Part shown: positions 1-64,000 of the stretch, in pieces | Layout: each line of letters begins with the position of its first letter | Numbering within the stretch: the first letter of the stretch is position 1 | Source: Ipomoea triloba | Taxonomy: Eukaryota; Streptophyta; Magnoliopsida; Solanales; Convolvulaceae | Length of the DNA: 64,000 nt | Direction: 5' to 3' | Assembly (NCBI RefSeq): GCF_003576645.1 | Contig: NC_044925.1 | Location: 18,238,378-18,302,377 of the forward strand | Notes under the pieces: generated by a model | The model's database searches: none | Seen by the model: the letters and a program-made list of their open reading frames with translations, nothing else | Told to the model about the DNA's origin: nothing | Position numbers and translations under genes: made by a program

Positions 1-78
<78 letters not shown>
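1..78. repeat. (AT)n microsatellite at window edge
   Basis: An uninterrupted AT dinucleotide run. It is cut by the window edge, so its full length is unknown. Confidence 0.97.
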
Positions 79-81
<3 letters not shown>

Positions 82-904
82 CGTTTCATATATTTTTTAA
101 ATTTAATTTTTTTTTTTGTGTTTAATAGTACTTTTAATGTAGTTTCTAAACATATAAATTTTACATACTAATTCTGAAATTTATGTATTCGTGTTATATA
201 TTGTATATAGGTTATACTTTAATAATGTTCTGTTTGAGTAATTGTCTTATCACTGAACTAATATATGACTGTTTGAACAGTAAGTGCGTCAGAGATAAGA
301 CTTAGTGCGAAAATTAAACCAAACAAATAAAATACACAATATTATTTACCCAATCCACTATCACAGTCAGTCAATCATACAGATGGTAAAGAGATCGCAA
401 TCTCAATCCAATGTACGATATACCTTACAAGGTAAGTAATTAATCTGACGAAGCTTATAGAGGAAGATCCTTGCAATCAGCAGTCCAAAGAGTACCTCGT
501 TTGGAGATCCACGCTGAAGTTGTTCGGCTCACTGACTACACCCACTGCACAACAGTTGTATGAAATACGGTCATCAATTGAGCACAATGAAACTTTTATT
601 CTCAATAGGCCACCTTAGCTCAGAACATAATCCATTTGAGAAGATAATGATCAGAAGAATAAACTGTCAGACACACATAAAAATATTGTGTATTTAAAGT
701 GCTCTTAAAACAACACACCAATGACAACGAATAAATAAAACCATTGTCATTTTTATATGTGTTAATTTGTACGGTACATTTTTAAATCTAAAAAAAAAAT
801 GAAAACTGAAAAATTAGAAAAATAAAATCAAAATTGAAATAATAATGTTTAGCATCACCGTTCGGATTTACCTCTAGAACCTTTTTCTTTCTACTAAACA
901 AAAC
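79..904. other. AT-rich stretch without a recognised gene
   Basis: I see no coding region with family features on either strand. Because the neighbouring MIR395 hairpins are read on the minus strand, this stretch lies 3' of them and may hold the end of their primary transcript. That is inference from orientation only. Confidence 0.5.
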
Positions 905-1025
905 TTTGTCATCAAATGAGCCCAGGAGTTCCCCCAAACACTTCAACATGTAAGGTGTTGCAATAAGGATGTCCACTACTACTGATGAAGTGTTATGGAG
1001 GAACTCTAGGGGACATCTCATAATA
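905..1025 (-). ncRNA. MIR395: MIR395 precursor hairpin, cluster 1, distal (miR395 with 5' U)
   Basis: Read on the minus strand, 926-946 gives a 21-nt miR395 whose last 20 bases are TGAAGTGTTTGGGGGAACTC, with T as first base. It lies on the 3' arm. The 5' arm (about 984-1010) carries the imperfect complement, plus-strand TGAAGTGTTATGGAGGAACT, separated by a loop of about 38 bases. Pairing continues outside the duplex (CCAGGAGTT against AACTCTAGG). This is the standard MIR395 arrangement: miRNA on the 3' arm, star on the 5' arm with a bulged centre. In plants miR395 targets ATP sulfurylase mRNAs and the sulfate transporter SULTR2;1 and is induced by sulfate starvation. It sits 3' of the next hairpin in the same orientation, consistent with one polycistronic transcript. 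Expression cannot be judged from sequence. Confidence 0.92.
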
Positions 1026-1097
1026 TTCTCTTCAATGTCCTTAATTAAAAAACACTACATGCATTAATCTCGCAATCAGCAGGATATTGTTATATGT

Positions 1098-1240
1098 CAA
1101 ATAGTCCACAGAGTTCCCCCAAACACTTCAGTAAGCTAGCAATATATAATGCCCTTTAATTTCTCATAAGTTGAAGGCATATATATGCATATACGCCGCA
1201 TATTGAAGTGCTCAAGGGAACTCCATGGAAAACCTGACCA
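1098..1240 (-). ncRNA. MIR395: MIR395 precursor hairpin, cluster 1, proximal (canonical miR395)
   Basis: On the minus strand, 1111-1131 is a canonical miR395: C followed by TGAAGTGTTTGGGGGAACTC. The 5' arm at 1203-1224 (plus-strand TGAAGTGCTCAAGGGAACTC) is the typical miR395 star with its GAGCACUUCA core. Stem pairing extends to the flanks (plus-strand CCACAGAGTT against AACTCCATGG). The loop is long, about 70 bases, and AT-rich. It lies about 75 bp upstream, in transcription sense, of the hairpin at 905-1025. MIR395 genes commonly occur as compact same-strand clusters, which this pair matches. Any promoter should lie at higher coordinates. Confidence 0.94.
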
Positions 1241-1560
1241 TATTTTTATGCACTCTGTTGCTTCTAGTTTCTGCATTGGGGAAGTTGATGCAGGAAGGTT
1301 TGCTATATATACTCAATTCTCAATTGCAGAAAAATAAATAAAAACTATTTTAGAGCAAGAAACTCGGTAGAATACAATTGCAAGCATGAACCTGGTCTGA
1401 AATGTGGGTTGAGGGAGATAAATGGAATAAACAAACTGTGATAAAAAGGTTTTATCCATGCATGGCTGCAGGATATTCTACCACTTTCAGAAATTCCTTT
1501 CAAATGGCCGCATAAGCATTTGTAGTCCGTACGACAGATCTTGACTTCCCACGATTGTTT

Positions 1561-2933
1561 GAAATTTTAGCATAAAATGGCATTCAAGTGACTATTTTGT
1601 GGTACAAATATATATGGGGCCCACTTTCGATTTGTGTCCGATTAAAGTGGATTCTCACACTTCCCACAGAGATACGAAGAAATCGATATATTGTACGCAC
1701 AAAACGAATAATGGGTGAATGAAATTTTGATTCTTAAAGCAGACTCAATTGAGTTAAAAATGAAGGTGTAAAGACTTTGATAAAGCATTTGTCCCACATT
1801 GCTTTGGGAAGTGAATTTTTTAAAGGAGGTTGAATTGTATAAGATAGAGATTCTCTCTTGCGTGGAGTAAAACTTTGTTTACTATTTGGATTGTATTGTA
1901 CGAGTATTTACCATTCAGACTTCTTCCGGATGCTTTGTGGGTACTGCTCGAAGTACATTCAAACTTGACTACTCGAAAGTCTACTCTTCGGTTTGACCGA
2001 GTAGTTGACTACTCGTACGTAACCTTTTGACAACTCTTCGTGGGTACTACTCGAACTACTTTTCAGAGTACCGTTCTAGACAATGTTAATTATATTCTAA
2101 TTCATAGGAATTAAGTCAAATTTATATTTTAAGAATTAATAGTCGTAACAGTTGTGTTTAAGTCAAATTTAAGTTGTCGATTACATAGTTTATATATCTG
2201 AAATTATTTCAGATGTTAATGCCATTTTTTTTCCTACTACTTTTCACCTGATCAAAACTTTGGTTTTGTTTTACTCTATCTCTTCCTCTCTCAACTATTT
2301 TCTTACAAAAACTCTGTCAACACTTACATAAAAGTTAGGTCAAAGTGCTCGCCTTTGTTCTTGTTCACCGAGCATTTACTTTGAGTGCTCAAACTTTAAG
2401 CTGCAATCCGTTTTATTCTGGGAGATTAATGCTACAACGCTCATATATTGGTTTCCTACAAAAATTTGATTGGTATTAATTTTCTAAAAATTAAATTTCA
2501 TTTTTCGTTTTGTGTATATATTTTTATATATTTTTTTTTGGTAAATCGACTTATTCACCATGTACACTCTTAAAAACTGATATATTTGTGGATAAGTCGA
2601 TGACATCCACTTTTGTTGTTGTAATTGGAAGCATGAATGTTGCTTGTGATGCACATTCGATTCGTTGGAGTGGTAGAGTTGTTGCACATTTTGAAATCCG
2701 GTGAACTTTGGTTCGGAGACCGGTGGTGGCATCCAAGGGTATATCCTTATAATGCAAGTGTTTGTGACGGTACCATGTGGTTCAATCGAAAGACCTTAGA
2801 AATTCAAGGAGTTGAAGTTCAAAGGATGACAACATAAAATGTTGTTCAACCTAGTGATTCTCGGCTTGTCATCATTCTTGACCGAGACAATTCCTAGTGG
2901 AAAGCAACATTAGTGTACGCTCAAACTATAACA
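1561..2933. other. Non-coding stretch, nothing recognised
   Basis: No conserved domain is visible in any frame. Repeated CTACTCG/CGAGTAGT words occur at 1880-2060 and form short imperfect inverted repeats, but I cannot assign them to an element. Confidence 0.45.
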
Positions 2934-3116
2934 GGGCGTTTAGTTGGGAGGAGGGAATTAGGGGGGAAAAGAATTGTAATTCAGTGGAATTGCAATTCAA
3001 TGAATAAAGTAGGAATTGAAATTACAGTGTTTGGTATGCTGAAATAGGAGTACAGGGAATTGAAAGGTAAGAAGCGACAAAATAACTAAAATGCCCTTAT
3101 GTTGTAGTAATAGTCA

Positions 3117-3156
<40 letters not shown>

Positions 3157-3215
3157 TCTTTCAAATAATAATAATAATAATTAATAATTAATAATAATAA
3201 TTCTTTCAATTTTTT
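2934..3215 (+). mobile_element. End of a GGGCGTTTAGTTGG-type MITE with (AAT)n
   Basis: The terminus GGGCGTTTAGTTGGGAGG is followed by GAATT-rich sequence and an (AAT)n run at 3119-3156. The same terminus and interior style, including an AAAATGCCCTT/AAATTACCCC motif, occur in the more complete copy at 21035-21799. The opposite end is not evident here, so this is a partial copy. PIF/Harbinger (Tourist-like) affinity is inference from the terminus alone. Confidence 0.5.
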
Positions 3216-3532
3216 TGAGGAGGGGTGTTCCAAAAATCATCTACATTGATGTAGATGCTCTAATCAGCCAGTACTTTACACATTTTGATCTACCTTTTTA
3301 TTCTTACACATTTTTATCTTTTATCCTAGTCAAATTTATACAAAAATGTCAACAGCCCCTAACCAACCTGTTCGCCATTTCCTCTTCGTATGAGGTAATC
3401 TCTATCCCTTTTTTTTCTTCTGGTCTTTTTTAAAGAATTACTCCGTATTATATTGTTTGGGACAGGATGTTGATGTGCCTAATGATATTATATTCAAGAT
3501 ACTCAACTCAAGCAGGCCATATAATAGTGACC

Positions 3533-3535
<3 letters not shown>

Positions 3536-3574
<39 letters not shown>
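3536..3574. repeat. (AT)n microsatellite
   Basis: A dinucleotide AT run. The sequence between it and the hairpin element at 3876 contains no recognisable gene. Confidence 0.95.
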
Positions 3575-3580
<6 letters not shown>

Positions 3581-3875
3581 GGGCAGCCAGGGGAATCTTT
3601 TAGGAATCTTCATTCCTTTTGATTTAAGAATGCACAACACATTCTTCTTTTGTGTTCAATGCAATTGCTTTTGTCAGCCATCCAGACATTGGCATCTTAT
3701 AAAACAATTCATCAAAGGAGGACTGATCTCGACCTGTCACTGAAGGTTAAATAAAATCACTTCAAATACATGGATCATCCTTTAATTTGCTTTCATCTTT
3801 GCTTGTGGTATGCCGTATGCCCTATGAGTTTTGGTATCTCATCATAATTTTTTTTTTGCATAAGTGTAAACGTAA

Positions 3876-4367
3876 GGAAAATGGTCAAATAGACCTCAAA
3901 CTTGAGCTGAAAAGTCAAATAGTCCCATAAGTTTTTTAAAGGTGCAATTACACCCATCAACAATTCATTTTGATGCAATGAGGCCCAAAAGCCGTTTAAT
4001 AACCTTCTACCACATGTCATTAGGATTCCGGCCACCTTCGACGAAATTTCATGTGAAAAAGTGACCGGTGACCGGAGAAGGTACAGAGAATGTGACAAAG
4101 GTTGCCTTCTCGCTTGAAGGCAACCCAGTGGTCGCTTTCTCTGTACCTTCTCCGTGATCGACGACCGTTCGCCGGTCATTTTTTCACATGAAATTTCATC
4201 GGAGGGTGATCGAAACCCTAATGACTTGTTATAAAAAGTCATTAATTGATTCTTGGGTCTCATTGCATCAAAATGAATTGTTGATGAGTGTAATTGCACC
4301 TTTAAAAAGTTTAGGGACTTATTGACTTTTCAGCTAAAGTTTGAATGTCTATTTGACCCTTTTGCCA
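3876..4367. mobile_element. Full-length foldback MITE, MULE-like ends
   Basis: Nearly the whole element is one imperfect palindrome. The left end reads GGAAAATGGTCAAATAGACC. The right end, reverse-complemented, reads GGCAAAAGGGTCAAATAGAC, followed in both by AAACTTGAGCTGAAAAGTC-like sequence. The inner arms also pair (CACATGAAATTTC, GGTACAGAGAA, CCGGTGACCGG-like words around 4030-4200). The flanks 3867-3875 (TAAACGTAA) and 4368-4376 (TAAACATAT) are an imperfect 9-bp target duplication. The end resembles that of the autonomous MULE at 59033 (AAGGGTCAAATAG). The long minus-strand open frame inside is a by-product of the palindrome. Confidence 0.75.
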
Positions 4368-4436
4368 TAAACATATATTACAAAACTGGATTATATATTT
4401 TGGTGGTAAAAATATAATGTTTGTGATGAATAATGA

Positions 4437-4745
4437 GGGTATTTGGTAAATAGCTAATAGTAGTAAACTGATTGGGTTTGTGGTTTTAATTAGTTGATAG
4501 CATTAGTCAATTGTAAAAATATGTTTGGATTAGTTGTTAGTTGATAGCTGATTATATGTAAAATGACTTTCTTGAAAAGCTACTTGAAACAACTTTTTAA
4601 ATTTTAGCATTTTGGAACAATAAACTATTACAAAAAACTAATTAATCAAACACTTATATTGGCTATTTAACCAAGTCAAACAAATAATAATGGTCAAATA
4701 AATCAAAATTAGCTAATAAAGCTAACTATATTACCAAACAGGGCC
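4437..4745. mobile_element. MITE with TTTGGTAA termini (copy 1)
   Basis: The left end GGGTATTTGGTAAATAGCTA and the reverse-complemented right end GGCCCTGTTTGGTAATATAG are imperfect inverted repeats. The interior words (TTGTTAGTTGATAGCTGATTA, TTGGCTATTTAACCAAGTCA in part) recur in reverse orientation at 56373-56693. A short relic, CTAACTATGTTACCAAATAG, is near 46610. A hAT affiliation is possible, but no clean 8-bp target duplication is visible. Confidence 0.6.
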
Positions 4746-5471
4746 AGATATATTTTATAGATAAACTAGTCAGACTCAAATTTAAATTTGAAAGCCAAAA
4801 TAACTTTCAATTCCATCCCAGCGAAGTTGGTTAACAAAGGGCTTGATGGATGACAATGCCCGTTAGCTATGGTACGATGATATATATTTATATGTATGTA
4901 ACTAAAGAAAAGACTTTGTATCATTGTATGTACAATATTGTTCGTTGATTATTATAAATTATTTTAGAATAATAAACAACAAGCAACTTCATGCATATTG
5001 ACAGAGTAATAGGGAAGCAGACCCAAGACAATGAGTAGACGTTCAAACTAGCTGTTCAGCATTCACTCCAACGGCTCATCAACACTCCAACGGCACTCTA
5101 ATGGCTCATCAGCATTGATACTCTATTTATTGCGATCAGCATTGATGCTCCATTTACTGTGCATTGAAGATGGAACGTTGCGCTCAGGAATATAAAGGAC
5201 GCTCACAACACTTGCAGGGGGACGACACTTGAACTTAGACAGAACACGTACTGAACTCATTTGTACTCTAACACACTATTGTACTCTTATATTGAGTTTC
5301 ATAATACAAAATATACCGGTAATATTATAATATTACCGTCACATATAATCCTTTACAGTAAGAAATGTATAGTATCAGTAGTCAATATTTTATTGAATGG
5401 AAAGAAATTATAAGGGAAAATAAAGTAATATGACGACAGGGGGCATCTTCCTCCCTGGCCTTCATAGGGGG
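4746..5471. other. Intergenic, possible LTR-like remnant at about 5030-5330
   Basis: No gene is seen. Around 5040-5330 there are repeated CACTCCAACGGCTCATCA words, a TATAAAGGACGCTC segment and ATTGAGTTTCATAATACA, which loosely resemble an LTR with a TATA box and leader. No second copy, PBS or target duplication is visible, so the assignment is weak. Confidence 0.3.
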
Positions 5472-6356
5472 TTACGTTGCGCCAAGGGGAGGTTGCAAAA
5501 TCTCTTGGGTAAATCGGTCAAAGTATGAACGATCGTGGTGGATACAAATATCATCATCATCTTCCAATTCGTCCTCCATTAAACGTTGTTGCATAGAAAG
5601 CAGTGGGGAATCCTCATTCAGAATACCGCCATCAAATAATAAACCCATATCGATATTCTCCCCCTGTTGCACCACAGCCGGTTGTGCCAAAATCTCCTCT
5701 TTAGGATAGATATAATCATAGCTGCCATTTTGTTCCTCAGTAGGCGGTAATGTCTCCGTGGAACCCTCCAAGATTTGCAATATCATCTCAATGGGAACAT
5801 CCTCGCCGCTTTCTTGAGGTTCACTACCGGCTCTCTTTTTTCTTTGGAGCCTGCACAGGACGAAATCCTTTGTATGTTCCACAATGGGATACGTCTCCTT
5901 GGCTTTCTTCATCACTGCATCGCTGAGATAAAACTCTTTGAGAAGCCATTGCCGATCTTGCTCCGCTTCCTCTTTGTTCCGGTAAACAAAGCTCCGCTTA
6001 TACCCCAACAGCGCCCCACTTCTCTTGTGAACTATTGGTTTGCCTTTATCTTGACCGTGCCATGTGCCGGGGCTCTTCCCAACCCTGCGCGCAAATCTCG
6101 ATGATGAGGCCTTGGATTTCCTCTTCAACTGAGTAAAAAAGTAGTGGAATTTCTCATCGCAATCCCAACGGAATAACTCCCATGCCTCTTTGTCGCCGTA
6201 GAGGTCTTCATGGCGAATCACATTTGTGTCATAGCAACCCATCCCAGTAACAAAACGGAAGAGAATCATAAGCAACTCATAGTCGCTTGGTTGAAACCGA
6301 TGACCCAAACTCTTCTTCATATTTACGTACAGCTTGTACTTTTTTTTTTTAAACAA
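5472..6356 (-). CDS. Divergent NAC-domain transcription factor, single exon
   Basis: The 294-codon minus-strand frame contains a recognisable NAC domain over about residues 18-172. Subdomain A is GHRFQPSDYELL (family: GFRFHPTDEEL), B is IRHEDLYGDKEAWELF, C contains FHYFFTQLKRKSK and PGTWHGQDKGKPI (family: YFF, GYWKATGKDK), D contains LGYKRSFVYR, and E contains WLLKEFYLS and DFVLCRLQRKKR. The C-terminal half is acidic and Gln/Glu-rich, suiting a transcription activation region. The first 12 codons are Lys-rich and come from an A-run; Met13 (ATG at 6320-6318) is the more likely start, giving 282 aa. NAC domains are usually split by introns, and none is needed here. Several usually conserved residues differ, so DNA binding is uncertain. 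Function beyond NAC family membership cannot be assigned. Confidence 0.85.
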   Translation of the reverse strand: MFKKKKYKLYVNMKKSLGHRFQPSDYELLMILFRFVTGMGCYDTNVIRHEDLYGDKEAWELFRWDCDEKFHYFFTQLKRKSKASSSRFARRVGKSPGTWHGQDKGKPIVHKRSGALLGYKRSFVYRNKEEAEQDRQWLLKEFYLSDAVMKKAKETYPIVEHTKDFVLCRLQRKKRAGSEPQESGEDVPIEMILQILEGSTETLPPTEEQNGSYDYIYPKEEILAQPAVVQQGENIDMGLLFDGGILNEDSPLLSMQQRLMEDELEDDDDICIHHDRSYFDRFTQEILQPPLGAT

Positions 6357-8726
6357 AAAGGAAACTTTAATTAAACTTATTCAAGTTCACAAACATGAAC
6401 AATGGAACGAAACCGAACCCATAAACAATTCACACAGTCAGACTTAGACAAGGCCTCCCGTGCTAACAAATAGGCGAGACCTTATTGGCAAACATAAATA
6501 TTATTGAAATACATTAAAAAGCTTGATGCTATTAGCTCATGCCTAAAAACAGAATTTAAAATGAAAGGTTCGGAAAAACTAAGTATTGCCTTGCAAATGA
6601 AAAGTAAAGATTTCTAAAATCTCTAGCTAATTCTCTAATATCATGAATAAGAAGATCGAACAAGCACAGCTTGGTATTTAGTTCCATTGAATATTTATAG
6701 AAGCCAAAAAAAGATTCATATATCAATGAAGGTATGCACTACCTAGCTATCGTACAACTTTTTTTTTTTTTTTTTTTGACAAATCGTACAACTTTTTTGA
6801 ATGTGCAACTGCAAAAACTGTATTGTATTGACTTTAATTTGTTACCATATTGCAGTGAGTGGATCTTTTGAGGGCCACAACTAATAGTGGATACAAATTT
6901 TCTAGGAGTCACTATCTGCCAGGGCTAGGGTGGGACTACGGTGGGGCCAGCTGCTCTCCCCTTATTATAGTACCCTCTTGTGTGTGTATTTATATATATA
7001 TATATATATAACTAATAGTTGAGTTAGGTGGGATAACAAGTTATGCTTTTAATTTAGAAAAGGGTCAAAGTTTCAATTCTCACTATACTTTTTAGAAATA
7101 TTAATAATGATATATTTAATTTAATTTTTTAAAGCATAATTTATAATGTATTTTTTATTTAAATCATCATTTTATCAAACTAACTATGTTTCATATTTTG
7201 GTATAAATTTATTTTTTAATAAAATTTTGATCTGTTTCTTATCTTTTCTTTTCTTCTTTTTTTTTTTTTTTCAAACTATCTCTTTTGTATTAATCTTTCA
7301 TGTTCACTAAAAAAAAAATTTTGATCCACCCATGTGTGAGGGTGTGGTCTAGAAAACTCTATTACCTTAGCCGACAAAACATCATAAGGAAGCCAGTAAA
7401 TCAACCTATAAACCCTACCTTGTAATCTTACTTGGCAATTGACGACAATAAAGTAAATTAATCTAAATTGTCCGCTTTCAAAAAAAAAAAACTAAATTGT
7501 CCATAACTTACCCATTCTGAAAGTTGAACTTATAATTTTATGCTTATCAAGTCAACAATTCGATGAACTTAATTTGGCATTGTCCCAATAAATAATATAA
7601 TAGATAAAATTTTGGAATTAAGGATCCCTCCGCTCCAAGAATATTATTCATTCTATTGTCATTCCCACTTGGAATCATTATATATGATACTTTCCAAAGG
7701 GAGGCTTTATTGATTACTGACAGGAGTGGTGAAAAGAGAATGCAGACATGACATTGACAACCTTGGATTTATGTGATCCATGCTCTAAAAGAGAGCTTTA
7801 ATTCTTTAAATATGAATTAAAACTAACTCAGACACCAGTAGTTGATTGCTTTTATCCCCTTCACAGTTTAACAAGGACAAACCAACTGAGATGGCACACT
7901 CATCTTCAAACATTAATATAAATTAAAACTAACTAGACACTAATTTGGAGTGGTTGATAAGCCAATTCGCTTATCAACGTATTGGTCCAAATCGTTATAA
8001 TGTGGATCATGGTTCACAATGCATTGTGGACCATGTACCATGACTGATATTGCAGTTGTATTGAATTGATACTATCAGATTAGATAATTAATCTACTATT
8101 TATTTTTGTTTAAATAAAATTAATGTATAAAACTTGAACTTAGGTTCATAAAAATAATATTATATGTTTAGGCATCAAACCAATAACCCCCATTCTAATC
8201 CCTAGTCTTTTATCATTACTTTCATTCCACTATTTTATTCATATGTTTAACTTGTCTCACTCCTTTTATTGTTTGTTTAGCTTTCATAAATTATTCAGAG
8301 CTTGTGTCTAGATCTTCTTTGGCTAACCAAATTTCCAATCCCTTAGACGATCAAAACCAAAATTTATTTTTTGTTTGTTCAGAGCGAATCATTCTAGGAT
8401 CAACTTTTCGGTTCTTACTATTCGAATAATCTTACTTTACAGAAATAACTTTCCCTTTTTTACTTCTCATAAATCTTCTGAAGAATTAAGCCAAAAGATT
8501 CTTCTATCTCCTTAAGATTTTCCGTAAAGCTAATCCAGAATATTTTTCTCTCTCCTCATTTTCTAAATATCAAATACTCCGTAACTCTTAATAGAATTTC
8601 CCAAATATCAAATATTTCTCCATAAACAATTAATCAAGCCCACTAACAACCAATTGTTAACAACGTAACTAATTGTCAAGCAAGGCCATTGTTATAAATG
8701 AAAATATAATTGTAGATATATTTTAA
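6357..8726. other. Long non-coding stretch between NAC gene and MITE
   Basis: AT-rich, with poly-T at 6762-6778 and 7258-7271 and (TA)n at 6991-7010. At 7985-8045 there is a palindromic GTGGATCATGGTTCACAATGC / GCATTGTGGACCATG motif related to those at 10862, 19391, 37027 and 45670. No conserved coding sequence is seen. Confidence 0.5.
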
Positions 8727-9331
8727 GAGTTTTTTCCACTTTTGATCCTATGACTTTAGTGTTTCCGTCAATTTAGGTACACGATTTTCATTTTGCCACT
8801 TTTAGTCCTTGACTTTAATTTTGTTGCCACTTTTAGTCCTTGACTTTGATTTTTTTTCCACTTTTAGTCCTTTCGGCCATCCGAGCGACAATTTTTAATC
8901 GAAATCAACAAATTGTTGTGCCATTAAGGGTAAATAACGTTTAATGTATTTTAGAGATTTATCAATAGACAATTTTACACTTAATGACACAACATTTTAT
9001 TGATTCCGATTAAAAGTTGTTGCTTAAAAAGCGAAGCAGAACAAGCAAATAACGTTTCTTTTTCCTATTTTTTATCTAATTTTATTTATAAATATATTTA
9101 GAACTTTATCGAAATACACTTTTACCCTTAATGGCATAACAATTTGTTGATTTCGATTAAAAGTTGTCGCTCGGATGGTCGAAAGGACTAAAAGTAGAAA
9201 AAAAAAATCAAAGTCAAGGACTAAAAGTGGCAAAAAAATTAAAGTCAAGGACTAAAAGTGCCAAAATGAAAGTCGTGTACCTAAATTGACGGAAACACTA
9301 AAGTCATAGTACCAAAAGTGGAAAAAACTCT
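8727..9331. mobile_element. MULE-type foldback MITE with 10-bp target duplication
   Basis: The outer arms of about 150 bp are inverted copies: left GAGTTTTTTCCACTTTTGAT, and right end reverse-complemented GAGTTTTTTCCACTTTTGGT. Both are followed by ATGACTTTAGTG, TTTCCGTCAATTTAGGTAC and repeated CACTTTTAGTCCTTGACTTT. The inner arms also pair (ACAATTTGTTGATTTCGATT). The flanks 8717-8726 and 9332-9341 are identical TATATTTTAA, a target duplication in the 9-11 bp range of Mutator-like elements. There is no coding capacity. Confidence 0.85.
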
Positions 9332-10854
9332 ATATTTTAATTACTTTGACAATAAGATAATAAAACATTAGAAATATTCAAATTAAAAAAAATCAAAATA
9401 TTATTTATTTAATCTAAAGTCAAAGACATGTGTGTATATGGAGCATTAATGCATTATCTTGTGTGCATATTAAGCATGTGTTGTGTGTACATATCCTATG
9501 TTGCACGCAATACAAGCTTAATATGCACACATTATAATGGTCCATTGGCGAGCTGTCATAGACTCTCAAATTAAAACCTTATAAGATGTAGTATTGAGAT
9601 TTGAGAGTAAGGTTCGTTCCTAATAGGAGCAACTAGTTTAACTTATGTGTTAAGCAACAAGGGGGATTTGGTATGAAATTGACATTCAAAGTAAATAAAT
9701 GAATAAGAATAAAAAAGATAAGAATCAAACAGAAGTTTTGCTAATGAAATCAATTGAATTTTCAACACTTTCAAAGAAAATATTCACCATCGGATCTTTA
9801 TTATTATTCATAGACTCTAGGACTAATTCATTTGCATTTGAACATTCATTGCGGAATTCATTCCTGTTTTTCCTTAGTCATATATAGGTAAGCAAACACA
9901 AGCGGTATCAACTACCCCTAACTATCAAATAACACAAGACATGCCCTTATATTTAAGTTTATAGCAGCATTAAAACGAAAAAAACCAATGAAATTAAACA
10001 ACATAAACACAAACAGTTATGTAAAATTCATATTAATATTTTTTCTATGATTAAATTAACACTAAAGCCGTGATAAAATTAATCGCAGTTGCTACTTTAT
10101 AAAAATCAATTATAAGAATCACTTCTTAATCTCCCTATGAATTGAATCAAATAATGAAACTAGCAGCCTCATAACCATTAAATGAGACAACTAAGAAAAT
10201 AGTACATAAGAATATTAAATACTCATTGCAGATAAATTAACTCAACAAAACAGATAGAAATCGTGGTTCACATGCATGATCTTGACCAGGTTTAAAGAAA
10301 TTTAACTAGAAAGAGCGATGCAACATTCAGCAAAAAATACAACTACAGTTTTTGTTCGCATGTCCCTAGAATGATGAATACATAGCTATTTATATTCATA
10401 TGAACTAATAAAACTGCGTATTCCATCCCTAAAAATCTGCCCAACAATTCAATAACTTTATGAACCTTATATTAAGGAAGCGCTATCTCTTCGTTCAACC
10501 ACTCTGAAACTTTCACATCACTGCAATTGAATAGTTCGTCTTCAACTCCCATAGTCATCAGTCGATCCATAATTCCCAAGAAGTAATAGCGAGTTAGCGA
10601 CACTTATCCCCATTGATCTATCCATTTTCACTCCTCAGTGGCCGCGGAACCTCACTTCATCCATAATTATTAAAAGCCCCAATTTCCCTTGGGTTTACAC
10701 TTCTTCGATGGCAAAGAAACATATAAATTGAATGGGCTCAACAAAAATTAAATAAGATATTGAAATGGGCCATGAATGCTAATTATTCATAATTATAGTG
10801 CAGCCCAATTACATAATTGGGGCAATTTACTCCATTAGCTAAATATTTTTATTG
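9332..10854. other. Non-coding stretch with a small inverted repeat at 9446-9541
   Basis: The arms CATTATCTTGTGTGCATATT and (reverse-complemented) CATTATAATGTGTGCATATT flank about 30 bases, making a roughly 95-bp imperfect hairpin. Elsewhere the stretch is AT-rich with no recognised coding sequence. Confidence 0.45.
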
Positions 10855-11135
10855 TTGCTGGCAAATTATTGTGTGGATCATGGTCCACACAGCTGTGTGG
10901 ACCATAGTAAAATGTACATTTTTAATGTACTAAATGTACATTATTTTTGTACTGAATGTACTATAAAAATAATGTACATTCAGTATACAAATAATGTACA
11001 TCCCCTAAATATAATGTATATTATTTTTATACTGAATATACATTATTTTCATATTAAATGTGCATTATTTGATAGTATGGTCCACACAGCTGGGTAGACC
11101 ATGTTTCACACAATAATGATTGATTATTGCTGCCC
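10855..11135. mobile_element. Foldback element with GGTCCACAC palindromes
   Basis: The arms at 10862-10908 and 11074-11122 are inverted copies containing ATTATTGTGTG, CATGGTCCACACAGC and GCTGTGTGGACCATA. The middle is a degenerate repeat of AATGTACATT/TATTTTTGTACTGAATGTAC. Shorter relatives of the GTGGACCATGGTCCAC core are at 7985, 19391, 37027, 45670 and 48835. Superfamily is undetermined. Confidence 0.65.
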
Positions 11136-11269
11136 AACATGTACATTGATCAAATAAAACAGGAAATGTTGCAATATAAATATAAAATAAATACTAAAAC
11201 CAACCATAATCATATAAATAAATTATGCTTATCATCTATATAAACATGCGGGTTTTTAATTCCCTCAAT

Positions 11270-11715
11270 TAATGGGTTCTCGTGCAGCTGGCTACCAGAG
11301 CTGTGGTTGTCGGGTGAGATGATAGCCATTGATCTTGTCAAGATCAGTGGCCATAATTTTAAAAAAGAAACAAAAAAAAACAAAACAAAACAAAAAATCG
11401 CGGTGACAATTTGATCTTTTTGCATCTAGGTCAAATTTAAAGTGCATGATTTTCCTTCTTAAAATGCGTGATTTTTGTGTTGTGTGCTTAATGTGCATCA
11501 ATTGTTAAAACCTAAGTGCGTCGGTCGAAAGGTTTAGGAGCGTGGTTTTCCTTCTTAAGGTGTGTGGTTTGTGTGCTTAATGTGTATCAGTTGTTGAAAC
11601 TTAAGGTGTGTTGGTCTAAGGCTTTAGGTTCGTGATTTTTCTTTTTAAGGTGTGTTATTTTGCTTTTGTAAGGTGTGTTGTTTTTCTTCTTAAGGTGTGT
11701 CATTTTTACGTTTAA
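11270..11715 (+). repeat. Minisatellite of TTAAGGTGTGTGGTTTT-type units (block 1)
   Basis: A leader with CTCGTGCAGCTGG, AACAAAACAAAACAAAA and GCATCTAGGTCAAATTTAA is followed by degenerate repeats of CTTAAGGTGYGTGRTTTTTG. The same leader and repeats recur at 12003-12640 and, in reverse, at 45060-45560, so the minisatellite belongs to a dispersed element. Confidence 0.75.
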
Positions 11716-12002
11716 TTCTTTGACAGAATTTTCGTAGTGGACTTTGTAGCACATGTGATATTTTCCACCATCTCTTTCAATTCAAAGATTTCTGGTGTGC
11801 TTGGTTATGTTTTGTTCTTACTATTGTTGCCATGTGGACAGTAGGTTATGTAATTCTGGAGTACGCACGTTTTGTTTTGTTTTTTTTGTTTTGTTTTTTT
11901 TTTTACTGGCCGTTAATCTAGATTTGATTACAGCTCAAATTTAACATCATTTTTCACCTAGGAGCATCTATGCACCAGAATTCATCCCTATACATAATTT
12001 AG

Positions 12003-12630
12003 TTCTCGTGCGATTGGGTGTCGCGTGCGGTTGTGTGGTTAAATCAACGTCATTGATCTTACTTAAATCAACGTCATTGATCTTACTTAAATCAACGTCA
12101 AGTATTAACAAAATTTTTTAAAAAAAAAACAAAACAAAACAAAAACACGGTGGCAATTTGATAATTTTTGCATCTAGGTCAAATTTAAGGTGAGTGATTT
12201 TCCTTCTTAAGGTGTGTGGTTTTTATGCTTAAGGTGCGTGTGTTTTGTGCTTAAGGTGCGTGGATTTTGTTCTTAATGTTAGTAGTTGTTGAAACTTAAA
12301 GTGCGTCAACTTAAAGTTTAAGATGTGTGGTTTTCTTTCTTAAGGTATGTGATTCGTATGCTTAAGATTTGTGAGTTATTAAAACTTAAGGTTCTTAATG
12401 TGCGTGGTTTGTGTGCTTAATGTGCGTAGTTTGTGTACTTAAGGTACGTTATTTTAATGCTTAAGGTGCGTGGTTTGTGTACTTAAGGTGCTTCATTTTA
12501 ATACTTAAGGTGTGTGATTTGTGTACTTAAAGTGCGCCATTTTAATGTTTAAGGTGCGTGGTTTGTGTATTTAAGGTGCGTTATTTTAATGCTTAAGGTG
12601 CGTAGTTTGAGTATTTAAGATGATGCGTCA

Positions 12631-12640
<10 letters not shown>
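12003..12640 (+). repeat. Minisatellite of TTAAGGTGCGTGGTTTGTG-type units (block 2)
   Basis: This has the same order as block 1: CTCGTGCGATTGGGTG end, AAATCAACGTCATTGATCTT (twice), AACAAAACAAAAC, CGGTGGCAATTTG, GCATCTAGGTCAAATTTAAGGTG in part, then more than 15 degenerate units of about 20-40 bp. It runs into the (AT)n at 12637. The terminal part resembles the ends of the 20169-20950 element, suggesting one MULE-like family with internal minisatellites. Confidence 0.75.
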
Positions 12641-12695
<55 letters not shown>

Positions 12696-12716
12696 ATATA
12701 TATATATATGTATATA
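12637..12716. repeat. (AT)n microsatellite with GT interruptions
   Basis: A dinucleotide AT run interrupted by ATGTATGTATAT. Confidence 0.95.
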
Positions 12717-12848
12717 TCATTCAAATGAATATTTAGGTGAACTTTTATTAGTTCAGATATATTTTTATTTATGTATATATGATTATTAATTTGGTTCAGA
12801 TATCAAATGTAAAAATCTTACATAAATCGTTAAATTTAAAAAAATATA

Positions 12849-12990
12849 TTGGGGGTTCGATCCCCACCCATGTGAATGGAGCAAACCATTTGGCCAGTCC
12901 CATACCAATTAGTGTGCTAACCGTTGGGACGGGGGATTAGTCTTCTGGCTATCGGCTGTAGGGATACCTTTGGGCAACCAAAAAATATAT
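12849..12990 (+). repeat. SINE-like fragment with tRNA B-box
   Basis: GGGGGTTCGATCCCCACCC matches an RNA polymerase III B-box and T-arm (GGTTCGANNCC). About 120 bp of non-tRNA sequence follows, ending before an (AT)n at 12986. No A-box is visible upstream, so it is either 5'-truncated or fortuitous. Confidence 0.4.
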
Positions 12991-13349
12991 ATATATATAT
13001 ATATATTCAAAAATATTTTAAATCCAAGATTGCCTTTTAAATTCCAAAGAAAGCAATTTTCTTTGATGTTATCATATGACAATAAATAAAAGTCAAGGTC
13101 AAATACTAACAAACGTCGATTTGTTTTTGAAAATAGCAGTGTCAAGAGTTAGTAATCCTAAAGGATTCAAAATTTTGATTTGTAGCGAAAATGTCCAACT
13201 TGTAAGTACGACTAAAAATATCGTATACAAAAAAGTTTTCAATAATGTGTAATAAAATTACAATGTTTATCATTATGAATTTATTTTTTGTATTCATCAT
13301 TTAATATTTTTCTATATTAGACTATAAATTTTATTTTAATTTTTTTTTT

Positions 13350-13377
13350 CCGTGCATCACACGGGTGCAACTACTAA
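13350..13377 (+). mobile_element. Helitron 3' terminus (CTAA)
   Basis: The hairpin CCGTGCATCACACGG is followed by GTGCAACTA and CTAA, then T. This is the Helitron 3'-end plan: short GC hairpin, 9-12 nt, CTRR, insertion before T. About 165 bp of upstream sequence is repeated before the next terminus. No 5' TC end could be assigned. Confidence 0.6.
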
Positions 13378-13516
13378 TTTTCAATATCGTATACAAAAAA
13401 GTTTTCAATAATGTGTAATAAAATTAAAATGTTTATTATTATGAATTTATTTTTTGTATTCATCATTTAATATTTTTCTATATTAGACTATAAATTTTAT
13501 TTTAAAATTTTTTAAT

Positions 13517-13544
13517 CCGTGCATCGCACGGGTGCATCTACTAG
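13517..13544 (+). mobile_element. Second, tandem Helitron 3' terminus (CTAG)
   Basis: The hairpin CCGTGCATCGCACGG is followed by GTGCATCTA and CTAG, then T. The ~165 bp before it (AATATCGTATACAAAAAAGT through TATTAGACTATAAATTTTA in part) duplicates the segment before the 13350 terminus. Two 3' ends are therefore stacked head-to-tail, as in tandem Helitron insertions or end extension. Confidence 0.65.
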
Positions 13545-13867
13545 TCACTCAAAATAACATTTGTGTTAATTTTATAACATTAGTATAAAAAATAAATTTA
13601 AAAAATTGAATGTTAATAAACAAATTTTCAAAACAAAAAAAATAAAGAATGAAAACTAGAAAATAAAAAACAAAAAAAAAAAAACAATTTTCTAAAGTAA
13701 ACCAACCTAAACTTGTTCTTAACCTCCGCCCACCCGTCCTCCCTTCCCGGTCAAAAACCGGTTTGCCTTTGTCAAGTATTAATGTATTACCTTGTATTTT
13801 CCGTTTGCATCCAACATACAAAACATTACCAGCTTTAGTCTTCTAAAGGAAAAGTTGCATCGGTACT

Positions 13868-13908
13868 CGTTGTTGTTGTTGTTGTTGTTATTATTATTAT
13901 TATTATTA

Positions 13909-13935
<27 letters not shown>
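13868..13935. repeat. Compound (TTG)n(TTA)n microsatellite
   Basis: TTG repeats run into TTA repeats just upstream of PMD exon 1. The matching run in copy 2 is at 15515-15582. Confidence 0.93.
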
Positions 13936-13936
<1 letters not shown>

Positions 13937-13940
<4 letters not shown>

Positions 13941-14923
13941 CAGTACTGACGTATTTGTACAGAGCGCTATGCCGAAGTTCTAACTACAACACTGCAACAG
14001 TATGCGGCTGCATAGTTCTATTGCAGTTATGGGCATGGGAGCGGTTGCCCATGGTTAGGCCACAAGGTATTTTACCAGTGGAGTCGTTGGGTGATCTGCC
14101 GCTCGGCGCGAGGTTAATTGTATTAAATACGTTAATAGATTTATATTTGATAATCTAGTGTTTCCTTAACTTAAGTTTGTATTTGCAACTGTAGGTAAGT
14201 CTCTTCACATGGCTATTCCAATGTGACCACACACGTTGTCCGAGCATATCGAGACCAATTAGATCGTACGTACGAACGCAACGTAAGTTTCTATAGCGTT
14301 TAATTTATACTATGACATTATATTACGATTTTAGATTACATAACAAATATCATATAAAATTGTGCTATATAATATATATTACGATTTTTGCAGTTTGTGT
14401 TCACCCCGTACGACGAAGTTATGGCAATTTTGCCCGACTATTGCAAGGCGGGTGAAAGAATATGGACTGCAGAAGTACCGCTAATATTTTTTATATCGTT
14501 GAACATCATTTCCCTGACCGCTTCTAAAGACAATTTCATTGGTTTCAAGACGTACCTCGTCCAGTGCAATTTCGTAAGGACTTGCACGATTTGGACGGAC
14601 GGTCAGGGGAGATATATTTCAAATTGGCTAGAAAAACATATGGATTATGTGCTTCAATGGTATGATGCACCGAACTGTGTCATCCAAATGCAAGTGCCCC
14701 AGGGTCAACATACTGTAAGAAATGTCTACCAGAGGTAGTAGCACCAGTGTGGGCGCCGCATGATTAGTAATCCTGCCCATACTATATGTGAGGGTTATCA
14801 GCCCAGTCCGCCACTTATACTGAAATGGTTAGTATGTGTTGTTTTTTAAATATTCATACGTTTAGGATTTATTATGTTAGATTTTGATGTGTTATATATT
14901 TTTGTGGCGTAGATATATGGGTT
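13937..14923 (+). pseudogene. Plant mobile domain (PMD/MAIN-like) gene, broken, copy 1
   Basis: Exon 1 (about 13937-14110) encodes YRALCRSSNYNTATV and LLQLWAWERLP, hallmarks of the aminotransferase-like plant mobile domain. Exon 2 (14195-14282) gives HVVRAYRDQLDRTYERN. Exon 3 (from 14394) gives FVFTPYDEVMAILPDYCKAG and WTAEVPLIFF. Introns are GT-AG. In exon 2 a TAA at 14196-14198 stands where the family has Trp, and exon 3 has a TAA at 14538-14540. Homopolymer differences (T-run near 14490, G-run near 14607) shift the frame relative to copy 2. PMD genes are transposon-associated or meristem-maintenance factors. Copy 1 is cut by the N gap and is probably an assembly duplicate. Confidence 0.75.
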
Positions 14924-14948
14924 NNNNNNNNNNNNNNNNNNNNNNNNN
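14924..14948. other. Assembly gap of 25 N
   Basis: Twenty-five N separate two nearly identical ~1.63-kb sequences, so the true locus probably has one copy and no gap. Confidence 0.99.
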
Positions 14949-15555
14949 TTCATCATTTAATATTTTTCTATATTAGACTATAAATTTATTTTAATTTTTT
15001 TTTTCCGTGCATCACACGGGTGCAACTACTAATTTTCAATATCGTATACAAAAAAAGTTTCAATAATGTGTAATAAAATTAAATGTTATTATTATGAATT
15101 TATTTTTTGTATTCATCATTTAATATTTTTCTATATTAGACTATAAATTTTATTTTAAATTTTTTAATCCGTGCATCGCACGGGTGCATCTACTAGTCAC
15201 TCAAAATAACATTTGTGTTAATTTTATAACATTAGTATAAAAAATAAATTTAAAAAAATTGAATGTTAATAACAAATTTCAAAACAAAAAAAATAAAGAA
15301 TGAAAACTAGAAAATAAAAAAAAAAAAAAAAAACAATTTTCTAAAGTAAACCAACCTAAACTTGTTCTTAACCTCGCCCACCCGTCCTCCCTTCCCGGTC
15401 AAAAACCGGTTTGCTTTGTCAAGTATTAATGTATTACCTTGTATTTTCCGTTTGCATCCAACATACAAAACATTACCAGCTTTAGTCTTCTAAAGGAAAA
15501 GTTGCATCGGTACTCGTTGTTGTTGTTGTTGTTGTTATTATTATTATTATTATTA

Positions 15556-15587
<32 letters not shown>

Positions 15588-16574
15588 CAGTACTGACGTA
15601 TTTGTACAGAGCGCTATGCCGAAGTTCTAACTACAACACTGCAACAGTATGCGGCTGCATAGTTCTATTGCAGTTATGGGCATGGGAGCGGTTGCCCATG
15701 GTTAGGCCACAAGGTATTTTACCAGTGGAGTCGTTGGGTGATCTGCCGCTCGGCGCGAGGTTAATTGTATTAAATACGTTAATAGATTTATATTTGATAA
15801 TCTAGTGTTTCCTTAACTTAAGTTTGTATTTGCAACTGTAGGTAAGTCTCTTCACATGGCTATTCCAATGTGACCACACACGTTGTCCGAGCATATCGAG
15901 ACCAATTAGATCGTACGTACGAACGCAACGTAAGTTTCTATAGCGTTTAATTTATACTATGACATTATATTACGATTTTAGATTACATAACAAATATCAT
16001 TATAAAATTGTGCTATATATATATATATTACGATTTCTTGCAGTTTGTGTTCACCCCGTACGACGAAGTTATGGCAATTTTGCCCGACTATTGCAAGGCG
16101 GGTGAAAGAATATGGACTGCAGAAGTACCGCTAATATTTTTTTATATCGTTGAACATCATTTCCCTGACCGCTTCTAAAGACAATTTCATTGGTTTCAAG
16201 ACGTACCTCGTCCAGTGCAATTTCGTAAGGACTTGCACGATTTGGACGGACGGTCAGGGAGATATATTTCAAATTGGCTAGAAAAACATATGGATTATGT
16301 GCTTCAATGGTATGATGCACCGAACTGTGTCATCCAAATGCAAGTGCCCCAGGGTCAACATACTGTAAGAAATGTCTACCAGAGGTAGTAGCACCAGTGT
16401 GGGCGCCGCATGATTAGTAATCCTGCCCATACTATATGTGAGGGTTATCAGCCACAGTCCGCCACTTATACTGAAATGGTTAGTATGTGTTGTTTTTAAA
16501 TATTCATACGTTTAGGATTATTATGTTACGATTTTGATGTGTTATATATTTTTTGTGGCGTAGATATATGGGTT
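14949..16574. repeat. Copy 2 of the duplication flanking the N gap
   Basis: Near-identical to 13293-14923, including both Helitron-like hairpins (around 15006 and 15168), the (TTG)n(TTA)n microsatellite and the PMD exons. It continues seamlessly into unique sequence at 16575, as copy 1 does on its left. Confidence 0.93.
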
Positions 16575-17386
16575 GTGGAGCCTAGGTTTTACCGGGAGGC
16601 GCTCAATTGATGATGGTGAAAATAATGAAACCGTTGTGAACATGACCGGACAGGCTTTCGACTTGTTACAATCAACCATGTTCACATATATAGAACATGT
16701 CCCTGATGAGATGTTTCACAATGCATCTGATCCAGATGAATCGATCCAGGGTCGTCGTCGCAATAGGGAGCAGCGGTGGGGGCGTGCGGGACAAGGCGGT
16801 AGGCGTGGGCGTGGGCGTGTTATGCATCCAGGCGTCCAGGCTGAGGGAAATGCATGGGCCGGTCAAGCTAATGAAGAGGAAGATGATGAGAATGAGGGTA
16901 TGGATGATTGTGATATGAGGGACATTCTGTTGCCCGTTATGATGAGTTTCTCTTTTGACGAGGATGAGTCGGGCCCTTCTCGTATTTCGTATGGTACCCA
17001 TACTACTAGTAGTTTGTATGGTACCCCTACTACTACCCAGTTTGGGGAGTACTCACCATATGACGAGGATGAGTCGGGCTCCATCTTCATTTCAATATCT
17101 AAATTATACGACCCCAGCGAGTGCAGTGTACGACCCCACCCAACCTGGGTCATCCTATCAACAACCCCTATCTCACATGCATAATTATGAAGTTCGTCCT
17201 ACATACAACAATATGCCTTTGCGCCACCCAATACAGGACTTTCACAGAGGAGAGTCATCCGATCAAGGTGGTAGGCAATTGCAATTACCGTCAATGGATG
17301 AGTTTCTCCCTCAACTGGTCCAAGAACAACCACGACGGCAATCAACGAGGCGTGACCGCCCGACATTGTGTGGAACTGGTTCGTGA
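15584..17386 (+). pseudogene. Plant mobile domain (PMD/MAIN-like) gene, copy 2 with C-terminal region
   Basis: Exon 1 is about 15584-15757, exon 2 is 15842-15929, and exon 3 starts at 16044. In exon 3 the longer T-run keeps the frame, giving FVFTPYDEVMAILPDYCKAG, WTAEVPLIFFYIVEHHFPDR and, after a stop, RQFHWFQDVPRPVQF and GRYISNWLEKHMDYVLQWY, an excellent PMD match. In-frame TAA codons at 15843-15845 and 16176-16178 break it. Downstream, 16573-17150 encodes a low-complexity tail (MTGQAFDLLQSTM, Arg/Gly-rich GRRGRGR, acidic EEEDDENEG, repeated YDEDESG) typical of the C-terminal part of PMD proteins, followed by a frame shift to 17386. The protein is not expected to be intact. Confidence 0.75.
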
Positions 17387-18274
17387 CATTACGACGCCAG
17401 GTACAAACATATATGCAATTTCCCAAATTTATATTGCCATTGAATTTATTGTTTTTTATTTTACAGATGTATATTAAATATGTTAAATTGTATTAATTTA
17501 AAACCGAAATTTATCGTACAAGTTTTAGCATTACTATCTTATCTTTAACTCACAATAATCATTATTGCACAAATATGACAAAATAATAATTTTATTATCA
17601 TCAATCCAAATAATTAAAAAATTATACAACCAATCAATTAACCATCTAATCATCAATTAATCATTAATAACTAATCATTACTAACATTAATAACTAACAA
17701 ATCATTGATGTTTTAAAATAAAAGTTGATCATTCTAATAATGTTTGAAAGCTACGGAATAATCATCGGAGTAATCATTAGTAATCATCAGTAATCATCAC
17801 TTTGCCTAATAATGAATATAAGCTAACACTCCTCTTCAAGAGGAGTTTTACCTTTTTGGCATTTTTTTCATCACATTTTCGAATCCAATTCAAAAAAACT
17901 TCTCCGGCCGGGTAATGATTCATGTTTTTGTACCAAATCCCAACGTAATAGTTTGAAGATTCACCGGGTCGGAAGAATCCCAGCTCGAATCTTCCGTTCA
18001 GAGAGGATATAGTTGTAGTTTAAGTTAAATATTGGTTCCCGGAAATGGTTTGTGCTCCATGGGAGAGTGGGGTATTCGAAAGAGAGATGAGTAGAAGGAG
18101 CCAAGAAAGCAATACAAGAAAATTGTTTTCCATTTCCATATGGCTTCACACAGAAAACTACGTGCTACTTACTATATATAGAGTGGAAGTGACTCCACTA
18201 CAGTTCGACTTCCACAAGGCTTAGCTTTCACTCCCAACCCGGTCAAGTTCTAGTTATGTGTGGTTAGAGCGACG
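17387..18274. other. Non-coding stretch
   Basis: AT-rich, with short degenerate repeats of AATCATTACTAAC/AATCATCAGTAATCATC at 17640-17800. No gene is recognised. Confidence 0.45.
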
Positions 18275-18290
18275 ATACACTACCTCCAAT

Positions 18291-18452
18291 GCTAATGACC
18301 TTGTGGTCTAGTGGCACCCAGTTACACCCCATATGGTAGGGGTGAGTTCGAGCATTAGTGGAGGCAATGATGATCCTTTGTGCTTCAGTAAGTTGAGAAA
18401 GTAGTTATGAACATATACTACATTATAACAGAGTCAGTAATACTAAAAAAAA
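18291..18452 (+). mobile_element. Full-length tRNA-derived SINE with 16-bp target duplication
   Basis: The element starts GCTAATGACCTTGTGGTCTA. It has an A-box-like TGGTCTAGTGGCACC at about 18303-18317 and a B-box-like GAGTTCGAGCATT at about 18343-18355, the order and spacing of a tRNA-type internal promoter. It ends in an A-rich tail (ACTAAAAAAAAA). The flanks 18275-18290 and 18453-18468 are identical ATACACTACCTCCAAT, a long target duplication from LINE-driven integration. Relatives are at 27775-27898 (-) and 46505-46560. Confidence 0.88.
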
Positions 18453-18468
18453 ATACACTACCTCCAAT

Positions 18469-19380
18469 TTTTGAAGCTCGATTTTTTAAAAATTATATAT
18501 ATTTTTAGAGTTTATGTATGTATTAGTTTTAATAACCATTTGAAAATAAATTTAGGAAGAAATTAATATAAAAAAATTTAGTGAATGATTTTATATTTAA
18601 ATATGTATAAAGAATGTCATTTTTATGTTAAATTTTTATTTTTATTTTTCTTTGTTGAATATTTTATTATAAAGTAGAGAAAATAAAACTTAGAAAGAAA
18701 TTAATATAAGTATTGATGTACAGAAGTGGGTAGACTGGAAGACCTGCAATGGGTGGCAATGAAATGTCTGCTTGACTTGCATGTTTGAAAGTGACACTAT
18801 AAAAAAAATTGTTAATTATTACCGACGACTTTGAAATCATAGCTATTCAGTCATCGGTAATATTATTTTATCGATCTAAATAATAGTTGGAAAATGTTAT
18901 GTTAAAAAAAATGCTACTGAACCAGTTTGATTGGTATGAATTACGGTACACTCTTAAGAGAGGTCAGGAGTTCTAACCCCTTATCGTATGGAAAAATCAA
19001 TCTGGTAAGCACATTACCCCTTAATTGGGCCGGTCTGGTACAAATGAGGATTAATCTGAGTATGATACAGATTTAAAGATGCCTCAGTCTGGTAGAAATG
19101 AGGATTAATCTTAATATGGTACAGATTTAAAGATGTTTCGTACGGTTAGAACTTGCTCAGGATACCTCATGGCCTGATACAAAAAATGCTACTGGGATTA
19201 ATTTTTTCACTCACATTTTATATGTCGTGGTAATAATATAAGTAGGTTTTTATTTTTTAAATGTTTGATGAATACTATGCTATCGGGATTTTTATTTTTT
19301 TTTAATGTTGCATGAATCCTAGTCAGCAAGCTGGTCCGTAAAAGCTTGTCAGAAATTTGGCCCACGGTGGGAGCGGGGGA
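18469..19380. other. Non-coding stretch with possible pol III-like repeat at 18910-19170
   Basis: 18950-18985 has a B-box-like GTCAGGAGTTCTAACCCC. Downstream, CTGGTANAAATGAGGATTAA and GGTACAGATTTAAAGATG are repeated twice in tandem (about 19030-19140). It might be a second SINE type. No protein gene is seen. Confidence 0.4.
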
Positions 19381-19387
19381 AATTTAT

Positions 19388-19965
19388 ATCGTGGACCAGG
19401 GTGCACAATGCACACCCGTACCAAAATGTTAGGATATGAGTTCTGCGTATTTCTGTGTATTTTAGGCCATCGTTCCGTGTATTCTAGGCAATCGTTCTGT
19501 GTATTCTAGGCAATCATTCTGTGTATTCTACGCAATCGTTCTGTGTATTCATGTTAGTAACACAGGTTATGATGTGTTTGTGCATTCGAATGTTTGGAGG
19601 ATGAGTTCTGTGTATTTTGTGTCAATATTTTGTGTGTTCTAGGCAACCGTTCTGTATATTCATGTTATTGACACAAATTTTGATGTGTTTGTGCATTTGA
19701 ATGTTAGAGGATGAGTTTGATGTATTTTGTGTCAAATATTCTGTGTATTCTAGGCAAACGTTATGTGTATTATAGGCAAACGTTTTGTGTATTCATGTTA
19801 GTAACACAGGTTGTGATGTGTTTGTGCATTCAAATGTTTAGGAGGATGAGTTCTGTGTATTTTGTATCGACACAGTTATATTTTAATTTTAAAAAAAAAC
19901 CTGTAATACGCCGCATACGCGCGTCTCGTTTCGGACCAGGGTCCACGGTATAACGATCCGGGAGT
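19388..19965. mobile_element. Element with CGTGGACCAGGGTSCAC ends and GTGTATTCTAGGCAA repeats
   Basis: The left end CGTGGACCAGGGTGCACAAT and the reverse-complemented right end CCGTGGACCCTGGTCCGAAA are similar inverted repeats. The interior is a degenerate tandem array of GTGTATTCTAGGCAATCGTT and GATGTGTTTGTGCATTCGAA in higher-order units of roughly 120 bp (19440-19870). No target duplication was resolved. Confidence 0.55.
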
Positions 19966-20168
19966 GGACTAATGAGGCCGACTCGCTTTGACAATACATA
20001 TCATCACATTTGTAATTTTACATTATTTTCTTTATGCCTTAATAAATCTAACTCACTTTCAATATATAATATAATATTTAAATTTATTATTAAAATATCA
20101 ATTATAAACTAACTAGATATAATTTTCAAGGTTTAACAACTAATGAAAAAAAATCACTTTCAAAATAT

Positions 20169-20950
20169 GGGTTGCACTCTCGTGCGTATTGTCGCCCAGG
20201 TAAGAAATGAGAACGCTTCACAGCCGTCTACGTGTCCAGATCAACGAATCAGATGCAATTTTTAAAAAACGACGCGGTGGCATTTTCGTAAATAACTGGA
20301 ACTTTGGTGCACCTAGTTTCACTTACAAGTGCACCTAGTTTCGCACCTATTTTCACTTACAAGTGCAAGTAATTTACCTTGTTAATATTCATGCACCTAT
20401 TTTCGCAAATACTTTCACTTACAAATGCAAGTAATTTACCTTGTTAATATTCATGCACCTGGTGCAACCTAGGTGCAACTAATTATAACATTAGGTGCAC
20501 CTGGTTATAACATTAGGTGTACTTAGTATTGATGCTCAGTGTACAATTCCCTTGCACCTGTAATATATTTTACTTGCATCTGCAATACATTTTACTTGCA
20601 CTTGTGCAAGTAATTTACTTTGTTAACATTCATGCACCTGGGTGCAACCTAGGTTCACCTAGTTATAACATTAAGTGCATCTAGTTGTAACATTAGGTGC
20701 ACTTAGTATTGATGCTCATTGTACAATTTACTTGCACTTGTACTACATTTTACTTGCACATGTGCACCTATTTTCACTTACAAGTGCAAGTAATTTACCT
20801 TGTTAACATTTATGCACTTAGGTGCACCTAGTTATAACATTACATCCACCTAGTTATAACGTTAGGTGCAACTACATTACGGACACGTGGCGCGCTACGA
20901 TTCGTCCGCATTTCTCTCCTGGACGGCCAATAAGCACCTGAACGCGATCC
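20169..20950. mobile_element. MULE-like element with internal minisatellite and 10-bp target duplication
   Basis: The terminal inverted repeats of about 80 bp are diverged: left GGGTTGCACTCTCGTGCGTA, and right end reverse-complemented GGATCGCGTTCAGGTGCTTA. Shared words follow (ATTG.CG.CCAGG, AGAAATG, ACGTGTCC). The flanks 20159-20168 and 20951-20960 are both TTCAAAATAT. The interior is a degenerate array of GCACCTAGTTATAACATTAG and CACTTACAAGTGCAAGTAAT units. There is no coding capacity. Confidence 0.78.
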
Positions 20951-21034
20951 TTCAAAATATAATATAATAATAACATTTAAATTTATTAAAAAATCAGAAA
21001 AACTGCCAAAAACTTACTATATCTAATTTTTTCA

Positions 21035-21562
21035 GGCGTTTAGTTGGAAAGAATTACAATTTCATTCTACTTAATTCCAAAGCTAACTAAATTCATTTGT
21101 TTGGTTGGTGGAAATTCCAATTCCTTCATTTTCATTGAATTAGAATCCCACATGTCCCCCCGAGATTTTAATTTCGTGGATTTTAGGATGAAAAAAGATA
21201 ATCCAAAGACAAAATTACCCCTCTCTTTTTTAACTTAAAATTGATGTTTGACATTTCTTTCTAGATTATAACGTGTATTATTCTTTGACTATTGCCAAAA
21301 TAGAACGTCGTTCTTGAGCAATACTCATTCTAGACCAACCTTAATAAAGTATGTTTTCCTAAAACTCTTAAGTGTTTAAATTTGATATGTATGTATATAT
21401 ACTATATAACGCATTTGTATAAATTTTGGACAACAAAATTTTCATTCTGTGTGGCGATCTATGCAACGGTGAATGGCGTGAGTTGTGTGTTTATTAACTT
21501 TGTTTATACTAGCAAATGAATTCTTTATTTCTATGCAATAGTGATTGAAAATTTACATTGTT

Positions 21563-21605
<43 letters not shown>

Positions 21606-21799
21606 GGCATTTTGGATTTTATACTACTTATTCCTTTTCTATTCCCTTGTATACCAAACATTGGAATTGAAATTCATAGTAATTTTATTCCTACAAACCA
21701 AACACTAGAATTTAAACTCCACTTTATTCCCGCATTATTCTTTTCCAATGGAATTGCAATTCTTTTACCACCTAATTCCTTCCCTCCAACCAAACGCCC
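21035..21799. mobile_element. MITE with GGCGTTTAGTTGG / CCAACCAAACGCCC ends
   Basis: The termini are inverted repeats: left GGCGTTTAGTTGGAAAGAAT, and right end reverse-complemented GGGCGTTTGGTTGGAGGGAA. Subterminal sequence is GAATTxCAATT-rich. An (AAT)n run at 21565-21604 interrupts the middle. The end sequence suggests a Tourist/PIF-like family, but no clear TAA/TTA duplication is visible. A partial relative is at 2934. Confidence 0.65.
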
Positions 21800-22010
21800 A
21801 ATTAAGGTTTGCAAACATATGAAAAAATTAAAAAATGGAAATATAATCTTACCACAACAGATTGTCATCATCTGCATCTTTAGTAAATTGACCGACCAAC
21901 TTAGTTCGTTGGAGTTAATATTACTCATTGTTTGTAATCTTGTAGAATAAATAATGTAAGATTAATTGTAAAAGATGGTGTAATTAAAATATTTATCTTA
22001 TACTAAACTA

Positions 22011-22450
22011 CAGGGCCGTTCCAATAAAAATTGGGGCCTTATGCCATATCTTAATTTGAACCTTTTTTTTTGAGTAATTTCTATATATAAATAATAGTTA
22101 TTCAAGAAGGTGTATCAACATATAAATATTGTATAAAACATACATATAGAATTTTATTTAAAAAGTGGCATGCATCGTGCACATTTAGACGCAAAATCAT
22201 CAATCAAATTTTTGATATCAATTTTTTCCAAAAGCTCATTTTCAATGGAGATTAAAGATATCAACTTCTTCCAAAAGCTCATTTTCAATGGAGATTAAAG
22301 CTAATCCATTGAGTCTCTCTTGCAACATACTTGATCGTAAGTAAGATTTTAACAATTTCAACTTTGAAAAACTCCTTTCTGTAGAGGCAATAGTAATCGG
22401 GATAGTCAATAATATTCGTTATGCAATTGTAGCATTTGGAAAACAACTCA
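22011..22450 (-). pseudogene. hAT transposase C-terminal remnant (ZMYM-type) with terminal sequence
   Basis: The minus-strand frame around 22430-22160 reads LTIPITIASTERSFSKLKLL, then SYLRSSMLQERLNGL and LIDDFASKCAR, the C-terminal dimerisation region of plant hAT transposases of the zinc finger MYM type. One stop lies just upstream, and a roughly 46-bp tandem duplication (about 22216-22301) repeats the SIENELLE-coding segment out of frame. The element terminus CAGGGCCGTTCC is at 22011, about 150 bp 3' of the coding remnant. The catalytic region is missing, so it cannot transpose itself. Confidence 0.8.
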
Positions 22451-23146
22451 TATGTTTCAAGAAGAATTAAAGAATTAGTTGAGTTGTGGTTTGCGATCTA
22501 CGAAATTACTGAATTGTGAATTGGGAATTGTTGAATTGTCGAATTTCGTTATGGTATTCCCGTATTTTATAGAGTTGGGAATTGAGAATTTGCTAATTGT
22601 CTAATTGAGATGTGGGATTATGATTTATGAAATATAATTGCGGAACGGAATTTGCAATCTTTTTGGATTAGGAAATATATATATATATATTGGAATTGGC
22701 AATATATATATATATATATATATGATTTTTAAAACAATTGTCAATTGGGCTCAATTTCATATAATCTTATCACAAATTGGTACAATCTTCATACATTTAG
22801 CATAATTTGTTGTAAATTATATGATACATATAAATATTTTTCTTTAAATATGAGGTGTGCGGTTACACATGTTAGATATGCTCAGATACGACCTGCTAAA
22901 CTAGCTTCATCTTTTATAATTCTGTTATTGATGTATTACCTCGGTTTTAGACTGTCTTTTGCCTTAGAAACACACTTCAATTGTTTTTGTTTTTGTTCTG
23001 TTTTTTGGTTTTTTTTTTTTTTTTTGGTTTTTTTTTCTTTTGTTTTTGTTTTAATTGCAAATAATTACATTCATATCCTTTAATAGATCTAATTTAATTA
23101 ATTAATAATAATTTATCTATATTTCATAGACATATATCCCACTATA
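22451..23146. other. Non-coding stretch with (TA)n at 22675-22726
   Basis: This follows the hAT remnant with AATTG-rich repeats (GAATTGTGAATTGGGAATTG) and a T/G-rich run at 22980-23050. No gene is seen. Confidence 0.45.
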
Positions 23147-23156
23147 ATAGAAATTA

Positions 23157-23312
23157 GGGTCACACTTGTATAAGATCATATCATGGATCTCAATTCGTGA
23201 GATGGATCAAGTCAACACAATTGAGATCATAAAAATAAATCAAAGACAAACTCATAATATTAACTATGATCCAAATTATGTTGACTCGACCTGTCTTGAC
23301 ACAAGTTTTTGC
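23157..23312. mobile_element. 156-bp MULE-type MITE, 10-bp target duplication
   Basis: The flanks 23147-23156 and 23313-23322 are identical ATAGAAATTA. The left end GGGTCACACTTGTATAAGAT and right end ACACAAGTTTTTGC match the two ends of the 5.15-kb element at 31581-36730 (GGGTAACACTTGTGTGAGAC and GGCAAAAACTTATGTGAGAC). Inner words TGATCCAAATTATGTTGACT and GATGGATCAAGTCAACAC also match. It is a minimal, non-coding member of that family. Confidence 0.85.
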
Positions 23313-23322
23313 ATAGAAATTA

Positions 23323-24030
23323 AGTTCAATACACAGTTACGGAGTATTTGTGATCTTTAATTATGATTTTGTGCAAACTGAGGTTTCGATACTTACTAGG
23401 AGCCAATTGCCTCTCGAGTTAAATACTTATAAATTATAATGATTTGTTTTTTGCAGAGTTTTAGGGACTAAATTTAACATCTTATTATCTAAGCGTAACA
23501 CTAATTTCTACGTAAGTATAAAGAGAATAAAGTTATATCTTTACTATTAGTTATAATTTTTGACATAATAATAATATATTTGATTTTAATAATTGATATC
23601 AGAGTAAGTTGCGGGCCGTTAACTAACATATATTACTGACATTGTTTGAATAAGATTTATGCAATATAATTATTTTTGTACGTAGTATTTAAAAAGAAAA
23701 AAAAAGAAAAGAAAAGGACAAAAGCTTTCGAGCAACTTCCTTGATGATGATGTAAAATGTCCTATTCCAATACGACTGACCTTTATCACAAAAAATTGTA
23801 TACGACTGTTTGAGTGAGATAAATTTTAAATATGTAAATCTTTTGTTAGTTAAAATATATATTTATCTATGGGTTATTAAGTACTAGCATGGAAAGAATG
23901 TCTGAGTGGGTAGAATATGATTCTCGTACCAAAAAAATCATGATTTCATTTGTTACCACCATCCTTTTGATCAAATTCGCCTCACAAAGTCTTCTTAGCT
24001 AGTATGATTTACTTCTTATGTTTGGTCATA
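23323..24030. other. Non-coding stretch
   Basis: AT-rich, with an A/AG-rich patch at 23690-23720. No gene or element end is recognised. Confidence 0.4.
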
Positions 24031-24089
24031 TATAGGCAGGGGCGACCCACAGTGGGGGCAGATGTCCCCCTCCCCCACTCCACCCTACC

Positions 24090-24134
<45 letters not shown>

Positions 24135-24385
24135 TATATATAAAATCTATATATATGTACAAATTATTAAATGTTCGAATAACTTAGTTGGTTGGAACTC
24201 TAAATTTGATGTGAAATAGCGCAACCTATGTCATAGGTTTGGATCTCACTAAGAGGACTTGAACTTAGAAGCCTTAGCCTTTCTCTTGTACGTTACCTCT
24301 TTCATCCATCCACAAGACAAATTAAATGTTTTTTTAGTCTGTTATTTATGAATTATTTAATTAACTGTACAAATTAAATGTCAAA

Positions 24386-24903
24386 TTAAAGTGTCATTCC
24401 GCACCATGAACTATATTGGATTATTCACGCCGCACCTTGAACTTTCATAACGTCCATTTCGATACACGAACCATTAATTTTTTTTCATCTAGCATTTTTC
24501 ACAGGTTACCAAGTTACTATGATGACATGGCACAGGTAATTAGCTTATGTGGATCTTCTTTTTAAGTCAACCCAAAATTTTAAGTAAACCCCAAAAATCA
24601 ACGCCTCACACTGCCCCTCTCCCGTGCCTTCAGCCGGACTAGTGCACACTAGACCAAATCACCACAGCCCCTCTACAATCCATTGCTCCTCCCCTCCTTT
24701 GCAGCAGCGTGTGCCGAGCCCACCGACGACCTACCTAGGGGTGACCACGCTCCGTTCTTCACGGTTCCAAGGTTACACAAACTGGAATCGGAACCTTTAT
24801 ATATATAATTTATATAATATGTTTTGTTATTATAAAAACCATATTATAATTATTATTTTGGCTACTGCCTACTGGCAGTTGCTAAATATAATTATATATA
24901 TAN

Positions 24904-24963
<60 letters not shown>

Positions 24964-25242
24964 GCTACTGCCAATAGCTAAATGGCTAAATATAAGATTT
25001 TTTTTTATTATTTTATGGTTCCGGTACCGGTTGTTGGCTGGAAAAGGTTTAGAAGAAAATAAAAAAAAAAAACAAAAAAAAAAAGTCCAAGTCAGCATAG
25101 ATTACCTATAACTTGTAGGTAACCTGTAAAAAATGCTAGATTAAAAAAAATTAATGGTCTGTGTATCGAAATGAACGTTATGAAAGTTCAAGGTGCGACA
25201 TGAATAATCCAATATAGTTCATGGTGGGGGATGACACTTTAA
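24386..25242. mobile_element. Long-TIR element (GTGTCATYCCSCACCATGAAC ends)
   Basis: The inverted arms are about 145 bp. From the left: GTGTCATTCCGCACCATGAA, TATTGGATTATTCACGCC, GCACCTTGAACTTTCATAAC, TTTCGATACACGAACCATTA, ATCTAGCATTTTT. All are mirrored on the right up to 25242. The centre holds a C-rich patch (24610-24740), a repeated TTGCTAAATATAA, and the (TA)n run with one N at 24903. A single diverged arm of the same family is at 30370-30535. No clear target duplication was found. Confidence 0.75.
24894..24961. repeat. (TA)n microsatellite containing one N
   Basis: A dinucleotide run with an unresolved base at 24903. Confidence 0.95.
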
Positions 25243-25297
25243 CCTTTAATTAATGTAGTATACAAGTTTATATTATAGTTCATCAATTATTTATAAA

Positions 25298-25324
25298 CTA
25301 GTTTTTCTTATGCGCGATGCGCAA
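25298..25324 (-). mobile_element. Helitron 3' terminus on the minus strand
   Basis: Reading the minus strand: the hairpin TTGCGCATCGCGCA, then TAAGAAAAA, then CTAG at 25301-25298, followed by T. This fits the Helitron 3' end rule. The body would extend to higher coordinates, and no 5' end was found. Confidence 0.5.
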
Positions 25325-25387
25325 AAAATAGGTGCCCAATATTAGTATTTTGTATTAAAATTTTAAATTTATTTAAATTTTAATATA

Positions 25388-25390
25388 GTA

Positions 25391-25454
<64 letters not shown>
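25388..25454. repeat. (AAT)n microsatellite
   Basis: About 22 AAT units. Confidence 0.95.
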
Positions 25455-26077
25455 TAAAATATTTTTACAAATTGGATATTTATATTTAAAAAAATAACTA
25501 ACATATAACTCTAATATTTAATGTGTATATATTATTATTGAAGAAGATAAGAAAATATATGGTGGATGCATGTGCATAGTAACAATAGTGGAAAAGATAA
25601 CGGAAGTTATAACGGTAGGGGTATATTTGTCCAAAATATTATGTAGTACAACTTTTATAGCATAATGTACAAAAAAACTTAACGGAAAAAACGAACATAA
25701 ATGAGGGGTATAACCTTCATCCACACTTATTATGTTTTTAGATATAGTCTTTTTCTATTCAAATTATTTTATCTAATTGATTATGTTTCATATTTTGTCA
25801 TAGATATTTTTATAGCATTTCAAAGTATTTTAAAATTTCACATTCTCACTCCACTCAAGTATATTTTTGGCTCCGCCCCCAACTATTATGTAGTCTATCA
25901 AAAACATTCTATTGTAATTTATAATGTATTTTGTATTTGAGTCTTAATTATTATGAGCGTTTGATATTTTGTTTTTGACATTTCTAACGTTATTTAAACT
26001 TCGTCCTCACTAAGATAAGTTTCTGAGTCCGTCCCTGTATATATGTCATATATGTTGATCCATATGGTATTAATTGA

Positions 26078-26081
<4 letters not shown>

Positions 26082-26149
<68 letters not shown>

Positions 26150-26153
26150 ATAT
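26082..26153. repeat. (TA)n(TG)n microsatellite
   Basis: A TA run passing into TG units. Confidence 0.95.
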
Positions 26154-27126
26154 ATAATAGTTTTGGTTTAGTAATTAAATAAAAAAATTTTAAGTAATGT
26201 CATACAGGCCGGCAAGGAATATTAGATGGTAAAATTTAGAAATGGTGTCTAACATTATTACTCAATTATAAGCAAAATTATATAAGCCAAGGATGGAACT
26301 ATTTCAGTTGCCACCGCATTTGCAGGCCACCAAGAAGGTAACCTGAATGCCTTGTTTCTAGTTGCTTTTTTCTTTTTCAATTAGTGCTCACTTTTTATTA
26401 CTACTATCATTTGCCAAGAAGTAATTAGAGTCATTTTGCAGCATTCTAATGCGTAGTGTTTATATAATGTCATTGTAAATTCTAAATTGGCTTCTCTTCA
26501 TTCTTCCATATCTGCCTCACTTATACATACTTTATTGAAGTGTAAGCATTTGTGGGTGTGTGTGTTCAGACACCTTAAATGGTCTCACCTCTACTACATC
26601 TGCTACTTGCATATGACTAAGCAATTAGTTCATTTTATCAATTTCACTTAGTTACAACTTTAAACTTTAAATAGAGGAAAAAATAACTTGAATTGGTTAT
26701 ATTATTGTATGTGTATATATTTGTTCCCTCTTTGTATGTGGGTAGTCAAATGTATTTTGTTATTTAATGAATTGTTGGTTGTGTATTATTACGATAAAGG
26801 AAAACCAGAATGCTATCACAAGGAGGTAAGGCTTTTTTAATAAAATCTATTTTACAATCAATTTTATTGTGTGTGTTTTATGCTATTACAATCAAGAGTT
26901 GCTGCCTTTACTTTGACTCTACTATCTAAAACTTATTATTTTTCGTGATTGTTTTGCAGATTGACTGCACACTTCCTCCTTTGGTCCAATGTTGGTGGCA
27001 GTATGCAGATAATAGTTTGCAGAAATGTAATAGTTTGGAGATTAAATAAGAAATTAAATTCTAAAATGTCTTAAATTTTCAATTGTATATTCATGAATAA
27101 CTAATGCGCAGTACTTACAGAGTTGT
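26154..27126. other. Non-coding stretch upstream of the S-RLK fragment
   Basis: There are short splice-site-like pieces (for example AAGGAGGTAAGG near 26820 and TTTTGCAGATTG near 26955) but no frame with recognisable protein. It may be intronic or upstream sequence carried with the gene fragment that follows. Confidence 0.35.
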
Positions 27127-27470
27127 GTGAAGCCTGCAGCCAGGCCGGGGAATGGAAATGAGTGTTTTTGTTTGTATGGTTTCAAGTACAAATCACAGAA
27201 TGCACTCTTTGATGGCTTCGTCAGGAAAACCAGCTTCAAATGTGAGGATAATATGGCAATGGATAGCTTCGAATTCAAAATGTATATATCCAAATGTGAG
27301 ATTGCCAAGACATCCTCAAAACATCACAACTCAGAATCGGGCAGAATGTGTGTCCACTTGTCTCAAAAATTGTTCTTCTACTGCCTACGCTTATCATCAT
27401 AATAGCAATGGTGGTCGTTGTTCGCTTTGGATTGGACAACTGCTCAACCTCAAACAACTACTATTATAAT
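27127..27470 (+). pseudogene. Fragment of a G-type lectin S-receptor kinase (EGF/PAN region)
   Basis: The nucleotide sequence closely matches 38694-39015 of the S-RLK at 37379-41446. Shared are CLYGFKYKS, then in shifting frames NVRLPRHPQNITTQN, AECVSTCLKNCSSTAYAYHH and a CSLWIGQLLNLK end. The fragment covers only the stretch between the EGF-like and PAN domains. It has lost about 45 bp relative to the larger copy and carries frame shifts near 27285 (insertion of ATAT). It lacks the 8-bp duplication that damages the larger copy, so the two diverged before that lesion, or that lesion is recent. It cannot encode a receptor. Confidence 0.85.
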
Positions 27471-27774
27471 TAGCAAATCAATCCATGCATTACCATCTCA
27501 AACCAACAATTTTGCTACAAACACAACAATTACAATAATGAAAACAACACACTTTTTCCTGAGAAAAACTGAAAAAATTGAAAAAAAAAAAAAAAAAACT
27601 GGAAAAATAAGAAGCGAAAAATAAAAATCTTAATTTTGTAAAAGAAAAAAAAAAAAGCCTCATCAAAAAAACCCTAAATCAAACAAGTGAAAATAAGAAA
27701 ATTGAATCAATTTTAAAACCCTAATTTTTTTGAATAAAAAAAAAAGAAAAAATATGAAAATTGAAAAGCCCTAA

Positions 27775-27898
27775 TTTTTTTTTGTGAGTACTACCAACTA
27801 TTCATAGTTGACTCCACTGAGGCTCAAACTCAGTTCCATCATCCATGTGGGAGTGTTAACAGGGACACCAGGTGCCACTAGACCACAAGGTCATTGGT
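27775..27898 (-). mobile_element. tRNA-derived SINE, minus strand, 12-bp target duplication
   Basis: On the minus strand it begins CCAATGACCTTGTGGTCTAG with an A-box-like TGGTCTAGTGGCACC. It has GAGTTTGAGCCTCA as a weak B-box and ends in CTCACAAAAAAAAA. The flanks 27763-27774 and 27899-27910 are both GAAAAGCCCTAA. It is the same family as 18291-18452. Confidence 0.82.
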
Positions 27899-27910
27899 GA
27901 AAAGCCCTAA

Positions 27911-28433
27911 ATTAATTCGAAGAAAAGGCAAAAAAAAAAAAAAGGAAAAGGAAATTAAATAAAGAGAGAAGAAAATTGAAATAGAAATTCGAATAATGCC
28001 TATCTCCTTTCTTTGACGCTCGAAGAATTTTTTGTTTATTTTCTAAGCTAGTTGTGCAAATAGGAGCTTTTAACCCACAATTACAAAATATATTAGTCTC
28101 GTACTGCATATTTCTCTCACTCGTGAAAAATTTAAAGAAGATGACATCTCCAACAGTATTATACGTTGATGAAGACGAGATTAATTGGACGACGTGTTAT
28201 GGATTTTGGCTTCGATTTAGGGTTGTCACTACTGGAGATTCTCGAACAGTAGAAGAACAACAAAAGAAGTGGTGTCAGACTCATATTATTAAGGAATTTA
28301 GTTATTTACATTAAAATTTGGGGGGACTGACTTAAAAGAAGCTCCATATCAATTAATAACTGGTGTCATTTGTAAAAGGTTGGAAGATGCAGTGAAAGAC
28401 AGATATATTGAGGGAATTCTCCAAGAAAGGTAA
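27911..28433. other. Unassigned sequence before the LINE
   Basis: A-rich low-complexity DNA to about 27990. Two short frames follow on the plus strand (28141-28314 and 28315-28433, the latter reading GVICKRLEDAVKDRYIEG) that look coding-like in composition but match no family I recognise. They could be a captured exon pair. Confidence 0.3.
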
Positions 28434-28559
28434 CGCGAGGTGGAGACCATCACCGACTCCTTGTTTGATGTAGGTTCGCCGGCGGCGACCACTCGGTCGC
28501 CGGCAGCCGGGGACCTACTGCATCGGAACTCGAAGAAATCAAAGCGCGATCGAGAAGCA

Positions 28560-30134
28560 ATGGGAACACCAATACTTACTCCGAAGGACGGGATTGTTCA
28601 AGAAACCCTCCTAACAGCTGGCCTGAAATCTCCGGATTCCACCCAATGGAGAACTCTGGTTGAGACCCCCAATAACGCCTGGGGTAGAAAAGAGCAATAC
28701 ACACAGTTGGGAGATGAAGCGGTCTCAAATGATGAAGCGATGGACGAGGCAGGCTCCGACCCGAATTGCCCAACGATCCCAGTGTCCAAAGAGGAAAAAG
28801 AACGCCTCAAACGCCCATGGCGCCAGACTCTCATAATCAAAGTTCTTGGACACAAGGTTAGCTATTCTTACCTTCTGCAAAGGCTCCAAAAGATGTGGAA
28901 GCCAAAATCAAATTTTGACCTAATTGCAATCGACCAAGATTACTACCTGGCGAGATTTGATGCGCTCCAAGACTACGAGTTTGCTAAATACGAATGCCCC
29001 TGGATTATCATGGGCCATTATCTAACAGTCCAAGAATGGGTGCCGAACTTCTTCCCTCATAAAAATAGAATGGATAAGTTGTTGGTCTGGGTAAAGTTCC
29101 CAGCGGTTCCAATCGAGTATTTCGAAGACGACTTCCTAAAGAAAATAGGGAAATACATAGGGCGACCGATCAAGGTTGACACCACTAGAAGTTTGGTATC
29201 AATAGGCAGGTTTGCCAAAGTGTGTGTGGAGTTAGATCTGACAAAACCACTATTGGCAAAATTCACATTAGGTGGCGAGGTTATTCCAATAGAGTATGAG
29301 GGGATTCAAATGGTGTGCTTCAAGTGTGGCATCTATGGCCATAAGCAAGATCAATGTGGATCGGGAAATCAAGAGGTAGGGAACGAGGCGCACGTCGCAG
29401 ATACAGAGCAAGCTCAGAGGGCAGAGAGATCAACGAATGAGACCCCTAATGCGATGCGTCAAGAGTCCATCTCAAATCGAATTCGGAAGGAGAACTTCGG
29501 GGTGTGGATGTTGGTAGCTAGGAAGGAAAGAAGGGGACAACGGAGGGGAGGCAACCGGACTACTGGGCTGCCTAACGCTGGACAGAACCGAATGCCAGCA
29601 TACAACGAAGTCCAAGGAGGCCTGGGATCGAATTCCCGATTTGCAGTCCTAGAGGGCCTGAATGATGGCGAGGATAATGGTCCCAACGAATATACAGTCC
29701 CCGCAACTACTGAATATGCGGCTCGAAGGCCATTGCCTAGAATCTGTATGAATCAGAATAACCAAACGAATGAGGGTCAAAGACCATTACCACAGAATGC
29801 CCCACCCAGACAAACCATTCCTCTAGAGCGTGGAGCATTTAGAGGGAGGGGCGGTAGGGGATTGGCACAAAGAAGAGCGGCAGCCGAACCCGAGCATACA
29901 GTAGTGAGAGGCTCTAACAGAGGGAAACAGATCACAATCACAAGGATCCAATACTCGAATGGTCCACCTGAGTCACCCGCTAGGATGGATGATGACTATG
30001 AGCTACTGGGAGAACCTCCTGACTTTCCCAGAATCTTTGAGTATAGACCGGAAGATCAGGACACTGCTATGTTGGATAATGTTGGTCGTTTGGACCATGG
30101 GTTCGCTGAGAGGCGGGATCGCCTGTGCCCTTGA
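28560..30134 (+). CDS. LINE ORF1 protein (DUF4283, CCHC zinc knuckle)
   Basis: This is a long intact frame. The first ATG is at 28560 (524 aa); the frame itself is open from 28434. After an acidic N-terminal region, the DUF4283 domain reads RQTLIIKVLGHKVSYSYLL, MWKPKSNFDLIAIDQDYYLA and CPWIIMGHYLTVQEWVPNF. Then come LVWVKFPAVPIEYFEDDFL and DLTKPLLAKFTLGGE, and a zinc knuckle CFKCGIYGHKQDQC (CX2CX4HX4C). The C-terminal third is Arg/Gly/Gln-rich. It is the RNA-binding, Gag-like protein of plant L1 elements. No stops occur, although ORF2 is deleted. The last residues after about codon 545 come from the deletion junction. It is a transposon gene, not a host gene. Confidence 0.88.
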   Translation: MGTPILTPKDGIVQETLLTAGLKSPDSTQWRTLVETPNNAWGRKEQYTQLGDEAVSNDEAMDEAGSDPNCPTIPVSKEEKERLKRPWRQTLIIKVLGHKVSYSYLLQRLQKMWKPKSNFDLIAIDQDYYLARFDALQDYEFAKYECPWIIMGHYLTVQEWVPNFFPHKNRMDKLLVWVKFPAVPIEYFEDDFLKKIGKYIGRPIKVDTTRSLVSIGRFAKVCVELDLTKPLLAKFTLGGEVIPIEYEGIQMVCFKCGIYGHKQDQCGSGNQEVGNEAHVADTEQAQRAERSTNETPNAMRQESISNRIRKENFGVWMLVARKERRGQRRGGNRTTGLPNAGQNRMPAYNEVQGGLGSNSRFAVLEGLNDGEDNGPNEYTVPATTEYAARRPLPRICMNQNNQTNEGQRPLPQNAPPRQTIPLERGAFRGRGGRGLAQRRAAAEPEHTVVRGSNRGKQITITRIQYSNGPPESPARMDDDYELLGEPPDFPRIFEYRPEDQDTAMLDNVGRLDHGFAERRDRLCP

Positions 30135-30148
30135 GCACTTTCGTCCTT

Positions 30149-30331
30149 ACCCTCACCAAAGTAGGAGATGGAGGAACTATAAGGGATTGCACAGGTAATT
30201 GGATCTGTGGATCTACTAAAAACTTAAGACCTTGCACACCCATACAAGCTGAAGCCTGGGGACTGTTGAGAGGTATCCAACTTGCAGTAGAGAAAGGTTT
30301 CTCATGTATATTGCTGCTTAACTGTGCATGA
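30149..30331 (+). pseudogene. LINE ORF2 RNase H-like remnant
   Basis: GDGGTIRDCTGNWICGSTKN followed by AEAWGLLRGIQLAVEKGFS matches the N-terminal half of the plant LINE RNase H domain (GG.IRD..G.W..G, AE.WALL.G...A...G). It ends in a stop at 30331 after LLLNCA, and the rest of the domain is missing. Confidence 0.8.
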
Positions 30332-30369
30332 ACTCATATGGGTATCCCCTTCCGTTCAATATAAAAAAA

Positions 30370-30535
30370 ATAAAAAATAACCGGTGCCATGTCATCATGG
30401 TAACGGAGAAATCTATGAAAAACATTAGACGAAAAAAAATTAATAGTAAATAAATTAAAATACATGTTATGAAAGATAATAGTGCGGCATAAACAATCAG
30501 ATATAGTTCATAGTACGGGATTACATTTTATCTTA
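30370..30535. mobile_element. Single diverged arm of the 24386-type long-TIR element
   Basis: ATGTCATCATGGTAACGGAG, AAAAATTAATAGTAAATAAA, ATAGTGCGGCATAAACAATC and ATATAGTTCATAGTACGGGA align with the reverse complement of the left arm at 24386-24530. Only one arm is present. Confidence 0.65.
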
Positions 30536-31571
30536 TTAACACACATACAAAACATAAAGTAGAAAATACATTTTCCTGCATCCATAATTAAGAATGGTTG
30601 AATTTATTGATGCATGGAGGTGGGGCTGAGATGATTAACGGCGGCAGCGGCAGCGCTGCACTGATCTTTTTTTTTATTTTTTATTTTTTATTTTTTATTT
30701 TTTAATCTTAGGAGCAAATTTCACTTTTAGTCATCAACTACATTTATTTATATTCTTTTAATTTTGTCATATTACATCCCTATTTTGAACAACTTTTCTT
30801 TTTAGTTCTCGATTTTTTTTTTTAATTTTGTTATATTACATTCATGGTTTTGAGCAACTTCCATTTCTATATCTTGAACCAACCACACTGAAATTATGTC
30901 TCTATTCTTTCAGCGAACCAAACAATAAAATACAATTCATATTGTATTCCTGACCTATTCCATTCCCTATATGGAATACTATTCCATTCCTTATGTATGT
31001 AATACTATTCTTATTCCCTTAAAATTCATTCCGTGAACCAAACATGTTGTAAGTGTAAACCACAACGACACAATAGTTCAACTTAAATTATTTCAGATGA
31101 TATTAGTGTCGGGAATTTTCACAATTATTCAGAAATAATAATAATTTTTTTAAAATTCCAAACCACAAAATAATAACCAATTTAGTTGTCATATTAAGCT
31201 AATTTTCTAACAATTAGACATGCAATTAAAATAACATTTTCTCTGACTCTATACTTCAGAAGAAGTGGAGTGGAAAATAATATCACCGTTTCATACTTGA
31301 AAGTTACAGGGGTTGACAAATTGTATGCATTACTGAAAATTCAAAGTGATGGTAAGAAGAAAGGAATTTTGATGGACTTTTCTTGGTTTCATTAACTACT
31401 TGCCAATTTGGCACTCTGCCATAGGCGGCTTCCATATATACACCATAGTTGTTTGTATGAGACTGACCCCATGACGAATTCAATTCTTAGACTAAAGACA
31501 TTATATATGCAAGTCATGCACAAAGTTATATTGTTGATAACATTAATTGATTATAAAAAAAAAATTTAGTA
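30536..31571. other. Non-coding stretch with MITE-like debris
   Basis: There is a repeated TATTTTTTATTTTTTATTTT run (30670-30705). At 30900-31045, AGCGAACCAAACAATAAAAT and CCGTGAACCAAACATGTT form a partial inverted repeat with repeated TATTCCATTCC. No gene is seen. Confidence 0.45.
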
Positions 31572-31639
31572 AATTAATTGTGGCAAAAACTTATGTGAGA
31601 CCGTCTCACGGATCTCCATCCGTGAGACGGGTCGGGTCA

Positions 31640-31881
31640 CACAATTATATGGGTCAACATGTGCATATCATGTGCATTTTTATGATTATCTCTCTCCGTT
31701 TCTCATCATCCTACGCTCTTCCCTGTGCTCTCAGATCACTCTCTCCATCTCACGCCTAATCCTTCATCTCGCGCACCCTCACCATCTCCGTCAATCCCTC
31801 TCATCCTTGCATCTGGCGCTCACCATCTCCGTCTCCTTCCATCTCCCCCGCCTCCATTTCCGCTACAGCCTCCAACTCTTG
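31640..31881 (+). other. Gene-like 5' leader/exon inside the 5.15-kb element
   Basis: A CT-rich, locally GC-richer block (CTCTCCATCTCACGCC, CATCTCCGTCTCCTTCCATC) ends in a good donor CTCTTG|GTAAGTATTG at 31881. It resembles the first exon and 5' UTR of a plant gene. Its composition differs sharply from the surrounding AT-rich minisatellite. Captured gene 5' ends are typical of Pack-MULEs. No protein family is recognisable. Confidence 0.45.
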
Positions 31882-32089
31882 GTAAGTATTGCAATTTGGC
31901 CAATGAGCATTTCTGTATTCAAATCCCTAATTCTCTACCTAGAGTTGAAATTATTTCTATCAATCTACCCAGAGAATTTTTCCAGTAATCATCAATAAGT
32001 TTCAATTTTTAATAAAATTTAGGATTTAGGATTTCTAACTTCCTATTTCATTACTATTTTTTTTTCCAGAAACTATTCTTAATATGGAG

Positions 32090-33450
32090 TCCGAAAATCT
32101 CTGTTCTGATGGTTAAAGTGTTGACTATTCATTTGTGTTTTAAACTACTAGTTTTAGGCTATTAATTATTAGATATAATGGTTAAAGTAGTATACTTGTG
32201 CAATTAAGTATTAGATATAATGGTTAAAGTAGTATACTTGTGCAATTAAGTAGTATATTTGCTGGTTAAAGTAGTATACTTGTGCAATTAAGTAGTATAT
32301 TTGCTCTATAAAGTGTTGTGTTTGATGGTTAAAGTCATGATCATTCATTTGTGATATAAAGTAGTATATTTGCATTATAAAGTATTAGATTTAATGCTTA
32401 AAGTAGTATATTTGCATTATAAAGTATTAGATTTAATGCTTTAAGTGTTGAGTATTCATTGTTGTTATGAAGTAGTATATTTGAGCTAATCCCCCAATTG
32501 AGTATTCATTGTTGTTCATGAATTATTTGTGAGGTTGAAATCTCCGGCAGTTAATGATGAGTCAAAGGAAAATTTGGTAAATGATGGCTCTTTAACATCA
32601 AACATTAACATTATTTTGTCTCTCTTTCTCCTGTCTTTCTTTCACTTCTACTGATATGGAGTAATTAATTTCTTCTTTAACATGCAAATACTTTCCTTTA
32701 GTATGCGTCTGTATAGTCATATATGTTTTTTCACTTCTTGAAATGTTTGTTAAATGTACATTGATCTATTTGTGGCTATTAAATATTGTGTTTGATTGTT
32801 AAAGTATTAGATATAATGGTTAAAGTGTTGAGTATTCATTTGTGTTTTAAAGTACTAGTTTTAGGCTATAAAGTATTAAATTTAATGGTTAAAGTGTTGA
32901 GTATTCATTTGTGTTTAAAAGTACTAGTTTTAGGCTATAAAATATTAAATTTAATGGTTAAAGTGTTGAGTATTCATTTGTGTTTATTAAATTTAATGGT
33001 TAAAGTGTTGAGTATTCATTTGTGTTTATTAAATTTAATGGTTAAAGTGTTGAGTATTCATTTGTGTTTAAAAGTACTAGTTTTAGGCTATAAAGTATTA
33101 AATTTAATGGTTAAAGTGTTGAGTCTTCATTTGTGTTTAAAAGTAGTATGTTTGTGCTATTATGTATTGTGTTTGATGGTTAAAGTGTTGAGTATTATAT
33201 TCATTTGTGTTTAAAAGTACAAGTTCGTTTTAGGTAAAGTATTAAATTTAATGGTTAAAGTTTTGTGTACTCATTTGTATTATAAAGTACTAGTTTTAGG
33301 CTATAAAGTATTAGATTTAATGTTAAAGTGTTGAGTATTCTTTTGTGTTATAAAGTACTAGTTTTAGGTTATAAAGTATTAAATTTAATTTTAAAGTGTT
33401 GAGTATTCATTTGTGTTTAAAAGTAGTACATTTGTGCTATTAAGTGTTGA
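32090..33450 (+). repeat. Minisatellite with TTAAAGTGTTGAGTATTCAT units (block 1)
   Basis: Degenerate tandem units of about 70 bp combine GGTTAAAGTGTTGAGTATTC, ATTTGTGTTTAAAAGTACTA and GTTTTAGGCTATAAAGTATT. The most regular part is at 32800-33130, where shorter 42-bp units (33000-33050) also occur. The continuous frame over 32786-33214 arises from the repeat length and is not a gene. Confidence 0.9.
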
Positions 33451-33903
33451 TGAAAAATGTCAGTCATGCAAAAGGTCATAGTGAACATCTGGCACAGGAA
33501 GCAAATGTAAAGATTTTCACATTTGGTTCATACTGATTGGGGATATGTACTGTACAAAGCTTGTTTTTGCTTTTGTGTTTGCTTCCTTTCTCGAGTTAAC
33601 TAGCAGGAATAACTTTTGGTGGTTTTTCTTTTTTTTTAAAAATTTTTTTTATGTAATTGGCATTTCATCATTTGCATACAAATAACTTCATTTACAATCC
33701 CAGATTATGGTTCTAAGTTTCTTAAGTATAGGTTTTTAGATAAATGTACTCTTTCACTAAATAAAATCAGCCTATAATAGTTGATGTTTAGAGCATTATT
33801 TATTCCATACTGATTACTAGTCCTGTTTTCAGTCCCTAAGCATCTTTAACACTTGTATTGCAAATCTGGTCTACACTTCCTTGCTTATACTTGTTATTAA
33901 CCT

Positions 33904-35303
33904 TGTTGACACTGAAAATTTAACAAATGTAATTAGTTTTTATTAGATTTGAATATATATTTGGATAATATTGATATTATCTAATTTGTTAATTAGATAA
34001 TATCAAAAGAGTTTGAATTTATCAAAACTCTTCTATCCTACTCCTATAAATAGTAGCTTTTATTTCTATGTAAACATCCCGGGAAAATCATAATAAAAGC
34101 AGTAAAAGCCCCCCAAGCTCCTCCATGCCTATCATATTGATCCAAATCTCCAGTTGAAGATCAAGCCATTTGAACACCGGAGGCCCTTCAGAAGAACAAA
34201 CTATAAGTTCTTCTTTGAAGATCAAGCCACTAGAGATCCGGGGTCCCTTCAATGGAGCGTCAAGACATCAATTGAAGAATCAGAGGATCATCTAGAGATA
34301 TTGTACCCACACCCCATATTGATACTTAACATGTAACATGAATTTTGAATCCTATATATATATTCAAATTTCTTTTTTTACAAATTGGCACGCCCAGTGG
34401 GACAGCTCTGCCTCTCATCTCTTCATAGGCACCGATATGGGGGCAAACCACATATGAAATTTGAAATGGAGGAATGTAAATGATACTCCTTGGCACGAGT
34501 TAAAACGGCCTAATGTTTAAGACTCCTTGGCACGAGTAGAAACGGCCTCATATCCATACTCCTTGGCACGAGTGGAAACGGCCTCATATCCATGCTCCTT
34601 GGCACGAGTCAAAACGGCCTTGGCACGAGTCAAAACGGCCTTATATATTTAACTGTAGTGTCGAGACTTCCTTGCACTACATACTTTCGGGTGGTATATT
34701 TTCTCAAGTGGCGTACAAGCAAGTCTCGAGGGGGCATTTGTTGACACTGAAAATTTAACAAATGTAATTAGTTTTTATTTTGTTGACACTGAAAATTTAA
34801 CAAATGTAATTAGTTTTTATTAGATTGACACTGAAAATTTAACAAATGTAATTAGTTTTTATTAGATTTGAATATATATTTGGATAATATTGATATTATC
34901 TAATTTGTTAATTAGATAATATAAAAAGAGTTTGAATTTATCAAAACTCTTCTATCCTACTCCTATAAATAGTAGCTTTTATTTCTATGTAAACATCCCG
35001 GGAAAATCATAATAAAAGCAGTAAAAGCCCCCAAGCTCCTCCATGCCTATCATATTGATCCAAATCTCCAGTTGAAGAACAAGCCATTTGAACACCGGAG
35101 GCCCTTCAGAAGAACAAACATATAAGTTCTTCTTTGAAGATCAAGCCACTAGAGATCCGGGGTCCCTTCAATGGAGCGTCAAGACATCAATTGAAGAATC
35201 AGAGGATCATCTAGAGATATTGTACCCACACCCCATATTGATACTTAACATGTAACAGGAATTTTGAATCCTATATATATATATTCAAATTTCTTTGTTT
35301 ACA
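33904..35303 (+). mobile_element. TRIM-type LTR retrotransposon (1.4 kb) with 5-bp target duplication
   Basis: The 5' LTR 33904-34382 (TGTTGACACTG...TTTACA) and 3' LTR 34739-35303 are near-identical. Flanks are AACCT at 33899-33903 and 35304-35308. A primer-binding-site-like AATTGGCACGCCCAGTGGGA follows the 5' LTR at 34383. A polypurine GAGGGGGCATT precedes the 3' LTR. The 357-bp interior has no gag or pol, only five degenerate 35-40-bp repeats of CTCCTTGGCACGAGT...AAACGGCC (34486-34645). The first 40 bp of the 3' LTR is reiterated three times. LTRs carry CTATAAATAGTAGC, a likely TATA box. It needs proteins in trans. Confidence 0.9.
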
Positions 35304-35834
35304 AACCTACTATTTGTTCAATTTGAATTGCTTATTCATTATTTGGAATTATACGAATTCAAGAGGACAATGCATTGGATATATAATATGAGCAGGTTCT
35401 ATCATTTTGTAGTTTTTTGAATGAACTATGTATTTTTCTTATGAAACAATGCAATAATGTCTGAAGCTTTTGGCTACCTCTCCAGTTTGACTTTGGGCAT
35501 GTCTTTTCCACTAGTTCTTGGACAAAAAGATAGAAGTAATCTAACCCATTGATTTGATACATAAATTTCAAGTTGTGTGCTCTAAATATAGCTTGAAGAT
35601 GTTTTTTTCTCCTTTCCTACTACCTTAGTCCAATGTTTTTCATGTGGGAAAAAGTATAGGTAGATCTTTTTTGTTGGAGTTAGTTTGGTTTGTACCCTTA
35701 TTATACTTTCAATGCTAAACCAATAGATATAGAGGCTTTTTATTTAGTTATCAAATATAAATGTGGTTGAAATCTAATGACGTTGTTGGAGGAATATCAT
35801 GTTTCCCAACTTCTCTTTCATCCTTCACGTGATT

Positions 35835-36430
35835 TAATAAAGTACTAGTTTTAGGCTATAAAATATTAGGTTTAATGGTTAAAGTGTTGAGTATTTATTT
35901 GTGTTTTAAAGTACTAGTTTTAGGCTATAAAATATTAAATTTAATGTTAAAGTGTTGAGTATTAATTGGTGTTTAAAAGTATTATATTTGTGCTATTAAG
36001 TATTGTATTTGATGGTTGAAGTGTTGAGTACTCATTTGTGTTTTAAAGTACTAGGTTTAGGCTATAAAGTATTAAATTTAATGGTTAAAGTGTTGATTGT
36101 TCATTTGTACAATTAAATAGTATATTTGCTCTATAAAATATTGTGTTTGATGGTTAAAGTAGTCATGATCATTCATTTGTGATATAAAGTAGTATATTTG
36201 CATCATAAAGTATTATTTTTAATGTTTTAAGTGTTGAGTATTTATTTTTGTTATGAATTGAATTAGTATATTTGTGCTATTAAGTATTGTGTTTGATGGT
36301 TAAAATGTTGAGTATTCATTTGTGTTACAAAGTACTAGTTTTAGGCTATTACGTATTAAATTTAATGCTAAAGTGTTAACTATTCATTTGTGTTTTAAAG
36401 TACTAGTTTTAGGCTATAAAGTATTAAATT
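35835..36430 (+). repeat. Minisatellite with TTAAAGTGTTGAGTATTCAT units (block 2)
   Basis: These are the same units as at 32090-33450, on the far side of the TRIM and a 530-bp unique stretch. Together they suggest one original array. Confidence 0.88.
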
Positions 36431-36739
36431 GGGTTCTATGTGCTTAAAGTTTTAATAAATAGAATAAACTCAAATTTGAAAATTAGATGATAAAGTGTAG
36501 AGGAACTGCTTGGACACTTTGGACGTGAAGAACATAGGAAACGCATAAAAATGGAGCTTAAAATTTGATAAACTAAATTAATAAAACTGGGCTAAAAAAA
36601 GGCCCATGTCTGATTGTTAAAAAACTAGCCCAAAAAAAATTAATCCATAAATTAAATATGATCCAAATTATGTGATCCGACCCGTCTCACGGATTGAGAC
36701 CCGTGAGACGGTCTCACACAAGTGTTACCCATTAATTGT

Positions 36740-37330
36740 TTATTTTTGATTGATTACATGTAAAATGACTTATAAGAATATAATAATATTGTGCTATTTA
36801 CTTAGCTCTTAAATTACGTACTTTTACAATTTATTGTTCTTGTCATGCTATTAATTATTCAATAATAACGTTATAGTTATAAAGAAATACTCGATTGTTA
36901 ATAATAATTCAATATGAAAAATATAAATTCAAATAAAAAAGAATAAACATAAGTTATTAATAATAATTCGAACATAACAGTTTAACACAATTATTTTATA
37001 TATATAAAGAGCCATCGTTATATTGTAGACCAAGGTCTATAGTGCACCGTGGACACTGGTCTAATATACAGAAATACAGAATTCATGTTCATAAATGTAT
37101 AGAATTATATAGCTGAGGACACATAAACACTTAACATATTCAATCATATTTTGCTACCAGTCAAGTCACAAAGAGGAAAGAAAAAGAAAAGGAATTTTGA
37201 TGTAGCCACTTTATAGGGGCTCATATGAAGAAAATAAACTATCAGGTTATATCAGGGAGTAAAATTTGAGAATATATGTAATAAAACTCAAAAGAAAAAA
37301 CACAGTATACTGTTAGGCCTCACATTAGCT
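36740..37330. other. Region upstream of the S-RLK pseudogene
   Basis: AT-rich. 37012-37075 carries the ATCGTTATATTGTAGACCAA / GTGGACACTGGTC motif related to the palindrome family at 10862 and 19391. No other gene is seen. Confidence 0.45.
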
Positions 37331-37333
37331 AGC

Positions 37334-37344
37334 ACTATATAATA
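37334..37344 (+). promoter_or_regulatory. TATA box of the S-RLK pseudogene
   Basis: CTATATAATAC lies about 40 bp before the ATG at 37379, a plausible core promoter with a very short leader. It is sequence-based only. Confidence 0.5.
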
Positions 37345-37866
37345 CGGGAGCTCACAATTGTGCTAAGTCGGAAATTAAATGGAAGAGAATATTTTAAAAG
37401 TGTGGGTTTCTTGGCTCCCTCTTGTGATGCTGTTTAATACTACTCCATTTTGTTATGGAGTAGAAACAATTTCTGGGAACAAATATTTAACTCAAACTAC
37501 AACTATATCCTCCCCGAATGAAAGATTCGAGCTGGGTTTCTTCAGACCCGGCCAATCTTCCAACTATTACGTGGGTATTTGGTACAAAAACATCTCCCCG
37601 CAAGCAGTAGTTTGGGTAGCAAACAGGGTGGCACCGCTCCCCTCCGCCGCAATCGCCTCCGCCAAACTGAGAATCCTAGACGGCAACCTGGTGATCACAC
37701 ACAGCGAAACTCATCAGCTCTGTGCTAGCAACACTTGGAGATGACGGAAACTTGGTATTGAGTGACAACTCGACAGCCCCACTTTGGCAAAGCTTTGACC
37801 ACCCAACCGACACACTTCTGCCGGGTTCCAAGCTCGGATATAATAAGCTCACCAAAACCAAACAGG

Positions 37867-38335
37867 TGCGTACACAAGAAAATTGAATATATCTATACGG
37901 GGTTCAAAATTCCTATTACATGTTACATGTGGGTACAATATCTCTATGTATGATCCTCTGATTTTTCAATCCATTGAAGAGCTTCCGGATTGATTTTTCA
38001 ATCGATGTCTTGAATGCTCCATTGAAGAGCCTCCGGATCAATCGATGTCTTCCTGATTTCTAATAGCTTGATCAGAAGGGCCTCCGGATTCAAATGGCTT
38101 AATTTTCAAAGAACTTGTATGTTTGTTCTTCTGAAGGGCCTTATATGTTCTAAGATGAATACATAGAAACGAAAGGTCCTATTTATATATATATAGCTGT
38201 AAGATAGAAGAGTTTTGATAAGTTCAAACTCTTTTGATATTATTTCATTAACAAATTAGATAATATCAATATTATCCAAATATATATATTCAAATCTAAT
38301 AAAAATTAATTATATTTATCAAATTTTCTGTGTCA
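37867..38335 (-). mobile_element. Solo LTR of the TRIM family inside S-RLK exon 1
   Basis: The reverse complement matches the LTRs at 33904-35303 along its length (AGATAATATCAATATTATCC, AGTTTTGATAA, TGTTCTTCTGAAGGGCC, TGTGGGTACAATATCTCTA), but is clearly diverged. It is flanked by ACAGG at 37862-37866 and 38336-38340. Removing the LTR and one repeat rejoins the codons in frame (TKQ to VFTSW). It is therefore a solo LTR left by recombination between the two LTRs of a full element. Confidence 0.88.
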
Positions 38336-39077
38336 ACAGGTGTTCACGTCGTGGAAAAACTCAGACGATCCCGCACCCGGCCTATTTTCTTTTAGCAATG
38401 ATGGCAACGTCACGGTTCAATTATGGAACGGTACTGAGGAATACTGGAACAGCGGGCCCACCTACAATTTCACCATCGTTCACAACGAGAACGAGAGTTA
38501 CTTTACTTTTACTGTATCACCAACCCTAATAGCAAGAGGTATACTAGACATAAATGGGCAACGGAAGGGGATGGCGTGGTTAGAGGCTGGACAGGAGTGG
38601 GTGCCAATCGTGGTTCAACCCGCACAAGAATGCGACGTTTATGCCTACTGCGGCCCATTCGGCATCTGCACCCAAACTTCATCGCCCGTTTGTGGTTGTT
38701 TGTATGGTTTCAAGTACAAATCACACAAACGCTGGGGTTTGAATCAATTCTCTGATGGCTGTGTAAGGAACACCAGTTTGAATTTGAAGTGTGGAACTAA
38801 TAATTACCAAGAAGAGGGCATGGCCGATAGCTTCAAAATGTATCCAAATGTGAGATTGCCAAGACATCCTCAAAACATCACAACTCAGAATCAGGCAGAA
38901 TGTGAGTCCACTTGTCTCCACAATTGTTCTTCTACTGCCTACGCTTATCATAACACCAATGCTGGTTGCTCACTTAGTCACTTTGGGTTGGACAACTCCT
39001 CAACCTCAAACACTTTGATGGTAATGGAAGCACCATTTACATCAGACTTGCTGCCTCTGAATTTTCAAACCTCAAAG

Positions 39078-39694
39078 GTAATGTAATTACAATACAATAC
39101 TGCCTCAGCACAACAATTTCCCCACCACATGGTTCTGATACCACTTATAGTTATTAGGATCTAACAATAATCACTATGCCAAAAGTTATAGTTACTACCA
39201 GATCAGAGGCACAACTTTATTAATGGGCTATATCACTCAAAACAACATCTAGCGAAATAACACTAAATTATACAAGCTATATATATTTTTAGGTTAATAT
39301 TTAATATTTTTGTATTAACTATTAAAGAATTATATACTTTATAATTATTAGTCTTTAAAAAATTAAGAATATCTAAGCAAATTTTTATAAAATAAAAAAA
39401 AATACATGGGCGCCTCGATTAATCCCGCCTGGGCGTCCTAGGCACTAGGCGCTCCCGAGAGCCTAGCGATTTTTTCAACCATGGTTCTGATACCACTTAT
39501 ATTATTAGGATCCAACAATAATCACTATACCAAAAGTTATAGTTACTAGCAGATCAGAGGCACAACTTTATTTTTTAATACCCCCATTTTCGAGAGGCAG
39601 GTTCGTCTGCCCAACAAATACTCATGTTGAACTAGCTTAACTGCAACTCCTACTTTGTGTTTAATGTAATTTTCTTTTCATGTTATTAATTGCA
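39078..39694 (+). repeat. S-RLK intron 1 with a direct repeat and element debris
   Basis: A segment of about 87 bp (GGTTCTGATACCACTTATA...AGATCAGAGGCACAACTTTA) occurs at about 39129-39215 and again at 39481-39571. On the minus strand it includes TGGTATCAGAACC, resembling a copia primer-binding site. Between the copies, 39390-39480 (GGGCGCC..., CGCCTGGGCGTCCTAGGC, CCTAGCGATTTTTTCAACCA) matches the right end of the 53333-54135 element, so a fragment of that family sits inside the intron. Confidence 0.6.
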
Positions 39695-41446
39695 GATACA
39701 AACTCAAAGCAGTTGTTAGGCAAGCTCAAAGCTATCATAGCTAGTGTAGCAGTTGCTGCAGCAGCTCTAGTTGCATGCACTATTTTCTGCGTCTGTTACA
39801 AAAGGAGAAGAGCAGCATTGAAAATAACAGGTAGTTTAGTTGTAGATCAGAGAAAATTTTCCGTTTTGACATCCATTAATTAAAACCATATTTTGAGTAT
39901 TTGAAATAGCGTTTTCTGTTCACTTCAGAACTTGCAATGGACGCAATAATGGATACAACGATAGATGAAGATACAGATGAGAACGGCATTGGCGTCCCAC
40001 TCATCACTTTCAAAAGCATATTGGAAGCTACAAACAACTTTTCTGATGCAAATAAGCTAGGAGAAGGAGGCTTTGGTCCAGTTTATAAGGTTATCAGCGA
40101 ATTATTATCTCTTTAGATGTCCATTTCAGGTTGTTTTTGCCTTTCTATAATACCAAATAATGGAAATGGTATTGCAGGGTATGCTTCTCGATGGGCAAGA
40201 AATTGCAATAAAAAGATTATCAAGTCAATCTAGTTAAGGAATCAACGAATTTACGAATGAAGTTGTATTAATTGGAAAGCTTCAACACAAAAATCTCGTT
40301 AAACTTGTAGGTTACTGCACACAAGTGGGAGAAAAGATCTTGCTATATGAATATATGCCAAACAAGAGTTTAGACACCTTCATATTTGGTAAGTTGTAGT
40401 CTTTGGTATTCCATTGATCAACTATATATTAATAAATTCAGTATTCCAATAGTATTATATTGTACGTTTTCACAATTTAGATCAAACACGTCGACAATTG
40501 TTGGATTGGAGCAAAAGGTTTGACATTATATTGGGAATTGTTCGAGGACTTGTATATCTTCATCATGATTCAAGATTGAGAATCATTCATAGGGACATGA
40601 AAACAAATAACATTTTATTAGATGAAGAAATGACGCCCAAGATTTCAGATTTTGGATTAGCGAGACTGGTTGCTGGAAATACATTTGAAACAATTACCAA
40701 AAAAGTTGCAGGCACCTAGTAAGTAGTACTTAACTTGAATTATGGAGTAAATCTTCGAGATCCATAATTTTTAATACATATCTCAAGACAAATTTACTTA
40801 ATATTTTGGATATTTACTTACTCTTCTTTTCATTTTGTACAATTCATGCATCATATTTGAATTGGATTGTGTGTTACGGTAATAATAAAGCGGTTACATG
40901 TCTCCTGAATATGCACTAAGTGGACTCTTCTCAACTAAGTCTGATGTGTTTAGTTTTGAAGTGATCATACTCGAAATAATTTGTGAAAAGAAAAACACAT
41001 CATTTTATCAGCATGAAGAAGTCTCAAACCTTTTAGGCTATGTAAGTGAAGAAACCTTATAAACCTTAATGAGTTAGTATTTTTCAATTTTACAATGTTA
41101 GACTTGATTTACTATTCTTTTTCTTGTATTATCCCAGTCATGGAAATTATGGAATGAAGGGAATGCAATGGATTTATTAGATGACTCAGTACTAGTAGAA
41201 TGCTATAAAGAATGTGAAGTGTTGAAGTGCATAAACGTTGGGTTGTTATGTGTTGAAGAAGATCCAAATCGTCGTCCTAGCATGCCTAATGCATTTCTAA
41301 TGTTAACAGATGAAAGTATGAATCTACCAAAACCAAATCAACCAGCTTTTGTTACAAGAAATCGGATTTACAATGACTCTTCTACTGTAGAATATGATAA
41401 ACCGTGCTCCAATCATTTGACTTTTTCAGCACAAGAAGGTCGTTAG

Positions 41447-42050
41447 GAATTTGTAATAATAATATAATAAGTTGTTTGTTCTATAAGCTTTGTTTTAGCA
41501 ATAGGTGCACTGTTTGAAAGATAATCTTAATGTCGTCTACTTTGTATTTATTTTTCTATAAGAAAGTAATTTCGACATTACAAGCTATTAAATTATAAAT
41601 TTGTTACTTGTTTAGCATTCCACTTTAATGCATATGTTTTATGCATATATTTTTTTTAAACTTCTTGTTCAGGTGAAATTTCCTCACTCCTAGAGTCCCA
41701 CAGGCGGAGAGGTAAATAATGGTCACTCAACATCTCATTAAGAGAATAGTACGTGTCAGAAGGAAGCCACCACATTGGTGTAACTCCAATTGGGGGTGGA
41801 TCCAAAAATACCATTAAGTATGTAAGGGCGAAAACTTAAAAAACTTCAAAACATGATAAAAATATATTTATGATAAAATATGAAATGGTTGAAATAAATT
41901 ACACATAATTTCTATTAATATGCTATTCATAAATACTTTTCTCAATATGATATTCATAAATAGTTTATAATTTAATTAGATCAACTCTAAAATAAGATGC
42001 TTACCTACTACCAACTAAGCAATCTCAACCTTTGGTATTTTTTTTGTATA
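41447..42050. other. 3' flank of S-RLK, non-coding
   Basis: There is a probable 3' UTR just after the stop. The rest is AT-rich with no recognisable gene. Confidence 0.45.
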
Positions 42051-42051
42051 A

Positions 42052-43125
42052 TCTTCTACTATAATAAAGCAGAACCTTTTTAGTAAATAAAAAAAGAAAA
42101 AATTTCCCGCCAAAACAATACTAGGTCATTTTGGATGCTAGAATATTTAGTTTAATTAAATGTTTTTGGAACTTTTCGTTATCCAATGTGTATTGGATTT
42201 GGAAGACTAACAAATGCTTACATTTATTAAAACTATTGAGATTTTTATTGCAAAATAATTAATCACTGATCATTATTGATTACACAACCTTGAATACCGT
42301 GTCTGTTCATTTTCAAAATAAAACTCTCAATTATAAATCATTAAAACGACATGTTGGTACACTATATTATATCAGATTTCAAATTATAATACCCTGATAA
42401 AAATAAACTGCAGAATACCCAGAGTTGAGGACGCATTAAATTACACCTCCTAGCCTGTTCAATATCCAATACATATTAATAAGTACGGAGTTATAAATGT
42501 TGGTGCATGTATTTATAGAATCAAAACACTCCTATAAATAGTGCAAAGTTCATACAGTTTGCTGCTGCACATACTCATGCATGCTTCTTTAAATCTTTAA
42601 ACATAAACGAAGAGATTTTTGTTAGAAAATGCCCCCCCGAATACATCCTTGCTTCTCAGGTTTGCCCTCTACATACGAGAGCAATAAGAGTCCGTTTGGT
42701 CAGAACTTATGAGGTCCCTGTGGAGGAAACACAAGCAAGAGCAAATAATGTCTCTTCCATGACGAAGAGGTAAGGTTAATACATATTGTGCAGTAATATC
42801 TATTCTGAACATATGGATTGCATAATAATAAATCTATGTTATTTCATAATACTGTTGCTGCCTAATGCTCTTCACTTAGTATTCATCAAGAAAAAGACCT
42901 TTCAAAAATTATTGAAGAATATGGAGATGATGAATCCGATATGGTAATGTTATCTGCCTATCATTTTAAGCCTATATATATGAACATATTTCTACTATTA
43001 AGATGCTATGTTATCATATTCTAACTATTTTTGAAGAATTAATTACTTAGGAGGAATCAGCAACTGATGAAGTTAATAGGCCAAACCATGGCTGCCAGCA
43101 AGGAAAGAAAGGAGAGTAGCAATTT
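42052..43125 (+). other. Unrecognised spliced-looking region, possible Helitron 5' part
   Basis: TCTTCTACTATAATAAAGCA at about 42052 resembles plant Helitron 5' termini. Downstream, three exon-like pieces with GT/AG borders can be read: about 42632-42770 (RVRLVRTYEVPVEETQARA), 42881-42943 (IHQEKDLSKIIEEYGDDESD) and 43051-43119 (EESATDEVNRPNHG, ending in TAG). I do not recognise the protein. No Helitron 3' end was found nearby. Treat this as a hypothesis. Confidence 0.25.
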
Positions 43126-44100
43126 AGTCCTTTGACCAAAGGATGTCTTTTAGATGAGTTTTCTTTCAATGTTTTGTGTATTTGTTGTATTTATTTAACA
43201 TTACTCTTATATTTCTGTTTCCTATTACTTTAGTCATAATTTCAGGTCACTCAAAACAATAAAGGGCAGCAATTCATGTTCCAGATGATGTTTTATTATA
43301 TACTCAGATTTAAAGGGCAGACTATTTTGATCATCGTCTGCCTATTCTATATTTATATTTTCAGGCATCAACAGAATGTTTGAAAGTCATGTATATTGAG
43401 CATTTGGTTGAAGCTTGACCATTAGCAGGAGGAAGAAATACATTATTCAAGAGACACATTGGGAGGAAGATTAGTGTTTGAGCAATCACTATAATACAAA
43501 AATTATTTATTATTCTCACCCACTTATATTAGTGGTAAACAGAGATTTGTGGTTCAAAAAACATTAACCAAATTATACATCTGATGTTTCTGTTTTATGG
43601 TATGTTTTTTTTTTCTTATTTTACATTCTCACTAAAAATATTGTTATTCCCAGTAGCATTTAAGTGATAAAGATTTCATTTTAGTCAGGACATTGCTTAG
43701 TTTGGGATGGACATGAAGTCATTTACTACTGAAACAGATGGGACATGAAGCAGGACATTCCTTAGTTTAGGATCTTTTTCTACTGGCTTTTTATAATGAT
43801 AGTTGTGATTATTTAGGATCATTTTTTACAACCAGAATACTATATTTATCCAGTTTGTAGCTCATTTTTTAAATAGCATATCTCTTCTGGGTGTTTTCAG
43901 ACAAAATAAGCAAATTTTATGCTTGCAAATAAATTTGGCAGAAAATCAAAGTATTGAACACCAAACAAAAGAAATTTCAGACAATTAAATAACATATTGT
44001 TGCTTTATTAACAGTATAACAATTAACATAATTAACAGTATAACAATTAACATAATTAACAGTATAAAAATTAAAAATTTTGAAAAATAACATATGACCA
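43126..44100. other. Non-coding stretch
   Basis: AT-rich. Short tandem AACAGTATAACAATTAACAT units occur at 44010-44065. No gene is seen. Confidence 0.4.
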
Positions 44101-44400
44101 GTTACCTGACTGGCTGAGGGCCAGAGATTACGAGGGAGACAGGGGGAGGAGCGACGGCATTGGCGTCGGAGTACGGAGAAGCAGAAACCAAGAGGACTAA
44201 GAAGCGAGGGTAAGTCCAGAGGGTGTGAGGGCGTAACCGCTTGGCCGGATTGTCAACGAGGTTGGAGGCCGGAGCCTGTAGGCGGCGAGACACAGAGGAA
44301 AGTGGAGAATTGTGATAGTGTGGAGTGGAGAAGCGAGAAATGGAGCAGCATATCTGAACTGAATAAGGGATTAGGGTTAGGGACTTAGGGCAATGCTTTT
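44101..44400 (-). other. GC-rich first-exon-like segment, minus strand
   Basis: On the minus strand, CCCTAACCCTAATCCC near 44355-44375 leads into CTTCTCCACTCCACAC, then a frame with SRRLQAPASNLVDNPAKRLR and VLLVSASPYSDANAVAPPP, ending at a donor CAGCCAG|GTAACTG at 44101. It looks like a 5' UTR and first exon, but no further exons are found. It may be a captured gene fragment. Confidence 0.35.
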
Positions 44401-44524
44401 TTTTTTTTTTTTTTAGTATTTTGTGTTTTTGTTTTCTATTGGGCTATTGGGCTAAATATTACTCCGTATTCTGTAATTCATTTCTTTTGGACTATGCAGA
44501 ATGAATGAGTTTACAGCTGACTGG

Positions 44525-44528
<4 letters not shown>

Positions 44529-44581
<53 letters not shown>

Positions 44582-44582
44582 T
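44529..44582. repeat. Palindromic (GT)n(AT)n(AC)n microsatellite
   Basis: GTGTGTGTGTGT is followed by an AT run and ACACACACAC, giving a perfect foldback. Confidence 0.93.
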
Positions 44583-45059
44583 ATTAAAAAGTAATATTAT
44601 TTATAAAATAATAATATGTTATTGAAGTTTTTAAATGCGTTATAATTTTACTATAAATATTGTTTATCATGAAATATTTAATAATTTATAATATATATAT
44701 ATATATATATATTTTTTGAAAGAATTGTATAGGTATATAATATACAATTATTAATTCAATATGTATTATTTAACAAAGAATATGAATATGTAGGAAAGGG
44801 TTTAAGTGGGTTTAAGTGCGGTTAAATAATCCCGTGCGGTTGTATGGTGATCAATGCTATTTAAAAAAATTCTAAATTGATTGAACCCTTATGCTTCTGA
44901 TCTACGCACTTAAATTGGAGTAATGTAAATATGACTTTGTAGAGAAATTCTTATAAAGATTATTGGTTGTGTTTTGGAATTGCAAAAAAAAAAAAAAAAA
45001 AGTTTCAACACCTCAAGAAGGGATATAATAATAATAATGTTACAAAAAAGTGTCATAAA
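44583..45059. other. AT-rich spacer
   Basis: Contains (TA)n at 44692-44712 and poly-A at 44985-45001. No gene is seen. Confidence 0.45.
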
Positions 45060-45625
45060 GTTTCATACTGACGCACCTTAAGAAGGTAAATCACGCACCT
45101 AACTCTTTAGGCCAACGCACCATAAGTTTCAACAACTGACGCACCTTAAGCACACAAATCATGCACCTTAAGAAAGAAAATCACGCATCTTAAGAAGAAA
45201 AACACGCACCTTAAGCTTCAGGTTGACGCAACTTAAGCTTCACACAACTACTCACCTTAAGCAAATAACCACGCATTTTAAGCAAAACAATTATGCACCT
45301 TAAGCACAAAAAAATCGCGTACCTTAAGTACAAAAACCACGCACCTTAAGCACAAAAATGCGCACCTTAAGAAGGAAAAGCGCACCTTAAATTTTGATCG
45401 AAATGCAAAAATTACCAAATTACCACCATATATATAATATATATATATATATATATTTTAAATTTTGGTAATCCTTGACGTTGATTTAAGTAAGATCAAT
45501 AGCTCATATAATCATATTTAACTGCACAACTGCACGGCAGACACCCAACCGCACGGAAATTGAATTATATATATATATAGGGTCAAGTTCAGGTGCGGCC
45601 GTGCTCTCCCGTGCGGTTCACACCA
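45060..45625 (-). repeat. Minisatellite of CGCACCTTAAG units, reverse of the 11-12.6 kb blocks
   Basis: Degenerate repeats of ACGCACCTTAAGCACAAAAA are followed by GGTAATCCTTGACGTTGATT, AAGTAAGATCAATAG and AACCGCACGG, the reverse complement of the leader at 12003-12200. A terminus-like GGGTCAAGTTCAGGTGCGGC is at 45580, close to the right end of the 20169-20950 element (GTTCAGGTGC). This supports one dispersed family with an internal minisatellite. Confidence 0.7.
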
Positions 45626-45899
45626 TTCAATGTTATGAAATTATAAACATAGAGTTATGAAATTGTGAATATAGACCCATGTCCACCATGCAATGTGGTC
45701 CCGGATCCGTGGCATAACAACTGATGAAGGAGAACGCAAAACTCTCTCTCTCTTATTTCTTCGCTTTCCTCTACTTCAACAAAACCCACATACACCAAAA
45801 TTTCTATTGTGAATGCTCTTAGTCGTAAAGTCCGATTGCAATTAATGCTTTAATGTCTTCAGTGACAACAGAGTATATCATGAAATAAGTTCTATACTG

Positions 45900-46255
45900 C
45901 GTTATGAATTAGATACATAAAAAAAAGTTATAGATAAAAAAAAACAAACAATTAGGTACATACAAAAAGTTATAGATAAAAAAAAACAAACAATTAGGTA
46001 CATACAAAATAATATTGCAGTTGCATAAAAAACAATTAGGTACATACAAAATAATATTGCAGTTGCATAAAAATGGCACAAACAGTCGAAAATTTATATA
46101 CATACAATAGTTAATTTATATACTCACAAAAAGTTATAGATAAAAAAAAACAAACAATTAGGTACATACAAAATAATATTGCAGTTGCATAAAAATGGCA
46201 CAAACAGTCGAAAATTTATATACATACAATAGTTAATTTATATACTCACAGAGTC
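45900..46255. repeat. Tandem and nested direct repeats
   Basis: ACAATTAGGTACATACAAAA occurs repeatedly, with ATAATATTGCAGTTGCATAA three times and GGCACAAACAGTCGAAAATT twice. The longest duplicated block (about 115 bp) is at 46010-46120 and 46150-46250. Confidence 0.8.
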
Positions 46256-46504
46256 ACAGTAATGACTTTTGTGAACCAAATTTAAGTACCTAACATAATA
46301 AATTTATGTACTTGTAAGTTGTAAGTTTGTTTTTAAAAATTGAACAAAAATATGAATATAAGTGTCATTTATCTCAATTAGAGTTACGTTTCAATGATAT
46401 ATTATTAATTTTATATATACCAAAATGAAAAAGAAAAAAATGACACATTAAGTTCAAGGTTATTGTTGTTGTAATTCATTATTAATATATTGTTGGAGTA
46501 ATAG

Positions 46505-46560
46505 CTAAAGACCTTGTGGTCTAGTGGTACTTAGTTTACACTCCCACATGGATGCGATTG
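46505..46560 (+). mobile_element. 5' fragment of the tRNA-type SINE
   Basis: AAAGACCTTGTGGTCTAGTG followed by a CTCCCACATGGATG segment matches the SINEs at 18291 and 27775. The 3' half is missing. Confidence 0.65.
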
Positions 46561-46924
46561 TTGATTTTTTGTTCTTTGCATTTTAGCGTTTCAAATCAAA
46601 CAGCTGATAAACTAACTATGTTACCAAATAGATTTCATATAGTTTTTGCTTTCATTCATCCCAAACCAGTCATGCCCCTTATCAGATCTTATATATCTGC
46701 TTGAATGACCCATCAGGTTCCAGGTTATTCATTGTTGGAGTGTCATCCATTCGTGGTATCTGAGGAAGTTGAAAAGCAAATATTCCTTCTACACATGGTA
46801 CGTACTGAACTGGTATTTTACACCTGCATATCATTCATAAAAATAGATTGTTATCGTGAAGGAAATTTTCACCCTCACCTACCTAGAAGAATTTTCATCA
46901 TATATAGTTGCATTATTATCTCAA

Positions 46925-47195
46925 GGGAAAATTGTAATTTATGTCCCTCCATAATATGTCAATTATCAATATCACCCCTGAATTATTAGTGGTGTAAATA
47001 TTACCCCTCAATTTTTAGAAACGGTACATATATTGCCCCTCCCGTGGTGTAAATATTGCCCCTCCTGAGTTACAGGAGGGAGGGGTAATATATGTACTGT
47101 TTTTGAAAATTGAGGGGCAATATTTATACCACTAATAATTCAAGAGTGACATTGATAATTGGCATATTATACAGAGTAAAAATTACAATTTTCCC
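46925..47195. mobile_element. 271-bp foldback MITE, perfect 9-bp target duplication
   Basis: The flanks 46916-46924 and 47196-47204 are identical TTATCTCAA. The arms of about 120 bp are inverted copies: GGGAAAATTGTAATTTATGT on the left and (reverse-complemented) GGGAAAATTGTAATTTTTAC on the right, then AATTATCAATRTCAC, GAATTATTAGTGGTRTAAAT, CCCCTCAATTTT and TACATATATTRCCCCTCC. The two arms nearly meet. It is a MULE-type MITE without coding capacity. Confidence 0.88.
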
Positions 47196-47339
47196 TTATC
47201 TCAATGTATAACAGTAAGTGACGACATAAAATATGCAGATTCGCCCGATTTATTCATAATGGGAGTTGGTATATACGGAGTAATTGACAATGGAGCATCA
47301 TGCCTGATTCCACATAATTCTATGGAGTAATCTTGTTAC

Positions 47340-47735
47340 GATCAAGCACTTACCACTACACCAAAAGTTATAGCTCGTAGTAAAGCGATTACAATGCAAC
47401 TTTTCACATTTTCTAGACGTTGTGTGTTGGACTTGGCCTTTTAAGCCCTTCACTAGCATCAGCCCAACAATCCCTCAACCACTGGATGCTAGACTTGGCT
47501 TTTACTAGCCTCCGCTCAACAACTCGAACCCGTGACTTAGCTCTAATACTACTTTTGTTAACCGTTGTCTATAAGCATTTTTCTTGTAGTGAAGCAAAAG
47601 TGACGCAACTTTATTTCCTTATAAACTCTCATCACATTTTCGAGACAGGAAGAGTGCTAGACATGGCCTCCGCCCAACAATCCTCAATCATTAGGTGCTA
47701 GATCAGACTTGGTCTTTAGTGACCTCCGCCCAACA
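47340..47735. repeat. Repeat region with CTCCGCCCAACAATCC units
   Basis: Three diverged copies of a CCAACAATCCCTCAACCACT / GGATGCTAGACTTGGC segment occur within 400 bp. CAACTCGAACCCGTGACTTA on the plus strand contains the reverse complement of a B-box (GGGTTCGAG), so a SINE-like origin is possible. Open frames here are not gene-like. Confidence 0.45.
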
Positions 47736-47777
47736 AATCTTTTTCGTTCTAAAGAATTTTAATTTCTCATCAAATGA

Positions 47778-47890
47778 GCCCAGGAGTTCCCCCAAACACT
47801 TCAACAAGTAATGAGTTATAATCACTTGCAATAAGGATGGAATTAGCCTCCAATATTGATGAAGTGTTATGGAGGAACTCTAGGGTACAT
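47778..47890 (-). ncRNA. MIR395: MIR395 precursor hairpin, cluster 2, distal (miR395 with 5' U)
   Basis: The minus-strand miRNA is at 47784-47804, identical to that at 926-946 (T then TGAAGTGTTTGGGGGAACTC). The opposite arm at 47859-47880 is plus-strand TGAAGTGTTATGGAGGAACT, also unchanged from cluster 1. The loop is longer and diverged. Arms are conserved while the loop varies, the pattern expected under selection on a functional precursor, although both copies could also be young. It is the partner of the hairpin at 905-1025. Confidence 0.92.
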
Positions 47891-47948
47891 CTGATAACAT
47901 TCCATCTCTTCAATGTCCTTAGCAAACACATTAATTTATGTATGTCAA

Positions 47949-48066
47949 GTAGTCCACAGAGTTCCCCCAAACACTTCAGTAGGCTACCAATGCCCTTAGC
48001 TTTCTCATCAATTCAAGCTAGGCATATGCATATTGAAGTGTTCAAGGGAACTCCATGGAAAACCTG
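47949..48066 (-). ncRNA. MIR395: MIR395 precursor hairpin, cluster 2, proximal (canonical miR395)
   Basis: The minus-strand canonical miR395 is at 47959-47979 (C then TGAAGTGTTTGGGGGAACTC). The star arm is at 48033-48054 (plus-strand TGAAGTGTTCAAGGGAACTC), with one difference from cluster 1 (GTGTTC against GTGCTC). The loop is about 25 bp shorter than in cluster 1. It is about 68 bp upstream, in transcription sense, of the previous hairpin. Confidence 0.94.
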
Positions 48067-48115
48067 ATGATCATATTCTTTTTAATGTATTTTCTGTTGC
48101 TAGGAAGTCTTGCTA

Positions 48116-48116
<1 letters not shown>

Positions 48117-48173
<57 letters not shown>
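48117..48173. repeat. (AT)n microsatellite upstream of MIR395 cluster 2
   Basis: An AT run about 50 bp upstream, in transcription sense, of the MIR395 proximal hairpin. The aligned position in cluster 1 is a short TATA-like motif at 1302-1311. Confidence 0.93.
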
Positions 48174-48177
<4 letters not shown>

Positions 48178-48460
48178 CTTCTCAATTAGTGCAGAAAAAT
48201 AAATAAAAACTACTGGGTATTTTAGAGCATGAAACTGGGTAAAATACAATTGCAAGCATGAACCTGGTCAGAAAATTGGGTTGAGTGAGATAAATGGAAT
48301 AAACAAACTGTGACTAAAAAGGTTTTATTATTCAAGGTTGCAGGATATTCTACCACTTTAAGAAATTCCTTTGAGGCTTTCAATGGCTGCACAACTATTT
48401 GCAGTAGTCCTTAGGGACAAATCTTAATTGACCTCCCAAGATACAAGTTTTATAAATGGA

Positions 48461-49505
48461 ATCGATTTACAAGGAAATGAATAGAGATGCAATATAATAA
48501 GAATCCTATTACATACATTGGGAAATGAATAGAGGTTGGATCAAGCTACAGAAACCAAAATTGTTTACTAAAAATTTTCGCTAACGCGACAATATATAAT
48601 TCGTATTTGGTAAATAAGTGGATTATTTTTTAGTGTGGGATGAGTTTTATTGCCAACGTCAAATGATGAAGGAAAGATGGATTAGATTATAACCTCCTTT
48701 TTCTTCAAAGCTACCATGATGGAAGCTAAGCCGGTGAAGTTAAGAGGTACATTATATTGTATAATGTACATTCCGTACACAAATAATGTATATTTAGTAT
48801 ATTAAAAATATATTTTTTTTTATTATGGTCCACGCAATAATTTGACAATAAACTATGCGTGGTTCAAATTCCTTACTCCATCAGAGACTGAAAAGGATGG
48901 CGACCTGATTTTACCTCATAAAACCACCAATCTCACTTCACTACTCTACTGTACACACAAAATCCTTCTTCTCATTTTTTATTTACTTTAAAAAAAATAA
49001 TATTTAACCCATTTTTTAATTCGTCTCATAGATCTTAACTCATGAGATGATTTCACTAATTACCTAATTAGCTTAAGATATATTACTATACGTAAATGGC
49101 AAAATATGATTTGATAATGGCCGACTATAATTTATCCGTCTTCCAAGCATATTTTAAATAAATGAGACCATTATTCAATGATTTCATTCTATTTGGTGCA
49201 ACAATAGCGCGTCACATCAATAAATAATTTAATTCATGCAATATTTTTTAAAATATATTAACCATATTTCACATTAGTAATAATGACTTTAAATTTTTAT
49301 AAAATGTACAAAAGAGAAATTCAAAAGAAAATTATTTATTTATAGTTGGTACTTGTTACAACTGGTTCATAGATTACAAAAAAGAATAATACTACACAAC
49401 CAAGTAACCAAGCTAACAATTTTCTGTACCTTCAAAAGAGAAACTAAAAAATGATTATTTGGGTAGATAATCCCCTTCACAGCCTGACCTCAAGACAACA
49501 AGTTT
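48461..49505. other. Spacer between MIR395 cluster 2 and the cyclin gene
   Basis: AT-rich. 48755-48865 has AATGTACATTCCGTACAC and ATTATGGTCCACGCAATAAT, related to the foldback element at 10855. 49020-49060 has ATTCGTCTCATAGATCTTAA, a relic of the 31581-type TIR. No gene is seen. Confidence 0.5.
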
Positions 49506-51991
49506 TTACTTTCTAGACAAAATCAAAGAAATTAAAGATGATGATAATGATGGTGCAGCAGTAGCAGGTAGAAGACTTGCAGCTGGTGAGAAGAGAGCTA
49601 CAGCACACCTTTCTGGACTCGAGTATTTCCTGCAAACTGCCTCGAGCTCGCTCTCTGCCAAACTTGAGTGTAAGCCAGCCAAATGTTTTGCGCAATCACT
49701 GTTACAAACAAAAACATTACATGTATGTATGTATGTTAGTTGTAATCAAATGCAATCCTAAAAGGGTGTGGAGGAGATTACGTACGTTATCTGGTTTTCG
49801 TGGTAGCCAGTGTAGTGCTTTAGAGTAGCAGTCCATGGAGGCGTGATGCTGAGAGTGCAACGAGCAGCGTAGACAGCAGATGCAGCGATTTTTGATGGAC
49901 AGTAGTGTATGACGGTTGAGTAGTTCAGCAGACCAAGTTCAGCAAGGAAGAAAGCCATGTTCTCAATCTGCACCAAACATTGAACAAGTCGGGGAAATTT
50001 AGTTTCAACATGATCTCGGGAGTTGGATTAGTTTCATCCCGCAGGGGCAGATAACAGTATGCAAAATACAATGTTTCTCTTGAGATTTTTATTTATTAGT
50101 ACCTCTTTATCTGCTGGAATTGAAGCTTTAATGAACCGCACCAGAAAGACATATATCGTAGGAGTTGTGAAGTACCATTCGAGTGTCCCCATAATGGATT
50201 TCTCCGTCGCGAGTATCTGCTCCCTCGCATAAGCATTGCCACATACATCCACGAAGTCACTGACCTGCAATCATCCATTCAACACAGCACAAAACCCACA
50301 AATTCAAGTTCGACAGAACAGCTAAAAGCGACAAATTTTCAGAAACTTGGAAATGGATTTTTTTTTTATTGTACCTGCGGTGCCCATATTTCCTCGTACT
50401 TGCAGGCAATGAGCATAGAGCTGATACCAACCAACTGGAGGTCCCTGATAGGAACAGTCTTGGTCGAGAGAAATCGATCCATGATATTGATACTCAGGTA
50501 GAGGCTCTCGGGCATGAGCTTAAACTTCTTATGAACTTCAATTAGCCAGTCTATTAGAATTGCCCTGTTCTTAGAACTGATCTCAGGCTGAGAGCCCATA
50601 TAGTCATTCACTCGAGCATCGGCCTAGATTAAGAGAACAGATCATGAGGAGCAAACATACAAACTAAAAAAGGAAACAAAAAAACAATATAATAGCCACC
50701 ATATATATACCTCTGTGAGCTTGTAGAACTTATAGATATCTTCCGCATACTCCATGGCAGCCAGTTCGTTATCAGCATCTTCTGAGTCAATATCCACAAT
50801 CTTCTCCTTCAGTTTGTAACCAATTCCACAAGCAGCCTGAAAAACGCCAAATTACAAACAAAGGTAAAGTATGCTTTTCGACATTGTACTATAAAACTTC
50901 AAAAGTAGTGAAATAGTGTGAAGTAAAATAGAAAACCTTGCTTCGAGCAGTTAGGACAGAAGTGTATGACTTTCCAGTCATTTTCGTTTTCCTCCCACAC
51001 AAGGGGCTTTTCTTCATAACAACAGCTTTGGCATTGGGGCTTATGACCTTACCCGTTTTTGTCTTTTCTTTCAGAGTTACTTTCTTCTCAGCACTAGCTA
51101 CTACTGCTTTTGTTCCCACACAATTTTTCCCCGCAACAATTCCATTGACAACTTGTGCAAGTGCCTTCTGCAAATCAGACATTATAGGCAAATCCTTAGA
51201 AAAAAATTTCATATTCAAACACATAAAAATAAAAAGAAAACACATGTTATCCCAACTTACATTGTTTTCGTCAACAGCAGCTTGTGCCTTAGCCAATAAC
51301 TGTGCCGCAAACCTTCTTGTGATGGGGCGACAAGAGATATGTCTCTGCGGTTTACTATCAACAACAGGAGCAATCACAAGATTTCCAATATCTTCAAGTG
51401 CCCATCTATTTCTCCCCCCTGCATACCCACATATATGTTAAACTTAATTAAGTTGCCTATAAAAAAAATTCCATCAAGATAACAACTTTCTTGATCTAGA
51501 AAAGGACCATGATAACTTCAAGGCAATTAAGGAAAAGTAAATGGGAGAAAACCAATCCTATTCAGATTCTCAAAGAACAATCATCAGCATCATAGATAAG
51601 AACAAAAAATGGCCACCAACCCACACAAATTGCAAATATAGTAATAAATTAAACTAGAAACAAACATTAATAACATAGAAAACTATCTCACATCATAAAT
51701 TAAAACAAGAACTGTAAGTGCAAAGGGAAATTCTTAACATGATCAATCAATGCCACCAAAAATACATAAACCCCAATATCAAGAACATAAATTTCTAGTT
51801 CAGAACAGAAGTTTAAATTTTAAATCGTTCAAAACCCCTCAAATTTATTCAAGATATGTCCACAACAAACTCATATTCTCATAAGCATAACAAGCCGTAG
51901 AAGAAGATTCAGAAGAACATAAAAAAAAAAAAATTCATTTCTTGGATATACCTCTCAAAGGTTGGTCTTTGACAGCTGCTTTAGACTCCAT
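49506..51991 (-). CDS. CYCB1: B1-type mitotic cyclin, 8 exons, 446 aa
   Basis: Minus-strand exons: 51991-51952, 51418-51261, 51167-50937, 50836-50711, 50623-50375, 50264-50103, 49967-49786, 49698-49506. All have GT-AG borders and compatible phases; together 1341 nt encode 446 aa plus stop. The destruction box RWALEDIGN is at about residues 18-26, marking the protein for APC/C degradation. The cyclin box contains MEYAEDIYKFYK, RAILIDWLIEVH, ESLYLSINIMDRFLS and LIACKYEEIWAPQV. The cyclin C domain contains QILATEKSIMGTLEW, PTIYVFLVRFIKA and DCAKHLAGLHSSLAE. B1 cyclins activate CDKs at G2/M. No lesion is seen. The start ATG is the first in frame, about 110 bp after a TATA-like box. Confidence 0.95.
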
Positions 51992-52101
51992 TTATGGAAT
52001 TCCCTGCAAGACTCCGACGATCCTATTAGGAAGAAAACCCCTGCTTGCCTAAAACTTCCAACTTTCTCTCTTTTTCTTAAGAGCAATTGAGAAGACAGGG
52101 T

Positions 52102-52110
52102 TTTAAATAG
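52102..52110 (-). promoter_or_regulatory. TATA-like box of the cyclin gene
   Basis: The minus strand reads CTATTTAAAA, about 110 bp upstream of the cyclin ATG at 51991. Confidence 0.55.
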
Positions 52111-52126
52111 GCTACCGCAAGCCAGC

Positions 52127-52138
52127 TTCAACGGTCTT
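52127..52138. promoter_or_regulatory. MSA-like element (AACGG core) in cyclin promoter
   Basis: TTCAACGGTCTT (core 52130-52134) matches the mitosis-specific activator consensus YCYAACGGYYA except at its second and last bases. It lies about 20 bp upstream of the TATA-like box. MSA elements bind three-repeat MYB factors and drive G2/M expression of plant B-type cyclins. Only one copy is evident here. Confidence 0.6.
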
Positions 52139-52289
52139 TTTGTGATTTCAATTTTTTTTTTTTTTAAGACTAATGATTTCTATTTATTAACATTTGGAAA
52201 CAAAGTTAGTTTTACTCTTAATTTTTTTTAAGAAACTCCAAAAGTAACTAAGATTCCAAATCTTGCTTTTCTTTCTCTCTAATATAGAT

Positions 52290-52640
52290 TCATTATTATA
52301 GATTTATTAAGTCATTGCTACAAGTTTATTAAACCATTTTTACATATTTATGAAATTACCACCGCAAGTTAATCACGGAAAGTCCATTAAATTGATACTA
52401 CAAATTTACTAAGCAACTATTGTATGATCATTAATGCACAACACTAGGTTCATTACATCACTATTACAAGTTCATTAAGACATTACTTTAAGTTTATTAA
52501 ATTACTACTATATGACCATCAAATCATTAATATAGATCCATTAAATCATTAGCACAAGTTCATTAAATCACTATTATAGGTCATCACACAATTATTGAAA
52601 CAATAGATTAATATGAGTATCATTTAAAATATGTCAATGA
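52290..52640. repeat. Degenerate tandem repeats of AAGTTCATTAAATCACTATTA type
   Basis: Loose repeats of about 25-30 bp (CAAGTTTATTAAACCATT, AAGTTCATTAAGACATTA, AAGTTCATTAAATCACTATT). Similar units continue at 54430-54609 and 56271-56370 on both sides of the CACTA element, showing that it inserted into this array. Confidence 0.6.
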
Positions 52641-52849
52641 ATTTTTTAATAACATCTTTAATTTAATTTATATAAACAAATAGAGAATAATATATTTAAG
52701 TGATAATTGGTCAATTTATGTTATTTCAATGAACATTTGGTATTGTTATAATGAACATGCACTCATATTTGATACATTTGAAGCTACAACATTATTATAA
52801 TGAATCTGAGTCAATGATACAATATAGAATTAGCTCATGATTCCATTAA

Positions 52850-53285
52850 GGGTGTGTTTAGAAAGTAGGAAAATGACTTCTAGAAAATATTTTCTGGAAA
52901 ATGAGTTCATTTTCGGTGTTTGGATGTACCCTGGAAAACTGTTTGTGTGTGTTTGGTTCATTTTCCCGAAAATGAGTAGAAATGTATAATTATATATTTG
53001 TATTATTTTATTTAAAATATAAAAATATATAAACTAATAATATTTATTAGAAATTAGAAATAATTTTTTTTTTTTTTACAAAAAAACATCGCACGAAGCC
53101 ATTTTCCGTTTCCGGAAAATCACTTCTGAATTTTTTGTCCGGAAGTCATTTTCGGGGAAAATGAGCTCATTTTCCGTGGTTAACGGAAAATGTTTTCCGT
53201 TGACCACATTTTCCGGATGTTGCCAAACACCAAAAGCCCGTAAAATGATTTACAGAAATCATTTTTCGGATTACCAAACACACCC
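52850..53285. mobile_element. Tourist-like (PIF/Harbinger) MITE with TAA target duplication
   Basis: The ends GGGTGTGTTTAGAAAGTAGG and CCAAACACACCC are inverted repeats. The flanking TAA at 52847-52849 and 53286-53288 is the 3-bp duplication typical of PIF/Harbinger. The interior repeats GGAAAATGA / TCATTTTCC many times in both orientations. There is no coding capacity. Confidence 0.75.
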
Positions 53286-53332
53286 TAAATGTGTTGATAT
53301 AATCATAAATTGTATATTACGCCTACTTTTTG

Positions 53333-54135
53333 CAGTGTTACAAAAATCGTGCCTAGGCACTAGGTATCGGCTAGCCGCCTAGCATATCACTAGTACTGTC
53401 AAAGCAGGCCGGCCTGTCCCATTAGGCCCGCCCCACCACGAGCCTAATTTTTTTACCGATTTTTGCGGGCTAACCCATTAGACCCGCGGGTTATAATTTA
53501 TACAACCCTAGCCGGCCCCACGCGGGTTCGCGGGCTCGCGGGCTTTTGGTTTTGCTCTTTTTTAAAAAAATTACATTGTGTACACAAAGTGTACACATGA
53601 TGAATATATATTCATGCGTACAGTACGTGTACACATGAATATATATATTTATATTCATGTACAATGTGTATATATATTTTTTATAAAAATAAAAAATATG
53701 GCGGGTCGCGGACCATCTTTTTTGTAACCCTAACCTGCCCCACTGTAGGACGGGTGTGGGCCAACATGCGGGCTTCGGCCCACTTTGACAGTACTACGTA
53801 TCACCATAATCGGTGGTCTAGGCGGCCTAGACCTAGACCGCCTAGTTGACCGATTAGCTATTGTTCTTTTTTTAATGAGTTATTTCACTCAAAACGACGT
53901 TATTTTGAGCAAAATAATCCTAAAGCATATAAACAGTTGTTTTTTAAGTTAATATTTAATATTTTAGTATTAACTATTAAAGTATTAAATAGTTTATACT
54001 TATTAAGTTTTAAACAAAAATTAAAAAATAAAAATAATTTTTAAAAAAAATAAAAAAAAAATAAAAATAAATACACGGGCGCCTAGGCGCTCCCCGAGCT
54101 GTCCGAGGAGCGCCTAGCGATTTTTTCAATCATGA
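53333..54135. mobile_element. Element with GCCTAGGC-rich ends, carrying a nested element
   Basis: The left end AAAAATCGTGCCTAGGCACT and the reverse-complemented right end AAAAAATCGCTAGGCGCTCC are similar inverted repeats. Subterminal CGCCTAG/CTAGGCGG words are dense. A second element is inserted at 53398-53789. A right-end relative lies inside S-RLK intron 1 (39390-39480). Superfamily is unresolved. Confidence 0.6.
53398..53789. mobile_element. Nested hAT-like MITE (GTCAAAG...CTTTGAC)
   Basis: The left end GTCAAAGCAGGCCGGCCTGT and reverse-complemented right end GTCAAAGTGGGCCGAAGCCC match. Both are rich in GGCCCGCGGG-type words. AGTACT flanks both ends (53392-53397, 53790-53795). The central part has repeated TATATTCATG and GTACACA. 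Confidence 0.6.
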
Positions 54136-54609
54136 ATTTTTGTACATTTGAAAAAAATTTCAACAACCTTCCACAATTTTTACTTTGAAGACATCTTTTG
54201 GATTCCCCTCTTTCGCCCTCTATCAATAGTTATATCATGGATGAGGGTGAATGTAGCAACATGAACCTAAATCATCCATAATTTCTTTCCTTAAATTATT
54301 TTTCCAACTTAATTTTTTTTATTTTTTATTTTTGTACAAATAAAATTAATGTATAAAAATGTATCATTAAAAAATTATAATTAAAATCTTTTAAATATCA
54401 CTCCTATTGAATTGATATTTTAAAAAAAGTTTTTAACAAATTTAAATATTATAATGTCACTAGTATAGCTGTATAGGTTCATAAAGTTACTACACTAAAT
54501 TCATCATAAAGTCAAAACTGCATGTTAATAAAACCACAATGTAAGTTCATAAAATTACAATGGTCAAGTTAAAGTCATACTATTGTAGTTTCATAAAATC
54601 ACTAATGCC
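54136..54609. other. Non-coding, degenerate repeats before the CACTA element
   Basis: AT-rich. From 54430 it carries the TTCATAAAATTACTA-type repeats. No gene is seen. Confidence 0.45.
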
Positions 54610-56270
54610 CACTAGTACAAAAAGGGGCATTTGCGTCCGGAGTTTTGGACTTTTTGCGTCTGGAATACTCCAGACGCATATGCCGTAGACGCAATTGGTC
54701 CGGCCTATCTGCGTCCGGAGTTGCCCTGATGCAGATAGTCACCAGCTAGCAGTTCCGGACGCAGCTAGTAATTTTTTATTTTTTTTAAATAGACTATCTG
54801 CGTCTGGAACTTACCAGTACCAGACGCAGATAGTCATTATTATTAAAAAAAAATTATTTGATAAAAATTTAAATTGATAATAATAATAAATACAATTTTT
54901 TTCCTGTACAATATTCAAGGAGTATTTTCTTTACAGAAATAGTGACACGTTTATACTATAAATCTTAAAAAAACAATTATACATTTACTTTCTGTTTTTC
55001 CCCATCAAGCCAGGTAAATGTCAATCATTTTTCTTTCAGTGCCACTTCTTCTGTAGTTGAAATCGGATCTTGATCAACTTTATTCAACTCTCCATTTGTC
55101 CAATCTAATACCTATAGCTTTATACCTGCAAACAAGTTTGAACTTCAAAAACGAAACCAAAAATGAAGGTTGTGTGTTGACATCAACTACAACTTCAGTA
55201 TGCAAATCAAATAAGAGCTCAAAGCAGCTCCCTAGTCTCTTAAGTAGCATCTTTCCTGTAATTAATTTGCTCACATGAAACCTAAACATTCCAAACTGCA
55301 GAAAACCTAAAACCTCAAATGCAACAAATAATAATAATAATATTAATAATAATAACAATAGTCACCCTAATAAAAACATATAGTCCTTAAGCTAAAAAAC
55401 ATAAACCCTAGATTTCTCGAATCCTTCATAAAATTAACATCTTCTGTCAATTAACAAATGCAATCAGTATTGGAATTCCATAATTTTCAGAACAATGGAA
55501 AATGCAATGCAATTTAGCAAACAATATACACAATAAACTCTATACAATAATATACAAAAAGGGGCAAAGTAAATGTCAACATAAATCAAATGAATGAAAT
55601 TGAGCTAAATATAAATACGTACGTACCTAGCTTGCAGTGACCGACGAGGGGCAGTGACGATCGGCGAGGAGCTGTGCGACGACGTCATTGAAAAGCCTAC
55701 TATCCTCCCGGAGAAAGCATAGCGGCCAATCCATCTCCGTTTCTCTGCGTACAGTCAGTGAAAACCCTAGGCAAGCTTCTAACGTCTACCACTCCCGTCT
55801 CTGTTTCACGTCTACTTCGTGCTGTGGTGGCCATCGAGATGCTGTATGAAAGAGAACCAGCGACCTTTATGTTGTCGTGCGTCGGCGGAGAGGGAAGACG
55901 ATGGACGGCGCGGCGGAGGTGTGGAGATGGTGCTGTGATGGTGTGGCTATGGTGTGGGGAAAACAATCGTAACCCAGATCTAATGAACGAAAAGGCCTAA
56001 AGTAGAAAAATAATAATAATTGACTGCGTCCGAAGTAGGTACTTCGGACGCAGATGGTAACACACGCGTTACATTTGCGTCCGAAGTGCCCTCCGAAGTG
56101 GGCACTTCGGACGCAGCTGGTCAGGCATTCTTAAAAGAAATTAAAAAAATTAATTAAATAGTGAATTTTTAATTACAAAAATGCCACCACGTCACTTTAC
56201 GCTTTACGCGTCTAGTGTTTTAACTCCGGACGCAAATTGTCTTATATTTATGATCATTTTTGTACTAGTG
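54610..56270. mobile_element. Non-autonomous CACTA (CMC) element with subterminal palindromes
   Basis: Both ends read CACTAGTACAAAAA (left 54610-54623, right reverse-complemented from 56270), the CACTA signature. Subterminal regions are packed with inverted GCGTCCGGA / TCCGGACGC-type motifs (left 54630-54830, right 56020-56240), several forming complete hairpins such as ACTGCGTCCGAAGTAGG with its complement. The flanks GCC and GCG are a weak 3-bp duplication. No transposase is present. The interior carries a GC-rich gene-like block (55623-55990). Confidence 0.88.
55623..55990 (-). other. Gene-like block carried by the CACTA element
   Basis: A GC-rich segment in AT-rich surroundings. On the minus strand it reads like a 5' UTR and first exon: CCACACCATCACAGCACC, a frame with LSYSISMATTARSRRETETG and VVDVRSLPRVFTDCTQRNGD, then a possible donor GTACGTACG at about 55624. 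An exon-like piece may follow at 55050-55330 (minus). The protein family is unknown. Gene capture is inferred from composition. Confidence 0.4.
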
Positions 56271-56372
56271 GCGGATTCATAAATTACTATTGTAGGTTAA
56301 TAAATTAAAGTCATTAATAATGCATGTTCATAAAGTTAATATTTCAAGCTCATAAAATCACTATTATGGTCT

Positions 56373-56693
56373 TGTTTGGTAACATATTTAGTGTATCAGT
56401 CAATTTTGACTTATTTGACCACTATTAGTTGTTTGACTTGGTTAAACAATCAATATAAGTGTTTTATTTATTAGTTTTTTTGTAACAGCTTATTGCTCCA
56501 AAAAATTAAAATTCAAAAAGCAGCTCAAAGTAGTTTTTTCGAACAGTTTTTTAAAAAGTTATTTTGCATATAATCAACTATCAACTAACAGCTAATTTAC
56601 TAAACATCTCTCTAAAATCAGTTAATGCTATCAACTAGTCAAACCCACTAACCTAATCAGCTAACAACTATTTACCAAATACTCCTAAAATCG
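56373..56693. mobile_element. MITE with TTTGGTAA termini (copy 2, reverse of 4437-4745)
   Basis: The left end GGTCTTGTTTGGTAACATAT and reverse-complemented right end GGAGTATTTGGTAAATAGTT match the family at 4437. The interior shares TTGACTTGGTTAAACAATCA and ATAATCAACTATCAACTAAC in the opposite orientation. Confidence 0.65.
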
Positions 56694-56799
56694 TATAGCA
56701 ACTTAGCACTAGGGTGCGAACCAAAATTTCGCTCTCAACGGCTCTAGGGTTTCGCGCTATTTTTGGTTAGTTTTTTTCGCGGCGGGGTTGGGCTCGGCA

Positions 56800-57835
56800 A
56801 TGGAAGTTGAGGCAGTGCCTCCGCCGGTCACGGGCGGAGGTTCAACCGAGGGTTCTGATGGTGGTGCCAGGACAGTGAAGATGTTTAAACACCTAAAGCG
56901 GTCGTTTGTAGAGGTTGCGGCGGACGGTCCTTCTTTTGAGACGGAGGTTCCAGTTCGGTAGGAAGAAACGAACTGGTTCGAAGAGGACATCCTCGTTGAT
57001 TCTGACATGGAGGATGAACCCAGTGAGACTGATGATGGTATTCCAGTGGTGAGGTTCTCCAAGAAGGTGAGAGAAGATCTCATTAAGCCTTGGAAGAATG
57101 CTTTGTTGGTGAAATACTTAGGGAAGCCGGTGGCTTTCTCCCTATTCCAACAACGCATACTTCGTTTATGGAATCCGGCAGGCAAACCGGAATTTATTGA
57201 TGTGGGTTCGGGTTGGTTCATACTCAGATTCCAACTTCAATCGGATTGCATGCATGTGCTTGTAGATGGTCCATGGAAGCTCTTTGATCAGTATGTTGTC
57301 GCCCAGAGATGGAAACCAAAATTTGACGCCTCCATGGCGAAAGTGGAATGAATGGCGGTCTGGGTTTGTGTTCCGGGCCTCCCAATCGAATACTTCCACG
57401 AGGATGCGATCAAGGAGATCTTGGCTACGGTGGGAACGCCTCTGAAGCTAGACATGACTACGGCAGGCGTTCAAAGAGGTAAATTTGCAAGAGGTGCGAT
57501 CGAGATTGATCTAACTAAACCCCTAGTGGGTGTGGTGATGGTTGATGATCTTCCCCGAAAGGTTGAGTTTGAAGGGCTTCATACTATATGCTTTGATTGT
57601 GGGGAGGTTGGTCATCGTTCAGGATCATGCCCGAAAAACCGCAGTGAAGCTGACATGGCTCAGGGAACTCCGCAGGAGGAAGGATTGGCAGAGAATATGC
57701 ATGTGGAAGAACAACGGACACCTACCCCCATTGCGAAATATGGTGCATGGATGATCGTGAATAAAAAAAGCAAAAGGTTCGGCCAAGGTAGCGACAAAAT
57801 CTAAAGGCAAACCAAAGGAAGAAGTTGATGGACAA
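56800..57835 (+). pseudogene. LINE ORF1, 5' part, two stops, interrupted
   Basis: One continuous frame from ATG 56800 encodes a plant L1 ORF1. DUF4283 reads KPWKNALLVKYLGKPVAFSL, LWNPAGKPEFIDVG and DGPWKLFDQYVVAQRWKPKF. Then come VWVCVPGLPIEYFHEDAIKE, IDLTKPLVGVVMVDDLP and a zinc knuckle CFDCGEVGHRSGSC. TAG at 56959-56961 and TGA at 57349-57351 interrupt it; each lies in otherwise conserved context. After 57760 a 1-nt shift leads into a Lys-rich frame (AKVATKSKGKPKEEVDG) up to 57835, where an insertion begins. The 5' UTR-like sequence starts at about 56700. The protein continues at 63098. Confidence 0.85.
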
Positions 57836-59662
57836 TGTTAATTATGTCCTCGCAAGTGCACGAATCATTGTAGTAATAGTGTACAAAAGCAAGGTCGAAC
57901 CCACAGGGAATTGATACTATGCAATTTAAAGACTTGAAAATAATTGACTTAATGATTTAAAGTAGTGCTCAAAATGCAATATAAGTGCAATATCAATAGT
58001 GAAAATTAAATCAAATGCTATGTAGAGAACCAAGAACATAAATAAGAAATTAAAAACAATGAAAATAATGTTGCAAGTAGATTAACAGCTAACTGGAATG
58101 AAGCTCTAGGAACATGAATCAATAACCATTACTAGTTCTGCATGTTAAGTGCCAATCAAATTAAGGGTTCGTTCTAGCTATTGTCTGACTAATCCGTATG
58201 GCGTCCAGATTTAGTCACGTATTCTAACGGTTCATATGCTTAAAGACATTTATTTAAACTGTTAAAACCCATTAAGTCAGGAAGAACTTACGAAATACCC
58301 GGTTTATGAACCAAATAAATAATTTAATAAGTCAACTAAATTATTTATCTTTTTATCCTACATAGCATTAAATTACTAAGCATGGTATGTACTTAATAGT
58401 TCTCTCAAACAGACTAATAAAAGCTAAACTGGCCAAATTTAACTTAATTAATCGCAACCTAAATTATAAGATAAAACTTAATTAATTGGCAAGATTAAAC
58501 ATAAATTAATACATAGATGTCATGGCAATATCATCACATTCCCAGATTAACAAATTTAGCAAATCATTGTTTTTTAAATCAACAACTAATCTCGACAGCA
58601 ATAAAACTCAAGAAAATTGCACAGTAACCTAAGCTTTAGAAATCACTGCTCACAATTCACAATTGGAAATTAAAAGTTTAAATTACAAAAAACAATTCAA
58701 GAATAAAGAAAAGGAACCATGTTGTGCTGTAATTAGCTTTTGCAGGTGCGCTGAACCAAGATTTCCGCTGTTGGAGAATTGAAGCCGTACGAAATCACCG
58801 CCCAAGTTTGTCGAACTCAGAATTCCATCACCGCCACCGGAATTTGTACGGGTTAGAAGTTTAGAACGTAATAGATTGGTGATCTTTCCTCTTCGCAAAA
58901 GTCCTCTTTTTATACTGTTTCAGTCCAACCGTGTTTCCTAGTTTCCTCACAGAAACTTCTCCAGCATTTGGCTCAACTGTTATTGACTTGGACTCATTCT
59001 AAAAAAATAATAATTCAAATAGAAATAGTCTAGGAATAAGGGTCAAATAGCCCCTTCTACTACTCCAAAAAGTTCAATTAGCACCCTGAACTAAAAAAGC
59101 ATTCAATTAACTACTACAACCCTTTAAAAAAATTCAATTATCATTTTTTGTAGGTTTATATTATTTTTGTAGGTTTATTTTTATGAGTGTAAAAATAATA
59201 ATAATTTAATGGTAAAAAACAAAACAATACGCTACAGAAATCCCAACGGCAATGCTCTGTATCTAAACCTAAATCCCTAATTGCCTCTTCAACAAAGAAA
59301 TCCCAGACGACAACAACAACTTGATACAGCATCGGCAACCTTGATACGACGTCAAGCTGTCTAAAATCTTCATACGGCGTTGACAATCTTCATACGGTGT
59401 CGACAATATTCTCCAGAGCTTTGGTACACACCGCCATTGAAAGTAAGTTTAAGCAAAGCTGTGATTCAGTGACGGCGCACGAAGTTAGGGACAACAGACG
59501 GCGAACGAAGTCAGGGATAACTAACGGCGAACATCAACAGCAAAAAATCTTTCAGCAAACAAGGTGATAAATTAAAGTTTCCTGTTAAATCAATAAATAT
59601 ATGTATACTAAAGAAGGTGAATGTGTCGCTAAATACATGCTTTATCTATTCATTATTTCAAA

Positions 59663-62136
59663 ATGTGGGAGACTGTGGAGTTAATAATACATCACGATGG
59701 AACCTTTGTAAAATACCCAAGGATACTATATGAAAATGGTGAGGTTCAGTATGTCAAATTAGATCCAGATTTGATCTCTTATAATCATCTATTGAAGTCA
59801 ATGCAAGATGGAGGATATGGAAATGTAATATCTCTTTTCTATAAACTGCCACATGAACCTCTAGAAGGATTAAAAGTCTTATGTGATGATGCCACCACAT
59901 TACACTTAATTAACTTGGCAAAAAGTTGTGGAAAATGTGAAATCTATGTTGAACATGGAAGAGATGAGGAAGATTTGGTTAGCTTAGCTTTACCTGGAAA
60001 TGTTGAACATAAAGATATGTTAAATGTTGAAGAGAATGATCAATTTGAACATGAACTAGAAGAAGTAGGTGGTTTTATTGTAAATGAGGATGATGGAAAT
60101 TTGAGTGAGTATTATGATTCTGATGATCCACCTAGCCTTATATTAGAGAATGATAGTGATGATGAAGAAGTGGATCAATCTAGTAAAATTGAATATAGAC
60201 ATCCATTTTATAATATGAGATCTGAGCCACCTAAGATAGAATTAGGAATGCTATTTGTCGATAACATCCAATTTAAGAGTGCAATAATTAAGTGGGCTGT
60301 ATATAATAAAAGAAATATTTACTGGAAAAAGAATGAGCGTACAAGAGTAAGAGCAGAATGCACTGGTGAAGGGTGCCCATTTTACTGCAGTGCAAGTTGG
60401 GAAGAGAGGTACAAGTGCTTCCAAATAAAGTCAATTCATATGGTACATAGATGTAATTGCAAGTTCAAGTTAAGGGTGGTTAGCCAAAAGTGGTTAGAAG
60501 AAACGTATGAGGATAAGGTTAGGAAAGATCCCTGCATTGGTCATGTTGAACTGAAGAATCATATAAAATCAGAGTTGAAAATAAATGTATCTATCAGCAT
60601 GGTTAGAAGGGCAATCAAGAATATTCAGAAGAAAGTAAATGCAAGATTTGAAGATCAATTTAGAAGACTTAGGGATTATGCACAAGAGTGTCTTAACTCA
60701 AACCAAGGCAGCACAGTGGTGATAGAAACAAATAGAGTTGTGCCTGATGCTCCATGTGTTTTTCAAAGAATATATGTATGCTTTGGGGCACTCAAGAGAG
60801 GATTCTTAGAAGGGTGTAGGAAGATAATTGGACTTGATGGGTGTTTCTTAAAAGGATTGTTGAAGGGAGAAATTTTAACTGCAGTGGGAAGAGATGCAAA
60901 TAATCAAATGTACCCCGTTGCTTGGGCAGTTGTGGAGATTGAGAATACTTCATCCTGGAGATGGTTTCTTGAATTACTAAAGATTGATTTAAACATCATA
61001 AATACAAGTGAATGGACAATAATGAGTGACCAACAAAAGGTAATTTAACATTATACCTTATTTATTATCATCTATAATTATAATATATGGATAACTGCTA
61101 CTTGTTTATTTTGCAGGGCTTAACTAATGTGATTGCTAAGTTGTTTCCTGGAGTTGAGAGTAGAAATTGTGCAAGGCATATACATGCCAATTGGAGCAAG
61201 AATCATAGAGGAAAACTAATGAAGAAACACTTTTGGCAATGTGCTAAGTCAACATCAGAACCAGAACTTCAAGAGCAGTTACAGGCATTGGAGAAGAGAG
61301 ATAACAATGCCAAAAAAGATTTAGAGAAATATCCTTTAAGGTTGTGGTGCAAGGCTTACTTTAGAACAACCGCAAAGTGTGATATAGTTGACAACAATCT
61401 ATGCGAGGCATTCAACAGTACTCTAATTAAAGCCAGATCAAAGCCAATAATTCCTATGCTTGAAGATATAAGAGTTGCAGTTATGAAAAGGATTGCAAAA
61501 AAGATGTTGTCTATAGAAAAATGGAGTGGTAATTATGGTTCATTTATTATGAAAAAGTTGAACAATAACATTCTAGAAAGTGTTGGTTGGGAAGTGGATT
61601 TCAATGGGGATGATGGATATGAGATAAAAAAAGGAAGGCACCAAGTCAAGGTTAGCTTGGAGAGAAGAACCTGCTCATGTAGGTCTTGGGATCTTACAGG
61701 TATCCCATGTTCACATGCTATATGTGCTATATTTGATAAAGGAAGATATCCTGAAGAATATATTGATGATTGCTACACAAAGGAAGTCTACAAGAAAACG
61801 TATATGCATGCACTTCAACCAATGAATGGAGAACTTTTTTGGCAAAAAACACAATCGGAGGAGATTAAGGCACCTATTCCTAAGAGAATGAGTGGGAGGC
61901 CAAAGAAAAAAAGAAACCGAGAGCCTAGTGAGGTAGCAAAACCAACTGGAACTCACTTGTCTAGGAAAGGAAGAGTGATGACATGCAAAATATGTAACCA
62001 AAAGGGACATAACAGAATGTATTGCCCAACTTTATCTACCCAACAACCAAACTCAGTTAGAAGGGGTGGTTCTACTGGAAAGGGTGGATCTCAATGCAGG
62101 GGTGGATCTACTAGTAGAGGTGGCTTTACTGGATAG
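59663..62136 (+). CDS. mudrA-like: MURA-type transposase of the MULE, 798 aa, one intron
   Basis: Exon 1 is 59663-61039 and exon 2 is 61117-62136, joined by a 77-bp GT-AG intron in phase 0 (SDQQK to GLTNV). The N-terminal MuDR region includes LFYKLPHEPLEGLKVLCDD, followed by an acidic linker. The DNA-binding domain is around residues 190-280 (FVDNIQFKSAIIKWAVYNKR, CTGEGCPFYCSASW). The DDE transposase core contains IGLDGCFLKGLLKGEILTAV (first Asp), MSDQQKGL (second Asp) and NLCEAFNS (candidate Glu). A SWIM zinc finger reads CSCRSWDLTGIPCSH, and a C-terminal CCHC knuckle CKICNQKGHNRMYC is followed by a Gly/Ser-rich repeat. Length and domain order fit active plant MULEs. It could mobilise related MITEs here. 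Confidence 0.93.
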
Positions 62137-62517
62137 TGATTTTTGTAGTAAAAGTTATGTTTTTGTTAATCTGATTATGGTATATTGTTTTGTTAAAACT
62201 TTTGAATGCCATGGTTTTAGATTCTGGATTGCACTGCACTTTTATGACTCTCTTAAGTTTTTGGTTAAGAGTACAAGATGCAATACTATTATGACAAATT
62301 TTGATTAAGTGGTGTGCAGAATTTTAGAAGTTTTTTTATATATATTTCAGATTTTTGTTAAGTGTATATTATGCACTATACTTCGTATACTATACCCCAT
62401 TAAGTGTACTGTGTACATAAATTTTAGTATCTGATGCATATTTCAAACTAATATATTGTAGAAAATTACTAGTTTAATCATATATACGTACACAGTTTCA
62501 ACAAGCTAATACATGCA

Positions 62518-62563
<46 letters not shown>

Positions 62564-62583
62564 TAATAATAATAATAATAATA

Positions 62584-62620
<37 letters not shown>
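62518..62620. repeat. (AAT)n microsatellite inside the MULE
   Basis: Over 30 AAT units, interrupted twice, near the right TIR. A further (TTA)n at 62867-62899 lies just outside the MULE. Confidence 0.95.
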
Positions 62621-62621
<1 letters not shown>

Positions 62622-62865
62622 GTTAAAGAATTTAGACACGGAGTATTGTTTCTTAAAAAAAAAACAGAGCATTAGAATTGAAAATCCATATAAACCTACA
62701 AAAAATGGAAATTGAACTTTTTAAAAGAGTTGTAGTAGTTAATTGGATGTTTTTTTAGTTCGGGGTGCTAATTGAACTTTTTGGAGTGGTAGAAGGGGCT
62801 ATTTGACCCTTATCCCAATAGTCTAAACTAATTAATACTTCCTACAGACCATGTACTACTAAAAC

Positions 62866-62899
<34 letters not shown>

Positions 62900-63097
62900 T
62901 TAAGAAATTATTGGACTGACAAATTTTAATAACAAACTTAATTTAATAATAAAAACAACCCCAAAAATTAACAATATTATTAAAAACTACTTATAGCAAT
63001 AATAAATAAAATTAGATAAAAGTTAAGCACTAATTGCAGATTAACTATAAAAAGATTATTTAAAATAACAATAAAAATAATGCTTATCAGAAGTCAA

Positions 63098-63614
63098 GAC
63101 AAAGGTTAACAAATCGTCTGAGGGCGCAAGAACTGCCCAAACAGCAGCCGGAAGTGGGGGTGCGAGAGGCGGGATCGGCAATGCTAGTCGATCGGCGCAT
63201 CCAGTACACAGGGCCGAAAAACACTCAGGTAAGTCGAAACAAGTGGATGAGATTCCCGTTTCCAATGATTTCTCTTATTTGCAAGACTTGGAAGGACTGC
63301 AAGACACACCTATTTCGCTTGATGAGGGAACTTTGACAAAAGGTGCTCCCAAACACAAAAATCAGCGCAAGAATGGCAAGGGTAAAAAACAGTCGGCTAC
63401 GGCACCAGGGGCAACCCAAAACCATGCGGGATCTCTCGACAAGGGGGGCACGGCTCCGGGTCAACTCTTCATTTTTGGTAACTCCTTTGGCACTAATGTT
63501 AATGCAGGTGGTTACACGGCTTATTCTTCGAAGGGAAATTTTCTGATGGATAATCAGGCGACGCTTAAGGAAGGCGGTACTAATTCTTCCTTGCCGCGTC
63601 CGAATTCCCAATGA
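63098..63614 (+). pseudogene. LINE ORF1, 3' part
   Basis: The frame resumes as TKVNKSSEGARTAQTAAGSG, then VDEIPVSNDFSYLQDLEGLQ and KNQRKNGKGKKQSA, a basic low-complexity tail typical of LINE ORF1, ending RPNSQ and TGA at 63612-63614. The stop overlaps the ORF2 ATG (ATGA at 63611-63614). Confidence 0.7.
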
Positions 63615-64000
63615 TTTGTATCAGTTGGAAAATTGTAGAGGTGTGGGGAATCAAAAAACGGTGAACCACTCCAGGCTTTTAATGTGAGACCAAGAGGTGG
63701 GGGCTATCTGCTTTCTCGAAACGAAAACTAAAGATGTCGGTAAAATCAGGAAAATGGCTGAAAAGCTTGGTTTTGATAGGCATTTTGTGGTTGACCCGCT
63801 GGGGTTTGCTGGGGAACTTGCTCTTTTTTGGAGGCCTAGCATTTTTTATTTCACTATCGTTAGGTACACGACTCAAGCAATCCATGGAATTGTGGGAGGC
63901 TCGGGGATGACTCCGATTAGATTTTCTTTTGCATATGTGAGGCCTAGTCCTTTGGCCAAACATATGTTCTGGAGGGATTGTAAGTCCTACGCTAATAATA
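63611..64000 (+). pseudogene. LINE ORF2, APE endonuclease N-terminus, cut by window end
   Basis: The start MICISWK is followed, after a 2-nt shift, by NCRGVGNQKTVNHSRLL, a stop at about 63681, then GAICFLETKTKDVGKIRKMA, LGFDRHFVVDPLGFAGELAL and TPIRFSFAYVRPSPLAKHMF. This matches the plant L1 endonuclease (NCRGLG, ETK, G..GGLALFW). The frame shift and the stop show decay. Reverse transcriptase would lie beyond the window. Confidence 0.85.

Follow-up and report, generated by a model that had tools for sequence, protein, structure and literature searches.

How is the MIR395 locus of Ipomoea triloba organized, how did it arise and what might switch it on? We analyzed a 64,000-nucleotide window of chromosome C10 (NC_044925.1, assembly GCF_003576645.1), for which a first-pass annotation had proposed two paralogous MIR395 clusters with the same pair of hairpins. 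The value of the locus lies in the history of the array to which these clusters belong and in a promoter box through which SLIM1 might act directly.

Two-hairpin units in the window

The window contains four MIR395 hairpins, all on the minus strand, arranged as two two-hairpin units with a separate upstream region each. Searching with the 21-nt miR395 sequence (≤3 mismatches) yielded four matches, at 926–946, 1111–1131, 47784–47804 and 47959–47979, all on the minus strand and all at mature positions named in the first-pass annotation; 100 dinucleotide shuffles gave none. All four precursors passed the Rfam RF00451 gathering score of 56 (61.3–66.1 bits). Folding, as had been suggested, showed each to be stable (z −5.8 to −9.7), with a CUGAAGUGUUUGGGGGAACUC-type mature sequence on the 3′ arm and one unpaired base per mature segment. 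Matches, scores and folds together bear out the four hairpins originally called. The features, with the units named E and F, are as follows.

878–1555, minus strand: unit E, upstream region and MIR395 two-hairpin gene; homologous block, transcription of which would run right to left
916–1016, minus strand: unit E distal MIR395 hairpin; mature 926–946, 5′ U; RF00451 62.6 bits; minimum free energy (MFE) −44.0, z −5.8
1101–1233, minus strand: unit E proximal MIR395 hairpin; mature 1111–1131, 5′ C; RF00451 61.3 bits; MFE −58.5, z −8.2
1304–1311, minus strand: TATA-like element of unit E, TATATATA, preceding the proximal hairpin by ~70 nt; 8-mer without variation when the six units are aligned; putative TATA function
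1380–1397, minus strand: unit E promoter box GACCAGGTTCATGCTTGC; holds AGGTTCAT, the reverse complement of ATGAACCT (EIL/SLIM1 consensus AYGWAYCT)
47736–48442, minus strand: unit F, upstream region and MIR395 two-hairpin gene; 71.4% identity to unit E over 756 columns
47774–47890, minus strand: unit F distal MIR395 hairpin; mature 47784–47804, 5′ U; RF00451 62.1 bits; MFE −49.3, z −8.0
47949–48063, minus strand: unit F proximal MIR395 hairpin; mature 47959–47979, 5′ C; RF00451 66.1 bits; MFE −56.8, z −9.7
48118–48173, no strand assigned: unit F (AT)n run of 56 bp at the TATA position, where the other five units have the 8-bp TATATATA
48252–48269, minus strand: unit F promoter box GACCAGGTTCATGCTTGC; exact match at C10:18286629–18286646, converted to window coordinates

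The duplicated block (878–1555 versus 47736–48442; 71% identity by blastn) includes ~320 bp of promoter side, in agreement with the duplicated promoter-side flank described earlier. Hairpin order is the same in both units, while the spacing, previously given as the same, is nearly equal (mature to mature, 185 nt in E and 175 nt in F). Within each pair, the hairpins share a strand and are separated by 84 nt (E) or 58 nt (F), with one box and one TATA-like site upstream of the pair, a polycistronic layout with one predicted transcript per unit. When the two-hairpin units B–F, including three outside the window, were folded, each mature arm paired with its own 5′ arm in all five (mean pairing 0.88–0.95); pairing outside this arm was 0.0 in 5/5 units, which rules out mispairing of hairpins across a unit.

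Clustered MIR395 polycistrons are already well known, and the locus is another example. As described in excerpts of PMC2773440 and PMC2812943, maize clusters comprise three to five hairpins on one strand, 48–580 nt apart, with two clusters lying 10 kb apart on one chromosome, and rice clusters of up to eight hairpins are reported as single polycistronic units. Family and close-set arrangement on one strand are shared with our locus, which differs in having two hairpins and an own promoter box per unit, with six units over 96 kb. Cucumber likewise carries several MIR395 loci on one chromosome (Csa-miR395a–d), but these number four, and the excerpted text of PMC9240705 describes no repeated two-hairpin unit.

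A six-unit array and its history

Units E and F are the fifth and sixth of a six-unit MIR395 array (A–F, all on the minus strand) that occupies 96 kb of C10 in the 462-Mb assembly. The proposed two clusters, therefore, stand as regards the shared hairpin pair but not as regards scale, as the window cuts the array. Assembly pattern searches allowing two to three mismatches, which may miss diverged loci, identified 17 MIR395 hairpins, all more stable than every one of 100 shuffles and 15 of them reaching the RF00451 gathering score. Beyond the array, loci were located on four other chromosomes: three on C8 and one each on C13, C14 and C15, the C15 copy being without the promoter shared by the others. 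Comparison of ORFs from the C8, C13 and C14 regions with those of the C10 region returned only short matches, taken as repeats. Among the literature matches listed for miR395 with Ipomoea, titles and abstract openings did not describe the array, which is not a claim that it is unpublished.

Identity to unit E was 94.2% for B, 93.2% for C, 86.8% for D, 79.6% for A (part of the block only) and 71.4% for F. Aligning the two window units, as the annotation had proposed, confirmed its diverged loops, with differences at 43 of the 179 positions in loops, spacers and tail, and gave a K of 0.290 for these regions versus 0.112 for the promoter. Values for E versus B, C and D, all outside the window, were much lower (0.056–0.124). 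By these distances, the pair originally singled out appears to be an old split, with E far closer to B, C and D; the age among B–F is estimated at 4–23 My. Extended flanks are common to B and D and to C and E, whereas no sites supporting these pairings were found within the units. The array would have grown stepwise by local unit duplication, with old splits giving A and F, followed by the younger B–E group. From the divergence, six units would also be predicted, with less confidence, for I. nil.

An assembly error would be another origin for the second window locus, which would then be a duplicate of the first or its uncollapsed haplotype. Such errors may occur nearby: window positions 13293–14923 and 14949–16574, on either side of a 25-N gap, share 98.6% identity, which looks like duplication at the gap, and a few kilobases from unit D there is a 1,684-bp stretch repeated exactly. 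We nevertheless reject this origin as extremely improbable because of the 43/179 differences and because the flanks adjoining the block in E and F have no mutual blastn match. The TATA position also differs, with 8 bp in E and an AT run of 56 bp in F. The duplication in the window is, thus, real.

A conserved promoter box and the SLIM1 question

The box GACCAGGTTCATGCTTGC is invariant in all six units and is the longest invariant run of their alignment outside the proximal mature segment; its exact matches in the assembly number six, one per array unit. It belongs to a 110-bp promoter module, in which ATTC..CTT and CAACCC are also conserved and in which the 11-mer GACYAGGTTCA occurs upstream of 11 of 12 MIR395 loci. 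The presence of this GACYAGGTTCA module upstream of MIR395 loci is new in this analysis. At the C13 and C14 loci, the box is inverted and lies 0.7–1.1 kb from the hairpin. No decayed hairpin was found within 1.8–2 kb at the sense side of each of these inverted boxes or of an extra C8 box (best match, 8/21 mismatches). Unlike the variable distal hairpins, the promoter box and the proximal miRNA have likely been maintained by selection. The SURE core was rejected as a conserved element, with GAGAC in none and GTCTC in one of the six units within 600 bp. For the AT run of unit F, none of the papers listed in a literature search concerned, by title and abstract opening, a plant microRNA whose TATA box holds a microsatellite.

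The box could help settle how plants turn on miR395, a sulfur-starvation microRNA. In Arabidopsis, excerpts of the literature state that loss of SLIM1 prevents or weakens induction of most sulfate-starvation transcripts, including miR395. Control of miR395 by SLIM1 is worded as ‘directly or indirectly’ in an excerpt of PMC4206189, and that of PMC8910084 calls it unknown which of the two applies. A box that is invariant in six units and common to loci on three other chromosomes provides a specific candidate for this question.

Two element types known for SLIM1 and other EIL proteins, the UPE-box and tebs (excerpts of PMC4206189 and PMC9573389), were compared to the MIR395 promoters. At the C10, C13 and C14 loci, the opposite strand of the module reads the exact tebs ATGAACCT, which matches the EIL/SLIM1 consensus; the three C8 loci differ in carrying TTGAACCT there instead. 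Strict tebs (AYGWAYCT; background 0.32 per kb, both strands) was detected in 6/6 C10 promoters (700 bp) and at C13 and C14 (1.5 kb), with none at the three C8 loci (1.5 kb upstream) or at C15 (1 kb). The UPE-box printed in PMC9573389 has TGAACCTGG in common with the MIR395 box where Y is C. The full 20-nt UPE-box is absent: across 11 loci, best matches were 12–14/20, a level that 7–123 of 200 shuffled UPE-boxes attained, and they coincided with the box at only five of these loci; we, therefore, rejected it as a promoter element.

Direct EIL control of the MIR395 units through this predicted site is a serious possibility, although we would put it somewhat short of even. It draws on the reviews, in excerpt, that report SLIM1 as required for normal miR395 induction in Arabidopsis and on the most conserved 11 bases, which hold TGAACCT on the other strand in common with the printed UPE-box. 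The same promoters may be read differently, with the box bound by another factor, the EIL match coincidental and the 110-bp module a general MIR395 core promoter. The C8 loci without strict AYGWAYCT, the conservation of other module parts and the unmatched full UPE-box favor this reading, which we rate as about equally likely; the Arabidopsis reports and the shared TGAACCT speak against it.

Unit activity, targets and isoforms

We consider it very probable that the locus is a six-unit MIR395 array. Each unit would comprise one ~0.3-kb promoter driving a single short transcript, in which both of two hairpins release miR395 from the 3′ arm. At low sulfate, an EIL-type factor (SLIM1/EIL3) would be activated and would bind GACYAGGTTCA in the unit promoter; RNA polymerase II would start immediately beyond the TATA box, both hairpins would be cut by DCL1 and miR395 would lead to cleavage of ATP-sulfurylase and SULTR2;1-type transporter mRNAs.

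Some or most units could instead be silent, though conserved by descent, with the dose provided by one or two units or by the C8, C13 and C14 loci. Consistent with such loss, the distal mature sequence is altered in three of six units (A, B and D), unit F has its TATA position turned into the AT run and the shared promoter is missing from the C15 copy. The duplication may raise the dose of miR395, as the first-pass annotation supposed, but this would have to allow for the altered distal sequences. We judge silence of this extent rather unlikely because the proximal mature sequence is intact and the box invariant in 6/6 units, over an estimated 4–23 My among B–F, a sign that most units may have remained under selection. 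In what is probably a diploid relative of sweetpotato, the array offers the same regulated microRNA gene six times over, with natural variants in the TATA region (F) and in the distal miRNA (A, B and D), alongside a promoter-less relative on C15.

Sites complementary to miR395 are present in three ORFs of the same genome, two for ATP sulfurylase and one SulP-like. The target search gave 35 matches, of which three were examined as targets, the C5 site and those in the ATP-sulfurylase ORFs; its backwards control gave six, placing 3-mismatch matches near chance level. Both ATP-sulfurylase ORFs have a PUA_2 domain above cut-off, and their sulfate-adenylyltransferase matches fall short of the cut-offs for whole proteins, which partial ORFs would be expected to do; one also matches ATP sulfurylase in the PDB. 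The third ORF is SulP/SULTR-like only (sulP 26.9 bits across 31 residues, under cut-off; SULTR-like PDB match, E = 1.3 × 10⁻⁵; no Pfam match at 0.001). Of the targets named at the outset, ATP sulfurylase is, thus, supported by sites in two ORFs, while SULTR2;1 is matched only to the level of a SulP/SULTR-like ORF.

The four mature segments had been called unchanged. This holds between E and F for each of two isoforms, one with 5′ C in the proximal and one with 5′ U in the distal hairpin, but the existence of two isoforms qualifies the claim. Across the array, the proximal mature is intact in 6/6 units versus 3/6 for the distal, a difference that is not significant (Fisher P = 0.18) and that gives only a weak indication of decay specific to the distal hairpin.

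As an improbable joint extension of the array explanation, each unit might be a two-isoform device. The 5′ C miR395 would come from a symmetric duplex and could enter AGO5. The 5′ U miR395 could enter AGO1; its duplex, made asymmetric by a single bulged base in the star strand, could also trigger secondary siRNA formation on the mRNA of the sulfate transporter. Both isoforms would be induced together if EIL3/SLIM1 bound GACYAGGTTCA directly. At the sulfate-transporter mRNA site, position 1 pairs with the U isoform only.

Extent of the MIR395 array

The 21-nt miRNA pattern matched the window four times at up to three mismatches (none in 100 shuffles), and all four precursors scored above the RF00451 gathering score of 56 (66.1, 62.6, 62.1 and 61.3 bits), so that the four minus-strand MIR395 hairpins of the first-pass annotation are real and rightly named. 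The folding check it proposed was run, and all four loci were far more stable than their shuffled versions (z −8.2 and −5.8 for the first pair, −9.7 and −8.0 for the second). Each pair lies in one copy of a duplicated block (878–1555 and 47736–48442, 71% identity). The ~320 bp above each proximal hairpin form the promoter side, because minus-strand transcription would run right to left. Two mature forms occur, with CTGAAG... in proximal hairpins and TTGAAG... in distal ones.

The two clusters described earlier both exist, but they represent only part of the array, namely two (E and F) of six repeated units. Searching the assembly (461,989,178 bases, 17 contigs, with the window at C10:18238378–18302377) with the miRNA pattern at ≤2 mismatches gave 17 matches, comprising ten in a 96-kb stretch of chromosome C10, three on C8 and one each on C15, C14, C13 and C5. 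Alignment of the matches showed C10 to hold six minus-strand units (A to F), each composed of an upstream region, a proximal and a distal hairpin. Successive spacings are 21.4, 6.6, 7.2, 14.1 and 46.8 kb, some of which include stretches of N, among them 1,349 N immediately before the window. The hairpin census, built on assembly pattern searches at up to 2–3 mismatches that may miss diverged loci, likewise totaled 17: 11 on C10, three on C8 and one each on C15, C13 and C14. Every one was more stable than all of its 100 shuffles, and 15 reached the RF00451 gathering score, with the B proximal (54.0) and D distal (54.2) hairpins slightly below. The unit A distal hairpin, whose arms are split by other sequence and whose mature segment lacks one base, was left out of this count. 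For the C5 match, no partner arm was found close by at ≤5 mismatches, and we read it as a putative target site. Two loci carry variant mature segments.

MIR395 loci with variant mature segments (coordinates within fetched stretches)
L024 (C14) 5013–5116, GGAGG instead of GGGGG
L026 (C13) 4944–5048, GGAAG instead of GGGGG

Clustered, polycistronic MIR395 genes are already known from rice and maize (PMC2773440, PMC2812943), and the six-unit array belongs to that kind; its value lies in the series of six units together with their promoter box. Between units D and E, an exact 1,684-bp direct repeat (C10 joined coordinates 49739–51422 and 51449–53132; L013, L014) has a single N close to its junction and represents either a recent duplication or an assembly artefact.

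Conservation and possible identity of the promoter box

The longest invariant run in the six-unit alignment (32 bases) covers the proximal mature segment. The second-longest is an 18-base promoter run, GACCAGGTTCATGCTTGC (window 1397–1380); the P for a run of this length in shuffled promoter columns is 0.016. Between E and F, promoters differ at 25 of 241 sites, fewer than the 43 of 179 over loops, spacers and tail. In the assembly, the 18-mer has six exact copies, one per unit, with one further place at one mismatch and ten at two, as compared to three matches for its backwards control, using a search with stated limits for common words. The distance from the box to the star arm below it is 174–179 bases in five units. 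In unit F it is 216 bases, and a promoter microsatellite whose length may vary between plants occupies the TATA position.

TATA position of unit F
48118–48173, (AT)n run of 56 bp, as compared to 8 bp in the other five units

The box core, GACYAGGTTCA, was found at 11 of 12 MIR395 loci, the C15 copy alone lacking it. It lies 346, 376 and 843 bases upstream of the three C8 loci and, inverted, 0.7–1.1 kb upstream of the C13 and C14 loci, with ~110 bp around it alignable across loci. Because these loci are related by descent, the core demonstrates conservation, not independent origin. Within 272,587 bases (N included), it occurred 12 times, 11 of them at MIR395 loci; the control is a limited one, since most of this sequence consists of MIR395 regions and only ten other 3-kb loci supply the background. 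The twelfth copy is an extra box (L016, C8, 8179–8189) that lies 2.7 kb upstream of the first C8 hairpin and ~1.8 kb above that hairpin's own box, and no recognisable hairpin follows it (at best, 8 of 21 positions mismatched).

On the opposite strand, ATGAACCT in the boxes of C10, C13 and C14 fits AYGWAYCT exactly; the C8 boxes (TTGAACCT) are one base away. The EIL-family sequence AYGWAYCT can be bound by a SLIM1 fragment with an affinity below that of EIN3 (PMC9573389). The UPE-box shares TGAACCTGG with boxes that have C at the variable base. The full UPE-box was not matched: of 200 shuffled UPE-boxes, between 7 and 123 did as well as the real one, and the best match coincides with the promoter box at five loci only (A, E, F, C14 and the first on C8). 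According to reviews, SLIM1 loss prevents or weakens induction of most sulfate-starvation transcripts, miR395 included, and one describes direct control of miR395 by SLIM1 as unknown (PMC8910084). Direct EIL control through the box should, therefore, be regarded as a good hypothesis and not as a result.

Targets, hairpin types and unit history

Reviews (including PMC4206189) give SULTR2;1 and ATP sulfurylases as miR395 family targets. Complementary sites GAGTTCCTCCAAACTCTTCAT occur in two ORFs with sulfate-adenylyltransferase matches, one of which matches a solved ATP sulfurylase (E 4.8e-47). Another site, GAGTTCTCCCAAACACTTCAA, lies in an ORF with a short SulP match below the model's cut-off (26.9 bits), no Pfam match at 0.001 and a match (E 1.3e-5) to a SULTR-like transporter of rice. 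On our own simple score, pairing penalties were 3.5 for the predicted ATP-sulfurylase sites and, for the predicted transporter site, 1.5 with the 5′ C and 0.5 with the 5′ U form. Pairing of the C14 mature form with the ATP-sulfurylase site does not involve the G:U pair.

The proximal mature segment is intact in all six units. Only C, E and F keep an intact distal one: D carries a single substitution and B an inserted base, and the A segment is broken. The contrast between proximal and distal is suggestive but not significant (P 0.18). Distal duplexes of C, D, E and F have one extra star-strand base, while the inserted base in B gives arms of equal length. Since Argonautes have published 5′ nucleotide preferences, with exceptions (PMC5744440), and asymmetric duplexes initiate secondary siRNAs (PMC6572396), the units could be read as sorting 5′ C and 5′ U forms to different Argonautes, with the distal duplex starting secondary siRNAs and EIL binding switching on both forms together, a scheme that we consider improbable.

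Over loops, spacers and tail, K is 0.290 ± 0.047 between E and F and 0.056–0.143 among B, C, D and E. With the rate of PMC6214957 (7e-9 per site per year), these values correspond to ~21 My for E and F and 4–10 My within B–E. The ages are rough, since neutrality of the sites is not assured and any conversion among the copies would make them too short. In a midpoint-rooted tree, in which A was marked as having a long branch, B–E stand apart from A and F. The C15 copy is similar to A (83% over 479 columns) but lacks the shared promoter. One upstream flank is common to B and D and another to C and E, and the two do not match each other; C and E have ~2.1 kb in common at 89.7%. Duplication of a two-unit block is plausible. 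All 208 sites favoring BD/CE are located in the flanks; from ~1487 to 888, there are none for BD/CE and three each for BE/CD and BC/DE. The flank pairing is, therefore, unconfirmed by the units themselves, and exchange between units is possible.

Other features of the window

Among the ORFs listed below, those at 37379–37744 and 38310–39086 resemble portions of a gene for an S-domain receptor kinase, and the two with DUF4283 are probably retroelement-derived.

ORFs in the window
5472–6380, −, NAM/NAC domain (PF02365, 69.7 bits)
28434–30134, +, DUF4283 and zinc knuckle (below cut-off)
37379–37744, +, weak lectin match (below cut-off)
38310–39086, +, S-locus glycoprotein and PAN domains
56962–57351, +, DUF4283
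59633–61048, +, MuDR/MULE transposase domains, adjoining the next ORF
61084–62136, +, SWIM domain, adjoining the MuDR/MULE ORF

A 1.64-kb direct repeat (13293–14923 and 14949–16574, 98.6% identical) flanks a 25-N gap (14924–14948) and probably represents overlapping sequence left uncollapsed where the scaffold has a gap. Minisatellite-like arrays of numerous short, mutually similar units occupy 32102–33449 and 35831–36430. About 0.5 kb downstream of unit F, positions 46923–47197 form a MITE-like self-inverted repeat (81.6% over 277 columns).
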